Shown here in pieces: positions 1-64,000 of a DNA stretch of 64,000 nt. A program made the translations under genes and the position numbers. The notes below the pieces were generated by a model, which had not been told where the DNA came from, did not search any database, and was given only the letters and a program-made list of their open reading frames with translations. The stretch covers positions 11,544,501 to 11,608,500 of the forward strand of contig NC_063156.1 in the NCBI RefSeq assembly GCF_020921035.1, given 5' to 3'. Source of the DNA: Rhodamnia argentea (lineage: Eukaryota; Streptophyta; Magnoliopsida; Myrtales; Myrtaceae). Numbering within the stretch: position 1 is the stretch's first letter; each line of letters begins with the position of its first letter.

Positions 1-408
1 GGGGGAGGGCCGCGCCACTCTCTGCCGCCGTGCTACGATGGCTTGTAAGTCGTGAAGCTTTAGCAGTGCGGCCCATGTACAAAAAAGAGGTTAAGGTCCC
101 ATTGAGAAAGTTAGGCCCTGACTTGACTGGACGGCCCAGAAAGAAGGCGTTCTGCTTTCTTGCAAGGTCAGACAGACTAAGTTCCCCGATGACGTCGCCC
201 ATCCTGGTCCGTTGGATTGGCTAACGTTGGAACGTGCGGTTGGTGGTGCGCACGTAGCTTCAACGTGGCTCGCTCGGTTCAGGTTTTAACGGTTAACAGA
301 CAACTGACTCAAAATTCCTGGAAAAGCACAAAAAAACCAAGAAACAGAGCACTCTGTCTCTTCTTCCCCTCTCTCTCTCTCTCTCCCCCTCCGTTTTTCT
401 CTCCTGCA

Positions 409-446
<38 letters not shown>

Positions 447-936
447 CTGTGTCGCATTTCCATTTGCTCTGTTGGATCTCGGTTTTCACTTCCTTGGGTC
501 GTCCGTCGGATTGCTGGCCTTCTGGTGGGTGGTGCAACCTTTGCCCCTCTGTTCTGATTCTTGAAATTTCTTCTTTGGATGTGTTTCTACATCGTCGGCA
601 AAAATATGTTCGATGTATGTTTGGAGACGTTTTCTTTAGGGATGATGTAGGACAGAGGGAAATGGGCAATTCACGGTTTTGCTGTGATGTGTGCTGTTTG
701 GTGTATGATTACGAATCTGTGCTCCTTCTTCGGCATATAAAACTGAACGTTCTGGCTCAATTTGCTTGCGGCTCGTCGATTAGTAATATGTGGTGATGCA
801 TTGACGGACCCTGTTAATTAGGTGGTTGGTTTCCTACGATTTCAGGAATTCAAGCCTGTCGCCCATAAAAAAAAAAAAAAAATTCGACCGAGCTTTTGGT
901 TGATGGCGTGTTGAAATCATCCTCACAGGTTGAGTA
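1..936 (+). promoter_or_regulatory. Promoter and 5' leader region of the PTI1-like kinase gene
   Basis: This stretch precedes the kinase start codon. It holds CT-rich tracts at about 366-385 and 410-443, typical of plant core promoters and leaders, and an A15 tract near 868-882. A candidate leader intron could end at the CAG at 926-928, eight bases before the ATG at 937, but no matching donor was fixed. No clear TATA box was recognised. Reading frames here contain only low-complexity sequence. Confidence 0.5.
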
Positions 937-3170
937 ATGTTGTGCTGCGGAGGATCCGAGGAGGAAAATTTTGGCCCTCCTGCTAATCAATATACAGCGC
1001 CGCCCAGAGGAGGCGATCCATATGGTAATAGTGCTTTCATCTCCTCATTTTTGTGCTCTATATTTGTCAGCGCGGCCAGGCAGTGTCTAGTATTAAGGGC
1101 GAAATCGCCAGTTAAATCGTCTGTGTACATTTCTCATGTGGTCTGGTATATGAATTTGGCCCCTTAGGACTCGATGACGACGGTGATCAGGCTAATGTTT
1201 TTCCAAAATCATGAGAAAAATTGCCTTCTCATTGGCCTAGACTCCTCTTGCTAGCCTCCTTTTCATTGGCAAAGTTACTTTAGCATCTTGCGCGTTATCG
1301 ATATTGTTCATTCATTAAACCTGGTGCATTTCACCTCAAAGCCAGCTCTGCCGTCAGATCGATATGGTTTTATTCAGTCGATGCCGGGTCTTGGATCTGT
1401 TGCTGAACTACCATCTGCAAATGTGCTTTCTCTTCTTTTCTGCATTGTGATACGAAATATGGATGCTCTCCCTTGTGATGCAGGTAATGCGAGAGGAGAG
1501 CCAAAACCCTCTAATGTGGCTAGGAGTGGAGCTCCGCAGAAGGTCTTGCCCATCGAAGTGCCGGCCTTGGCACTGGGCGAGTTGAATCGGTTGACGGGCA
1601 ACTTTGGTGCCAAGGCTTTGGTGGGCGAAGGCTCCTATGGCCGGGTTTTCCTAGCCAAGTTAAGCAATGGTCAGCAGGCAGCTGTAAAGAAATTAGACAC
1701 CAGTTCTTCTGAGGAACCAGACTCCGAATTCGAGGCTCAGGTTATACCTATTTTCTGATATGTGAGTTCAATGTAATGAAGTTCAACATGGCATGATGCG
1801 CATATCTTGTCACGGACCGATGCAGCTTTCCATAGTTTCACGACTCAAGCACGAGCATTTCACAGAGTTGATCGGATACTGCTTGGAGGCTAACAACCGC
1901 ATCCTGGTGTATCAGTTTGCCACTCAGGGCTCTTTACATGACATACTACACGGTACGACCGCTGCCACACCGAAGCACAATCACTGTTTCGACTCAGAAA
2001 AGGGAAATATGAATCTAATACATGGTCCTTGGGCAGGTAGGAAAGGCGTGCAAAATGCTGAACCAGGTCCCGTGCTCAGTTGGAACCAGAGAGTGAAAAT
2101 TGCCTACGGCGCAGCTAGAGGCCTCGAGTACCTGCACGAGAAAGTTCAGCCTCCAATAGTCCATCGAGACGTCAGATCTAGCAACGTGCTTCTGTTCGAT
2201 GATTTCCTGGCGAAGATTGCAGATTTCAACTTGTCGAATCAGTCGTCCGACACCGCAGCACGGCTGCACTCGACTAGGGTCTTGGGAACTTTTGGCTACC
2301 ATGCTCCAGAGTAAGCGACTTGATTGAGAGCCATGGGAAAACTAAAACAATGCTTTGTTAGGAAGAACTGAAGACTGAAAAGAGTTTAGAAGAGTGCTGT
2401 GTTGCCCTAGAGTTATCCATAGATTGGAAACACTGATCTCCTCTCTGCAATTTTTCAGTTTCTCCGCTGTGACGTCGTGCTTTGAATTACAGGTACGCCA
2501 TGACAGGGCAGATCACCCAGAAAAGCGACGTCTACAGCTTCGGGGTGGTCCTTCTAGAGCTCTTGACGGGGAGGAAGCCTGTGGATCACACGATGCCCAA
2601 AGGACAGCAGAGTCTCGTCACTTGGGTCTGCTGTCTCTTTCCATTAGAACTCATCAAGCTCGGAAAGGCAGGCTAGATCACTGATTACGTGACTGATTGA
2701 GGTTCTTGGTACTGCAGGCGACTCCGAGGTTGAGCGAAGACAAAGTGAAACAGTGTGTTGATCCGAAACTAGACAACGACTACCCGCCCAAGGCGATTGC
2801 CAAGGTTCTTTCCTTTCCTCTCCTCTTCTAGTTCTTGTTTGCGAATATGGAGATGTCATTCGGGGCAACAGGAAGATTAGCTTTGATAGTAGAAGTACTG
2901 TGATTAGGCCATGTATTGATTAGGTTAGTTTGATCGACCAGAGAATCGATAATGGGTAAGTGAAGCGATTACATTAATTAGAGTGGAAAAACCGAATGTG
3001 AATTACATGTCAAAGGAAACCAGCATGACATTCTGATGTTGCAGCTAGCAGCAGTTGCGGCGCTATGTGTCCAGTACGAGGCGGACTTCCGACCAAACAT
3101 GACGATCGTCGTGAAGGCTCTTCAACCGCTCCTAAACTCGAAACCTGCTGGTCCAGACTCTCAAGCGTAG
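937..3170 (+). CDS. PTI1-like receptor-like cytoplasmic kinase
   Basis: Seven exons join in frame: 937-1024, 1484-1740, 1826-1952, 2037-2310, 2493-2625, 2718-2804 and 3045-3170 (1092 nt, 363 residues). All introns are GT-AG. The short N terminus begins MLCCGG, and Cys3-Cys4 is a plausible S-acylation site for plasma-membrane anchoring, as in other PTI1 proteins. The kinase domain shows the glycine loop GEGSYG, the beta-3 lysine in [32 protein letters not shown] and [16 protein letters not shown], which is the PTI1 signature. PTI1 family kinases act downstream of receptor kinases such as Pto, and of OXI1-type AGC kinases, in immune and oxidative signalling. Two catalytic-region positions are unusual: the catalytic loop has Arg where HRDxK has Lys, and the DFG-equivalent is DFN (family members commonly have DFD). 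The gene otherwise looks intact. Family assignment is strong; activity is uncertain. Confidence 0.92.
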
Positions 3171-6100
3171 CTGTATCCCGATCATTTTGCCAAGAAAAAG
3201 AGACGGCACACTCCCCCGGATCGCTTATTTGCAACTCTTTCTCGTCTTCTTAGTAACTGTAATGTTAACGCTAAATCATTTACCCCGAGATAATCGAGAG
3301 AAAACGCTACAGCCATCTCGGGAACTCTAGGGACTGTAATGGTGGTTCGCGCATGAGAAGCGACAATGTCCGGGTGAACGGCACTGAGTTTTGCCATGTC
3401 GATCGGCTCTGATCTCTTTCCCTTCCTTGTTGCCTTACCAAGTTAAACTACTTAGATTTTCAGAGAATGTTCCCATGGCTCCGAGTTCTGAAGCCCCATA
3501 AAAACTCTAGGCACCACATGCAAAAGGGACCGGTTCCGGCACATCGGGATAGGCGCATTGGACACACATTTGAAAATCGAAGCAGTCGTGTGTAATCTCC
3601 GATGTAGTCGTCGAGAAAAATACGTATCTTGCTTCAACCATTGTCAGTGAAACCTACGTACTTCAGTGACCGGGAATTGGTACGCTCTTGAGCTATGGGG
3701 AAAGTCATCGACTCCGAAACCAGGCACTGAATACATGTGTTGCAGTTAATCTGTGGCGACGACGACATTATGATGCCAAATGAAACTCAATGAGGTTGTC
3801 TTGTTGGTTAAATGATGGATACATGCGTGGATTGGACGCACGACAACCATCGGATCGAGCCATCCATTGAGATTTTGGCTCGTGTTCTCCTAATCCAAGA
3901 GCTGGCAATTTGTTTTATTTATTTATTTATTTATAGTAATCTCGACGTACCGCGTCGCATCACTGTTTAATTCTAATTCGAATATGGAGTGCTTATTAAT
4001 AATGTCACAACTTAAAAAATTAAATATGACATATTTATTAAGCGAGTTGTACGATACGACTCAATACGACACGTTAACTCACTTAAGATAAAGACCCTTT
4101 GTGTAATCGAATAAAGCTTGTCCAAATATTTATAAAGCGAGTCACACGGCACGAAATTTTGTTGGTTTTCATGTTTGGCCATATGATTTTCTCATTTCTT
4201 TTTAATTTGCAAGAGATCATTTTGGGGGGCATTAAATATGAAATCTTGAGATGCAGACAAAATAACAGCTAATAAAGGACAACCGCAGCCGACCACGTGG
4301 CAGAAATCTGCTGGTCAAAATCATTGTTCGTTCGTTCGTTTGTTTGTTTTTTATTTTAAATTTTTAATATTTTTAGTATTGCATTTTGTATGGATGACGT
4401 GGCTTCCTCTGCTTGACCTTGCTCTCTTCTGTACCCCGAAACGTCAAAGACATGCCCACGGGGCACCGCCACATGAGGAGGCCTCGAACTTGTCTTTGTC
4501 TTAATGACGCCAAAATGTCTTCACTATTTACTCATTCTTTCGTCTTCTAATTGAGTTTCGTTTACTTCGCAAAAAAAATAAATTAATTAACTCGTTAATA
4601 TTATTACAACAATAAATGAATGAAAGAAAGTTCATTATTCGCAAAAGCAATTAGGCATAATTTGATAATTTGTGATCGACAATGACATATTTTTTTATTG
4701 ACTAATTTTTTCAAGCAATTGATTTTAAGAAAATGCACCCATTAGATCCATCTAAGAAAATACCATGTTTTGGTATCAATTCCATTTCCCTAAGTGAATA
4801 TTAGTTTTGACTCATAATTATTTAAGAATTACTTAATTGACATTTCCACTGCATCGCCATCCGATTTTTGTTGGCGGGATCATGATTTTAAGCTATTCAA
4901 CATGGTCATCATACTAGATTATTTAATAGTATAGAATTTAGAGATGTAGTGTGATAAAATCGGGAAAATGTTGAGAAATATAAGAGAATCTTTTAGAAGA
5001 AAATAAAGAAGTTTGCAACTTTCCTCTCATTTATGAATTTTAGCATAGAATCAAATCGCCATGATCAAAACAACAAAATGAATCAGGACCAATCGAATCT
5101 CCGATTTTAACCTAGATGGTTCTATTGGTATGACCGGCTTAGCCTTAAACCAGTATGTTGAGTTTTTTGACTTTTAAATTAGAGATTAGAGTATTTTAGA
5201 TCATGCACTTTTGTTTTAGGATTTTTTAGAAGGGGGTGGAAAAGGGATATGTTGCATAATATATTGTAACACTTGCCATGTGTCATCCAAATCAGAAATT
5301 TGACAATAAAATTTAACAGAAACTAAAGGAGGGTGAGTTTGTCACATGTATATCGGTTTGGAGTTTTTGATGGTAAAAAAATTATTTTGATGTAAATTTA
5401 TTACAAGTATATCAGTTTGATGGTTTTTTGGTGGTATTAACCCTAACAAAAAAGATATCCAGACCTTATTGTAGTAAGTAAATGTGTTTACTTATGTGAA
5501 TTCATTTATACTTTGACATTCTAGTCAAAACAAAAAGTTTCCACATTTTCAACTTTAAAGTACTATTTCCCGACAAAAAAAAAAACTTTAAAGTACTATT
5601 AACAAATTTCACATAGATTCTATTTAGGTTATATTCTTATATTTCTATGTTCACAAAGAGTTAATAAGCTCATCAGTAAATAAAAGTCAAATTTGTATGC
5701 TAAACCCAAAAAACGTGACCAAAATGGTAAAAGTACAAATCTCCCAAACGGGCAGATACCTTGAAAGTATTTCGCTTTTCGAAACGCCGCTCCTTTTAGA
5801 TATAGTCAAACATCTTAAATTTTGAGGCATTATAAGAAAAAAATTGACTTCTTTTGATATAGTTACCAAAAAATCAAGACTAAAAAAAAATTACCCATAT
5901 GCAGAAAATGATTTTTCTTTTACAAAAATTAGAGATTTTCTTGTTTGAGATTACCATTTTGGAACAATCATCCTTCTTTTTTTGGTAAACATAAAGTACA
6001 AACTATGTAAATTATCCAATTTATGTTGATATTATGATGGACGACACCATCAAGCTGAGAGTGTTTGCGTATGAATAAAGATCGATCATACCGCGAAAGT

Positions 6101-6819
6101 ATATTCGCTCGCGTAGTTATTTTCTCGAATTTGATTTTTCACGAAGTTTATTTTATGCGATAACTAGAGTGGCAATTCGTGCCATTTGATCATTCTTTAC
6201 TAATTCTTCGTGTAGTCTATTCGAATTGGTTATTTCCGCTCTCGCTTAAAGATCGTTCGAGCCGATCTAACATTAGCGGTGCCAGTGGATCATTGAAGAA
6301 CAAAACTCAACCTCTTCATATATCATTCCCCTTCATTTCTTTTTTCGATTGAAAGATACGACCAGATTTCGATGTTGGTTTCTCATTAACTAGTCATTCA
6401 CCTCCACATGTTAGTTACTATGATTTTTCGTATACTTTTCCGAATAAACTTCTACAATATAGTCCAATGCATACTATTGGTAGTTGCAATTTAGAGAAAT
6501 AGAGTTGCAATTTAGAGAAATAGATAAGGTGCTTTCTTGCACAGGTTTTATTTCGTAGTTATCGATATTAATCTAAGGGACAACGACGATGGAAAGAAAT
6601 GAAAACACAAAATAGGAGAAAAGGAACACCTTGCAGTATATAAATCATGATAATTAGATATTATTTGGACAATACACTGCATTTGATCGGCAACAAAAAC
6701 ACAGAAACTACAAAGCATAAAAATACATACAGGTAAAAAAACAAGGGAAAAGAAAAATCAACAAAGCTTACGTGGGTTCTTTGTAGATGATGGCAATATA
6801 GACAGGACGTGGACTCTAA
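3171..6819. other. AT-rich intergenic DNA without a recognisable gene
   Basis: About 3.6 kb of AT-rich sequence with many stops in all frames. The first few hundred bases should hold the kinase 3' UTR. Simple repeats include (TTTA)n near 3914-3934 and (GTTC)n/(GTTT)n near 4328-4349. An unclassified short internal duplication lies around 5335-5435. No RNA gene was recognised. Confidence 0.6.
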
Positions 6820-7119
6820 GTGTGTGGCAACATTTCTATTTTAGAAATCAACTTCTAGCTACAAGTTAGTTGATTTTTCAACTTTTGAAGAGAATTAATT
6901 TTTTTTACTTTTTCAAGTGGTTCCAAAACTACTTCAGAAGCAAAAAAAAAAATAAAAAAAAAAAAATAAAAAAAAAAAAAAAAAAACTCCCGAAGTAGAA
7001 AAATGAAGTTACGTAACCAAACGAATTTTCACTCCGGAAGTTGTGTTACCAAATGGATTTATACTCTAGAAGCACTTTTGAAGCAGAAATCCTATTTCGG
7101 AAGTGTTGTCATGTGCGAG
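6820..7119. mobile_element. MITE, PIF/Harbinger-like (upstream copy)
   Basis: A ~300 bp palindrome-like element. Its left end reads GTGTGTGGCAAC and its right end reads GTTGTCATGTGCGAGG, so the ends are inverted relatives. It is homologous to the neighbouring element at 7205-7472 and is enlarged by an A-rich run at 6942-6986. The right TSD is not clear, so the boundary is approximate. Confidence 0.55.
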
Positions 7120-7204
7120 GCTCTCCAAGCCACAAAAAATGTATTCCCCAAACTTGAAAATGCCACAGAAGACTTTTCCATCTTCGTTTGATGGAGACAA
7201 CTAA

Positions 7205-7472
7205 GGACGTGCATGGCAACACTTCTACTATACGAATCAACTTTTGGTCAAAAGTTGATTTTTTCACTTCTGGAGAGAAGTAATTTTTTGCTATTATTTC
7301 TTCAAGTGGTTCCAAAACTTCTTTTGGAGAAAAAATTGCTCGAAAAGTAGAAAAATGAAATTGTGTAACCAAATAAATTTCTGCTATATAAGTTGTGTTA
7401 CCAAACTGATTTCTGCTTTAGAAGTACTTCTAAAGTAAAAATTTTACTCCAAAAGTGTTGTCATGTGCGCCC
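7205..7472. mobile_element. MITE, PIF/Harbinger-like (downstream copy)
   Basis: A 268 bp element with terminal inverted repeats (left GGACGTGCATGGCAACACTT; right end reads GTGTTGTCATGTGCGCCC). It is flanked by 3 bp TAA duplications at 7202-7204 and 7473-7475, the target preference of PIF/Harbinger elements. The interior is AT-rich and non-coding. Two related MITEs lie within 100 bp of each other. Confidence 0.65.
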
Positions 7473-7529
7473 TAAGTAATCTAAAGGCACGTATATTACA
7501 TCGAATAGTACCACGTCCTATTTACCTTA

Positions 7530-8110
7530 GGTATATATTACATCAAATAGTACCATGCCTAATTACCTTAGGTATCCAGTCTCTCGAGCGATACATACAT
7601 AATATTTCAAAATAATAACTGGTTTTAGCCTGTCATGGCCTTATCCGAAGAGCAGCATTAGCTCCCGACCGGTTTGTGCACGGGAGGCCAACCCCGCCTA
7701 TAGAGATCCTATCACAATCACTCTGACACTACTCCTACAAACCACTTGTATCATCTCTTCTGCATCACCTTACTACTCAGCTCGATGCCACAAAGCTTCA
7801 CTCTTCAACTCATAATGGCACCGGAGAATTCAGTGCATGACATTTTCCCCAACCCAATTCCACAACGCCCTCGTTGCAAATTGCTTTGTCACTTCCTTGT
7901 GTTCCACAACCATCAATGCAATTCCCTCGGGACATACATGAATGGCCAATGTTTGCCTAATAGAATAGACCACCACACTTCATTATCTTTCCCGGATCAA
8001 AAGAGTTGTTCGTGAATATCCAAACACTTGTGCTCTCCCCGACAATTGTGGCATCCCACACCAATTGTGCTTTCTTGGCAACACACTCTTTCACCTACTG
8101 GCTCTTCTGA
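7530..8110. repeat. Repeat unit A, left part (interrupted by the LTR retrotransposon)
   Basis: This block aligns with 19860-20440 at moderate identity: both contain a GTATCCAGTC motif, a CGGTTTGTG(C/T)ACG motif and AGGCCAA(C/T)CCC in the same order. It resumes at 18693 after the inserted retrotransposon. The family was not identified. Short open frames in it are broken and not convincing genes. Confidence 0.6.
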
Positions 8111-10168
8111 TGTCACGACCCGAACCCCGCGAGCTCGTCCACATCCCACCCGGCCACGCTTATGTACAGTTCTCCAGGATCTAAAGGCCAACAAATTCAT
8201 GCGGAAGCAAAAACGAACCCCCGTACAGAAACAATTAACATCACAATGACTTGGGACGGTAAAAACAAACTTATATACATATTCACATGTTCTATACAAT
8301 TTTCCAAACCTACGGCTTCGGAGGCCACTGTACAAGCCTATGACCACTAAAACAAAAGGATTACGTGGTCGAAGCCTACTACACAACCCAAAATACAACA
8401 CCCTACAACACTAACTAAGAGGACAACTATCATAACCCTCGCCCTCGCTATCTCAAGCGGCTACTTAGCACCCAAAGACTCCACAACTTCTCCTGGCGTC
8501 TCGATCTCCGGGTCGGATCATTTCGGTAGAGGGTCCGAAAAGCAACGAACCCACGACGGGGTGAGATAAAATCTCAGTAGGGAAATCTCTAACCCTAGAT
8601 CGGGTCGCTAGTGCCTCCGGACACATTTTCATTGAAAAATTTCCGACAATCCCTCTTTCTTACCCAAAAATTCACAATTAAAATCGAGAAAAATTCCATT
8701 CTTTCTCCGAAAATTCTCACACCTTCTCCAATATTCTACATTACTCTTGTTTCGGCGTTTCACACCTCGGTTTGACAATAACATATTCTACGTGCTCCGG
8801 GGCCCGCGTTTAACGCATTAGACCATAATACAAATATCCACATTACTTCGAAAATATCCCCGTTACTCCGAAAATATTCCACGCTACTCCAGAATATTCC
8901 ACGTACTCCAGAATATTCCACATTGCTCCAGAAATATTCCATGTTACTTTAGAATATTCCACGTTACTCCAGAATATTCCACGTTACTACACCGCCATCA
9001 AATAAGTTCATAACATTGAGCCTCGGACCTTTATGGAACACGGCTCTATATATATACCAGGGTCTCGGACACAAAGGAATACGACCCATAAATCTCAGTC
9101 TCGGACACATAGGAACATGACCGGATTAAGTCTCGGACAATTAGTCGAACACGACTCACTTTGGTCTCGGACGACTTAATTGAACACGACTTTCATACTT
9201 TCTCGGTCTCGGACAATCAGACGAATACGGCTCACTTTGGCCTCAGACGACTTGATTGAATACGACCCTCACATTTTCTCGGTCTCGGACAATCAGACGA
9301 ATACGGCTCACTTTAACCTCGGACGACTTGATTGAATACAACCCTCATATTTCCTCAGAATAGTTCGGGACCACGTGATTCACTCACGTTAGAGAATTAG
9401 TAATTCGGGATCACCCGATTAATTTACGCTAATCCAAAGATTAATCCAGACTACCCGATCATTTAATACTACCATAGTATTCAATCCACGCCATGCGACC
9501 ATATTATGCTAACGTAGCAATATATGAATAACGTGCAATTAAAATTATACTAACGTGGGAATTTGTCGGGGCCGAACAATAATAATTTTCTAACGTACAA
9601 ATAATATTTCTATAGTACTAAACTATAATACTAATGCCACATTTAATTAGTACCATGGCATAACAACTTTATGTCACATAAAAGTAACCCTAGTTAATAT
9701 ATAAACTAACCATGGTTCAATAATTAACTAGAGTCAATACTAACCTAACCATAATTAATAAATAGCATAAAGTAAATATAGTTGGACATAAAGTAACTAG
9801 AGTTAGTAAAGTAACCATGGTCAAACTTTGACCAAACCAATATCCTCTTGCAATTACTATTCATCTCAAGAGAAAGCTTCTCTCTCCTCCCAATCTGCAA
9901 TTTTCGGCCAGCACAAATTCAACCTCAAATTCACCAATTTCTTCTTCAAAAATTCACAATTTCATGGTCTCTTAGCAACCTAACCACCTAATTTAGGTTT
10001 AGAAACAATCATACCTCTAAAACTCGCAAAAACCTCCATTGAACGATTGCGAAAAGCTCGAACCAAGCGGCGATTCCGGCGGTCCTTGCACGGCCGGCAA
10101 CTCGTCGACGATCTAGCAACTTCAAGCGGTCCAAAGCGACTCCGGTGAGAGCTCGAAGAATTTTCGGC

Positions 10169-10228
<60 letters not shown>

Positions 10229-11125
10229 GACCAAGTGAGGGAGAGGGAGAGAAAAGTGAGCTAGAGAGAGAGTGGGTTCTTGAAAATAATGAGGATGAAG
10301 AAGACCAAATAATAAACAATATAAGTTAAGAATAATTAATTAGGTCCACAAAGTCAAGAGGGAAAAAAATAATTTCCTCCCCGGAAGACTAGTCAATCTC
10401 GGCCAAAAGGGAAAATGACCAAAATACCCTTCGGTCCAAGTGAAAAATAGGGTATTTTTCGAGGACAAATGGGTCCTTTCCCATATCCAGTCCAAATCTA
10501 CTTTTCCTGAACCTCTTTGGGGCGAACCGCGAAGGAATTGCACCCAGGATGAGGAAATGTCCAAAATTTTTATTTATTGAAACCCCTGAAGGTCCGACGT
10601 CAAATTTCGAAGCTTGATTCGCGATCAATCTCGATCAATAGAATTTTCAGCGTATCTCGGACTAACGGGTGGCTTTTAGGAGTTACGCGTATCGACCCGT
10701 GATTAAAATCACGTTTAAGAATTTCTCGAGCCATGGCGACTTTGGTTGTCATTCAATTGCGATGGTCAATTACTAGTCCCGATGGGCACGATCGTTAGAA
10801 AATAATTTAGGGACGTTCGGAACCCAAATGAGGTCAAACGGAATCACCCGTGATCCAAGCATAGGGTATTATCCAAATCATTCCTTAATCATTCTAGGAT
10901 CGGCCTATATTAGTCCAGAATATTCCCTCGACAATTTTCATGGCCAAAGAGTCAATCCAGGATCAAGTTTTTGGGTCCACGTACTTGATTTTCCTAGCTA
11001 GCTATTCCCATTTGGTTAGTCCGCTCGAGAGGGATCAACTCCGAGTGAGATTAGACTGAAATGCATCAATGAGATATTTCATTCATTCATAGCTTCGAAA
11101 GTGGGTCGGAATTCGGGATGTCACA
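8111..11125 (-). repeat. 3' LTR (left side) of the gypsy element
   Basis: 3015 bp, near-identical to 15765-18692. It holds ATTCCACG-type ~20 bp tandem repeats at 8865-8993, TCTCGGAC-containing repeats at 9060-9350 and a (GA)n run at 10171-10223. The size difference from the other LTR comes mainly from one extra long TCTCGGAC unit and the longer GA run here. Confidence 0.9.
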
Positions 11126-14100
11126 ATTCTTCCCTCCTTACAAAAATTTCGTCCTCGAAATTTGCAATCCTCCAATCATCTTGTCTTATGGGGGTCTGAT
11201 GCCTCATCGCTACCACTCTTTCCAAAGTAGTTCTTGTCGTTACTTGATACTTCGATAACGTCCCAATAAAGAACGGTTTTCATCCTTCAAAACTCGTTTT
11301 CTTTGGTCCTCAACTGTGTTCACCTTCCTCTTCCCTTTTGGCATTCACAAAATTTGTTGGTAGCGTGCCCTCGAGTATTCAAATCACCTCTTCCATTGTC
11401 TATTGGTTCAAGAATAACATGCATACCTTACTACAATCCAACCTTTTCTAATTATGGAGTGAAGGTCTTTCCAAAGCATCGCATAAGACTCATGGCCTTC
11501 ATCAACTTGCCCTCTATTATCCAAATCGAGTCATAACCTTCTTGATTCCTAAAGCAAGTTTAAGATTACTTTTATGGTAATCCACTCTCAATTCCATTTG
11601 AAAACCTTCAACGATCATAGTAATCTTTCTATTTTCAAGGTCATGTCTCTTCCTAGCCAGCATGTCTCATCCTTGACCACATGTAAGACCGATCCAACCT
11701 TCAGTCCATTCCATTGGACACCGTAATTCTCCCCTCAAATTCCGATGAGGTCATATCTTTAGATTCCTCTCCACTATTGAACTCGTACACTCGTCTATTG
11801 AACTTCAAGGTTTCTATCCTCAACTTCGAGGTTTCTTTTCCAAGTACTCAGAATTCTGGATTTCCTCCTTGTTCTACTCGTTTCCACGACCCTTAGAAAT
11901 CCGGGTCCATCCATCGCCACATCTTAATTCCTTTCTTACCTTCAGGCTTGATGCTTCAAGTAGCCATCAAACTAGTCAATTGGTAAACTTCAAATTTACA
12001 AGTTGAATCTCTTATTCCTCGAGGTGAGGTCTGTCCCTTTGTTGCTAAATGCAAGACGCTCAATTTTCAATTGTATGCCTCTGCTACCTAATTCACTATT
12101 CCTTAGCGATAAGGGCATTGCAATCATGGCCTTTCCTTCAATTCCCTTTGGTGCAGTCAATGTTTCTAACTCTTGTAATTCACATAGTTGCGAGGTCATT
12201 CCTTGCACAAGCAACACTCCCATCTTCGTAAACAATTTCATCCATTTGCTCTACGTCTCGTCCTTAGTCCTTTTCATCAATGGAATAATTCTTGTGGGGA
12301 ATCTACCTACGATCCGTCTATGACAATCCATCAATCCCAGGAAACTTTAAGTTTCAGTAACTCAAATCGACCCTAATCCATCACTCATTCCAATCCTCAA
12401 AGGCTCCACAGGGATTTCATTTCCCACAAATTTCATAACCGAGGAATCTTGCTTCATCGGGTCTACAATTTGTCCTCTTCTCATTTAGCATACAACGAGC
12501 ATCTCCTTAGAGTCCGTAGGATACTCTTAAAAGCTGTTCATGTTTCTTATGACTCCTTAAATGAGTCCATTCATCGTCTCTCAAGACGGTAACAACCAAT
12601 CCAATTATTCTTTGGATACTCAAGCTGACTATCATCGGTTTCTTATCACTAGACGTAGAACGTTCAAACCGTTTTTCATACATCTCACTTAAGAGCTCAA
12701 ACCTTGGCCCTCTGTTGTCAAGGGTCTCCGCTTGGACCATACAACATTTTGTTCATTTTTGTCATTCTTTCCTCGGGAAGCATTATTGCCTTGCCCTCTT
12801 GGTTTCACAACCAACTAATGCAACCCTATCTTGATTTCATTCATTCAACTGGACATCCACAGGTCCCGAAATTCAATGCCATCCACAGACAGTTTCTCGG
12901 ACTTCACCTTTAGGAATTATCCAAGTTTTGTGTCCTCTTTCTCGGTTCCGATACTCAATCTTAATATTAAGACAGTTAGTATTTTCTCTTCCTTCCACAC
13001 TAGGGCTCTTTCCCCATGAAGGAAACTATACACTTTAGTGGCATTCTCTTACTTCGAATCCCCCTCATCTTTCCCATTCCATAAGACGTCAATCTTGGAG
13101 TCTATGTCAACTGCAGAGTTTATACTCCAGGATTTAGATGCCACCATACTTGATATTCTTCTTCCAGAGACTCGGTCACCTCGGGTGACAAGGTTTTAAG
13201 GAATTGAGGTTCCTCCTTAATCACCATAAATCCACACTTGAACGTGCAATTTGACTTCCTCAAGTCACTTTGTAATTACACTCTAGACGCTCTTTTCGCT
13301 TACTCAACCATTCAATAAAATTACAAACAACCAGGACTATTAAGTCCATTCGCTTTCCTTTCCCTCAACGACCATCTCATGGTCCGATCGCCCTTTAAGA
13401 ACGACATCCTACTCTTTAGGGGTAATAACACACAATGTCACTTCTAGTGGTCCCGATTCATCCTCAATCAATCCTATTTTATCCGACAAGATCAAACAAT
13501 TGACATAACTTCTTCCTTAATTTTTCTCACGACGGAAGAAACAAAACATCAATCTCTCATTACAAGTCTTACGCCAAGGCAATAGCCTTTTGTCGTGAGC
13601 ACGGTCCATGTTCCATAATGAACATTTATTTGCTCGAAATTCATGAGCAAGGGTTCTCTTATTCATATGTGTTTTAATCATCCGCTCCCTTCATTAAAAT
13701 CCTTTACAATTCCTCGGACTCGGGAATAACAACTAGCCATAAGGCTTCCAAATTCAAATCTACTGCGGGACTTCATGTTTTATTCAAAGGATCCTTGACC
13801 ACATTTAACACATGCTTAAACGACTTTGAGAACTCTGTCTCACACCGATCGATCGTCCTCGGATCCTTCAAGATTATTAGGATCTACACAATTTTTGCTC
13901 TCATGCAATCCCAGGAAAGTTCTTCCATTAAACAACTCAATGAAGGCGGTCATCAACAGCCTTTTAAGGCTAATAACTACCAGGGTCACTTTCTTTCTTT
14001 AGTGCACCCAAAACTTCTAAAGTTTTCTCACGAAACCCTCAATCCGGAGGGAGACAGTTTCAAATTCACTTTCTCTATCGAACCTTAGTGGACCTCAGCC

Positions 14101-15764
14101 TCGTGATCCACCTCACAAGCTATTCAAAGCCCTCGTGGTTCTTCCCACACCTTCAATTCAGAAATGAGTAACTCATAGTCACCTTTCTCGTGACTTCCAT
14201 CACTTAACTCATCAGCACTAATATCTGTCACCATAGTGACTTAGGCACAATGGCAGCTCCTCCTCGAGCTTGCCTACCCATCAATTTTTCTCATTTCCAT
14301 TTAAAATTCTCACAACCCCTTATTACACTTGGGTCTCACATAATTAACAAATCGAGCCATATTCACTTCTAGTACTTATACTCCAGTCACTTATCTTTAC
14401 TCAATTCTCGTAATCCATCTCGGTTCTTGGATCTTTTCATATCTCACATAAACGAGCCAAGTGCTCTTCTAGCGATCGTACTTTGGTCGATCAACCTCAT
14501 TAGGTTCTCATGTCACTTGAACCACCACAATTCCCTCTAGGAATTAAAGACTTAAGTCATCTACTCGAGTCTAGCGGTTTCAAGCTGCTCATCTCATTAT
14601 TTATCACTAGCAATCAACCATCCAGTGGTTCTTAGGCAACTTTCAACTAATTGCCCATTGTCTAATGATCCCAAATCATCCTCAAACAGCAACTACATAA
14701 CAAGCCAGCCTCAACTAGGTAGTTTCTCAATTAACAGTTATATACGAGGCAAGCCTTAGCTTAGCCAATGCCAATCACAAGCATCCATTTTCTTCTCTAA
14801 CGGCTCCCGCCGCCAAATACGAAACTCATAATTATGCCAATCACAAGCGCCCTTACAAATGTCAAGCCATTACAAAATTCAATGTGAGGATCAACTCCGT
14901 ACACTACATCTCTTAACCAAAATCAGACTCAACCCGATACATAGACTCTCACTTTCAAATTATGACTTGGGTCATTCCCGCCTCCTTGCTATCTTAGAAA
15001 CCCGCCGGGAGCCGTTCTTTGTCCAGACCTCTTTGTCCCGACGATCACTCCCCGCCCTCATCGGACCTGGTTGTGGCGAGTTGTCCTAAGCCATATTTCT
15101 ACGAAGAGAGTCCCGTTCCACACGACCCATATCATGCTTCATCACGGTTTATAGGTATCCCGTCACTTGTCCCATACCAAGCAACAGTTTATCAAGTCCA
15201 ATCGTGATAAGCTCATGCATGCACATTAATCGACTTTCGTTTTAATGCCACAAACACCTGCACCGCATGATTGTCCTCGTTACTTGACGTACCATGTTCG
15301 CTTCCGGATCAATTCTTATCCACAAATGATCTTTAATTCCACCAATGACTCTCACGTCTCATAGATCCATTGCCTATGTTCTAGCATATTCTTCAAGTTG
15401 AGTCATTGACAAACCATAATCATAATCATATAATCCAACCGACCCTTCACTCAAAAACAATCCTCTATTAGCCTCAACCACATGTACAACCTCAAAATCC
15501 ATACTTATGGCTCCTCAATTTCCTGTTTGCTCACTTAGAAACCTCAATAATATCATCGCCCAAGTTTACCAATAAAACAAAACGATACTAGAATCATTAG
15601 AATACAATACAAGTTCAAGCCTATAATCCTCAAGATTCAGAAATCAATGCCTTATCCCAAGGGTCCTAGTATCTAATCGTCCTCAAGTCATCACTCCTTA
15701 TTACTCCAAGTCTCAATCTCATTTGATCGAGCTGACCTTGCTCTGATACCACTCCAAACGGGGA
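11126..15764 (-). pseudogene. Degenerate internal region (gag-pol remnant) of the gypsy element
   Basis: A 4.6 kb internal region between the two LTRs, bounded by the polypurine tract (left) and the tRNA-Met primer site (right). No long frame survives on the minus strand. A short piece (12241-11996, minus) weakly resembles the reverse transcriptase-RNase H part of Ty3 pol, with numerous stops around it. The coding region is dead, so any movement of this copy would have needed proteins from elsewhere. The strong decay contrasts with the well-matched LTRs. Confidence 0.6.
15734..15751 (-). other. Primer-binding site (initiator tRNA-Met type)
   Basis: The minus strand reads TGGTATCAGAGCAAGGTC, complementary to the 3' end of plant initiator tRNA-Met. 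It lies 13 nt inside the LTR and fixes the element's orientation. Confidence 0.85.
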
Positions 15765-18692
15765 TGTCACAACCCGAACCCCGCGAGCTCGTCCACATCC
15801 CACCCGGCCACGCTTATGTACAGTTCTCCAGGATCTAAAGGCCAACAAATTCATGCAGAAGCAAAATGAATCCCCATACAGAAACAATTAACATCACGAT
15901 AACTTGAGACGGTAAAAACAAACTTATATACATATCCACATGTTCTATACAATTTTCCAAACCTACGGCTTCGGAGGCCATTGTACAAACCTATGATCAC
16001 TAAAACAAAAGGATTACGTGGTCGAAGCCTACTACACAACCCAAAATACAACACCCTACAACACTAACTAAGAGGACAACTATCCTAATCCTCGCCCTCG
16101 CTATCTCAAGCGGCTACTCAGCATTCGAAGGCTCCACAACTTCTCCCGGCGTCTCGATCTCCGGGTCGGATCATTTTCGGAGAGGGTCCGAAAAGCAACG
16201 AACCCACGACGGGGTGAGATAAAATCTCAGTAGGAAAATCTCTAACCCTAGATCGGGTCGCTAGTGCCTCCGGACACATTTTCATTGAACAATTTCCGAC
16301 AATCCCTCTTTCTTACCCAAAAAATTCACAATTAAAATCGAGAAAAATTCCATTCTTTCTCCAAAAATTCTCACACCTTCTCCAATATTCTACATTACTC
16401 TTGTTTCGGCGTTTCACGCCTCGGTCCGACAATAACATATTCTACGTGCTCCGGGGCCTGCGTTTAACGCATTAGGCCATAATAGAAATATCCACATTAC
16501 TCCGAAAATATCCCCGTTACTCCGAAAATATTCCACGCTACTCCAGAATATTCCACGTACTCCAGAATATTCCACATTGCTCCGGAAATATTCCACGTTA
16601 CTCTAGAATATTCCACGTTACTTCAGAAATATTCCACGTTACTGCAGAATATTCCACGTTACTACACCGCCATCAAATAAGTTCATAACATTGAGCCTCG
16701 GACCTTTATGGAACACGGCTCTATATATATACCAGGGTCTCGGACACAAAGGAATACAACCCATAAATCTCGGTCTCGGACACATAGGAACACGACCGGA
16801 TTAAGTCTCGAACAATTAGTCGAACATGACTCACTTTGGTCTCGGACGACTTAATTGAACACGACTTTCATACTTTCTCGGTCTCGGACAATCGGACGAA
16901 TACGGCTCACTTTGGCCTCAGACGACTTGATTGAATACGACCCTCATATTTCCTCGGAATAGTTCGGGACCACGTGATTTACTCACATTAGAGAATTAGT
17001 AATTCGGGATCACCCGATTAATTTACCCTAATCCAAAGATTAATCCAGACTACCCGATCATTTAATACTACCATAGTATTCAATCCACGCCATACGACCA
17101 TATTATGCTAATGTAGCAATATATGAATAACGTGCAATTAAAATTATACTAACGTGGGAATTTATCGGGGCCAAATAATAATAATTTTCTAACGTACAAA
17201 TAATATTTCTATAGTACTAAACTATAATACTAATGCCACATTTAATTAGTACCATGGCATAACAACTTTATGTCACATAAAAGTAACCCTAGTTAATATA
17301 TAAACTAACCATGGTTCAATAATTAACTAGAGTCAATACTAACCTAACCATGATTAATAAATAGCATAAAGTAACTATAGTTGGACATAAAGTAACTAGA
17401 GTTAGTAAAGTAATCATGGTCAAACTTTGACCAAACCAATATCCTCTTGTAGTTACTATTCATCTCAAGAGCAAGCTTCTCTCTCCTCCCAATCTGCAAT
17501 TTTCGGCCAGCACAAATTCAACCTCAAATTCACCAATTTCTTCATCAAAAATTCACAATTTCATGTTCTCTTAGCAACCTAACCACCTAATTTAGGTTTA
17601 GAAACAATCCTACCTCTAAAACTTGCAAAAACCTCCTTTGAACGGTTGCGAAAAGCTCGAACCAAGCGGTGATTCCGGCGGTCATTGCACGGCCGGCGAC
17701 TCATCGACGATCTAGCAACTTCAAGCGGTCCAAAGCGACTCCGGTGAGAGCTCGAAGAATTTTCGGCAATGGAGGGAGAGAGAGAGAGAGAATTTGGCCA
17801 AGTGAGGGAGAGGGAGAGAAAAGTGAGCTAGAGAGAGAGTGGGTTCTTGAAAATAATGAAGAGGAAAAAGACCAAATAATAAAAAATATAAGTTAAGAAT
17901 AATTAATTAGGTCCACAAAGTCAAGAGGGAAAAAAATAATTTCCTCCCCGGAAGACTAGTCAATCTCGGCCAAAAGGGAAAATGACCAAAATACCCTTCT
18001 GTCCAAGTGAAAAATAGGGTATTTTTCGAGGGCAAATAGGTCCTTTCCCATATCTAGTCCAAATCTACTTTTCCTGAACTTCTTTGGGGCGAACCGCGAA
18101 GGAATTGCACCCAGGATGAGGAAACGTCCAAAATTTTTATTTATTGAAACCCCTGAAGGTCCGACGTCAAATTCCGAAGCTTGATTCGTGATCAATCTCG
18201 ATCAATAGAATTTTCAGCGTATCTCGGACTAACAGGTGGCTTTTAGGAGTTACGCGTATCGACTCGTGATTAAAATCACGTTTAAGAATTTCTCGAGCCA
18301 TGACGACTTTAGTTGTCATTCAATTGCGAGGGTCAATTACTAGTCCCAATGGACACGATCGTTAGAAAATAATTTAGGGACGTTCGGAACCCATATGAGA
18401 TCAAACGGAATCACCCGTGATCCAAGCGTAGGGTATTATCCAAATCATTCCTTAATCATTCTAGGATCGGCCTATATTGGTCCAGAATATTCTCTTGACA
18501 ATTTTCATGGCCAAAGAGTCAATCCAGGATCAAGTTCTTGAGTCAACATACTCGATTTTCCTAGCTAGCCATTCCCATTTGGTTAGTACGCTTGAGAGGG
18601 ATCAACTCCGAGTGAGATTAGACTGAAATACATCAATGAGATATTTCATTCATTCATAGCTTCGAAAGTGGGTCGGAATTCAGGATGTCACA
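15765..18692 (-). repeat. 5' LTR (right side) of the gypsy element
   Basis: 2928 bp, a close copy of 8111-11125. It has one fewer long TCTCGGAC-type unit and a much shorter GA run (17774-17790), but one more ATTCCACG-type unit (16495-16665). As the 5' LTR of a minus-strand element it would carry the promoter. Confidence 0.9.
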
Positions 18693-19825
18693 CCCGATCT
18701 CATGGAATAATGAAAGTTTCTCTTCTGTTGGAACGTGGTAATAGACATCCTCTTGAGAGTCGCCCATTGGTCCAGGAATGTTTTTCCTATTCCGTAAGCA
18801 ATTTTATTCATTCTTGTTAGGGGTAAGGATGGGCCAGGTGGGTAGGGTCCAGACCTAGACCCCGAAACAGACCATGTTATAACCGATTCCCAATTTTTGG
18901 AACCGAGAACCAATCCTATTTATCTTAGAACCTGTTTTGGAACCGACCCTGTTTTTCTATCCAATTCTAGGGTCTACCCGAGAACCTGTTTTCCTTTTGT
19001 TTATTTTTTTGATTTTATTTTTTTCATCAAAATAATATGAGTATCGATGAAATGATCCAAAATAAAAGGTGAATAATAAAACTCATTGTCCGCCAAAAGC
19101 AACAATCTTTGATATGAGTAATAAAAATGACAATCCATCAAAAGCAACAATCCAAAATATAATAATAGAAGTTACAATCCACCAAAAGCAATAATAATCC
19201 TACAAAACTCTGAATTAACAAGTGCAATTCTTCCTATCGCACTACCACCAAAATCCGCTAATAATCTCTCCTTTTTGTCTTGCAAGTCAAAAGACTCAAA
19301 GCCCACTTTGAAACTTGCAAGGTTGGCAAGGTTAGCAAAAGAAGCGAGATAGTTTTTTTTTTAAATAATAGCTAAAATCAGTTCTAAAACCGGTCCGGGT
19401 GAGTCTTCACTTAGAATCGGGAATAGGACCGAATCAACTGGTTCCCAAAACTTGGAACCGGTTCCCGGACCGATTTGAGCACGAGCCGATTCCCGACCCT
19501 ATTTTTCGGGTGGTCCGATCCGGGTTTCGGATAAACCCAATCCGGTTGCACACCCCTAATTCCTGTCCCCCTATTGCCATCCCAAAAGTAAGACAAGAGC
19601 TATTTGTTCGATCCCTATTAGCCTCTCGATCACTCCCCCGCCCTCATAAGATCGGATATACCACATGTTCTTCTCAAATCACCCACCTACTAGAGAGATC
19701 CTACTTCGTTATTATTTGTCACCGGCCAGCAAATTCTTGGTCACGGAATAACTCGTGCAACGCTTGATGAGTCAAAGAACACTATGCCAACCTTCATTCT
19801 AAAGATTGTTTCTAAAAACAGTATG
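18693..19825. repeat. Repeat unit A, right part
   Basis: Continuation of the block begun at 7530. It aligns with unit B at 20445-20790 and 21116-21135: both share CCCATTG(G/A)TCCA, TTTTTCCT and a CCACATG(T/C)TCT motif in the same order. It is interrupted by the hAT element at 18818-19558. Family unknown. Confidence 0.6.
18818..19558. mobile_element. Non-autonomous hAT element
   Basis: 741 bp with ends TAGGGGT and ACCCCTA. The 8 bp flanks ATTCTTGT (18810-18817) and ATTCCTGT (19559-19566) match at 7 of 8 positions, the duplication length of hAT elements. The subterminal regions are rich in GGAACCGG and GGTTCC motifs. No transposase is encoded. Removing it restores continuity with unit B (TTTTTCCT ... 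CCCC(C/A)TATTG). Confidence 0.85.
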
Positions 19826-19834
19826 TCGGATCGC

Positions 19835-21150
19835 CTTCTCCCATCGGATCGTACCGCACCTAGTTTAGCTTGAGTATCCAGTCCCTCAAGCAAGATATAC
19901 AAAACACTTTGGTACAACAACTGGTTTCGGCCTCCTATGGACTCATCCGGGGGGGGAACATCGGTTCTCGATCGGTTTGTGTACGAGAGGCCAATCCCAC
20001 CTTTAGAGATTAATCTAAGATGGTATTCATTCCACACCAAGACTCCTAGCACAAACACCCCGACTCGACTCCTACAAGCCATTTGTATTATCACTTCGGC
20101 ATCCCTCACTCTTCGCCTTGGTGCCATAGAGCTCCACTCTTCAACTCACAACGACATAAGAGAATTCCGTCCGTAGCATTCTCCCACACCGAATTTCGCA
20201 GCGCCCTCATTTTGGATCGCTCCGTCGCTTCTTGCATTTCACAACTATCAATGCCACTCCCTCAAGACTCACATGAATTGTCAACACTTGCCCAATGTAA
20301 CAAGCCACTACAATCCATTGGTAGTTTCCCCCGCGAATCTCCAATCGGTTGTACTCTCCTTGGTAAATTTGGCATCCCGAGCCAATTGTGCTCCTTCGAT
20401 ATCACTTTCTTTTGCCTACTAGGTTTCTCTTGGTCTCAGCAGATCAATGGAGGTTTCTCTTCTTGCTGAAAACATGGTAACAAAGATCCTCTTGAGATTT
20501 ACCCATTGATCCATGAGCATTTTTCCTGTTTGGTGAACAATTCGGTTGATTACCGTCCCCCCATTATCGTCCTAGAAGCTACACAAGATCCACACCTTGT
20601 TCGAGCCCCCTTAGTCCGGCAATTATTCCTTGCTCTCATAGGACTGAGTAGACCACATGCTCTCCCCAAATCAGGCACCTACTAGAGGGATCTCACTCTA
20701 ATATCATTTGTCAAGGGCCGATAGATTCTTAGCTCGAAATAGCTCGTGTAGTGTTTGACGAGCCAAGAAAATTAGGCCAACCTTTCTTCTTGTTATAAAT
20801 ATATTAATAACATGTGGATGCTTCACCTTTCACCATTTCATCTTCCAATGTATGTTACAAATACATTGATATACATTGATGTACATTGATACGGATTGAT
20901 GTTTCACCTTTCACATTCCATGAGCGTTTTTTCCTCTCTCAATGTAATGTACCATCTAGCCTATAAATAGAGGCTTTTGTAAACTTGTTGATGCAATGAA
21001 AAGTGAGTTAACATTTGCTTCCGCTTCTCTCTTACATTCTTCTCTCATATTATATTTTCAAGTTCACTTTGTATTTCTGAGTTGATTCCAAAGATCACCG
21101 TTTACTTTTACAACACTTCTAAAAATTGTTCCTAAAAAGTGAGAGGCGTA
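19835..21150. repeat. Repeat unit B
   Basis: Second, adjacent direct copy of the unidentified repeat, with the same motif order as unit A. It is interrupted by the solo LTR at 20791-21115. Open frames on both strands are fragmentary, so no gene is called. Confidence 0.55.
20791..21115 (+). mobile_element. Solo LTR (325 bp, Copia-like)
   Basis: It begins TGTTATAAATA and ends CAACA, with a perfect 5 bp duplication CTTCT at 20786-20790 and 21116-21120. A TATA-like CTATAAATAGAGG lies near 20959, as in a plant LTR promoter. Unit A at 19790-19825 carries the empty site (CATTCTAAAGATTGTTTCT). The small LTR size and motifs suggest Copia, but the family is inferred. Confidence 0.85.
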
Positions 21151-22392
21151 TATAAGTTATTTGTTATGACAAGCTTCATTAACATTACTCAAGTGAACCT
21201 TGTACGAAAGTTACGATAATTGTGGTGTTTTTGTCACTCAAAGCTAAGAACAAAGTTGACTTGATATTTTATCTAACAATAACGAAAGATAATTAATCTC
21301 CGTGCGTCGCGATAGTTCCAAACAATCACCTCTTTTCGAGCATTTGGAATTAACAATTTGTAAGCTAACAAATTACTTATGTCATGCCAAAAGCCATATT
21401 TTGATTTTCCCACCATATCAGATTTTCTCATTACCGCCGAGCCAACAAACTACTTTACCAAAAGTCGGAACTCATAAATGCACGCAAAGTGAATCCTAGC
21501 GTACACGTTTTTCCGTCGTATCGGGCTTTCCCCGATCATCACGATCCGCATAACAAACTCGCCGATCGGAACCCGAGTCGGATCCGCCTGATTTGGCGAA
21601 ACGAAGCCTTCGCATCCGACATCAATACTTTCCGTAGAGACGGTCTCTCCCTCATGGAAAGACGGGCGAAATAAAGAAAGAGCGATCGATGCCGATTTCG
21701 CCTGAAAAGAACATTGCCCCCAATAGCCCCAATTTCTCTATAAACCACATAAGCGCTATGGCAACACAATGTGCCATCACCTTGTGATTTTATTCTTCAA
21801 TGGTAATGCAATTTTTCTCACACGAGCGGTCTCTCCCCTCCCTTTTACCGTGGCCTCATTCCCCTATCATTTCTGTTACCTAAGCGCTCTCTCTCTCTCT
21901 CTCTCTATCTCTCTCTTTCTCTCTCTACACATTTCTCTTTGGGTTGCATTATATAAGCGGAGAACCAAATCTCGTCATCGAACCAAAACCCTGCATTCTT
22001 ACCAAGCTCTGATCTCTCTTCGAGCTCTCTCACCCTCCCCCGACAAAAGGGAAAAAAAAATTAAAAATCCTCTCTTCCCCACAATCTCCGCAGGATTCGA
22101 TCGGTTCCAATCCGCCCCGCCGATCTGCAATTCCGCCGAGTCTGCTCTCGCGATAGTTTCGACCGTCGAGATTGAGATTGGATTTCGATTTTGGTTGTTG
22201 CTGTTGTTGTTTTCTTTTTTCTCTTCTGTTTTTAATTATTGGACTGGGTTAGATTGCGATCGAGCAATCCGAATCGGAGTGGTGGGGGTTAGATTAGAAT
22301 TCGCGTGAGGCAAATCTCAGTCTGCGGCGCGCGGCGGGGGATGGGCGGATTGTTATCTGGACGCAGGATATTGAATTGAGGGAGGGGAAACG
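21151..22392 (+). promoter_or_regulatory. Promoter and 5' UTR of the NST1-like gene
   Basis: A TATA box (TATATAAG) lies at 21950-21957, just after a CT-rich tract at 21887-21926. Transcription would be expected to start near 21980, giving a leader of roughly 400 nt to the ATG at 22393. The 3' part of this leader (from about 22100) is the left edge of the segmental duplication and recurs at 37453-37694. No gene was recognised between 21151 and 21850. Confidence 0.65.
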
Positions 22393-25300
22393 ATGCCTGG
22401 ATTAGCTGAGAGAAATGACCAATCCAGTAATGCTTCGCCGGTGCCGTCGCCGCGCACTGCCGCGTCGGCCGCGATGGCGGCCAGAGGATTTTGGTCCAAG
22501 CAGCACGATGATGTGAGCTACGGTCAGCTCCAGAAGGTAGAGGGCTTGCGGCCGGATTTCCTGGTTGGGGAATGGTCAATTCGTTGAATTTGGATTATTT
22601 GTGTTGATCTGTGTGGATTGTTGTCAGTCGAATGAATGTGGATCGAGTCCTTGCGCGCTAATCCTCTTGGGAGCTTGTTTTGCACCCCATTAGGACGCTG
22701 TTCTTTTAGCTTCAATGGGCATTCTGTTGATTGGGATATCGGATCCTCTTTGAATGCAGTCTCTATTGCGCATACTTGTGGGCTTTAAATGGTAATTGGG
22801 TGTGTACACAATGAAGTATGAATTTGGCGTGAGCATATAGGAATGTATAGTTGGTATGTAATTTAATTTGTAAGTCAGTGTCCATTGTGGTAGTACCGTA
22901 GTATCATGTATCGACTACAGGCTGCACAGTCTTGGAGCTTCTCAACATTGCCAATGTGGCTATGAGGACAGTGGTGCAAAGTTTCTGCCCATGGTGACTC
23001 TTTTGTTTGGTTCAGAGTCCTTAGTGAAAAAAGAATGGAAGAATATCACCTTAAAACTATGAACTATGATACTGTCTAAAGTAAAGTAAACATGTAGAAG
23101 AAAATAAAAGAGTGAATAGTTTATGAGAATGAGAATTGTAGATGTCAACTTCATATGCACTTTTCTTTCTCGTATGCCTATTAAATTGTTTGCCAAGAAA
23201 TGAAAATCACTAGGTAGTTTGTTCTCTAATAATGGTTTGTATAATTATGTCCCTCTTACTCTCCTCCGTCCCTTTTTATGTTTGGCTTTTGCCAGATGGA
23301 TTTCTTTTGAAAAGTTAACATATGTATTGACTTATTACTAAGAGGGAGACCTGAAATTTTTATTGCAGTTCTGGAGTGAGCTGTCCCCACAGGCGAGACA
23401 AAAGCTCCTGAGGATTGATAAGCAGACCCTTTTTGAGCAGGCTCGTAAGAACATGTACTGTTCTCGTTGCAATGGTTTGCTACTTGAAGGGTTTCTACAA
23501 ATTGTCATGTATGGGAAGTCTTTCCAGCAGGAGGGGGCAGTTGGGCACCTTATTGATAATAGTGCAGCCTCTTTGAAAACTCAGGATGAGGGTGGATTGA
23601 GTGTGACTAATAGGTGTCAGGAAGAGATTCAAGATCCTTCTGTGCATCCTTGGGGTGGTCTAACCACAACACGTGATGGGTCATTGACCATTCTAGATGG
23701 CTACTTGTTTTCAAAATCTTTGAAGGGGCTCCAAATTGTAAGTGCAATACTATATGACCATATCGTCAATTTCTTGTTATCACTTGCTGATAACTTGCTT
23801 GAATCAGGTATTTGACAGTGCACGTGCTAGAGAACGGGAGCGCGAATTACTTTATCCTGATGCATGCGGCGGGGGAGGTAGGGGTTGGATAAGTCAAAAT
23901 ACGACAAATTATGGCCGAGGACATGGGATGAGAGAAACATGTGCATTGCATACAGCCCGGCTTTCCTGTGATACACTGGTGGACTTCTGGTCAGCTCTGG
24001 GTGAAGAGACGAGGCAGTCTCTCTTGAGGATGAAGGAAGAGGATTTTATTGAGAGGCTCATGTACAGGTTTGTGGTTCTTCCCTTGTATACAACATGCAG
24101 TTAAAATGAGTGGGTTTTAGCAGGAGAACTATGTATGTTGATGAGGGGTCTGAATAAGAGCTGCGATATCCTTATGTTGACTAGAAGGTGGTTACCTAGA
24201 AATAGCTATGAATAGAGATAGGAAGCTCAATTTTGAGAAAATCCAGTTCTTCTACTAGTTAGAATACATTTAGTCCTGATTGTGTTTCCAAAAACCGACA
24301 ATTACAAAAACTGACTAAGAAGGTGGTTACCCTAGCAATAGCTATGAATAGAGATAAGAAGCAAACCTTAAAGTTTTTCTTTAAGATCTCAATGTCAGGA
24401 ACTTGTGTTTATAAGTGAACTATGATGCTGTAAATGAGACTTCACATGCTACCTGTTGTACCTTTAAAAGGGTGAGTCTGGAATGGAGAAGCATTAGATG
24501 CACTGCTGGTGGGTTGGCTTGACTGCTTGAGCCCCATAGATGTTTTTTTAGAGGTGGGGGGCATTGTGAGAGGAGTCAGTGATCTGGGTTTTGACTCCAC
24601 AGACTCTCAAATTTTTTTGAGCAAAAATAACAGTAGGTTTCAGGGTTTGTGATACATGCTGTAATGGTGCGTATAACCCATGACTTTCCCATGTCTTTGT
24701 TCATTTGTTACCTGTTCTTTATAATCGGGGGGCCAGTATTTTCCACTGTAGAAAGAGAATTTTCTTTTCATTGCCTTTAGCTAGGATTACCTGGCCGTGT
24801 CCCAAGTATCTCACTGAACTTTCTCTTTCTTGATTCTTGAATCATTGTCTTGATCTTTGTCTTCGTCCTGCTTCTTAGACTGGTATTAGGAGAGATGTAG
24901 GCATTTTTTTCCTCTCCTTGTTGCCATGCAAAAGATTTAGATAGTTTATCTGAGGAATGGGGATTGCAAAATGTAATTGTAGACTTATGTGCTTGATTTA
25001 GAGAAATGGCCATACTGCTTAATCATTTTATAATGGCACAAAGGAAGTTCTTACATGAGGAACAGAACTTACTATGAGAGTATTTTTAATTTGGAGTGTG
25101 AATAATAGGAATTTGATTAAATCTTTTCTCCATGGAAGATTTTTATTTTTTATTTTTTTATATAGGTGTTTTCCTGTGATTTACATTCGTTGTAGATATA
25201 GTTCCTAAAATTATGAAATGTTGAAGTTTGGCTTGGATGTACAGGTTTGACAGCAAGAGGTTTTGCAGAGATTGCAGAAGGAATGTCATTCGTGAGTTCA

Positions 25301-28300
25301 AGGAGCTAAAGGAGCTGAAGCGGATGCGTAAAGAACCTCGATGTACTAGATGTTTCTGCGCTGCAGATACAGCCTTCCAATACGAGGTTTGTGATTTTCT
25401 ATCCTCTTTGTTTGTTTTATTTCGATAATGGCTTCTAGTTTCCTTATCTGGATTGTGGTGAATCATTAAAAAGAGACAACTAGCAAATGAATCTATTCAA
25501 TCGAAAAGGAAAGAAGTTGGATCTTTCATGAGACTTTGGATAAGTTTAATCAGCATTCACTATTATGCCTTGGCTGTCTCTCAGGTATCTGATGAAACTG
25601 TTCATGCTGATTGGCACCAAACATTTGAGGACTCTGTGGGATTATATCATCATTTTGAATGGGCAATCGGAACAGGAGAAGGGAAGTCTGACATTCTGGA
25701 ATTTGAAAATGTTGGCCTGAGTGACAGTGTGCAAGTCACTGGCCTTGATCTTGGTGGCTTAAATGCTTGCTTTATCACTCTGAGGGCTTGGAAACATGAT
25801 GGCCGATCTACTGAAATATTTGTTAAAGCTCATGCTTTAAACGGTCAACAATGTGTGCATAGTAGGCTTGTAGTTGGCAATGGTTTCGTCACAATTACAA
25901 GAGGGGAGAGCATTAGAAGGTTTTTTGAACATGCTGAAGAGGCAGAGGAAGAAGAGGTAGTTGAAGTTCTGAGCCATAAAGCATATGTTCAAATATATGA
26001 TAGGCATGGCTCTAGAGCTTGATTCAACTGTATGTATGCTTTCAGGATGATGATTCCATGGACAAGGATAGGAATGAGCTTGATGGAGAATGCTCACGTC
26101 CTCAGAAGCATGCAAAGAGTCCTGAACTTGCTCGAGAGTTTCTTCTGGATGCCGCAATTGTTATATTCAAGGAGCAGGCATGTTAAATTTTTTCAAATTG
26201 CTGTCCTAGCTACATAGTCATCACTTCAATGTATCAACAATTATTCCGTATTCTACTGCATCTTGCTCATAGGCATCTTTTTCTGTTCCCTTGAGTGTTG
26301 TTGACTGCTCGGTGGATAATGTGGGTCATAAAGAGGAAATTCGAATTAGCTTAGTTGTATGTTTACAGTCAAGTGTTCTAACTCGATGGTATCGCTTAAG
26401 TTTAGACATTAAGTTCCAATTTTAATAGTCTGTGCTGTGTTGCTCGCAGAGCCATTTTATTTACATTTAGATAGCTATCGTCACTAAGCACAAGGTCAAG
26501 CTGTAATGTCATTTGCTATAATTTGAGTAGTTGTTGCCTGATTTATGAATATTGTTTAATGTTTCCTTAACTTGGAAAGGAACAGAAGAAATGTACTTTC
26601 CTGAATATGTTGATGCCATTTCTCAAGTGGAGAAGTAAGAATCATGTAGACTGGGGAGAGACAATAATAGCTGCATATGAGAGGACGATGAAAGTTTTTC
26701 ATCAAATTGACAGTTTTGAGGTGTTGAAGTTTAATTTGGACTATTGAATTATGGATCATTGGGGTTCGTCCCACCATATAGAATAGATTTATCAAATATG
26801 ACTGCTCAAGTCATTTTGGTCATTTGATTTTGGTGAAACCTTGTTTTGGTTCAGTTTGAATTCAGGATCTCATCTGACTTCTTTTGTCACGCTTTTCAGG
26901 TTGAGAAGGCTTTTAGAGAGGGGACAGCAAGGCAAAATGCACACAGCATTTTTGTCTGTCTTGCGTTGAAGTTACTGGAAGAACGTGTGCATATTGCTTG
27001 CAAAGAGATTATCACACTAGAAAAGCAGGTCTGTGCCTTGCTAAAGAAACACCTTTGCATTGAATATGTTTGTTCTCTGTGAAGTACCATGAACACTGCT
27101 CAAAATAACTTTGCAGATGAAACTTCTGGAAGAAGAAGAGAAGGAGAAGCGTGAAGAAGAGGAGCGCAAGGAGAGGAAAAGAACAAAAGAAAGAGAAAAA
27201 AAGCTTAGAAGAAAAGAGAGGTTGAAAGGAAAAGAAGGGGATAGAGAGAAAAAAGACATGTTGGATGATGTTCCTCCTGCTTCGTATGGCCTGAAGGATG
27301 AACCAAGACCCGGTGTCACAGAGGAGCCAAACGAGACTGCTAGCTGTGGCGATTCAATTTGTGACACTGGTGATGTTCTCACTTCCAAGTCCGGATCTTT
27401 GGATATAGAAGATGAAACATTCTCCAGTGGTGTAGAAAATTCATTTAATGAGAGTTCAGAGGTGGATTTTGCTGATGTGAAAGATGTGGCTGGTTCTTTT
27501 ACGACAGAGATATCCAAGATTTCCCAGAGAAGACCAAAGTTTCAGAAAGAAGGATTACAGGATCAAATTTTCAGGTGGTGTGACAGACGTAGACCAGCTG
27601 TTGTTTCAGAAAGTAGTGCTGCGGCTAATCGATCTGAGTCAAGATATTATAATGATAATTTTGAATTTCACTCCAGGGGCATGAATGGATGGATTAGGCA
27701 GACAAGAATGAACTCACAGAAATCAAATTCTAGAAATTCTGGCTCCAAATACTGCGAGAAGTTTCTGTCTCTCAAAAACAGGATGAATGACAGATATGAT
27801 ATGCATTCGTGTAGCTGCAACGAGATCAACTGTCAACGAGGAAAGGTTGGTCCACATTTTGCTGGGTCCAGAGCAGCTCGCGAGGGAAAATTTGGGACCA
27901 GCTCAGAATCAGCATTTGATGTATCAAAGAATTTTCACCGCAGCAATAAGTATAATCAAGTGGATTATGCTCATAGTGTTGGAAGACCAAAAAGCAGAGT
28001 AAATGGTAGCAGCATTACTAGCAGGGATATGGTCCATTCCAGGAAAGTCTGGGAGCCCATGGAATCGCAGAAGTGCCCTCGCAGCAACTCTGATTCTGAT
28101 GTTACCTTAATTGCCTCTAGTTTAAGTGTACAAGGGAAGGAGTCTGGTGATGATATTAAGTTGGTTGTTGAGTTGTGTTCAAGCGAAGATAGTCGAGATT
28201 CTATTGGAACTGATCAGAAAGTTTCCAATCGGAAAGACTTTACTGATTCTGGCAGTGGAGCCGGTGAAGTTTGCGAAAGCCGACCTGATGCTAATGCAGC

Positions 28301-29411
28301 AGATGCTCACCACTCAAGAGAAGCGACTGATGAGGAAGTTGGGTCATGTCTTGCAAGGAATGATGCCAGTAACAGGACAAGTGATTTTGTTACAAGTGCC
28401 ACTTCCAATTCCGATAACTGCTCATCATGCCTCAGTGAGGTAGACAGCAATGCATCCTCAAACCACGGAAATATAGAATCTTCATCTACATCAGATTCAG
28501 AGGATGTCTGTCCACATTCAGAAAGAAGAGAAGCCTTAACCTGTGATAGCCGTTCTGAATGTTGTAAAGTCGAGGCGGAGGCAAAAGAGGTCAAGGACAG
28601 AATGGAGGTGCTGGGTGGACAACCAGTGTTTGGGTTTCCACTTAAAAGCATGGGAACTAGTGTTGCTTCTTATACACCAGTTAAAACTCCCCACTCCTCA
28701 AATGATATAAACGGGAACCTTAGTGTAGCTTCTGAGCATCGAGGAACGCTTCCCCAAATGCACAGTCAAAGTTTGTACTTCCAGATGTTTCAGGGTCCTA
28801 CACCCATTGGTTATTACCCTCAAAATCTAGTTCCATGGCCAGCAGTTCACACTAATGGGCTAGTGCCATATCCGCATCCAAGTAATTATCTGTATGCTGG
28901 TCCTTTGGGGTATGGTCTAGATGGAAATTCTGGCTTCTGCATAGGGTATGATGCCATGTCACACTTAACTGCTGTGCCTAATACTGGTCCAGTTCCCGTC
29001 TTTCAGCCTGCTGTCAAAGCCAACAGTTACTACCCAGAGGAGAGAAACCACATTCCCAACCACAGTGTTAGTGTGAAGGACGCGAATGATGTCAACAAAG
29101 AGAAGACTGTCCAAACAGGACTGAGATCTGCGGAGTTAACAGACTGTGGGGAAAGCAGACAGAGGAGTTCTTCGGCTAAGGTGTGCCATGAGGACTCAGG
29201 CTTTTCCCTTTTCCATTTTGGCGGCCCAGTGGCTCTTTCAAACGTATCGACTCCAAATGTTGGGCCTGATGTAGGGGCGGACGGAAATATTTCTACAAAA
29301 GTTTCGACTGATCCTGTGGAAATTAATGCTGCTTGCAACAAAAAGGAAACTACTATTGAGGAGTACAATTTGTTTGCAGCTAGCAATGGAATAAGGTTCT
29401 CATTATATTAG
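22393..29411 (+). CDS. Plant NST1-like protein (stress response NST1-like)
   Basis: Eight exons join in frame: 22393-22536, 23369-23737, 23808-24067, 25245-25386, 25585-25956, 26046-26177, 26900-27028 and 27117-29411 (about 1280 residues). All introns are GT-AG except intron 6, which appears to start with GC (CAG|GCATGT). The protein has two FWS(E/A)L(S/G) segments (residues about 49 and 210) and a CxxC at 79/82. Two further CxxC pairs at about 265/268 and 291/294 may bind zinc, followed by a conserved block with HADWHQTFEDSVGLYHHFEW. An acidic EEAEEEE run precedes exon 6, and a very charged Lys/Glu coiled coil starts exon 8. The C-terminal half is Ser- and Pro/Tyr-rich and probably disordered. 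Plant homologues carry this database name from weak similarity to yeast NST1; the function is not established. The ATG lies in the same context in both duplication copies. Confidence 0.85.
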
Positions 29412-30473
29412 AGTGTGCAGAGGTGGTGTGTGGTGGTCGTGTGAGAATTCAGTCCATATCTTCTTGTTTGGTCATATAGGTCTGAGTATTTTATGGTATT
29501 TTTTTCGTGCTCAATAATTTCCCATTGAATGTCACAATTTTCGAATACAATTTTCTCTTTTCGAGTTGAGTTATTTAATCGCCTTTCGATTTTTGCCCCC
29601 GGTATGAAGAAAAAGAAAACATCTGGAACTTGCCAAGCTATCATCATAGCAGGTTTCTCTGTATGAGGTTCAGATTCGTCTATTCATGGATTTAGACTTC
29701 TTTCTTCTAATGACAAAACATCTTGGCGTATCGACTCCAATAAAATTCTGTTATTTTGGCTTCCGGAAGGGTAATCATTGACAGTTGATGAGGACGATTA
29801 CCGGATAGGAAGAGGGATGACAAATACCAAATCTCTTGAGAACTGTTTCTCTCTGGGAGTCACGCTAGAAGATCTCTCTCCTGAACGTGAACCTAGCACG
29901 AAGGTTCGCATGTACTCTCGCATGTCATGAGTTGTCGTGATTGTCAGAACATATGTGAAGATACTTTTGCAGTGTGCCTGATATTGTTTCGAGTCGATAA
30001 ATTATGGCGTTCTCGCCCCCCCGTGTTTAGCAGTCTATCCTTGGGATCTAACCTGCAAATCTATGTCTAGGCATCCATGCGTTCAAGGTTTTTGTAACTG
30101 TCAACCCTTGGTCTCAAAACTTCCAGGGCACTGCCAACCTTCGTTCTCTTTCTTTGCTCCTTTGCTTGAACCCCCCATTGATCCCTCCACAGCTTATTTC
30201 ATCCCACTTCTACAAAGTTACTCTTGCATCTGGTGTTGATCACGCTGATCTCATCCAGCATGTTTTCGTGAGCATCATGGATCGGTAGCATAGCGGACGC
30301 AGCTTAAAATACACAGCAGTTAAGGTCCTATAAAGCAACATTTGTGCAGATGGAAAAGTATATCAGCACACAACAGTTCCTCTTGTCCTTAGCTTACCAG
30401 TTACCTAACTCTGAAGTCTATCCTAGTGCTAGAGAATCCAAATGATGAAAGACCAGTTCGTTTGTAGGAGTTG
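29412..30473. other. Converging 3' flanks of the NST1-like and MTP genes
   Basis: The two genes converge here. The first ~150 bases hold the NST1-like 3' UTR and are conserved in the truncated copy at 37749-37880. The part just before 30474 is the MTP 3' UTR on the minus strand. No independent gene was seen. Confidence 0.6.
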
Positions 30474-33230
30474 TCAGTGCTGGTTATATGGGAGCCTGCT
30501 GAGCACGGAATGCTCCGGCTTGTGCTCGCACTCGAAATCTAGATGAACGAAGGCTCTTTCCACTTCAGGGAGCTCCTCAATCCTGATTTGCAATGATTCT
30601 CCGATTTCATGCGCTTCTTTCAGCGGTAAATCTTCGGACAGCTCAATATCTACCTGATATTGTCATGGTAAAATGTCCATTATGCAAACTAACTGAAATC
30701 GTTGTGTGGAATTAGCAACTCAAGCATAACAGGTTGAGGAGGTGCAACAAATCATTAGCACAAAAAACCCAAAAATTTACTAACCTCAACAAAGTAAAGG
30801 ACACCAAAGGTGTATGCACGAACTGTGTCGACGCGTTTAATTTGAGGATGGTGTCTGAGGGCAAGGTATGTCAGTTTCTGCAAGACTTCAGGTGGAGCTG
30901 ATTGCCCAACAAGAGACACTGAGAGACCAAACAGCAAAAGATTAGCACTGAGAAGAGATAGTGACTTTTATCTTCCTAGATCACATATATCAGTACAAAA
31001 TTCTCCGCTAAGAATTGATGAAATGTTGACTTTTCTCACTAACATAATAGTTGACTTGTCATATTGCATACTTTGGTCGAACAAGGTCAATTCAAAATGA
31101 ATCCCTAGATAGAGAAAGGAGAGAGAGAGGAGCTACCGGCATTTTCCAGAACTGTGCCGGACCAATTCGAAATTGTATAAACAGCGAGGACTACGGCGCC
31201 AAATGGGTCGATCCACCAAAAGAACTTATCCCCAAGAACAGCAGCAACTAAACCCACCACATTTGTCACCACATCAAAGTAATGATCCTGGTGGAATCAA
31301 AATCTTGTTAAAACGACTGAACCGTTTAGGCCCTAGTGCAGATGGCATGTTTTGTTGGCTCAACAAGCCTTGTCAATTTGGTCCGCCACTTTACCTTTGC
31401 ATACGCGCGGACTATCGTGTTCCCCGAACTCCTGCAGTAGATCCAAAGCATGAGCTTCACTCCGGTTGCCGTCAGCATAATGGTGTACAACCACACTAAC
31501 TGCTCTGATGTCATCCTTTCGGAAGAATGGTTTCTGATAAGTTGCTCGACGGCTTGGACAAGCACTTGAAATCCTGTATCTCATGGCAAAAGTAGATTTC
31601 TTTTTCATCTAGGTGTTTTCATCAAATCTTGATGAATCTCTAGAAATACTCTGTACCTTTTCCTTTATTTCCATTCTTCTGATGTGGCAAGATTTTTTGT
31701 AAACGTTTTGTGAAAGCTAGAAGACTGAGTTCTATCTATGTTTTTGCCTATGGCTTTACACAGTTATCTGATCAGATGTTTTCCACAGCAAGAGGATATA
31801 TCCTAAAGCTTTTTTGCCTTCAATATTTAAGCACTAATAATGTGCAAGATGTCATTCAATTCTTACACTGCAACCTAATATGTCCTATTCAATGAATCCA
31901 AATAATGTGACTACAGAGTAGCAAAGCTGATAATCGGAGAAACTACTCACCTAGAGTGGCCATGACAGCGGCGAAGATGATAATGCCTACCGGCTGTACC
32001 CGAAGTTTCCCGATAGGATACTTGTATTTGTCTACCGTTTCCATCGACAGGTGCGTGAACCAGAGGATACCACCGGCCATTAGATCCAGCAACGAATCTA
32101 GGGTTGATGCTGCAATGGCTATGGACCCACTCTTTATCGTGGCATATATCTGGCAAAAAGAACATATATCAGCTCATCTAAATCATTCTTGGTGAAAAAA
32201 AAATTCTATATGCTGGACAGCATTTGGAGAACCGAATCAATTCTGACATAAACCATTGCCAAATCTATTTGTTAAGGTATTACTAATTTCCATCAATTAT
32301 TTCAGATAAACAATCACAAACGTTTCAAAATAGAGACTTAGTGAAATTTTTGCTGTTTTATGCCCAATTTCACAATGTAGTAAGTTTCGTCCTTGAAGTT
32401 CAAAAGGCCATGAAGAAATTTTATGTAAATGCATACACCATAACAATGGATTCGAGTCACCGGGACGGTGGAATTAACAGTTCCATGCGTACCTTGAACA
32501 CAAGCAAGAACACATTGGCCCAATTTGATATTTTCATAGCTCTTTCATGTTCAGCTTGCAGTTTGCTGCTCTGATCTTCATCGACGATATGAGGCGATTC
32601 AAGAGACTCGACCTCTTCGAATGACCTCAACGTGGCAAACTGTCTCTCATAGTACTCCTTCTCCCCTGACAAGCCAGGAAAATAAATAAATAAAGTTAAC
32701 TGGAACGAGTTAGGAGTACTCGTAGTTGACATATGCATGACAGCATGAGTCTGCATCTTGGGATTTTTGGTTCTGTTCCATTGTACCCAAAAACCAAAAG
32801 CAAATCAGAAACATGAATCTCCATTTTCCATTTACGTGCGAAAACAGAGAGTGCTGAGAAGATCCGAGCTTTATCATGATATCCGGAAGAGTACGTGTCT
32901 ATGCATTAACAAAAATTGAGCATAAACTACTCGAACCATGATTTATGAACAATGTCTAGAAACTGAAAGGTTACCTTCAATCAAGCCAGTGGTCTTGGAA
33001 AGGTCGAGATGGAAGGGAGACTCGGGGTCAAGCCCAGACCGGACCTTGTCTGGCAATCTCAAGTAGAACTCGCGCCTCAGAGCCGAAACACAGTTGTTGT
33101 TGAAGTCATCGGCGCCATTCACTTCCGCACGTGCACCATTCCGATTGTCCTGACCAGTCTTGTCGCCGAGACTCGGCGACAACAACGGCGTTTTCACGCC
33201 ATGATCCACGCCACCGCCCCGACTCTCCAT
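30474..33230 (-). CDS. MTP9/10-like manganese-type CDF transporter (copy 1)
   Basis: Seven minus-strand exons, listed 5' to 3': 33230-32975, 32665-32493, 32149-31951, 31573-31395, 31287-31137, 30918-30785 and 30653-30474 (1272 nt, 423 residues), all GT-AG. This is a cation diffusion facilitator with about six membrane helices. The Mn-CDF signature DxxxD appears twice: DSLLD (161-165, end of helix 1/start of helix 2) and DHYFD (270-274, helix 5). The cytosolic N terminus has [14 protein letters not shown] and [18 protein letters not shown]; the C terminus has the cytosolic CDF dimer domain ending [15 protein letters not shown]. Arabidopsis MTP8-11 move Mn2+ into endomembrane compartments in exchange for protons. 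The start (MESRGGG) is chosen because the second copy starts at the matching Met; an upstream in-frame Met at 33338 is not conserved. MTP9 versus MTP10 cannot be separated here. Confidence 0.93.
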
Positions 33231-34066
33231 CGACCTTGAATCACAAACCCCAACCCACAACTCAAAACCAAAGCCTCTCTTTATATGATCAAAGAGCTCA
33301 TGCAAAATATGAAAGCAGACCCCACCTTGAGTCATCAACTACGACATGAGTTCAAAAGAGGAAAAAGAGCAACACCCTCAGCACAACTTCTTTGCTCGTG
33401 CTTCACCGCTTGAATCAAAAGCACCTTTCTTGGTGCAATTCTTTTCGGAAGAAAATATGTGCATATCTTGAAGAAGACTACACGAGCCTATTTTTGCAGG
33501 TTTTATTAGAAGATTATCTAAGGTAACATATTAGTCAATATGTTCGCGCAATCCGGACCCAAAAAAAAAAAAAAATCATCACAGATATGCTAATTATTTC
33601 TAACTTAGGAAAGAAAATATTTTAGAGAAATATTGTAATAATCTCTAACACCTAAAATAAGCTCTCCCCAGTTACAAGCTTGAGGGAAAGTTAGGAGAAA
33701 AGTGGTTGGATATCGGCTTGTTGCTTTGCTCAGTATGACCGTGGTTGTGCTTTGTAAGTTGTAAATGCTTCTTAAATTGCATAGAACCCTATTCCTTCAG
33801 AGGCACAAAGATGCGCCACAACTTTTCTAAATTTCTATTTTTTTAAAAAAAAATTGTTAATTCAATCATTAAATAGGGTCTCGCTATCGACCCCTCTGAA
33901 GACACTTCTTAAATAGACTTAATAAGAAATAGTTTGATATTTGAAACATTTATTTTGTCTACCGTAACACGTGAAACATATTTTTTTAACTGTTTATTAA
34001 GTGTCCTGATAGAAGATATTAAATAAAAAAATTATTAACAAAAAAAGGACAAAAAGAAGACACGTT
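33231..34066 (-). promoter_or_regulatory. Upstream region of MTP copy 1
   Basis: Putative 5' UTR and promoter of the minus-strand MTP gene. It aligns with 41183-42027 upstream of MTP copy 2 (shared TACAAGCT(T/C)GAGGGAA and TTCAGAGGCACAAAG). No defined TATA box was assigned. Confidence 0.5.
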
Positions 34067-34249
34067 GCGAATGAGGCATTGGCTGAGTTGGTAAGATCCC
34101 CGGGCCTTAGACAGTTAAAGCGATGAGGTCCCGGATTCAAATCTTCCCGGCCGCGTCTTGGGAGACTTAAGCGGTGGCATTGGTGCTCATACCCCCACCA
34201 CCCCGAGGAATAGTCCATTGTACGTGGGAAACCTCGGTTACCAAAAAAA
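34067..34249 (+). mobile_element. tRNA-derived SINE
   Basis: A ~183 bp insert whose head carries an A-box-like TGGCTGAGTTGGTAAGA and a B-box-like GGATTCAAATC, as in a tRNA gene, and whose tail ends in an A run. It is flanked by a perfect 10 bp duplication AAGACACGTT (34057-34066 and 34250-34259). The paralogous site in copy 2 (near 42006, AAGACACATTTATCATGCC) lacks the insert. Confidence 0.88.
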
Positions 34250-34298
34250 AAGACACGTTTGTCATGCTCTTGTGGTTTGGTAGGTTGCTGCTCATTAA

Positions 34299-35673
34299 GG
34301 GCCTGCATAGTAACGATTTTGGTCCTCTCGATTCCGTTCCCGGAACAAAAAGAATGAGAATCATGTTTGGTAATGTAAGTGATTCTGATTTTGATTCTGT
34401 TTTCAGAAACAGTTTTGGAGCAAAAACAAGAACAAAAAAAAAAAAAATTGGTTATGGAAAAAGAATCACTTTTGAGAATTACAAAACAAAACAAATCTCT
34501 CATTTTTTTCTTTCAGTTCTTTTATCACTTTTCACTCAACCTAAAGCATAACGAGATCTCATTTTCAAAGAAAAATATATAAGATAATAAAAAATAAAAT
34601 TAATATAAAAAAATTATAAAAATTTTCGAAAATCCCTAAAAGTAGAAGAAGCTTAGATTAGGCTAGTTTAACCTCATTTTCATAAATTTGGGCCAAGATT
34701 TCCTAAATTTCATAGATTTTATTCTTTTTTAGGAAAATCATAAATACCTTTGAAATTAAACATGAATCACATTTCTCTAAGCCCTTAGAGCTTCATTAGG
34801 GTTTTGTGATGCAATTTACCAATGTCATAATTCCTTGAGTGTGCACTTGATTTCATTGATTGTGATTTGCCTAGGTTTAAGAGTTTTTGGGCTTAGTCTT
34901 GTTTTAGAAAATTTAGAAAAAGATAAAAACAACCAGTGTGAACACTTAGCATTGGCTTGCCCGATAGGTTTAAAAATGAATGAACAATTTGTATGAAACA
35001 CGTTTAGAAAATAATCAACTTTGGTGCCAAAAGAGCGTTGATGGAAACACCGACATAACCAAGTCTCTGGACCCTAAATTTCTTTGGTTGCGGAGAATTG
35101 AATAGTTTCTCTCGACCGTTTGATAAAGTTCTCGATCTATCTTCCTCAAAGACTGGTGATGACTCCATTTGCATGTACACATACATATGCCATCAATCAC
35201 ACTAAGATCAAATTTTATATTCCTTTGTTGCAATTTGGTATAGGCCCGAGAGCCCCGGTTAATCCGAAATCACACACTAACCCAACATAGTCTATTCTTT
35301 TTTAAGCTTAAAATGACTCGGTATGACATGAAAATTAGACAGAATAGCACAAAAAAAATTATATGCAATATGCAATATGTTAAGATAAGAGAATCAATAT
35401 AAATTAATCTTCAATTAATTTGAAATTTAGGATGAAATTTTACAAAATAACTACATAATTATTTTACTTAAATGACAAAATTGAGAAAAGAAATTATTTT
35501 CGGGAACAAAAATTTTGTGCAATTACCAAACGCTTTTCTGTTCTAGGAATAGAAATTTTGTGTAGTTGCCAAACATGTTCTGATTATCTAAAACTCATTT
35601 TGGGAATAGAACCAGAAAAAATAATTCTAATCAGAATCACTTTTCAGAATCGGAATCGTTGACATGCATGCCC
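34299..35673. mobile_element. Non-autonomous PIF/Harbinger-like element (1375 bp)
   Basis: Ends are GGGCCTGCATAGTAACGATT and, inverted, GGGCATGCATGTCAACGATT. TAA target duplications are at 34296-34298 and 35674-35676. Subterminal GATTCTGATT-type repeats are inverted at both ends. The interior is AT-rich with no transposase. The aligned position in copy 2 (near 42052, CTCATTAAGTGGACACG) is an empty site. Confidence 0.8.
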
Positions 35674-35676
35674 TAA

Positions 35677-37339
35677 ATGACATGTTCCTTTTTTGCACAA
35701 GTCTAGGGAAACTTTGAACACCATTCAAAACAGTCTTTTTTTTTTCTTGGTTTTATTTTTTGGAATTTGATTGAGTCATATGGTTCAGAATATGGACAAG
35801 AGGGTGGAAGAAAAAATTGAGAAAAAAAAAACAGAAAAAAATTTCATGAATGAGCACTTTCCAATAGAGTTTTTCAGGCATAACATATGGCCAATTTGAG
35901 ATTGGGCTCATGCTAAGATTAATGGATACCTTGTTTAGGACCCTGAAGAATGAAATGAAACTGAAGTAATATAGCTTGAATTCCCATAGCTAGCTTGCAC
36001 ATAGATATGATCTGGATCTTATTACATTTTGGCTCTCTTTCCTTAAATCAATTACTGAAAGTTTGAATTTAAGCATCTGCACTGCGCAAGCTAGTATCGG
36101 ATAATTTTCAATGTACCAATTGTTCGTGTAATATGCAAAATCAACATTTTCTCATAGATTACATTGAACCAGTGAACAAATGTTCTCAATGCAGACGCTC
36201 ATACACAGGAACCTTAGATGATTTTTGAAGGCAGGAAGTTGCGTGCTTGGGAGTCCATGTGGCGGCAGAAGCCAAAAATTGTGATTCTAGGTTAGATTCA
36301 AGACATAATTGAAAAATGAAAGTGGCTTACCTAGACAAATTAATTTTTGGAAGTTGACTACAAATATAGTAAAAAAATTTCCATGCTTTAATGAATTTCA
36401 TTTATAATGGTGATCCTGGACAAACCATATTGGGAAGAATCCTAGGAGCTACAACTGATCATTGCAGTTGGTGTCTTGTATCCATAAATCATACTGAGAG
36501 AGAAGTAAGTGTCCAGTGGACCATCAGCACGCGCTTCCTGTATTATTGTTGACATGCCAAGAACATTTATTGACACTTCCTAAACCAGGAGTCACATGTA
36601 GAGAGAGCTATGAATACATTTCAGGAAAACGTAGGAAGATTGAATTTTTTTGACATTTGTTAAGCCTCATATTGTCGCAAGCTTTTTATTCGCTGGCTAA
36701 GCCACAAGAAGTCACCCTGCTATCTCAGGCAGGGATTCTATAGCCAACACTAAAACCCGGTACCTGTAATTCACTCACAAGTCAGCGACACTCCGCGGAT
36801 TTCGATTCGAAAGCGGTTAATGTAGCTTCGCCGAATTCTGACCTCAAACATTGTCTATATGCCTGAAGGGACACCCACCTAACCGAAAAAAGTTTCGAGA
36901 GGATGTACAAGAGTGTAAAGTTTGGTGAAAGGTAACGAGTTGCAAAGCTACGTAAAAATGAACCAATTAAAGCGGCGACCTCTCTTTTTTTTTTTTTTTT
37001 CTGAAAAATTGGTACACCAAGCTGCGAGAGTGATCGGGCCATTTTATTTCTTTATTGGATTTTTAATAATCAAAACATATAAATAATCGAGTCGTAAAAC
37101 TTATTTAAAAAAAAAAACATCTATTTTGAGCGAATATGCCCAAGCCCAAAAGATGGCCCAATACTAAGTTTAAAGCCCACAGAGCAAATAACTGGAAGTA
37201 TCCCAGGAAAGGAGGGAAGTTGATGACCGTTTATCTTGTTCAAACTAAAAACTCTCCCTCCCACACAAGCAACAAATCACTTTACCCTTACAAGCACCAA
37301 AAAGACTCAAACTCTCATATCTAATGCCGGCATCCGGGA
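35677..37339. other. Intergenic DNA at the distal end of duplication copy 1
   Basis: It matches copy 2 in pieces: 35690-36640 with 42067-44560 (minus inserts) and about 36700-36900 with 48190-48560. No intact gene is present. The minus-strand frame at 37042-36782 has a weakly matching but stop-containing counterpart in copy 2, so at most it is an old gene fragment. Confidence 0.5.
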
Positions 37340-37452
37340 CACTCGGCAGGCTGAGGAGGCAGATTCTCAGGAAGGGAACTTCGTGGTGGACTTCTCATCC
37401 CGGCGACCAAATACATGGTACTCGGACATAACTGTTTGGTGTTTCCCAAACC
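37340..37452. repeat. Terminal marker of duplication copy 1 and breakpoint
   Basis: It matches 52988-53102 (shared GCAGATTCTCAGGA, GGCGACCA, TGTTTGGTGTTT). Right after it, from about 37453, sequence matches the NST1-like 5' UTR instead. The switch marks the tandem-duplication join. Confidence 0.75.
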
Positions 37453-37880
37453 GCATCTGCAAGTCGGTTCAGTTCGCTCTCATCATAGTTCCGAGCATCG
37501 AGATTGAGATTGGCCATTGATTTTGACTTTGAGGTAGTCTTTTTTATATTGAACTATGATAGATTGCGACAGAGCAATCCGATTCTGAGTGGGGATATAT
37601 TAGATCTGTGAGAGGCACATCTCACTCTGTGGCTCTCGCGGGAGATGGACGGATTGTCATCTGAACTCAGGATATTGAACTGAGGAGGAGAACGATGCCT
37701 GGATTAGCCGAGAGAAATGACCAATCCAGTAACGCTTCAGCAAAAATTCAGACGTGGTGCGAGGTGGTCGTGTGAGAATTCAGTTCAGATCTTCTTGTTT
37801 GGTCGTAGAGGTTTGAGAGTATTTACGGTATTTTTTTCGCGCTCGATAGCTTTCCCTTCGAATGTCACAATTTTCTCTTC
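37453..37880 (+). pseudogene. Truncated NST1-like gene remnant
   Basis: 37453-37694 matches the 5' UTR of the gene at 22393, and 37695-37740 matches its first 46 coding bases (start MPGLAERNDQSSNAS). From about 37749 the sequence matches the 3' flank near 29419 (GTGTGAGAATTCAGT). About 7 kb, corresponding to 22439-29418, is missing. A 26-residue reading frame (37695-37775) crosses the join. There is no sign of intron-less retroposition; it looks like an internal deletion after the block was duplicated. Confidence 0.88.
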
Positions 37881-38050
37881 TTGAGCTAAGACGGATAGTA
37901 TGCATTCAGCACACAGAAGATACCAATCTATATATTAGCTCGGCCAACAGTTCCTCCTTCTGTCCTTTAGCTTACACATTACCAAACTCTGAAGTTCGTT
38001 TAAGTGCTAGAGAATGCAAATGATGAAAGCCCAGTTCGTTGCCGGAGTTG

Positions 38051-41000
38051 TCAATGCTGGCTGCTTGGGAGTCTGCTGAGCACAGAATGCTCCGGCTTGT
38101 GCTCGCACTCGAAGTCTAGATGAACGAAGGCTCTTTCCACTTCACGGAGCTCTTCGATCTTTATCTGCAATGATTCTCCGATCGCGTGCGCTTCTTTCAG
38201 CGGCAAATCTTCAGGCAACTCAATGTCTACCTGATATTGTAAGGTAAAAAGTGCATTATACGGACCAGCCGAAATCACCGTATGGAATTGGCACCTAGGG
38301 CATAACAGGTTGAGGAGGCACAACAAATCATTAGCACAAGAACCAGAATTTTACTAACCTCAACAAAGTAAAGGACGCCGAAGGTGTATGCACGAACTGT
38401 GTCAACTCGTTTAATTTGAGGATGGTGTCTAAGGGCTAGGTATGTCAGTTTCTGCAAGACTTCCGGTGGAGCTGATTGCCCAACAAGGGACACTAATACC
38501 AAAAGATTAGCACTGAGAGGCGGTAGGAAGTTTTGTCTTCCTAGATCAAACTTACCATTACAGAATTTTCAGCAAGGAATTGATGAAATCGTGCTCTTTT
38601 TCTTTGTAACATGTTAGTTGACTTGTTTTCATTTTGCATACGGTGTGCGAATAAGGTCAATTGAATATAAATCCCCAGAAAGAGAAAGAAAAGTAGAGAG
38701 AGAGACAGAGAGAGAGAGAGAGAGGAGCTACCGGCATTTTCCATAACTGTGCCAGACCAATTTGATATTGTATAAATAGCAAGCGCTATGGCACCAGCTG
38801 GATCGATCCACCAATAAAACTTATCTCCGAGAACAGCAGCAACTAAACCCACCACATTTGTCACCACATCAAAGTAATGATCCTGGTGGAATTGAAATCT
38901 TGTTCAAACAACCATGCTGTTGAAGCCCTAGTGCAAATGAAAACTTTTTTTGGCTCAACAAGTCCGGTTAATTTGGTCCACCATCTTACCTTTGCATAAG
39001 CACGAACTATTTTGTTCCCCGAGCGTCTGCAGTAGATCCAAAGGATGAGTTTCACTCCGGTTGCCGTCAGCATAATGGTGTACAACCACACTAACTGCTC
39101 TGATGTCATCCTTTCGGAAGGTTGGTTTCTGATGAGTTGCTCGACGGCTTGGACAAGCACCTGAAACCCTGTATCTTGTGGAAAATTAGATTGCTTGCTT
39201 ATGTCATTGGACAGCCATTTGCTATGCAAAATACAGTGTGGTTCTCCTAGTGTTTCCATCAGATCCTGATGAATCTCTAGAAATACTTTGTACCTTTTCT
39301 TTTATTTGTGCTATTCCGATGTGGCAAGATTCACAATAAAGGTTTTGTGAAAGCTTGAAGATCGAATTCCTTCTATGTTTTTGCCATTGGCTTTGCACAG
39401 TTATCTAATCAGATGTATTGCACAGCAAGAAGAAATATCCTAAAGCTATTTTTCCTACACTGCTAATAATGTGAAAGATGTCATTAAATTCTTACACCTG
39501 TGATGAAACATGTCCTATTCATTGAATCCAAATGATGTAAGCACAGGCTAGCAAAGCCGAGAATTGGAGAAACAACTCACCCAGAGTGGCCATGATAGCA
39601 GCGAAGATGATAATGCCCACTGGCTGTACCCGAAGTTTCCCGATAGGATACTTGTATATGTTGATTGATTTCATCGACAAGTGTGTAAACCAAAGGATAC
39701 CGCCGGCCATTAAATCCAGCAACGAATCTAGTGTTGATGCTGCGATGGCTATGGACGCACTCTTCACGGTTGCATATATCTGGTAAAGAAAAACAATTGA
39801 TATCAGGTCATCTAAATCATTTTTGGTGCAAAATTTAATAAGAAGATTTAAATGATGCAGTAAGTTGGAAGGCGTTAGGCGAGTCGAATAAACTCTGACG
39901 TAAACCATTTCCATTTCTATTTGTTATGATAGTGCCAATTACATTTCAGCATAGAGGTTAGCGAAATTTAGCTAAATTATGTCCAAATTCACAATGTAGT
40001 AAAGTTTAGTCCTTGGAGTTCTATCGGCCTTGAATAGATCGCTGCAGTCGTAACTACTTGACTCGTTAGAACTTTCAAAGTATTGCCCTCTTCACTTGCT
40101 CAACATTTCCTTCAATGCACAGAATGCTTAAGCACAAGAGATTCCATGTAATGCATGCACCATAAAGACTTTTTCTATGACCATGTCCCAGCTCAAGAAG
40201 CCATGGAAATCCACGAATGGTGCATTCGAATCACCAGGACAGTAGAATTAACAGTTCTATGCGTACCTTGAACGCGAGCAAGAGCACGTTGGCCCAATTT
40301 GATATTTTCATAGCTCTTTCATGTTGAGCTTGCAGTTTGCTGCTCTGATCTTCATCGACGATGTGAGGCGATTTAAGAGACTCAACCTCTTCAAACGACC
40401 TCAAGGTGGCAAACTGTCTCTCATAGTATTCCTTCTCCCCTGAACAGCCAGGAAATGAATGCGTAATGACTTATTATATTGTAAGAGCACTTCATTTTGA
40501 TCATAGTTCGTTTTCACTAAGACACTGTTTCTTATTCAGAACATATGTATTGTTGGTTTTGGTCATTTGATGTTCACGGAGGTTTAAATCTTTTATGTAT
40601 CAGTTCTGTTTGACAAAAGCTTTTGCTGTTTGGAAACAAACTCAAATATCTAGCTTGAAAATTTACCAAATCCGACATAAAGTTGACTTAGACGAAATAC
40701 ACCCTTCAATAGTAAGCATATTTTTATTGAAGCACTCAAAACCAAAAAGCAAATCAGACATATGAATCTCCATTTGCCATTTATGTGTGAAAACAGAGAA
40801 AACAGAGAGTACTGAGAAGATACAAGCTTTATCATGATATTCGGAAGAGTACACATCTATGCATAAAAAATTGAGCTTAAACTGTGTAAACTACGATTTA
40901 TGACCATATTCTGGAAACTGAAAGGTTACCTTCACAGAGGCCACTGGTCTTGGAAAGGTCGAGATGGAAGGGGGACTCAGGGTCAAGCCCGGACCGGACC

Positions 41001-41182
41001 TTGGCCGGCAACCTCAGGAAGAACTCATGCTTCAGAGCCGAAACAGAGTTGTCAACGTTGTTGTCGTTCGCTTGTGCCCGTGCACCGTCATTCCCATTGT
41101 CCTGACCATTTTTGACGCCGTTTCTCGGCGACAGGAGCGGCGCTTTCGCGTCACGATCCATGCCGTCACCCCAGCTCTCCAT
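38051..41182 (-). CDS. MTP9/10-like manganese-type CDF transporter (copy 2)
   Basis: Seven minus-strand exons with the same phases and sizes as copy 1 except exon 1: 41182-40930, 40439-40267, 39779-39581, 39168-38990, 38882-38732, 38492-38359 and 38230-38051 (1269 nt, 422 residues). Both Mn-type DxxxD motifs are kept (DSLLD at 160-164, DHYFD at 269-273). Splice sites remain canonical; the exon 6 acceptor changed from CTCAG to ATTAG. Differences from copy 1 are mostly conservative (for example [12 protein letters not shown] for [12 protein letters not shown]) and cluster in the N terminus and helix 6. The gene is complete and looks under constraint. Same predicted role: proton-coupled Mn2+ loading of an endomembrane compartment. 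Confidence 0.93.
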
Positions 41183-41289
41183 GGACTTTTGGAACCCAGC
41201 CAGCAACTCAAAACCTCTCTGTATCAGATCAAAGAACTCGAGCAGAATAAATGGAAGCAGACCCCCCACTTCGAGTTGGCAGCTGTGAC

Positions 41290-41329
<40 letters not shown>

Positions 41330-41679
41330 ATAGGAACCCCAAAAAGAGAGAGACCTGTCGTCAAAAAGCAAAAACCAGAGGAACGCCCAAGAGAGAGAGA
41401 GAGAGAGAGAGAGCCCTCATTAGTGCAACTCACTTTTACTCGTTCACTTGCAGAGGGCCATCATGCTTCATCATTTGAATCCAGAATGACCAGCGAATAG
41501 GCAACCCACATGAAAAGGAAAGCTGGCAATCAATTCACCTCATGCAACTTTTCCTTAAAACAAAAGGGGAGAAGGAAAAAAAAAGCGCCTTTCTTGCTGC
41601 AAATTCTTTCTAGAGATCCCCCAAAAACAGAGCACTCCCCCGGCTACAAGCTCGAGGGAAAAAAGCTGGGAGGAAGTGG

Positions 41680-41712
<33 letters not shown>

Positions 41713-42027
41713 CCTTGTCACTTTGTTCAGTAGAAAACTGAGGCGCTGCGCCTGTAGTTGTACACGCTTCTTGAATGCATGAAGCCGTATGTATTGCTTC
41801 AGAGGCACAAAGGTGCTCCCCCACCCCAACCCACAGTTTTCTTAAAGATTCTCAATTTTAACAAATCCAATAATTAACAAGAAACATTTTGTAATTTGAA
41901 ATAAGATGAAAATAATATATTGATTTCTTTTTATTTTTATTTTTAGCAAGATTGTGGATCCAATATTCGATAATATTTAGAATAATTGACAAAAGAACAA
42001 AAAAGAAGACACATTTATCATGCCTTG
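41183..42027 (-). promoter_or_regulatory. Upstream region of MTP copy 2
   Basis: It aligns with 33231-34066 but contains simple repeats absent or shorter in copy 1: an A33 run at 41296-41328 (poly-T on the gene strand), a GA run at 41392-41412 and (GAT)9 at 41684-41711. These lie in the presumed 5' UTR or promoter and could alter expression; that is inference. Confidence 0.5.
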
Positions 42028-42119
42028 GTGGGTTTTGGAAGGTTGCTCATTAAGTGGACACGTAGTTCCTTTTTTGGACAAGTCTAGGTAAGCTTCGAAC
42101 ACCTGTCAATTTTAATCTT

Positions 42120-43050
42120 CTTTTTTTTTTTTTTTTTGAAATCTTCTCATGCATTGGCTTTTGGCTTCCTTTGGATTCCTCAGGCCTTACTATATTCTTA
42201 TATTGCTCATTGGGTCCCCCTCATCCTCTCTGCCATGTGCTTAGCTATGGTGGGTTGCGCAAGCTGGTCACCTTGCTTCGCGGAAAACGTGATGTTTCGC
42301 AAAAAAAAAAAAAAAAAAAATCTTTTCGAGAAGTCATTTTGTGTAAAATCATTATATTTTTCCGTATTTGATTGAGACCTAAAAATAAAATAGAAAATAT
42401 TTTTCGTCTTTTGGTAAGGAAAATCTCATTCGATTTCCTACGTCATCGTTTGGCCGAAAATTGCTGACGTAAATCTGATTGTCTTATGTGACATGGCCGG
42501 TGCTAACGTGGATATATTTTGTACTTTTTAAAAAAAATGACAAAAAAAATATTTTTGATTTTGTCGATATTATTTATAAATTTTTTATTTCTTTTTCTTT
42601 TTACCTCCGCCGATGAGCTCAGAGCCTTGCCCGTCTCGAGCAAGGCCGAGCCTCGTGTGAGCTCGACCTCACATGTGACCGGTTGCCGAATATCGCTGTG
42701 GCTAGCGATCGGCATAGGAAGAAAGAAAAGAAAAAATTTTAAAAAAATTAAAAATTATTAAACAAAGCAAAAAATAAAAAGGAAGGAAAAGAAAAGAAAT
42801 AAAAACAAAAGTAGCTAAAAAAAAGAAATGTGAAGGAAAGCATGGAGGAAAGAGGAGGGAAAATGATTTCCTCCTCTCTTCAAAAAGAGGAAATCATTTT
42901 CTCCACTTTTGAATGTGTTTTTTCAACTGGTGAAAAATATTTTCCTTAACTAGATTATGTTCTATGAACCAAATGCCTAAAAATCTGTAATTCTTTTGCT
43001 ATAAGTTTGTTTTCCGTGAAATAAATGGAGCATTTCTTTTTCTCACTTTT
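42120..43050. mobile_element. Copy-2-specific insertion block (transposon-derived)
   Basis: The flanks (GTTCCTTTTTTGGACAAGTC at 42067 and GAATTTGATTGAGTCA at 43073) are adjacent in copy 1 (35686-35782). The inserted ~0.9 kb includes an A20 run at 42301-42320 and an AT-rich MITE-like part with a GC-rich centre near 42600-42720. No terminal repeats or target duplication were defined, so the class is open. Confidence 0.45.
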
Positions 43051-43204
43051 TTTTGGGCCAAATTTTTTTGGGAATTTGATTGAGTCACTTGGTTGAGAAC
43101 ATGGACAAGAGGGTGGAAGAAAAAAAAATTGAGAAAACCAGAATAAAAAAGTCCACGAAGGAGCACTTTCCAATTAGAGTTTTTCAGGAATAAAATATGG
43201 TCAA

Positions 43205-43470
43205 TGATTCCGTACTACGATTTGGCTGAGGGACTTTAGGACACCCTTGGAGAAATGCACCGGGTATCGTAGCTAATCGAGTAGCTCTGGAAGCATGCGT
43301 ACAAGCTCGTGACTAGGGACGTGATCTTGCTTGTGAGGATAATGAAATTATCCGTGAGGCTAGCAAATGGAATCCTACACTAGATGCTGCTTGTGAAGTA
43401 TGCAAGGAGACCAAATTTGAATTCAGGACAATGGATACTTTGTAATCCGCTATTTCCCATTCGTTCTCGT
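43205..43470. other. Copy-2-specific ~265 bp insertion, unidentified
   Basis: The copy-1 counterpart runs directly from ATATGGCCAA to TTGAGATTGGGCTCATGC (about 35885-35915). In copy 2 the two halves are separated by this insert. It has a moderately open frame with one stop, but no recognised domain. Confidence 0.4.
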
Positions 43471-44919
43471 AATATCATGATTGGGTTCATCCTAAGCTTA
43501 ATGCATATCTTGTTTGGGACCGTGAAGAATGAAATGAAATGAAGTTATGTCGTTTGAACTCGTATAGCTAGCTTGCACATAGACATGAGCTGGATCAAAT
43601 TTACATTTTACTTTTATTTGTGATTATCTCAGTCAACCCCTATACACTTTACCTTGTCTCGATTAATCCCTTGAGATTTTATTGCTTATCTCAATTTGGC
43701 CACGAATATTAATTTAAATGACTGCTTTGACGAAGTCCGAGACACATGGCATCACATACAGAAGCTCTGATCTGACCTTTAATGATGGTAAAATTCTGAT
43801 GACACGTCGTTTTTCTATTCGATGTGTTTGTAAGTCACATGTTCATTTCACGATCTTTCTTAGTTCACGAAAAGTTGGAATTTGTATTGGAAGGCAAAAG
43901 GGTGAACACTACATGAACTAGGCTCTCTATCCTTAAATTAATCACTAAGATATGAATTTAAGCACCTGCACTACGCAAGCTAACTGTCAAATGATTATTA
44001 ATGTATCGTCTGTTCTCATTATACGGAAAATCAATAAGCTCTCTCTAAGCACGTCTGACTTGTGCCCGTTCAACAATTGCTCCCAAGGCAGACGCTGAAG
44101 AACCTTACATAATTTTTTAAAGCAGGAAGTTGCACGCTTGAGAATCTGTGTGGTGGTAGAAGCCGTAATTGTGATTTAAGGCCAGATTAAGACATAAATA
44201 AAATTGTAAAATGGCTTACCGAGCCAAATTAATCTATAAAAGTTAAGTTGACCTAGATAAAAATGTAAATTTTTTAGGTGATGATGATGGAATGAAATGA
44301 CTGGTAAATGGGGTTGTATCTTCATTTGGTCTTCGTCATCATGATTCATCATCGTCGTGTGCTTCTGCAGAATTAAATTTTTTTTCCATTGAAGATGGTG
44401 GGTTCGGGGCAAACTATTTTGGGAATCCTAGGAGCACTAATTGCTCATTGCAGTTGGTGTCTTGAAGCTTTAAATGGAACTTGGAGAAATAAATGGTGCA
44501 AACATTTATTGACACTTCCTAATGCAGGAATCAGACTAAGTTATGAATGCACCCCATTAGGACATGCTCCTAAATAGAGTTAACCTTCTTCAAGGTTGGC
44601 TGTGAGGATGTTTAACCCCCACCACCCTGCAACAAGCTTGTAACTTTGGCTATATAATTCAATAAGCGGGAAAATTATAAAAAAAAAAAAAAGTCTTAAA
44701 CACATCGTACTTTTGCCAATTCGGTTCTAAATCTTGTAATTATGTCAATTGAATCCTAAAATTGTTTACGTTCTGCCAATTAAATCCATCCGATCAATTT
44801 TAACCGGAAATCGCTAACGTGGACAATATCTTTTATTTTAAGTTTTTTTTTTTTACTTTTTATAATTTTTTATTTTTGTTTTATTTTTTCTGATTTCTTT
44901 TTTTTACCGTGGCCAATGG

Positions 44920-47829
44920 TAGAGAATGCCATTTGGGCCCGTGGGCCCGGAACCGGTCCGTTGACCGGCCCGGAACTGGCCCGTTGACCGGGCCCACGGT
45001 TCCAACCCGGGAACCGTGGGAACCGGCTTGAACCGCCGGTTCGGGGCCGGTTCGGAACCGTGAAGAAAAAAAAAAAAAAAAAAGGCGGGGCCCGGGGGCG
45101 GAGAGCCGTTGAGCTCTGCCCGGGCCCCGCCCAGCCCCCCTCTCCCCCCACCTCCCCCTCTTTGGGCCGTTGCTAAAAATTAAAAAAAAAATTAAAATTA
45201 ATTCTTGCCTATAAATACATATGCTCCCTCTTTCATTTTTGTCACAAATTCTCTGAACAATCTCTCGAATTCTCTACGAAATCCTCTCAAATCGCTCAAA
45301 TTCTCCCAATTCTCTCAATCCCGACTCAATTCTCTCAATCGGATTTCCGATCAATTCTCTCAAAAATGGCAAGTGGAAGCGGAAATGCCGACAAGGGCAA
45401 GATGACTATGGGAGATTCCGAGTATCCCATTCCCGAATATGATCCTCGTGAGTATGCAAGTTGGGAAGACGATGACGATAATATCAACTATGTCCCGATT
45501 CCGAACGTCGAGCACATCCCAACACAAAAAAGTCTTCATCCTCCCACCGGTGTCGAAGAAGCGTCAACGGCAAATGAGCCGGACCCGAAGGGCCAAGATA
45601 ATACATCTGACTTGTGGCTACACTTCGACAAGGTACGTGATGAAGGCGAAGGTAAGTATAATATAAAATGTAAATATTGTTCGCAAACATATAAATTTAC
45701 GAAAGAAGACGGCTACGGAACATTCCGTCGGCATTTGACGAAAAAACATCCAACGCAAGCGGGGATCGACAATACGCAACAACAAATTTCCGGGTACGCC
45801 ACTTCTAATCCTCATCCTATATTTCGTTTCACTGAAGCACTTTATAAACAAACATTAGGTGAATATGTTGCCCTTGATCATGCTCCGTTTAATATTGGTG
45901 AAAATTTTAATATGAAACATTTGATAAATACTGTGTTGGTTCCTCAAGCGCCAATTATTCCAAAAAATACTCTTAAACGCAAAGTTTTTCATCTTTATAA
46001 AAAAGGAAAAAAATCTTTAGCAAAATTTTTTGCGGAATTCAATGGACGTGTGCATATAGGTAGCGATATTTGGAGTGATCCTTGGCAAATTCATTCTTAT
46101 ATGGGTGTCACGTATGATTGGATAGGTGACGATTGGACGATTCAAAAAAGACTTATTGCATTCCGAGTTTTTGATGAAAAACATTCGGCTCATAATATTT
46201 ATAGAATAATTAGGCAAGTTTTAGAAGAATATAATTTAATAAATAAAGTATTTTCAATTGGTTTTGATAATGCCGCCGCAAATACCGCTTCTATTCCCGA
46301 ATTAGAAAATATTTGTAAACCCACTTTTGGCGGACAATTTTTTCACATTAGATGTGCTTGTCATGTTTTAAATTTATGTGTACAAGATGGTTTACGAACT
46401 CTTGACACTTCTCTCGCCCCAATAAAGAGTACAGTTAAATTTTTATGGAGTCGTCCCCATTGTATGAAATCATGGGGAAAATTTTGTAAACAAAATGGGA
46501 GAAGGGCAAGAAGATTTCCAAAAGATATTCCGACTCGTTGGAATTCTACGTACGAGTTGCTTCGGCAAACTTTTGAATATAAAGATTTATTATGTATGTT
46601 TATTTCACAAAATATTCCCGAAATTACTTTACTTCCTCAACATTAGGACGTTTGCAAGAAAATTTTAGATATTTTGAAAATTTTTAATGATGCTACTAAG
46701 ACTTTATCTGGTATTTATTATCCTACTACGCATTTATTTTTAATAGAGTGTGTTAATATTAGTAGTGTTTTTAGTGAATATGAAAATGATATCGAATTAG
46801 GTCGAACTATTTTAGTAATGCGAGAAAAATGGTTGCATTATTATTTGTAAATTCCTCTTGTCTATTTCATTGGTATTGTTTTTGATCCACGTATTAAATT
46901 AGACGGTTTACAAGATTATTTGAATGTGTATTATCATGATTGTTTACATTTGGAAGATTCAATAGATATTTCAAATATAGTAGGAGATGTTAAAGAATCT
47001 ATAGTAGCATTATATGGAGAATTTTGTAGTAGATATGGTTTAAGTGATTACGGATCTTTACAATCCACTGCCTCACGTAGCGAAGGTGGTAGTTCACTTA
47101 GTAGAGGGTATAATATGCTTAAGAGTAGGCAAAAAAAAAACAAAAATGGGCAACGGGTAGTATTTCTGAATTAGAAAAATATTTAACCACTCAATTTGAG
47201 TTTCGTGATGCAGAACATAGTACAGATTTCGAAATCCTGAAGTGGTGAAAGAGTCACCAAATCGATTATCCAGTTCTCGCCCTCATCGCTTGTCGGATAT
47301 TAGCAACCCCTTCTTCAACGGTTGCGGTTGAACAAGCATTTAGTGCTGGAGGATTAATTTTGGATTCTCGCCATTCAAGATTAAGCCCGGACTCTGTGGA
47401 AGTTCAAGCTTGTGTCGGCGATTGGACGAGGGCGAAATATCAACACCAAGAGTTAGATCGTGAACACGAATTTTTTAGCGATGATGTTGGAGATACCACC
47501 GCCACGGGTACCACAACGGGTAGCGACGATTGACGATGAGGTAAGTTGGGGTTCTCAAATGTAAAATAACTACATAGGCTTTGATTCTTCTATCCCCAAG
47601 AAGATATGTAGGCGCTTAATGATAATTCATTAAGTTCAAGCCCATTCCTCCTCTCTCTTTTTTCCCCATATTTTATTACAATGTACAATTTAATTATATT
47701 TTATAATTTATAATTTATTATGTTTATTTTATTATTTATTATTTTAAAAATTAATATTAAAAAAGGAATCGGAATGAACCGCCGGTTCTCGAACCGGAAC
47801 CGGCGGTTCCACCGAACCGGCCGTGTATA
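44920..47829 (+). mobile_element. hAT transposon (formerly autonomous)
   Basis: A transposase-bearing element nested in the TIR element. The tentative left end is TAGAGAATGCCATTTGGG and the right end is CCGTGTATA. The 8 bp flanks GCCAATGG and GCCGGTGG match at 6 of 8 positions. Subterminal regions contain repeated GGAACCGG/CCGGTTCC motifs (44947-45060, 47775-47820). Boundaries are provisional; element identity rests on the transposase. Confidence 0.7.
45366..47533 (+). pseudogene. hAT transposase (Ac/RICESLEEPER-like), broken
   Basis: The first 426 codons (45366-46646) are open. They include a BED zinc finger (C102, C105, H123, H128) and the DDE-fold segments GSDIWSDPW and FSIGFDNAAAN. The frame then stops at 46644 (TAG) and about 46848 (TAA), shifts frame near the A10 run at about 47132-47141, and stops again near 47246 (TGA). 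The C-terminal hAT dimerisation domain is still readable (AVEQAFSAGG ... VEVQACVGDW), ending at 47533. The protein would have cut and pasted hAT elements with 8 bp target duplications. Three stops plus a frameshift mean this copy is inactive, though decay looks modest. Confidence 0.9.
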
Positions 47830-48187
47830 GCCGGTGGAGTCACATGGCCCTCACCAACCATAAGTGAGGCTAGCGAAGCTCTTATCGATGGCAGTGCCAC
47901 AATAAAAAAGAAAAGCAAAGAAGGAAAAGAGAAGAAAATAAAATAAAACAAAAAAATAAAAAATTAGAAAAAAATATTAAGTCATGTTAAAAATTCCTCA
48001 CATCAACGTCGGTCATGCCATATAGAACGGTCGGTGTTCACATTAGCAATTTTTCCCCAAAATTAATCGTATGGACTCAATCGACGTAACATGAAAAATT
48101 TTAGAACTCAATTGACACAATTAAAAAGTTTAGGACTCAATTGGCAAAAATGCAATACGCGTAGTACTTTTTGAACAATTATCTCTC

Positions 48188-48615
48188 GAGTAGCCAGCCT
48201 GCTATCTCAGGCAGAACTCTATGAACCAACGTAGAAACTCAATACCAGTCAATTCGTTTCTTGCTCCAACTACATCTACCACAATACCCAATCCACCACC
48301 CCCATTCATATATACCAACACATCCAACCCAACCAAATACAGAGGAACTTTTTTTTCACCCTTCTGAACAGAACGTGCAAAGAAAAAAATTGAAGATAAA
48401 GAGCTCTCATGAAACTTTTCATGTCAAACGAGTTTCACTTTGGAAGTCGCAATTGATTCTAAGTTGGCCGCCCCACCGCTGTAGTTTCGCCATGGCTTAC
48501 TTCGAACATCGACTATGCCCGACGGAACATCCACCGGATCCGACAATCCCGAATGCTCAACAAGTCGCAAAATGCATGAGAATGAATCGAGTTGTGTGGC
48601 GACCTTGATTTCTCG
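48188..48615. other. Continuation of duplication copy 2 between transposons
   Basis: It resumes the copy-2 alignment (CTGCTATCTCAGGCAG at 48199-48214) and weakly matches 36770-36900 around 48440-48560. The minus frame at 48645-48424 is open but its copy-1 counterpart is in a different frame with stops. Not called as a gene. Confidence 0.45.
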
Positions 48616-49117
48616 GTTTTGAATAGAGGTGTCTATATGGGTCAACGACCTACTTTTTTTAACTCAACTTTTATATACTTGGATCATATATAAGTTCACA
48701 AAATTTAAAAAATAAATCAAATATGGGTTTAACCTTATAAAGCCTATTCAAATATGAGTTTTAGCTCAATGTACTTTCAATCCATTTTTGACCCATGGCT
48801 TATAGCTTTCTAAGTCCCCCACCGCCCACCGCCACCACCCGTCACAGTTGCCTCCCGGTGCCGCCACCGCTGGCCGCCCGCCACCGCCACCACCCGCCAC
48901 CACCACCTCCCGTGGGGCTCGATCTTAGGAAGGCGAAACACCGTTACCAATGATCATCTTACTCTTCCCTCTTTCGCGCGAACACCGTTACCACTCCTGT
49001 TGCTTCTCTCTCCAACACCACGGCCTGGATCCCCACGCGTGCAAAGGCCCACCCGCACGTGTAAAGATAGAGATAGAGATAGAAAGAGAGAGCGCCCTTC
49101 CCCACGCATGGCCATAT

Positions 49118-51966
49118 TGTGACGCCCTGGAAATTAGACCCTCTTTGCAGAGACCAAGTTCAATAAAAAAAAGGATCATTATTGGATTTTAATCGGTACA
49201 AAATGTGGATCGTAAGGACGAAAGTGACGATTATTTGGACAATTTCCGAGTTATCGTTCGGTTTAGATTAGGTTCCAATAATCTTAGTCGTCATGAATTA
49301 GGATCGAAATCTTCGCGCCCGAGCCTATTTCCGGACCGAGCCTAACCCGCGAAATCAGAATTTTATTCTCAGTCCGTTAAGCCAAAATTCCACTTAGTCT
49401 CGATTTATCGAATGACCGTTTTGCCCTTTCTTCTTTATGTACAAAATGCCAAAATATTCAAATCCAAGATGGGCCCCACTTGTCCCCTCATCCCTTCAAT
49501 CTTCCACCGACTCATCCCATCACCTTTTCCCCCCCCTCTTTCACGTCACTTCCCTTTTCTCTTTCTCTCTCTCTCTTTTTCCCCTCCCCCACGTGCTATT
49601 TTCCCTCTCCCTTTCTCCCTCTCTTTCTTTTCTCTCCTGCTGCGATCAGACCCCCCTCCCCCACATTATTATCTCTTCTTCTTCTTCTTCTTCTTCTTCT
49701 TCTGGTCTCCCTGTGCGACGCCCCCCTCTCCATCAAATCTGCTGCTGCACCACCGACTGCAGCTCCCACCGCTGCTCCACCTCGCCCCGGCCACCACCCG
49801 AGAGCCGCCTCTACGAGCCGCCGAGCTACTCCAGCTCAGACCCGTCAACTCCTCCACCTCACCCGGCCGGATCTCGTCGCCTTGTAGCCCCGACCACCAG
49901 ATCCGAGCCCGAGCTCCAGCCGCCACCGCCGCCATCACCTCGCCGGTAACCACCCGAACCAGACGCCTCAGCCGCCGAAACCCTAGATCCGGCCGCTGCC
50001 CAGTCGCGTCGCCACCGGAAATCGGCGACCCGAAACCGGACGCCCGAGACCCACCAGATTTAGGTGTTCCGACCGCCGAAATCGAAGCCCCGCCGTCGTC
50101 CCGAGAGCGTATAGTCGGATTTCCGTTCGGTGAACAGTGCGGGGGGGGGTGAATAGTGTTCAGCGAACAGTACGTATGAACAGTACCGGTGAATAGTGTT
50201 CGGTGAACAGTACCGCGTGAATAGTACCTTGCCGGCCGTGAATAGTAACCGGCGTGAACAGTGCCGCCGGCCGATCGTGAACAGTAATTCCGGCGGTGAA
50301 CAGTATTTTTCGGCATCCGCCTCGAAGTTCGTGCCCGACCCGACATCAACCGCCGTTGTTGTGAGTCGACCTCTAAATCCCGATTAGGGTGCTAATTGCG
50401 CTCAGTTAGTGTAATTAGTGGTAATTAATTGTTGCAATTAGAGTAATTAGCCTAATTGGATGTTTAGGTAGCCTAATCGTGGTCGATTAAATAGAGACTG
50501 GGTTTAAGTTAAATGACCACGATTAATTAAGTCGGTTTGCTAGTTAGGAGGTCTGCGGCTATTTGGTAGTAGATCAGAGTGATTGTTTGGGCGGTGATTG
50601 CCGGTGTGTGATCGCGAACGAGCGATAGGACAGAGCCGAGTGGACGCTCGATTGGTGGTTGGCTTGGAATTTCGATAGTCGAATTATAAATTTGGATTGA
50701 CTTTCATCATAAGATTATTGAAAGATATTGGCCGATTGTCCCGATTGCGTGTCTGGATGCTTGGTTTTGGTGTGTTGGATGTTTTGAACGAAAATTGTGG
50801 GTGTCGGTCCCATGTTGTCGGATGCAAAGTCTGGTGGACAATTTGTGCATCCATGCGAACCGAGCAAAAGCAAACCGCATATTTTTAGCATGAAAACGGC
50901 ATGGTGCCAAGTCTTTGATCATGAATGTATGAGCATCCGGCTAAGTCTAAAGATAAGAATTTGACTGATTGTTGTCGAATGCGATTGAGTGGTCACTTAA
51001 TGGTTGTTCCTGACAAGTTCGTACCGTGCTAGTCGTGCGGAACCACACGACTTGTCGAAGCCACGTCAATTCGCGCCCGTGCCGGTCGTACGGATCACGC
51101 GAATTGTCGGATGCCGGTCGCGACTTGTGACGGACCGAAGCTCCTTTGTGGAATGCCTGTTTGCTATGTCGTGCCGGTTGCACTGGATACATAGCTTTCG
51201 ATCGCCGTCACCGGAAGTAAGGGACGATACACGGTCCCGCCAATAGACACTCCCGGTCGTAGTGTTGGGGCCACACCGGTCGTGTGTGCCGACCACGCCG
51301 GTCGCGTGGGTCACCGATTAATAAATGGACTTCGTGTGGTGTCCTATGCATGCAAGTGATGTGATGCCTTGCCATGCCAATGAATTGGATTGGTTGATTT
51401 GAGTGTTAAGTCGTCTGCATTGCATTATGCGTGGCTTTTGAATGGTAAGCTTGCATGTGGCTGAGATATCTGCTATGAGATGTTGTGGTTGTTTTATTAG
51501 GACGTACGAGCGAATCAACGCCCTAGCCGGGCTTAGGCGTTGACTCACCGAGATTTATTTCTCACCCCGTCGTGGGCTAACATTTTCGGGTCCTGAGTGA
51601 TGGAACCCCATGGATGCCGGGATTCGGTTGCTGGATTAGTCTTTTGAAGTAGATGAAGGTTTAACCTTAGTATCTTTGTTTTGAGATCCTCGAGAGCCGC
51701 CCCGAAGTGTGGGGTTGTATGTGACTACTGTAGCTCAGTAGGGTTAAGGTTCATCTACTTTTGAGTAATGAACGAAGAAGTCTTTTGAATGAACGACTGT
51801 TAAGCTTTCCTAATATACTATCTACGATATTTGTAATTATTTGGGAGTGTAGCACGTTTCGCTTGCGTTTTAAGTACGTAGGTCGATAGCCCGCCCGGGA
51901 CACTATCATCTATGACCTGTGGCGAGTTGGTAGGGATGTCGCGAGCTCGAGAGTCGGGGCGTGACA
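49118..51966 (+). mobile_element. Solo LTR of a Ty3/gypsy element (2849 bp)
   Basis: It begins TGTGACGCCC and ends GGGGCGTGACA, with a perfect 5 bp duplication CATAT at 49113-49117 and 51967-51971. It shares the stretch CTCACCCCGTCGTGGG with the LTRs of the element at 8111-18692 (in reverse there), so it belongs to a related but distinct family. No internal region remains, the usual result of LTR-LTR recombination. Frames such as 49412-50152 are proline/serine-rich LTR sequence, not genes. Confidence 0.92.
50129..50304 (+). repeat. Cluster of GTGAA(C/T)AGT motifs
   Basis: About eleven copies or close variants of GTGAACAGT/GTGAATAGT occur in ~176 bp at irregular spacing, inside the solo LTR. 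Confidence 0.8.
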
Positions 51967-52987
51967 CATATATTCGATTAAACTCAGATGAAAGAGTGGT
52001 ATTCTTTCTCGATTCGAAGCTCAAATCTAAGCCTGGGTCATGCACGGCCTAGAGGGAGAACGCATTTACTCCACGCTTCAATCCCACAACACTCACGTCA
52101 CGATGTTTCTCTCGCTCTCTCTCGCTCCTCGTGCACTCTCAGCCACCGAAGCAAGTCCATCTCCACCGGCCACCGAAGCAAGTCCATCTCCACCGGCGCT
52201 GCACATCCGCCGCCGGGAGTCCTCTGCATGGCTGCCTCATCCCTCGCCGAGGGCCACCACCCTCCACGAAAAAAGGAAGCAAAAAGTCCACGTGGAGATG
52301 AATAAATAAAACAGGGGAAAAGGGGGGTTGAGGTAGTGCTGACAAAAGGGGAATCGGGGAGAAGCAAAACGCCAGAATTGAGTTACGTAAGTTGTTGAGA
52401 CGGAACCCAGACAAAGGCGCTCTCTCTCTGTGTAGCTGAGGTTGGCTCACACGCGTGGGGGGTGATAACAATGTAACGTACAGTAGTAACAACACGCGGG
52501 CGGGCGGTGGTGGGGTGGGCAACAGTGGCAGCGGCAGCAGCAGGAGGTTGGCAGTGGCAGTGGCAGTGGCAGGAGGGCGGCAGCGGGCGGTCGGTGGTGG
52601 CAGCGGAGAAGGGTGGGAGGTGTTAATATGGGTTGGGCCGGATATGGATTGAGTCGGATACGGGTTATTGAATTTTCATTACATAAATATTGGTCAAAAT
52701 TGGTTAAATGGATCAATATGGATTGGATCATATTCGACCCGACCCAAATCCATCCTAACTCATTTGACGCCTCTAGTTTTGAACCGTGACCTCCTTCCTC
52801 GAGAAGTTGGTATGCGCGTGTTCTCAGGGCGATTTTAGTTCACTGGATTTTAGTTCTCAGGGCGATTTACCGAATTGGAAGTTTCGAAACCTCGTGTTAT
52901 GAAAAACAATAATGGATGAAGAGCATCGGTTTTGATCAGCCTGTGCGGGAGTTGGGCATTTGGGAGTCTCGGAGAAGGAAATTCATA

Positions 52988-53102
52988 TCAAAGAAGGCGG
53001 GACCAGGAAGCAGATTCTCAGGATGGGGAACTTCGCGGCTGACTCCTTATCCAGGCGACCATGTACACGGTGCTCGCACACAACTGTTTGGTGTTTTCCA
53101 TG
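52988..53102. repeat. Terminal marker of duplication copy 2
   Basis: It matches 37340-37452. On the minus strand both copies preserve a similar short frame starting GKHQTV, hinting at an old gene fragment that was not identified. Confidence 0.65.
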
Positions 53103-53504
53103 CTGTCATATGAGCGAATGACGGACAGTGTTTCGTTCATGCGTTCTCGGAATGCAGTCTGTTGCAGCGGAGCCAGACAAATGAAGGGCAGTGCTCATCT
53201 CGATTCGAGCAATGAAGACAGGAAAATGCATCTTGAGCCCCCTTTTCTTGTGGTGATCTAGCATTGAATTCCCCCCTATGAACATTACTTGGATGGAGAA
53301 TTGGCTGCTAAATTCCGTACGCTCCTGGCATATCTAATAGAACTCAATTCAAATATTTTTTAACTTTCTTTTATGCTTCCTGCAAGCGTAGGTTGTCTCC
53401 TTGCTGATGAGACAGTGTCCTAAAGTAAATGGTGAGGCGATTGAAGTACGGTCTGCCTTCTTGTCCCTCCCAACGTCACTCTTGTTTTCGATCATCGAGA
53501 CGTC

Positions 53505-54560
53505 GAGATGGCATTGTGTTCAGGGATTTGACAGTAGATGGAGAAGTCCTGAAGAAGATCATTACAGAGGGAGAGGGCTGGACTACTCCTCAGGATGCTG
53601 ATGAAGTTTTAGATAATTGCTTCTACTGGTTAGTGTTTTACACATTCGGCCAACTGCCCTTTGTTTGGAAACAGGAAAAGTTGTCCGGTGTACACACTCG
53701 ACCACACGAGTTCGAGCGCTCCTGTTTAGTCATTGTGCTGAAGTATTCTTTCCTCCAGTGGCGTATATTGGTAAATTTGAAGAAGGAAGCATTTTTAAGA
53801 AGAAGGGGTCGACCGAGGAGTTTTTAACGCATGTAGCTGTTGAAGGTACTATGCATTCATCGGCACTCCCGGATAGCAATGTCCAACTTCGTCGGACGAG
53901 TAGAAGCTGATTATATGAGTGCTTTTGCCTGCTCAGGACAAGTCGATGAGGGCCTAGACAGAGCAATCCTGAGCACGAAGAAAGGAGAAACAAGTCCTTG
54001 TGACTATCCAAGGGAACCAACTCCGTCCTCCGTCTGGATGATTGCGGTCTTGGAGAATTCACTGTTGAGTTATGAAGTCGAATTGATAGATTGTACCAAG
54101 GTCATTTTCGTGTTCTTTTCCACTTGATCTGATAACGTTGAAGAATGTCGTTACATGTACGATCAAGTGCCCTTCTTTACAGGACAAATCGTTTCGAAAG
54201 ATGAACACTCAGTGAAAAGTTAGACGCATGTGGAAGCATGAAGGAAGACAGGAATTCTCGTTTCAAGACGGGAAGTTCTAGTGTGCATCCAAGAAATGCT
54301 AGAAGGTGACTCCTGAAAAATGCCATCACACAAAATGCTTTTTGGCCGAGTGATGTGTTTCACCAGATAATATGATAAGAAAGTGACCAGATTGGATTAT
54401 GTTCTTCGTTCCATTAGATCTGAAAGTTCATGTTTTCCTTAATCACGTTTCTCATGCGTATGATGAATCGCAGAGATGTGGAACTCGTGTTCAAGGAGCA
54501 AAACGACAAGCGAAAGGAACATAACGTATATCGGGCAGGGATATGTCGGACAATACTTCA
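53505..54560 (+). pseudogene. FKBP-type peptidyl-prolyl isomerase pseudogene (ROF1/FKBP62-like)
   Basis: Scattered pieces in ROF1/FKBP62 order are readable across frames. 53510-53613 gives LKKIITEGEGWTTPQDADEV (start of an FKBP domain). 53755-53850 gives VAYIGKFEEGSIFKKKG (core of the next FKBP domain). 53944-54100 gives DEGLDRAI ... LLSYEVELIDCTK (its end). Near 54182-54300 is a DKSF.KMNTQ piece leading into the TPR domain, and 54467-54545 gives RDVELVFKEQNDKRKEHN (C-terminal TPR end). Most of one FKBP domain and the TPR repeats are missing, with frameshifts and stops between pieces. Intact relatives are multi-FKBP, TPR and calmodulin-binding HSP90 co-chaperones of ~550-600 residues. The remnant starts just beyond the end of the duplicated block. 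Confidence 0.72.
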
Positions 54561-56500
54561 AGGATACTGCAAATCTTCCCATCAAACCTGTTCTCCTCTG
54601 TACAATTTGGACTGCATTATGTAGCCTGTGAACTGCATTCCTGCGTTTTAATATGAGCACATGCTTATTCTTTATCATTGTACCATAAAAGATTTGAGGG
54701 ACAATGAACAGATTACATGTTTCATCCTAGCAGTTTGCCTACTCTCCTGAGTATGTGACATAGTTCCTCGACTTCAAATTGGCTGATGGTGTTGAATTTT
54801 CGGTTTGGCAGACGGCCTTCCTCCCTACGGATCAAATTGTTTCTTCGCAAGTTAAGCAAGATGGGAGAGTCAGGATGGTCTCATTGTCAGACAGCAACAA
54901 AGACAGCATGGGAAAGGTGTTTAGCAACTCTTTGCCAATAGGCTAAGACAAGATTGACGGAAACCGGTTTAGCTCGCTTGGCTCAGAAATTACGGCCTTG
55001 ATGACTCGTTGCAAGATTCAATCTTCGACAACAAACATCTAATTAATATGTTTTGACACCTAGTCTTGTCCTAAAAACCAGTCGAGAGACAACTATATAC
55101 GGCTCTTATGTTTGAGTTCAGAAATATCAGTCTTGTGGAGCTTAAGTGTCGCCGGTGCAGACTCTTGAAATTTCTGCAGATCGAGAAAGAAAATTGAGAA
55201 GGCACTTTTGATGAGTAAATTTGTATCTGGTGTCCATCATGAGCTATATAAGCAGCATTTCATGGCTACACCAACCTAGGATGCTTCATGAACAAACAAC
55301 TCCGATCAAACAGTCAGAGCTAATATACGCGACATGCCGAGAGGTAATAAACACGGATTTGCGCGCATGAAGAATCAAGCAATAGTTGCACTGGAACTTT
55401 GGTTTTAAAATTGATGAGGTCCGGCTATGGGACTTCGCCATCTGCATAAGTGTTCCTTCAATTCTTAGTGCATTGACCTTGTGACTTGCTGGTTGCTTTG
55501 GGAGAGCAGGTAGAGCCAGTACTCTCCCTGTTCGCTGCCTCTTGGCTGTCAGAAAGAACGAACAGAGAGATTGCTTGCTACATACTAAGGCTAAGAAACA
55601 GCCAAACTTCTGGCGAAATCAATTGATTTGTTTCTGCTTGTCGATAACGTTCGTGCAAATTCGTCTTGGAGGCTTCGAATTTCATTTCCACTCTGACTAC
55701 ATCCCAATGTCGCTTGCTGGAATCGTCCTCAAGTCGATGGTTGAGGCCGCATTGGGCTTCACAGCGGCCTGGTGCCGGTTCCCATTTGGCCTCTGGTTCC
55801 TGTTAGCAATTGAACCGGTCTTGTTGGAGCATTTCCCTGGCTTGCGCATAAGAACTTCTGGCTAACAAGTACAGAAAACTGAGAATGGGGACCCAGATGA
55901 AGAACAAGGAAGCTACAACAACGCGTGTGAAGTAAAACTTATACCGGCAATATCCATTATGTTGCTGCAGATCCCTTCCACCATAATTTTTTTAGCAGGG
56001 GGCCTGAATTGGACAGGAAATTCATTAGACATGATCATAATCTTGCGCTTCTGATTAAGCGAAGTCGCTAAAGCACTCTTAACAGTTAACCCTGTGGCTA
56101 CAAACACGAAATATATGCCGAAAAAAGAGAAAATCTGTGATGAGTGACATTGCTCGGATTATACAAGAAGCTGGCCATCGCAGGTTGACATGTTTCTACT
56201 TCTATCTGAAGATCCAGCGTTCTATAAAGTTGGATCTAATCAAGCTTGAAGAGCTTGGATAGTTGGCCTACATTGTTACTGAGAAGAACTAGCTTGATTG
56301 CATCATGTTGCAGCAGGCACTCATCAAGTGCAAGTGCCCTTTTTTCTTTTTCTGTTTTTTCAAAAAGCTATGGAATGAAAGGTATACACTTTAACCAATT
56401 CTCCAACAAATCCATAGAGACAGTCATCATGGCCTTAAAAAATCGTCAAAGGGTTTAGGACTACATTGCCCGAATTAAAAAATTTAGGACCGACTTGGCT
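54561..56500. other. Region downstream of the FKBP remnant; no intact gene
   Basis: A stretch at about 54752-55050 reads as a partly open frame with SSQVKQDGRVRMVSLSDSN and a few stops, suggesting an old coding remnant of unknown family. The 107-codon frame at 55542-55865 has no recognisable domain. Nothing else was supported. Confidence 0.4.
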
Positions 56501-57272
56501 GTACGATAGGTTTCGAAATTTTTGGACAGTTTTCCCCTTGGTATAATATAATGTGTAACAGCACGATAATCCGTCCGATTCAAATGGCATTCAATTTCAA
56601 TATCAATGTGTAATTCACAACAGTGCACAATTTATATAGCATACAAGTTCAACCAGCCGAGCGCTTTCATCCAATCAGCGTACACCTCGGGCGTCCACGT
56701 GTCAATTCAAGCTTATCATGCGTTTTACCATCGACATGAATAGTTACAATACGCTAGAAATAATTTTTTTTTTTTGGGTCGAAGACATGCTCGATTTGGA
56801 TGCAATATTTTAAGATTTCCAATGGTACCATACTCGCAATCCGACATATCACTTCATAAATCAATTTTAACAATGCTTGCATTATCAAATATCTTTCGGA
56901 GAGAAATTTTTTTTTTTCCAAATTATTGATCGATTATAGAGACCAATAGAGTTGTTATCGGATAAAAATGATACACCACAACATATGGACAAGAATATAT
57001 TATCAGTTTTTCCTTAATAAGCAGTGTAAAAAGTTTGGCATCATTTTGTGAATTTAAAAAAACTATTATTATGAGGTTAAATCGATAATATACGCAAATA
57101 AAGAAAATTTGCAAGTAAAAGTGCCATTAAATTTATAAGGATCGTAATAATTGAATTTTCTTAGTTACCTCTCACGAGAAATTAAAAGATTAGTGTATTA
57201 GTTAATGTGAGCATAATCTTATATAATCATACTTTCTATGACAAAATGATAAATTGTAATTGACAGGTCACG

Positions 57273-57308
<36 letters not shown>

Positions 57309-58170
57309 ACTATGTAATTCTAAGCCCACCGAAACAATTACCATTTAATGATTTTCCCATTTAAAAAATTATTTTTAAGGATAAAGAAAACCAAGGCCTT
57401 TTTAGATATTCCTCAATAAACATACCTAGAGATTCAAGATATTCGATTTTAACTTAAAAATCGGATATTAAACTGAAAACCATAAAAGTATGAGATCAGT
57501 CACTTTTCCGCACGCGACAGAAAATTTGAACTTTTAATGTGTTTTTTTTTTTGTTTTTGTAAAGGTAAGATTTGTATTGACTTTAACCAAAACACAGTTT
57601 TACAAGGGTGAAACCCGACACCAACAGAAAGAACTTTCAATGTTTTGTTTGTATGATAAGGAACTGATAAAGCCCTATGAGTACTGGATTGTGTGAAGAG
57701 ACACGCATGGCCGAGATTCCTAGTTGTGAAAAATAAAAAATTGAACAATAAATAAATAAGAACAAGGAAATAGATTGGAAATCGAATTTATGTGGCTCGG
57801 TCAATGGTGTCTGCTCCACGCGCAAGAAGCGGGATTTCACTCTAAACCAAGCGACAGCGGAGATTACAACTAAATTAGAATTATTCAAGCACTCCGCGTT
57901 TCTCAACCCTTGTTAAATCCGATAAGTGACTTTTGATCCTCTTGATATCTCGCAAAATAATCTCTTAATCTTACGAAAAAATTCACAAATCTTACCACGA
58001 GACGGATTGACTTGAACACCAAAAGCTCCTGGTGAATGCAATTCACGAAGAAGACTTAACTTTTTATTCATAAAAGATTCGTGTACAACATAAAAAGCTC
58101 ATTTTCAAATCAAGAAATATATTGGGGATTTAGGAAAATTTTCAAATAAAGACTTGAAGTGTCATTATTT
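56501..58170. other. AT-rich intergenic DNA
   Basis: Low-complexity AT-rich DNA with (AT)n at about 57280-57303 and long A/T runs. No gene, tRNA or defined element was recognised. Confidence 0.5.
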
Positions 58171-58600
58171 TCTAAAATAATTATCTAAAGTAGACATTAT
58201 TTCAAAAAAAAGCATGAAGTTCCCTTTTTGCTTGAAGAAGGAACTCGACCAAGAACATTTCCGTTATTTTTTTTTCTTTTATGTATTCTTCAGTCTTTTT
58301 CTTTTCTTTTCTTTTTTTGGTGCCCCTCCTTCTGGCCAATGGCCGATCTCCAGCGATAACCAGCCCTCGCCTGGACAAGGAGAATCCGTCGAGGGCTGCT
58401 CTCATCATGCCTAGGCAAGGGTAGGAAAAAAAATAGAAAAAAGAAAGAAAGAAAAAAAGAAAAAAGAAAAAAAAAAAGCAAATGAGAAAAATGTCCTTAA
58501 TCAAGTTCTTTTTGAATAATTAGGATATTTCAGGGTCTTATTTAAAATAATCTCAATTTATGCTTTTACTTAAAAAAAATGAGAACACTCTAAATCCTCG
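58170..58600. mobile_element. Degenerate MITE-like repeat upstream of TMCO1
   Basis: AT-rich arms (AAAATAATTATCTAAAGTAG on the left; loosely inverted ATAATTAGGATATTTCAGGG on the right) surround a GC-rich core at 58318-58420 and long pyrimidine and purine runs. No target duplication was found, so the assignment is tentative. Confidence 0.35.
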
Positions 58601-58699
58601 TTCGTAATCTTGTCACCGATGTATGACGAGAGATACGGAAGAAATTAAAATTTTGGGTGTATTTTCACTGAGAGTATATGTACAATTTTGAGTCTTTGA

Positions 58700-58772
58700 C
58701 ATTCCTCCCGTCTTTCTCTCTCTCTATCTCTCTCTCTCTGACTCCGCGTCCGCCTGTCCGCCCCACCCACCC
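58700..58772 (+). promoter_or_regulatory. CT-rich leader of the TMCO1 gene
   Basis: CT-rich tracts at 58710-58740 directly precede the start codon at 58773, the usual appearance of plant core promoters and leaders. No TATA box was assigned. Confidence 0.5.
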
Positions 58773-59366
58773 ATGGCGGCGACGCCCCATTTCCTCTCCT
58801 CCTTCAAGTACGGCGACGCCCTCAACGTCGTCGGGATCTCCGTCTGCACGGCCCTGGTCTGCGAGGCCATCTCGTGGGTCCTCATCTACCGCACCGCCTC
58901 CTACAAGACCCTCCGCTCCTCCATCGACAAGGCCTCCAAGAAGCTCGAGACCATGAAGGCCACCACCGCCACCTCCGCCGCCTCCTCCGCCATCAAGAAG
59001 CCCTCCAAGTCCAAGAAGATGGACCGCGTCGAGTCCAGCCTCAAGGAGTCCTCCCGCGACCTCTCCCTCTTCAAGTTCAAGTCCGGCGCCGTCGTCGCCC
59101 TCGTCCTCGTCGTCGTCTTCGCCCTCCTCAACTCCCTCTTCGAGGGCAAGCCCGTCGCCAAGCTCCCCTTCACCCCCTTCGGCCTCGTCATGAAGATGAG
59201 CCACCGCGGCCTCCAGGGCAACGACGCCACCGATTGCTCCATGGCTTTCCTTTATTTCCTCTGCTCGATCAGCATTCGCACGAATCTGCAGAAGTTCCTA
59301 GGGTTCTCACCGCCGCGGGGCGTGAGCGGCGGGCTCTTCCCGATGCCGGATCCGAAGATGAATTGA
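58773..59366 (+). CDS. TMCO1: TMCO1 homologue (calcium load-activated calcium channel / ER translocon factor)
   Basis: A single exon encodes 197 residues, close to the usual ~190. An N-terminal helix (VVGISVCTALVCEAISWVLI) is followed by a cytosolic coiled coil rich in Lys (about 45-95), a second helix (AVVALVLVVVFALLNSLF), the hallmark AKLPFTPF, and TDCSMAFLYFLCSISIR near the third membrane segment. This arrangement is that of TMCO1 in the Oxa1/Get1/EMC3 family. Animal TMCO1 acts in the ER membrane, in ER calcium leak and in a multipass-protein translocon; the plant role is inferred. The start is the first Met, in good context after the CT tract. The first ~150 codons are extremely C/G-rich at third positions, then composition drops abruptly near 59230. 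Confidence 0.95.
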   Translation: MAATPHFLSSFKYGDALNVVGISVCTALVCEAISWVLIYRTASYKTLRSSIDKASKKLETMKATTATSAASSAIKKPSKSKKMDRVESSLKESSRDLSLFKFKSGAVVALVLVVVFALLNSLFEGKPVAKLPFTPFGLVMKMSHRGLQGNDATDCSMAFLYFLCSISIRTNLQKFLGFSPPRGVSGGLFPMPDPKMN

Positions 59367-59412
59367 TCGATCGGCTTGGTCTCCGCCTCGGTATTTCCCG
59401 CCAAACTGTTTG

Positions 59413-61506
59413 ATTCGAGGTCATGGAAGTAGTTTCTCTTTATTGTTCTAATTTAGATTTATGTGATATGATGGGATTCTTCAGTGAGAACAGAAGTAGG
59501 CTGATTGGGATTTGGGATTTTGCGAGATCGCAAAAGTGCGAGGCTTGAATTGATCAGTATAATTCGTGTAGCGACAATTTCCTCGTTTTCGTCAATTAAT
59601 GTCTCTCTTTTGAGAATGTCATGTGTGACGATGAATCTGTGAAAATGTTCATGTTAATTCGGGGCTTTTGTGTAGTGACTTTGTACGCGGCCGTATGTGT
59701 TGTGTCCAATAGCTATAGTTTGAATCTGCTTGAACTGAATGTCCTAGTATTAATTATGACATTTGGGAATTTTCTGGATTATGATTGGAGGTGTAGTACT
59801 GAATTAAATGACTTGGTATGTGACTACTGACTAGTGTTCCTTGTCGACTCTCTCCTTGCTTCAATGCTTTTCTTGTTCCGTCCCTGCGACTGTTTTACTA
59901 ATTTTCGTGTTTATGTCAGCATATCTTTATCTTTTGGTGCGAATGCCTATTCGACTTTGCCAGTTAAAGAGCTCCTTTGTCATTGCCACAGGGGAATATT
60001 GGCCTACTGCCGGTATCATCAGTTTATTGAGTTTCTATTCCGAATGTGGTTATAGTGCTCTGTTTGCTCATTCTAATTAGTTTCTTGGACTGCACTGAAG
60101 GTAAAATTACATGCGTGTTTGATGTTGTGAGATAGGAGGTGAGAGAGTTCTTTTTCTTGGTTGATCTGTTAATTACTTGAAGATGTTGAACTTCATCAAC
60201 ATAAACATTGCAATTGTTTTTTTTCTCTTTTTAGTCAATGCCTAATTCCAATTACTTGACTTGCATGCTGTACTAGATGTCGGGATTCTTTGGCTTGTAT
60301 CTGAGCTCCTTCCCTTCTGCGACTTCTTTTCTGAGTGGATGTGGTGTTCTCTTTTTTGTGCCCATCGACCAGACTTTTCTCTTTCAATTCAAAAGAAGTT
60401 CTCTGATTCTTCTTGTGTTTTAACAGATAGTTGCATTATTAGGAGCATATAAACTAGATGTGAGTGGTTAATTTTGACTGAGTATCTTAGAGTTATAGAT
60501 TGCTTTGGTACTGCACTGAGAATGAGATTTATTTTGATTCAATAATGACGAGGACTTAATATGAAGTATTTGAAGTATAGAAAAGAGAACAGTGAGAATA
60601 ATTCTTTACTGTGCTCCTTTTTTCTGATTATCATAGTTATCTTCAGCTTTTCCTGTTGAGACTCCATGTGCATTTAGCATAAGTTCTGCTGGCTTTAGTT
60701 CAACACGCTGCAGGAATTATCAATGACAATAGTTAGCTAGCATATTAACCCTGGTTTGATTGAACCGCAGTGTATCATTAAGACTTAAGAGGTAGTTATC
60801 TAGCATATTAAGCCTGGTTCGATCAATCCGCACTGTATCATTAAGACTTAAGAAGCTTGGAGATCTATTTTAGTCAGTACTATTCCCAGTGCCGCTATCA
60901 TCAATGTACTGCTTTCAATACTGAATGAATTGCTATTTCAGGTTCATTGCTTTGTGGTGAATTCTTATCACCTGATGATTTTGGAGTTAGTGGCCCTTTC
61001 TTGGACTGCCTTGCAGGTGAAGTAGGAGTCTGTTCTTAGATCTTCTAAGTAGGAGAGACAAGATGGTTTTGTTTCTTAGGTTTTTTAACAAGTAACCTAC
61101 TAACAGACAGTGGGTTCAAAACGCCTAATGTGAGTGTTGACTAATCTGGGATTGCATTGATTATAAGCTACAATAAGAGGAGGGGGAACAATGTGGAACA
61201 AGAATCTCACCTTTTGAAGGGGATTTGTTTCCTTAGTTGATGATCTGATTATTTGTCGAATTAAAGTTAGCTAGAAATAGATGTTCAGTTACCTAATATG
61301 TAGTTCGAGTTACGTGGCTTACATGTTATATCGAATATTGGATATTATTTAGCTTTTGTTTGAACTCTTATCTCTTGAGGTCTCGTTTAAATCGAATGTG
61401 GGTTGGCTCCTTTTGTGGTACCCATTGATTAGAATTCATTCGTTGATATTCAAAAGGAGAAGATTAGTTCCCTCGTTAGTTTTTTTTCTTTGACAAAGAG
61501 CTACAT
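59413..61506. repeat. Tandem block 1 behind TMCO1
   Basis: First of two direct ~2.1 kb copies, starting 46 bases after the TMCO1 stop. Shared landmarks with block 2 include ATTCGAGGTCATGG, CGAGATCGCAAAAGTGCGAG, TTGCATTATTAGGAGCATAT and TTTGACAAAGAGCT in order. It contains an extra internal ~62 bp duplication around 60730-60850. No gene. Confidence 0.9.
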
Positions 61507-63492
61507 ATTCGAGGTCATGGCAGTAGTTTCTCTTGATTGTTGTAAGTTAGATTTATGTGATATGATGTGATTCCTCAGTCAGAATAGAAGGAGGCTGATT
61601 GGCATTCAGGATTGCGCGAGATCGCAAAAGTGCGAGCCTTGAATTGGAATTTAACATAATTCGTGTTGCAAAGATTTCCTCGTTTGTTGAATTGATGTTT
61701 AACTTTGGCGGATGTCAGGTGTGACAATGAATCTGTGAAGTAGTTAGATTAATTTGGGGCATCGTGAAAGCGTGATGCAGTCCTATGTGTTGTGCCGATA
61801 GCTATAGTTTAATGTGCTTGAAGTGAAAATCCTAGTATCATTTTTGAGATTTGGCAATTTCCTGGATGATGATTAGAGGTGTAGGACTGAATTAACTGAC
61901 TTGGTATGTGACTACTGACTAGTGTTTCTTGTCGATTCCCTTTTGGCTTCAATGCTTTTCTTGTTCTGTCCCTGCGACTGTTTTACTAATTTGCATGTTT
62001 ATGTCAGCATATCTTTATCTTCTGATGTGAATACCTATTCGACTTTGCCACGTGCCACTCTGGAATATTGGCCTACTGCCGGTATCATCAGTTAATTGAG
62101 TTTCTATCCTGAACGAAGTTATAGTGTTCTGATTGCTTGTTTGGAATTTCTTTCTTGGACTGCGGTGAAGATGAATTAGATGCGCGTTTGATCTTGTGAG
62201 ATAGGAGGTGAGAGAGTTCTGTTTCTGGGTAGATCTGTTGATTAATTGAAGAAGTTGAGCTTCATCAATATGCACATTCCCTTTGATTTTCTTCTCTCTT
62301 TGCCCAATGTCAGGTTCCAATTACTTGACTTGCATGCTGTACTACATGTTGGGATTCTTTGGCTTGCGTCTGAGCTCCTTCCCTTTAGCGACTTCATTTC
62401 TGATTGGATGTGGTGTTCTTGTTTTTCCTGCCCATTGACCAGACTTCTTTCTTTGAATTCAAAAGAACTTCTCTGATTCTTCTTTTGTCGTAACAGATAG
62501 TTGCATTATTAGGAGCATATAAACTAGATGTGAGTGGTTAATTTTGATAGATAGATTACTTTGCTACTGCATCAAGCGAGGTTTTACAATGTGATTTGTT
62601 TTGATTGAATAATGACGAGGACTCAATATGAAGTATTTGAAGTATAGAAAAGAGAACAGTGAGAATATTTCTTTACTGTGCTCCTTTACTGATTATCATT
62701 ACTTATCTGAAGTTTTTCCTGTTGAATGTGTGTGCATTTAGCCTAATCTATGCTGGCTTTAGTTCAAAACACCGCAGGAATTATCATTGACAATAGTTAT
62801 CTAGCATATTAGGCCTGGTTCGATTGGACAGAACTGCATCATTAAGACTTAAGAGGCTTGGGGATCTATTTTAGTCAGCAGTATTCCTAGTGCCAGTATC
62901 ATCAATGTATTGCTTTCATTGCTTTGTGGGAATACATATCACTTGATGAATTTGGAGTTAGTGGCCCTTTCTTGGACTTGCCTTGCAGTTGAAGTAGGAG
63001 TCTGTTCTTAGATCTTCTAAGTAGGAGAGACAAGATGGTTTTGTTTCTTGTTTCTTAATTTTTGTTTGGAGGAGTAACCTACTAACAGACACTGGTTCAA
63101 AACGCCTTTCGCCGATGTTGACAAATCCCAGGGTTGGATTGATTATAAGCTACAATAAGATGCAGGGGGAACTCCAATGTGGGACAAGAATCTCACCTTT
63201 TGAAGGGGGTTTTGTTTCTTAGTAGATGATCTGATTATTTGTCAAATAAAAGGTAGCTAGAAATTGACGTTCAGTTATCCAATATGTAGTTCCAGTTACG
63301 TTACCTGCATGTTATATTGAATATTGGATGTCTTCTAGCTTTCATCTGAACTCTTATTTAGTGAGGTCTCATTTTAAATCGAATGTGGGTTGGCTCCTTT
63401 GTGGGGTACCCATTGATTATAATTCATTCTTTGATATTCAAAAGGAGAAGAAGATTCGTTCCCTCGTTAGTCTTTTTTCTTTGACAAAGAGC
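61507..63492. repeat. Tandem block 2 behind TMCO1
   Basis: Second direct copy of the block, about 108 bp shorter because of scattered indels. Short frames at matching places in the two blocks (60261 and 62246, +) are both small and not conserved as proteins, so they are not called. Confidence 0.9.
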
Positions 63493-64000
63493 TCTGTTGC
63501 ACTTAACCGTACATTTCCGTTGGTTTTTTCCACCCTTTGGCCGGAGATTAGGATGTGATACTTATTTGTTCGAATAACGACTGAGGATTCGTTTGTTGCA
63601 TCAATGAAAGAACAGATTAGATCTCTGTTTTTGTTACTCCAATGACTGATTACTGCTGAGATAGGTTCAATGATAATCTCCTCTTGCTTCAGTTTAAAAA
63701 ACTGCAGTTAATCCATGACAATGGTTATCTCACTACCCTTTAAGGTGGGAGGCAAATCATGAGTCGAATGTTGACAGATTAAAAACAAAAAGTAAACTCG
63801 TGAAATTGTTTTTTCATTTTGGACGAGAAAGCGGTTTACTGATGAAATTTATGGCGTGCACGAAATTAGTCCAAACTCTAGCCGGGATTGCCACAAGAAG
63901 TTAATGAACTGAAATCTTGAATTGAGGAAAACACTAGAAGGGTTCTAGCAGCCGTATATCATGTGCTTCCTTCCATTCAGCAGCAAATCAAAGCATCACT
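63493..64000. other. Right-hand edge, no gene seen
   Basis: AT-rich sequence following the tandem blocks. A short stretch near 63690-63740 recalls the CTGCAG...ATGACAATGGTTATCT part of the blocks, hinting at a third, truncated copy. Nothing else was supported. Confidence 0.4.

Follow-up and report, generated by a model that had tools for sequence, protein, structure and literature searches.

Proteins of the Mn-type CDF group are marked by DxxxD motifs, and MTP8 belongs to group 8 within this type. At3g58060 and MTP8 are named together in the literature, and we take At3g58060 to be MTP8 and to adjoin At3g58050. Tandem arrangements of MTP genes are already described for Myrtaceae, as the EgMTP1 cluster of E. 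grandis is presented as consisting of head-to-tail MTP copies with Ka/Ks <1 (PMC10163719). In maize, segments of DNA were moreover documented to occur as direct tandem copies, which the account of reversed-ends transposition of Ac describes as made by transposons (PMC3744419).

A window of 64,000 nucleotides from Rhodamnia argentea was analyzed, corresponding to C7:11544501-11608500 of an assembly of 346.7 Mb in 74 contigs, in which C7 comprises 30,013,793 bases. Both MTP proteins encoded in this window resemble MTP8 and the group 8 Mn-CDF in harboring Cation_efflux and ZT_dimer domains, each exceeding the curated Pfam cut-offs, and two DxxxD motifs (DSLLD and DHYFD), which presumably sit in membrane helices. 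On these features the pair is predicted to belong to the Mn-type CDF (MTP8-11). Unlike MTP8, the genes form a tandem pair, and both proteins carry the NCBI name 'metal tolerance protein 4-like', so that we refer to them as putative MTP8-type. In comparison to the EgMTP1 cluster as presented in PMC10163719, a whole unit is duplicated here, both of its ends lie within cut genes, the join is readable, and the MTP is of the predicted Mn type. In contrast to the maize Ac case as described in PMC3744419, no element end was seen at the join, and the transposon-like insertions lie within copy B.

Extent and colinearity of the duplicated unit

The duplicated unit begins within the 5'UTR of an NST1-like gene, takes in a convergent MTP gene of the putative Mn type and ends inside the first intron of an FKBP-type gene. 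Copy A (22123-37448) and copy B (37455-53100), to which as wholes no strand is assigned, are colinear. In a permissive BLAST comparison of copy A with copy B, 15 of the 19 rows were on the same strand and in one increasing order; the other four were three weak off-line matches (27168-27254 with 42779-42863, plus a pair of overlapping rows around 34566-34637 with 47916-47998) and one region matching itself. The in-line matches, all on the same strand, include 22123-22436 with 37455-37738 (74.5% identity), 29418-29542 with 37749-37875 (86%), 30359-32419 with 37931-40039 (79%), 32447-32681 with 40221-40455 (91.5%), 32785-33366 with 40734-41310 (76%), 36562-36594 with 44501-44533, 36707-36772 with 48189-48255 and, as a terminal marker, 37345-37448 with 52996-53100 (81-83%). 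Neither here nor in the self-BLAST, of which the 38 of 48 rows with at least 40 columns were tabulated, did any match extend beyond 22123/37448 or 37455/53100. The right end of the unit abuts its left end at 37448/37455.

After removal of both insertions from copy B, the order was kept in a global alignment as far as the marker. The joined local score with the insertions left out was 110.5, a value reached by none of 300 dinucleotide shuffles (best 71). By itself, 52784-52995 had a score matched in 0/300 shuffles. For 48173-48623 one of 300 shuffles matched the score, and 37050-37320 is only weakly homologous to its partner; these two results count against the explanation favored below. The flanking 50 kb on either side were searched with the duplicated block up to 44690, and a single match of 158 bases and 74% identity was obtained (42883-43040 to window coordinate 86818), the outer flanks being otherwise unique. 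As this match is probably a repeat, there is no third copy within 50 kb on either side.

Divergence between the copies was estimated over 14 blocks. K2P ranged from 0.14 to 0.38 without an obvious trend and with wide scatter on the short blocks: 0.221 at the NST1 5' end, 0.142 in the 3'UTR, 0.21-0.38 in the MTP introns, 0.15-0.33 in the upstream blocks and 0.215 in the marker. Such similar divergence along the unit fits one old event.

The initial annotation had proposed a head-to-tail duplication that should appear as a continuous diagonal in a dot-plot. In a self-comparison, a colinear series of direct matches was present, and the proposal is borne out by the 15 of 19 rows in line, the comparable divergence throughout the unit and the FKBP-type gene that is cut at the join. 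The order NST1, MTP, upstream DNA and marker had been said to occur twice; order and strand are indeed the same in both copies, but the second NST1 is only a remnant and two transposon-like insertions interrupt copy B. Adjacent copies sharing several elements in the same order and on the same strand thus constitute a head-to-tail segmental tandem duplication. We are highly confident that one segment of about 15 kb, reaching from the NST1-like 5'UTR through the convergent MTP8-type gene into FKBP intron 1, was duplicated head to tail once and long ago, that the NST1 copy is dead and the MTP pair retained, and that the join was likely formed without long homology. The copying of this segment is the first step of the course of events, and colinearity, truncation and similar divergence all show it.

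Both insertions interrupting copy B are unassigned as to strand. Insertion 1 (44688-48172) is transposon-like: its inverted ends measure 138 nt, frames for zf-BED and hAT dimerisation lie inside, and it perhaps represents nested elements. Insertion 2 (48624-52775, 4,152 bases) is flanked by an 8-base target duplication, GTTTTGAA, at 48616-48623 and 52776-52783, and short hAT-like inverted ends were recognized by eye. No hAT frame was found within insertion 2, and when ten open frames from the window were searched against Pfam, the only match was a weak one to hAT RNase-H, below its cut-off. Inside insertion 2, the stretch 49118-51968 starts with TGTGACGCCC and ends with GGGCGTGACA, and by eye resembles an element nested there that has ends of its own. 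Copy A has no counterpart of either insertion, and one of the two is flanked by a target duplication of its own; the simplest reading is therefore that both arrived after the segment had been duplicated.

Further repeats were observed elsewhere in the window. Another tandem duplication, about 3 kb long and far younger (8109-11125 and 15763-18692), shows 94% identity between copies 7.6 kb apart; in an open frame at its edge (8000-8410), no Pfam domain was detected in the one frame tested. Adjacent 2-kb direct copies of about 82% identity (59413-61502 and 61507-63493) directly follow an EMC3/TMCO1-like frame (58692-59363). At the window start (1-230) lies a 230-base repeat with 97% identity to a partner about 2 kb left of the window, and protein-kinase frames are located at 1255-2311.

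The join and the truncated FKBP-type gene

By three-way comparison, the join was located at 37449-37454 (no strand), six bases that can be assigned to neither side with confidence. Previously placed near 37452, it is thus readable to six bases. NST1-like homology, expected from about 37453, resumes at 37455 in BLAST, and the marker boundaries given earlier (37340-37452 and 52988-53102) agree with the BLAST limits of the marker to within about 8 bases. The unit limits at 22123 and 37448/53100 put the left break into the 5'UTR of NST1 and the right one into the first intron of FKBP.

The marker is homologous to 52996-53100 and to an FKBP-TPR type paralog at C7:10.02 Mb, 1.5 Mb from the window (L005, 4874-8746). 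In copy A it forms an FKBP-type fragment on the forward strand (37324-37448), which consists of the start codon, exon 1 (37324-37417) and 31 bases of intron 1. The right-hand FKBP-type copy (52948-55026, forward strand) aligns in five blocks to L005 8712-4874 and passes through the break point; from exon 1 to 53100 it has 31 bases as well, but its sequence continues past the break. This relative of the L005 paralog is degenerate, as stretches of L005 are absent, and no Pfam domain was detected in 53429-53824 (one frame tested). When exons 8745-8592, 8502-8416 and 7986-7727 of L005 are spliced together, an open frame results, and FKBP_C was detected in these first three exons with E=3.6e-29. 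The FKBP_C domain of this model spans the intron in which the break lies, and a TPR_2 match beyond the cut-off is found further along the paralog, which is consequently predicted to be an FKBP-type isomerase gene. Given that both the right-hand copy and L005 extend past this point, 37448 is a real truncation.

Could this arrangement be a composite, with a local duplication of the MTP gene and separate insertions of an FKBP and an NST1 piece between its copies? FKBP-type sequence does occur elsewhere, at C7:10.02 Mb, and the marker was found in at least four places in a genome search, counting itself and its NST1 partner. Furthermore, the marker does not clearly group with its window partner: among 108 ungapped columns, 6 were shared by copy A and the right-hand copy alone, 10 by copy A and the distant FKBP alone, and 11 by the right-hand and the distant sequence alone. 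The copy A fragment is hence no closer to its right-hand counterpart than it is to the distant FKBP, in a comparison of three sequences that is unrooted and lacks an outgroup, so that these counts do not decide the origin of the fragment. For a composite, however, two independent pieces would have to land side by side, their order and strand precisely as expected from one duplication and the upstream DNA matching too, which makes this scenario very improbable compared with a single duplication of the whole segment.

How the join was formed was addressed by comparing the break points. Beside the join, 22105 and 53096 have five bases, TTCCA, in common. Sharing at this level was reached in 15% of left-flank shuffles (0.15), and 7% (0.07) did as well as the join when it was extended with gaps into the left flank, so that TTCCA as a microhomology is not clearly beyond chance. 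The initial annotation had hoped that the join would show its mechanism; this hope was disappointed, as these five bases are the sole candidate.

The duplication might also have arisen through repeats that recombined non-allelically, or through element ends that underwent alternative transposition. Copy B contains transposon-like insertions, and transposon-made tandem duplications are documented for maize Ac, according to PMC3744419. Yet the stretches at the break points (13 and 28 bases) have no common string longer than 5 bases, the self-BLAST revealed no repeat flanking both break points, and inspection by eye showed no element end at 22123, 37448 or 53100. Long repeats at both break points, by which non-allelic homologous recombination is recognized, are absent from the stretches compared and from the self-BLAST. 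In addition, the insertions are inside copy B with none in copy A and, with one having its own target duplication, most simply arrived later. We therefore regard a repeat- or transposition-based route as unlikely. Most likely, end joining or template switching sealed the break, and no long homology was involved. With no long repeat or element end seen and the microhomology statistically unsupported, these processes are the default and not a result. The second step is set by the join itself, which put the FKBP 5' end before an NST1 copy lacking its original upstream DNA.

Fates of the NST1-like and MTP genes

The intact NST1-like (AT3G58050-like) gene, LOC115737657, is located at 22393-29411 on the forward strand and comprises 8 exons and 1280 codons, with an open spliced model. 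The sole difference to NCBI isoform X2 of LOC115737657 is an 8-residue splice choice. A GC-AG intron is required at the end of exon 6 (window 26177), and the NCBI protein concurs. No domain was detected in a Pfam search of the protein, and among the best 120 listed relatives most are named 'hypothetical' or 'uncharacterized' and a few 'Stress response protein NST1' or 'like AT3G58050'.

In copy B, this gene is represented by 37455-37875 (forward strand), containing the 5'UTR, an ATG at 37695 followed by 15 codons, 10 unaligned bases and the 3'UTR. Positions 37455-37738 correspond to 22123-22436, and homology continues from 37749 onward with 29418 onward, so that copy B has no counterpart of 22437-29417 (6,981 bases) and in its place has the 10 unaligned bases 37739-37748. 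The residual frame comprises 26 codons, of which 15 stem from exon 1. The second NST1-like copy is a dead remnant and not a gene. While the loss of 7 kb is evident, it would have taken place some time after the duplication.

The MTP genes are both on the reverse strand and have 7 exons each: copy A (30474-33230) encodes 423 aa and its model is identical to P0001, and copy B (38051-41182) encodes 422 aa with a model identical to P0005. Both frames are open, and 367 of 421 residues are identical. Ks between the two genes, which had been suggested as a means of dating the event, was 0.383, 0.350 and 0.290 with three methods, and Ka was 0.065-0.073. With Ka/Ks at about 0.2, the copies, as a pair, are kept by purifying selection. 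At sites conserved in the outgroups, 10 lone changes were found in MTP A vs 4 in MTP B. Retention of both copies under purifying selection, with more lone changes in copy A, forms the third step. Gene conversion was considered for exon 2, which lies in the 91.5% block; the exon (161/173 identical) and the flanking intron pieces (40/46 and 14/16) are too short to call it.

Adjacent near-duplicates are also the classic mark of unpurged haplotigs, and the window could in principle represent two haplotypes of one locus placed end to end by the assembly. Against such an artefact, the Ks of 0.29-0.38 and the K2P of 0.14-0.38 are far above the allelic level and exclude a haplotype or assembly duplicate, no N is present in the window or in 50 kb on each side, and NCBI has both MTP proteins on a contig of this length. 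The probability we assign to such an artefact is negligible.

Ancestral arrangement and age of the duplication

NST1-like and MTP proteins apparently reside on one contig in at least 19 species besides Rhodamnia, with contigs equated by size as a proxy and the count resting on two lists of the best 120 out of 2541 and 419 matches. Locus tags were near-consecutive in 5 of those 19: Hevea (009358/009360), Vitis rotundifolia (010850/010851), Reevesia (0195600/0195800), Ulmus (005119/005121) and Cinchona (007495/007497). This sharing of contigs across species suggests that one pair is probably ancestral, and NST1-like plus MTP is probably an old neighborhood that was duplicated once here. In Syzygium oleosum, both genes are on one contig of 12.5 Mb. 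For E. grandis, PMC10163719 gives 20 MTPs, of which group 8 accounts for only two, located on chromosomes 2 and 11; such a distribution would be compatible with one gene at the corresponding locus, which is presumed to be that of Eucgr.K01853.

A protein tree was calculated from 23 MTP rows, hand-picked from the best 120 of a longer list of relatives. MTP A was placed outside the five other rows of its clade (four Myrtaceae and P0003) with a support of 89/82, below the star of the tool. In AU tests, MTP A and B as sisters gave p=0.019, A+B+P0003 p=0.049, and the same with Syzygium added p=0.13; as these clades were named only once the tree had been seen, the p values flatter rejection. An origin of the duplication in Rhodamnia only is thus weakly rejected by the protein alignment. 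Strict site counts over 20 rows were evenly divided, with one site for and one against. The long branch of MTP A could pull copy A outward in the tree, and an early split is accordingly suggested, not shown.

Plastid data in PMC8796035 place the split of Myrteae from Syzygieae plus Eucalypteae at 62-80 Ma, and the same source puts the splits among the three tribes at roughly 55-80 Ma. PMC9271057 dates Syzygieae vs Eucalypteae to about 65-70 Ma. The trees given in these sources conflict, with Syzygieae joined to Eucalypteae in PMC8796035 and Syzygieae and Myrteae on one side in PMC9271057. The duplication may be as old as these tribe splits. A tentative, rather doubtful joint reading would be that the duplication predates the splits of Myrteae, Syzygieae and Eucalypteae, that Rhodamnia is the sole Myrtaceae in the best-120 list to keep the faster-changing MTP A, and that the join set the second NST1 behind the FKBP promoter, a capture later erased by deletion.

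Among the literature matches listed for Rhodamnia argentea, tandem duplication and metal tolerance, none combined all three and none concerned this locus. The locus represents a clear but ordinary segmental tandem duplication that is unusually well resolved; since its seam is too old for the joining mechanism to be read, the case has no bearing on a long-standing question. Taken together, one old tandem duplication led to three fates, with two transporters kept, their neighbor reduced to its ends and a gene truncated at the join, and the retained MTP pair is a candidate for testing divided metal roles in a tree.
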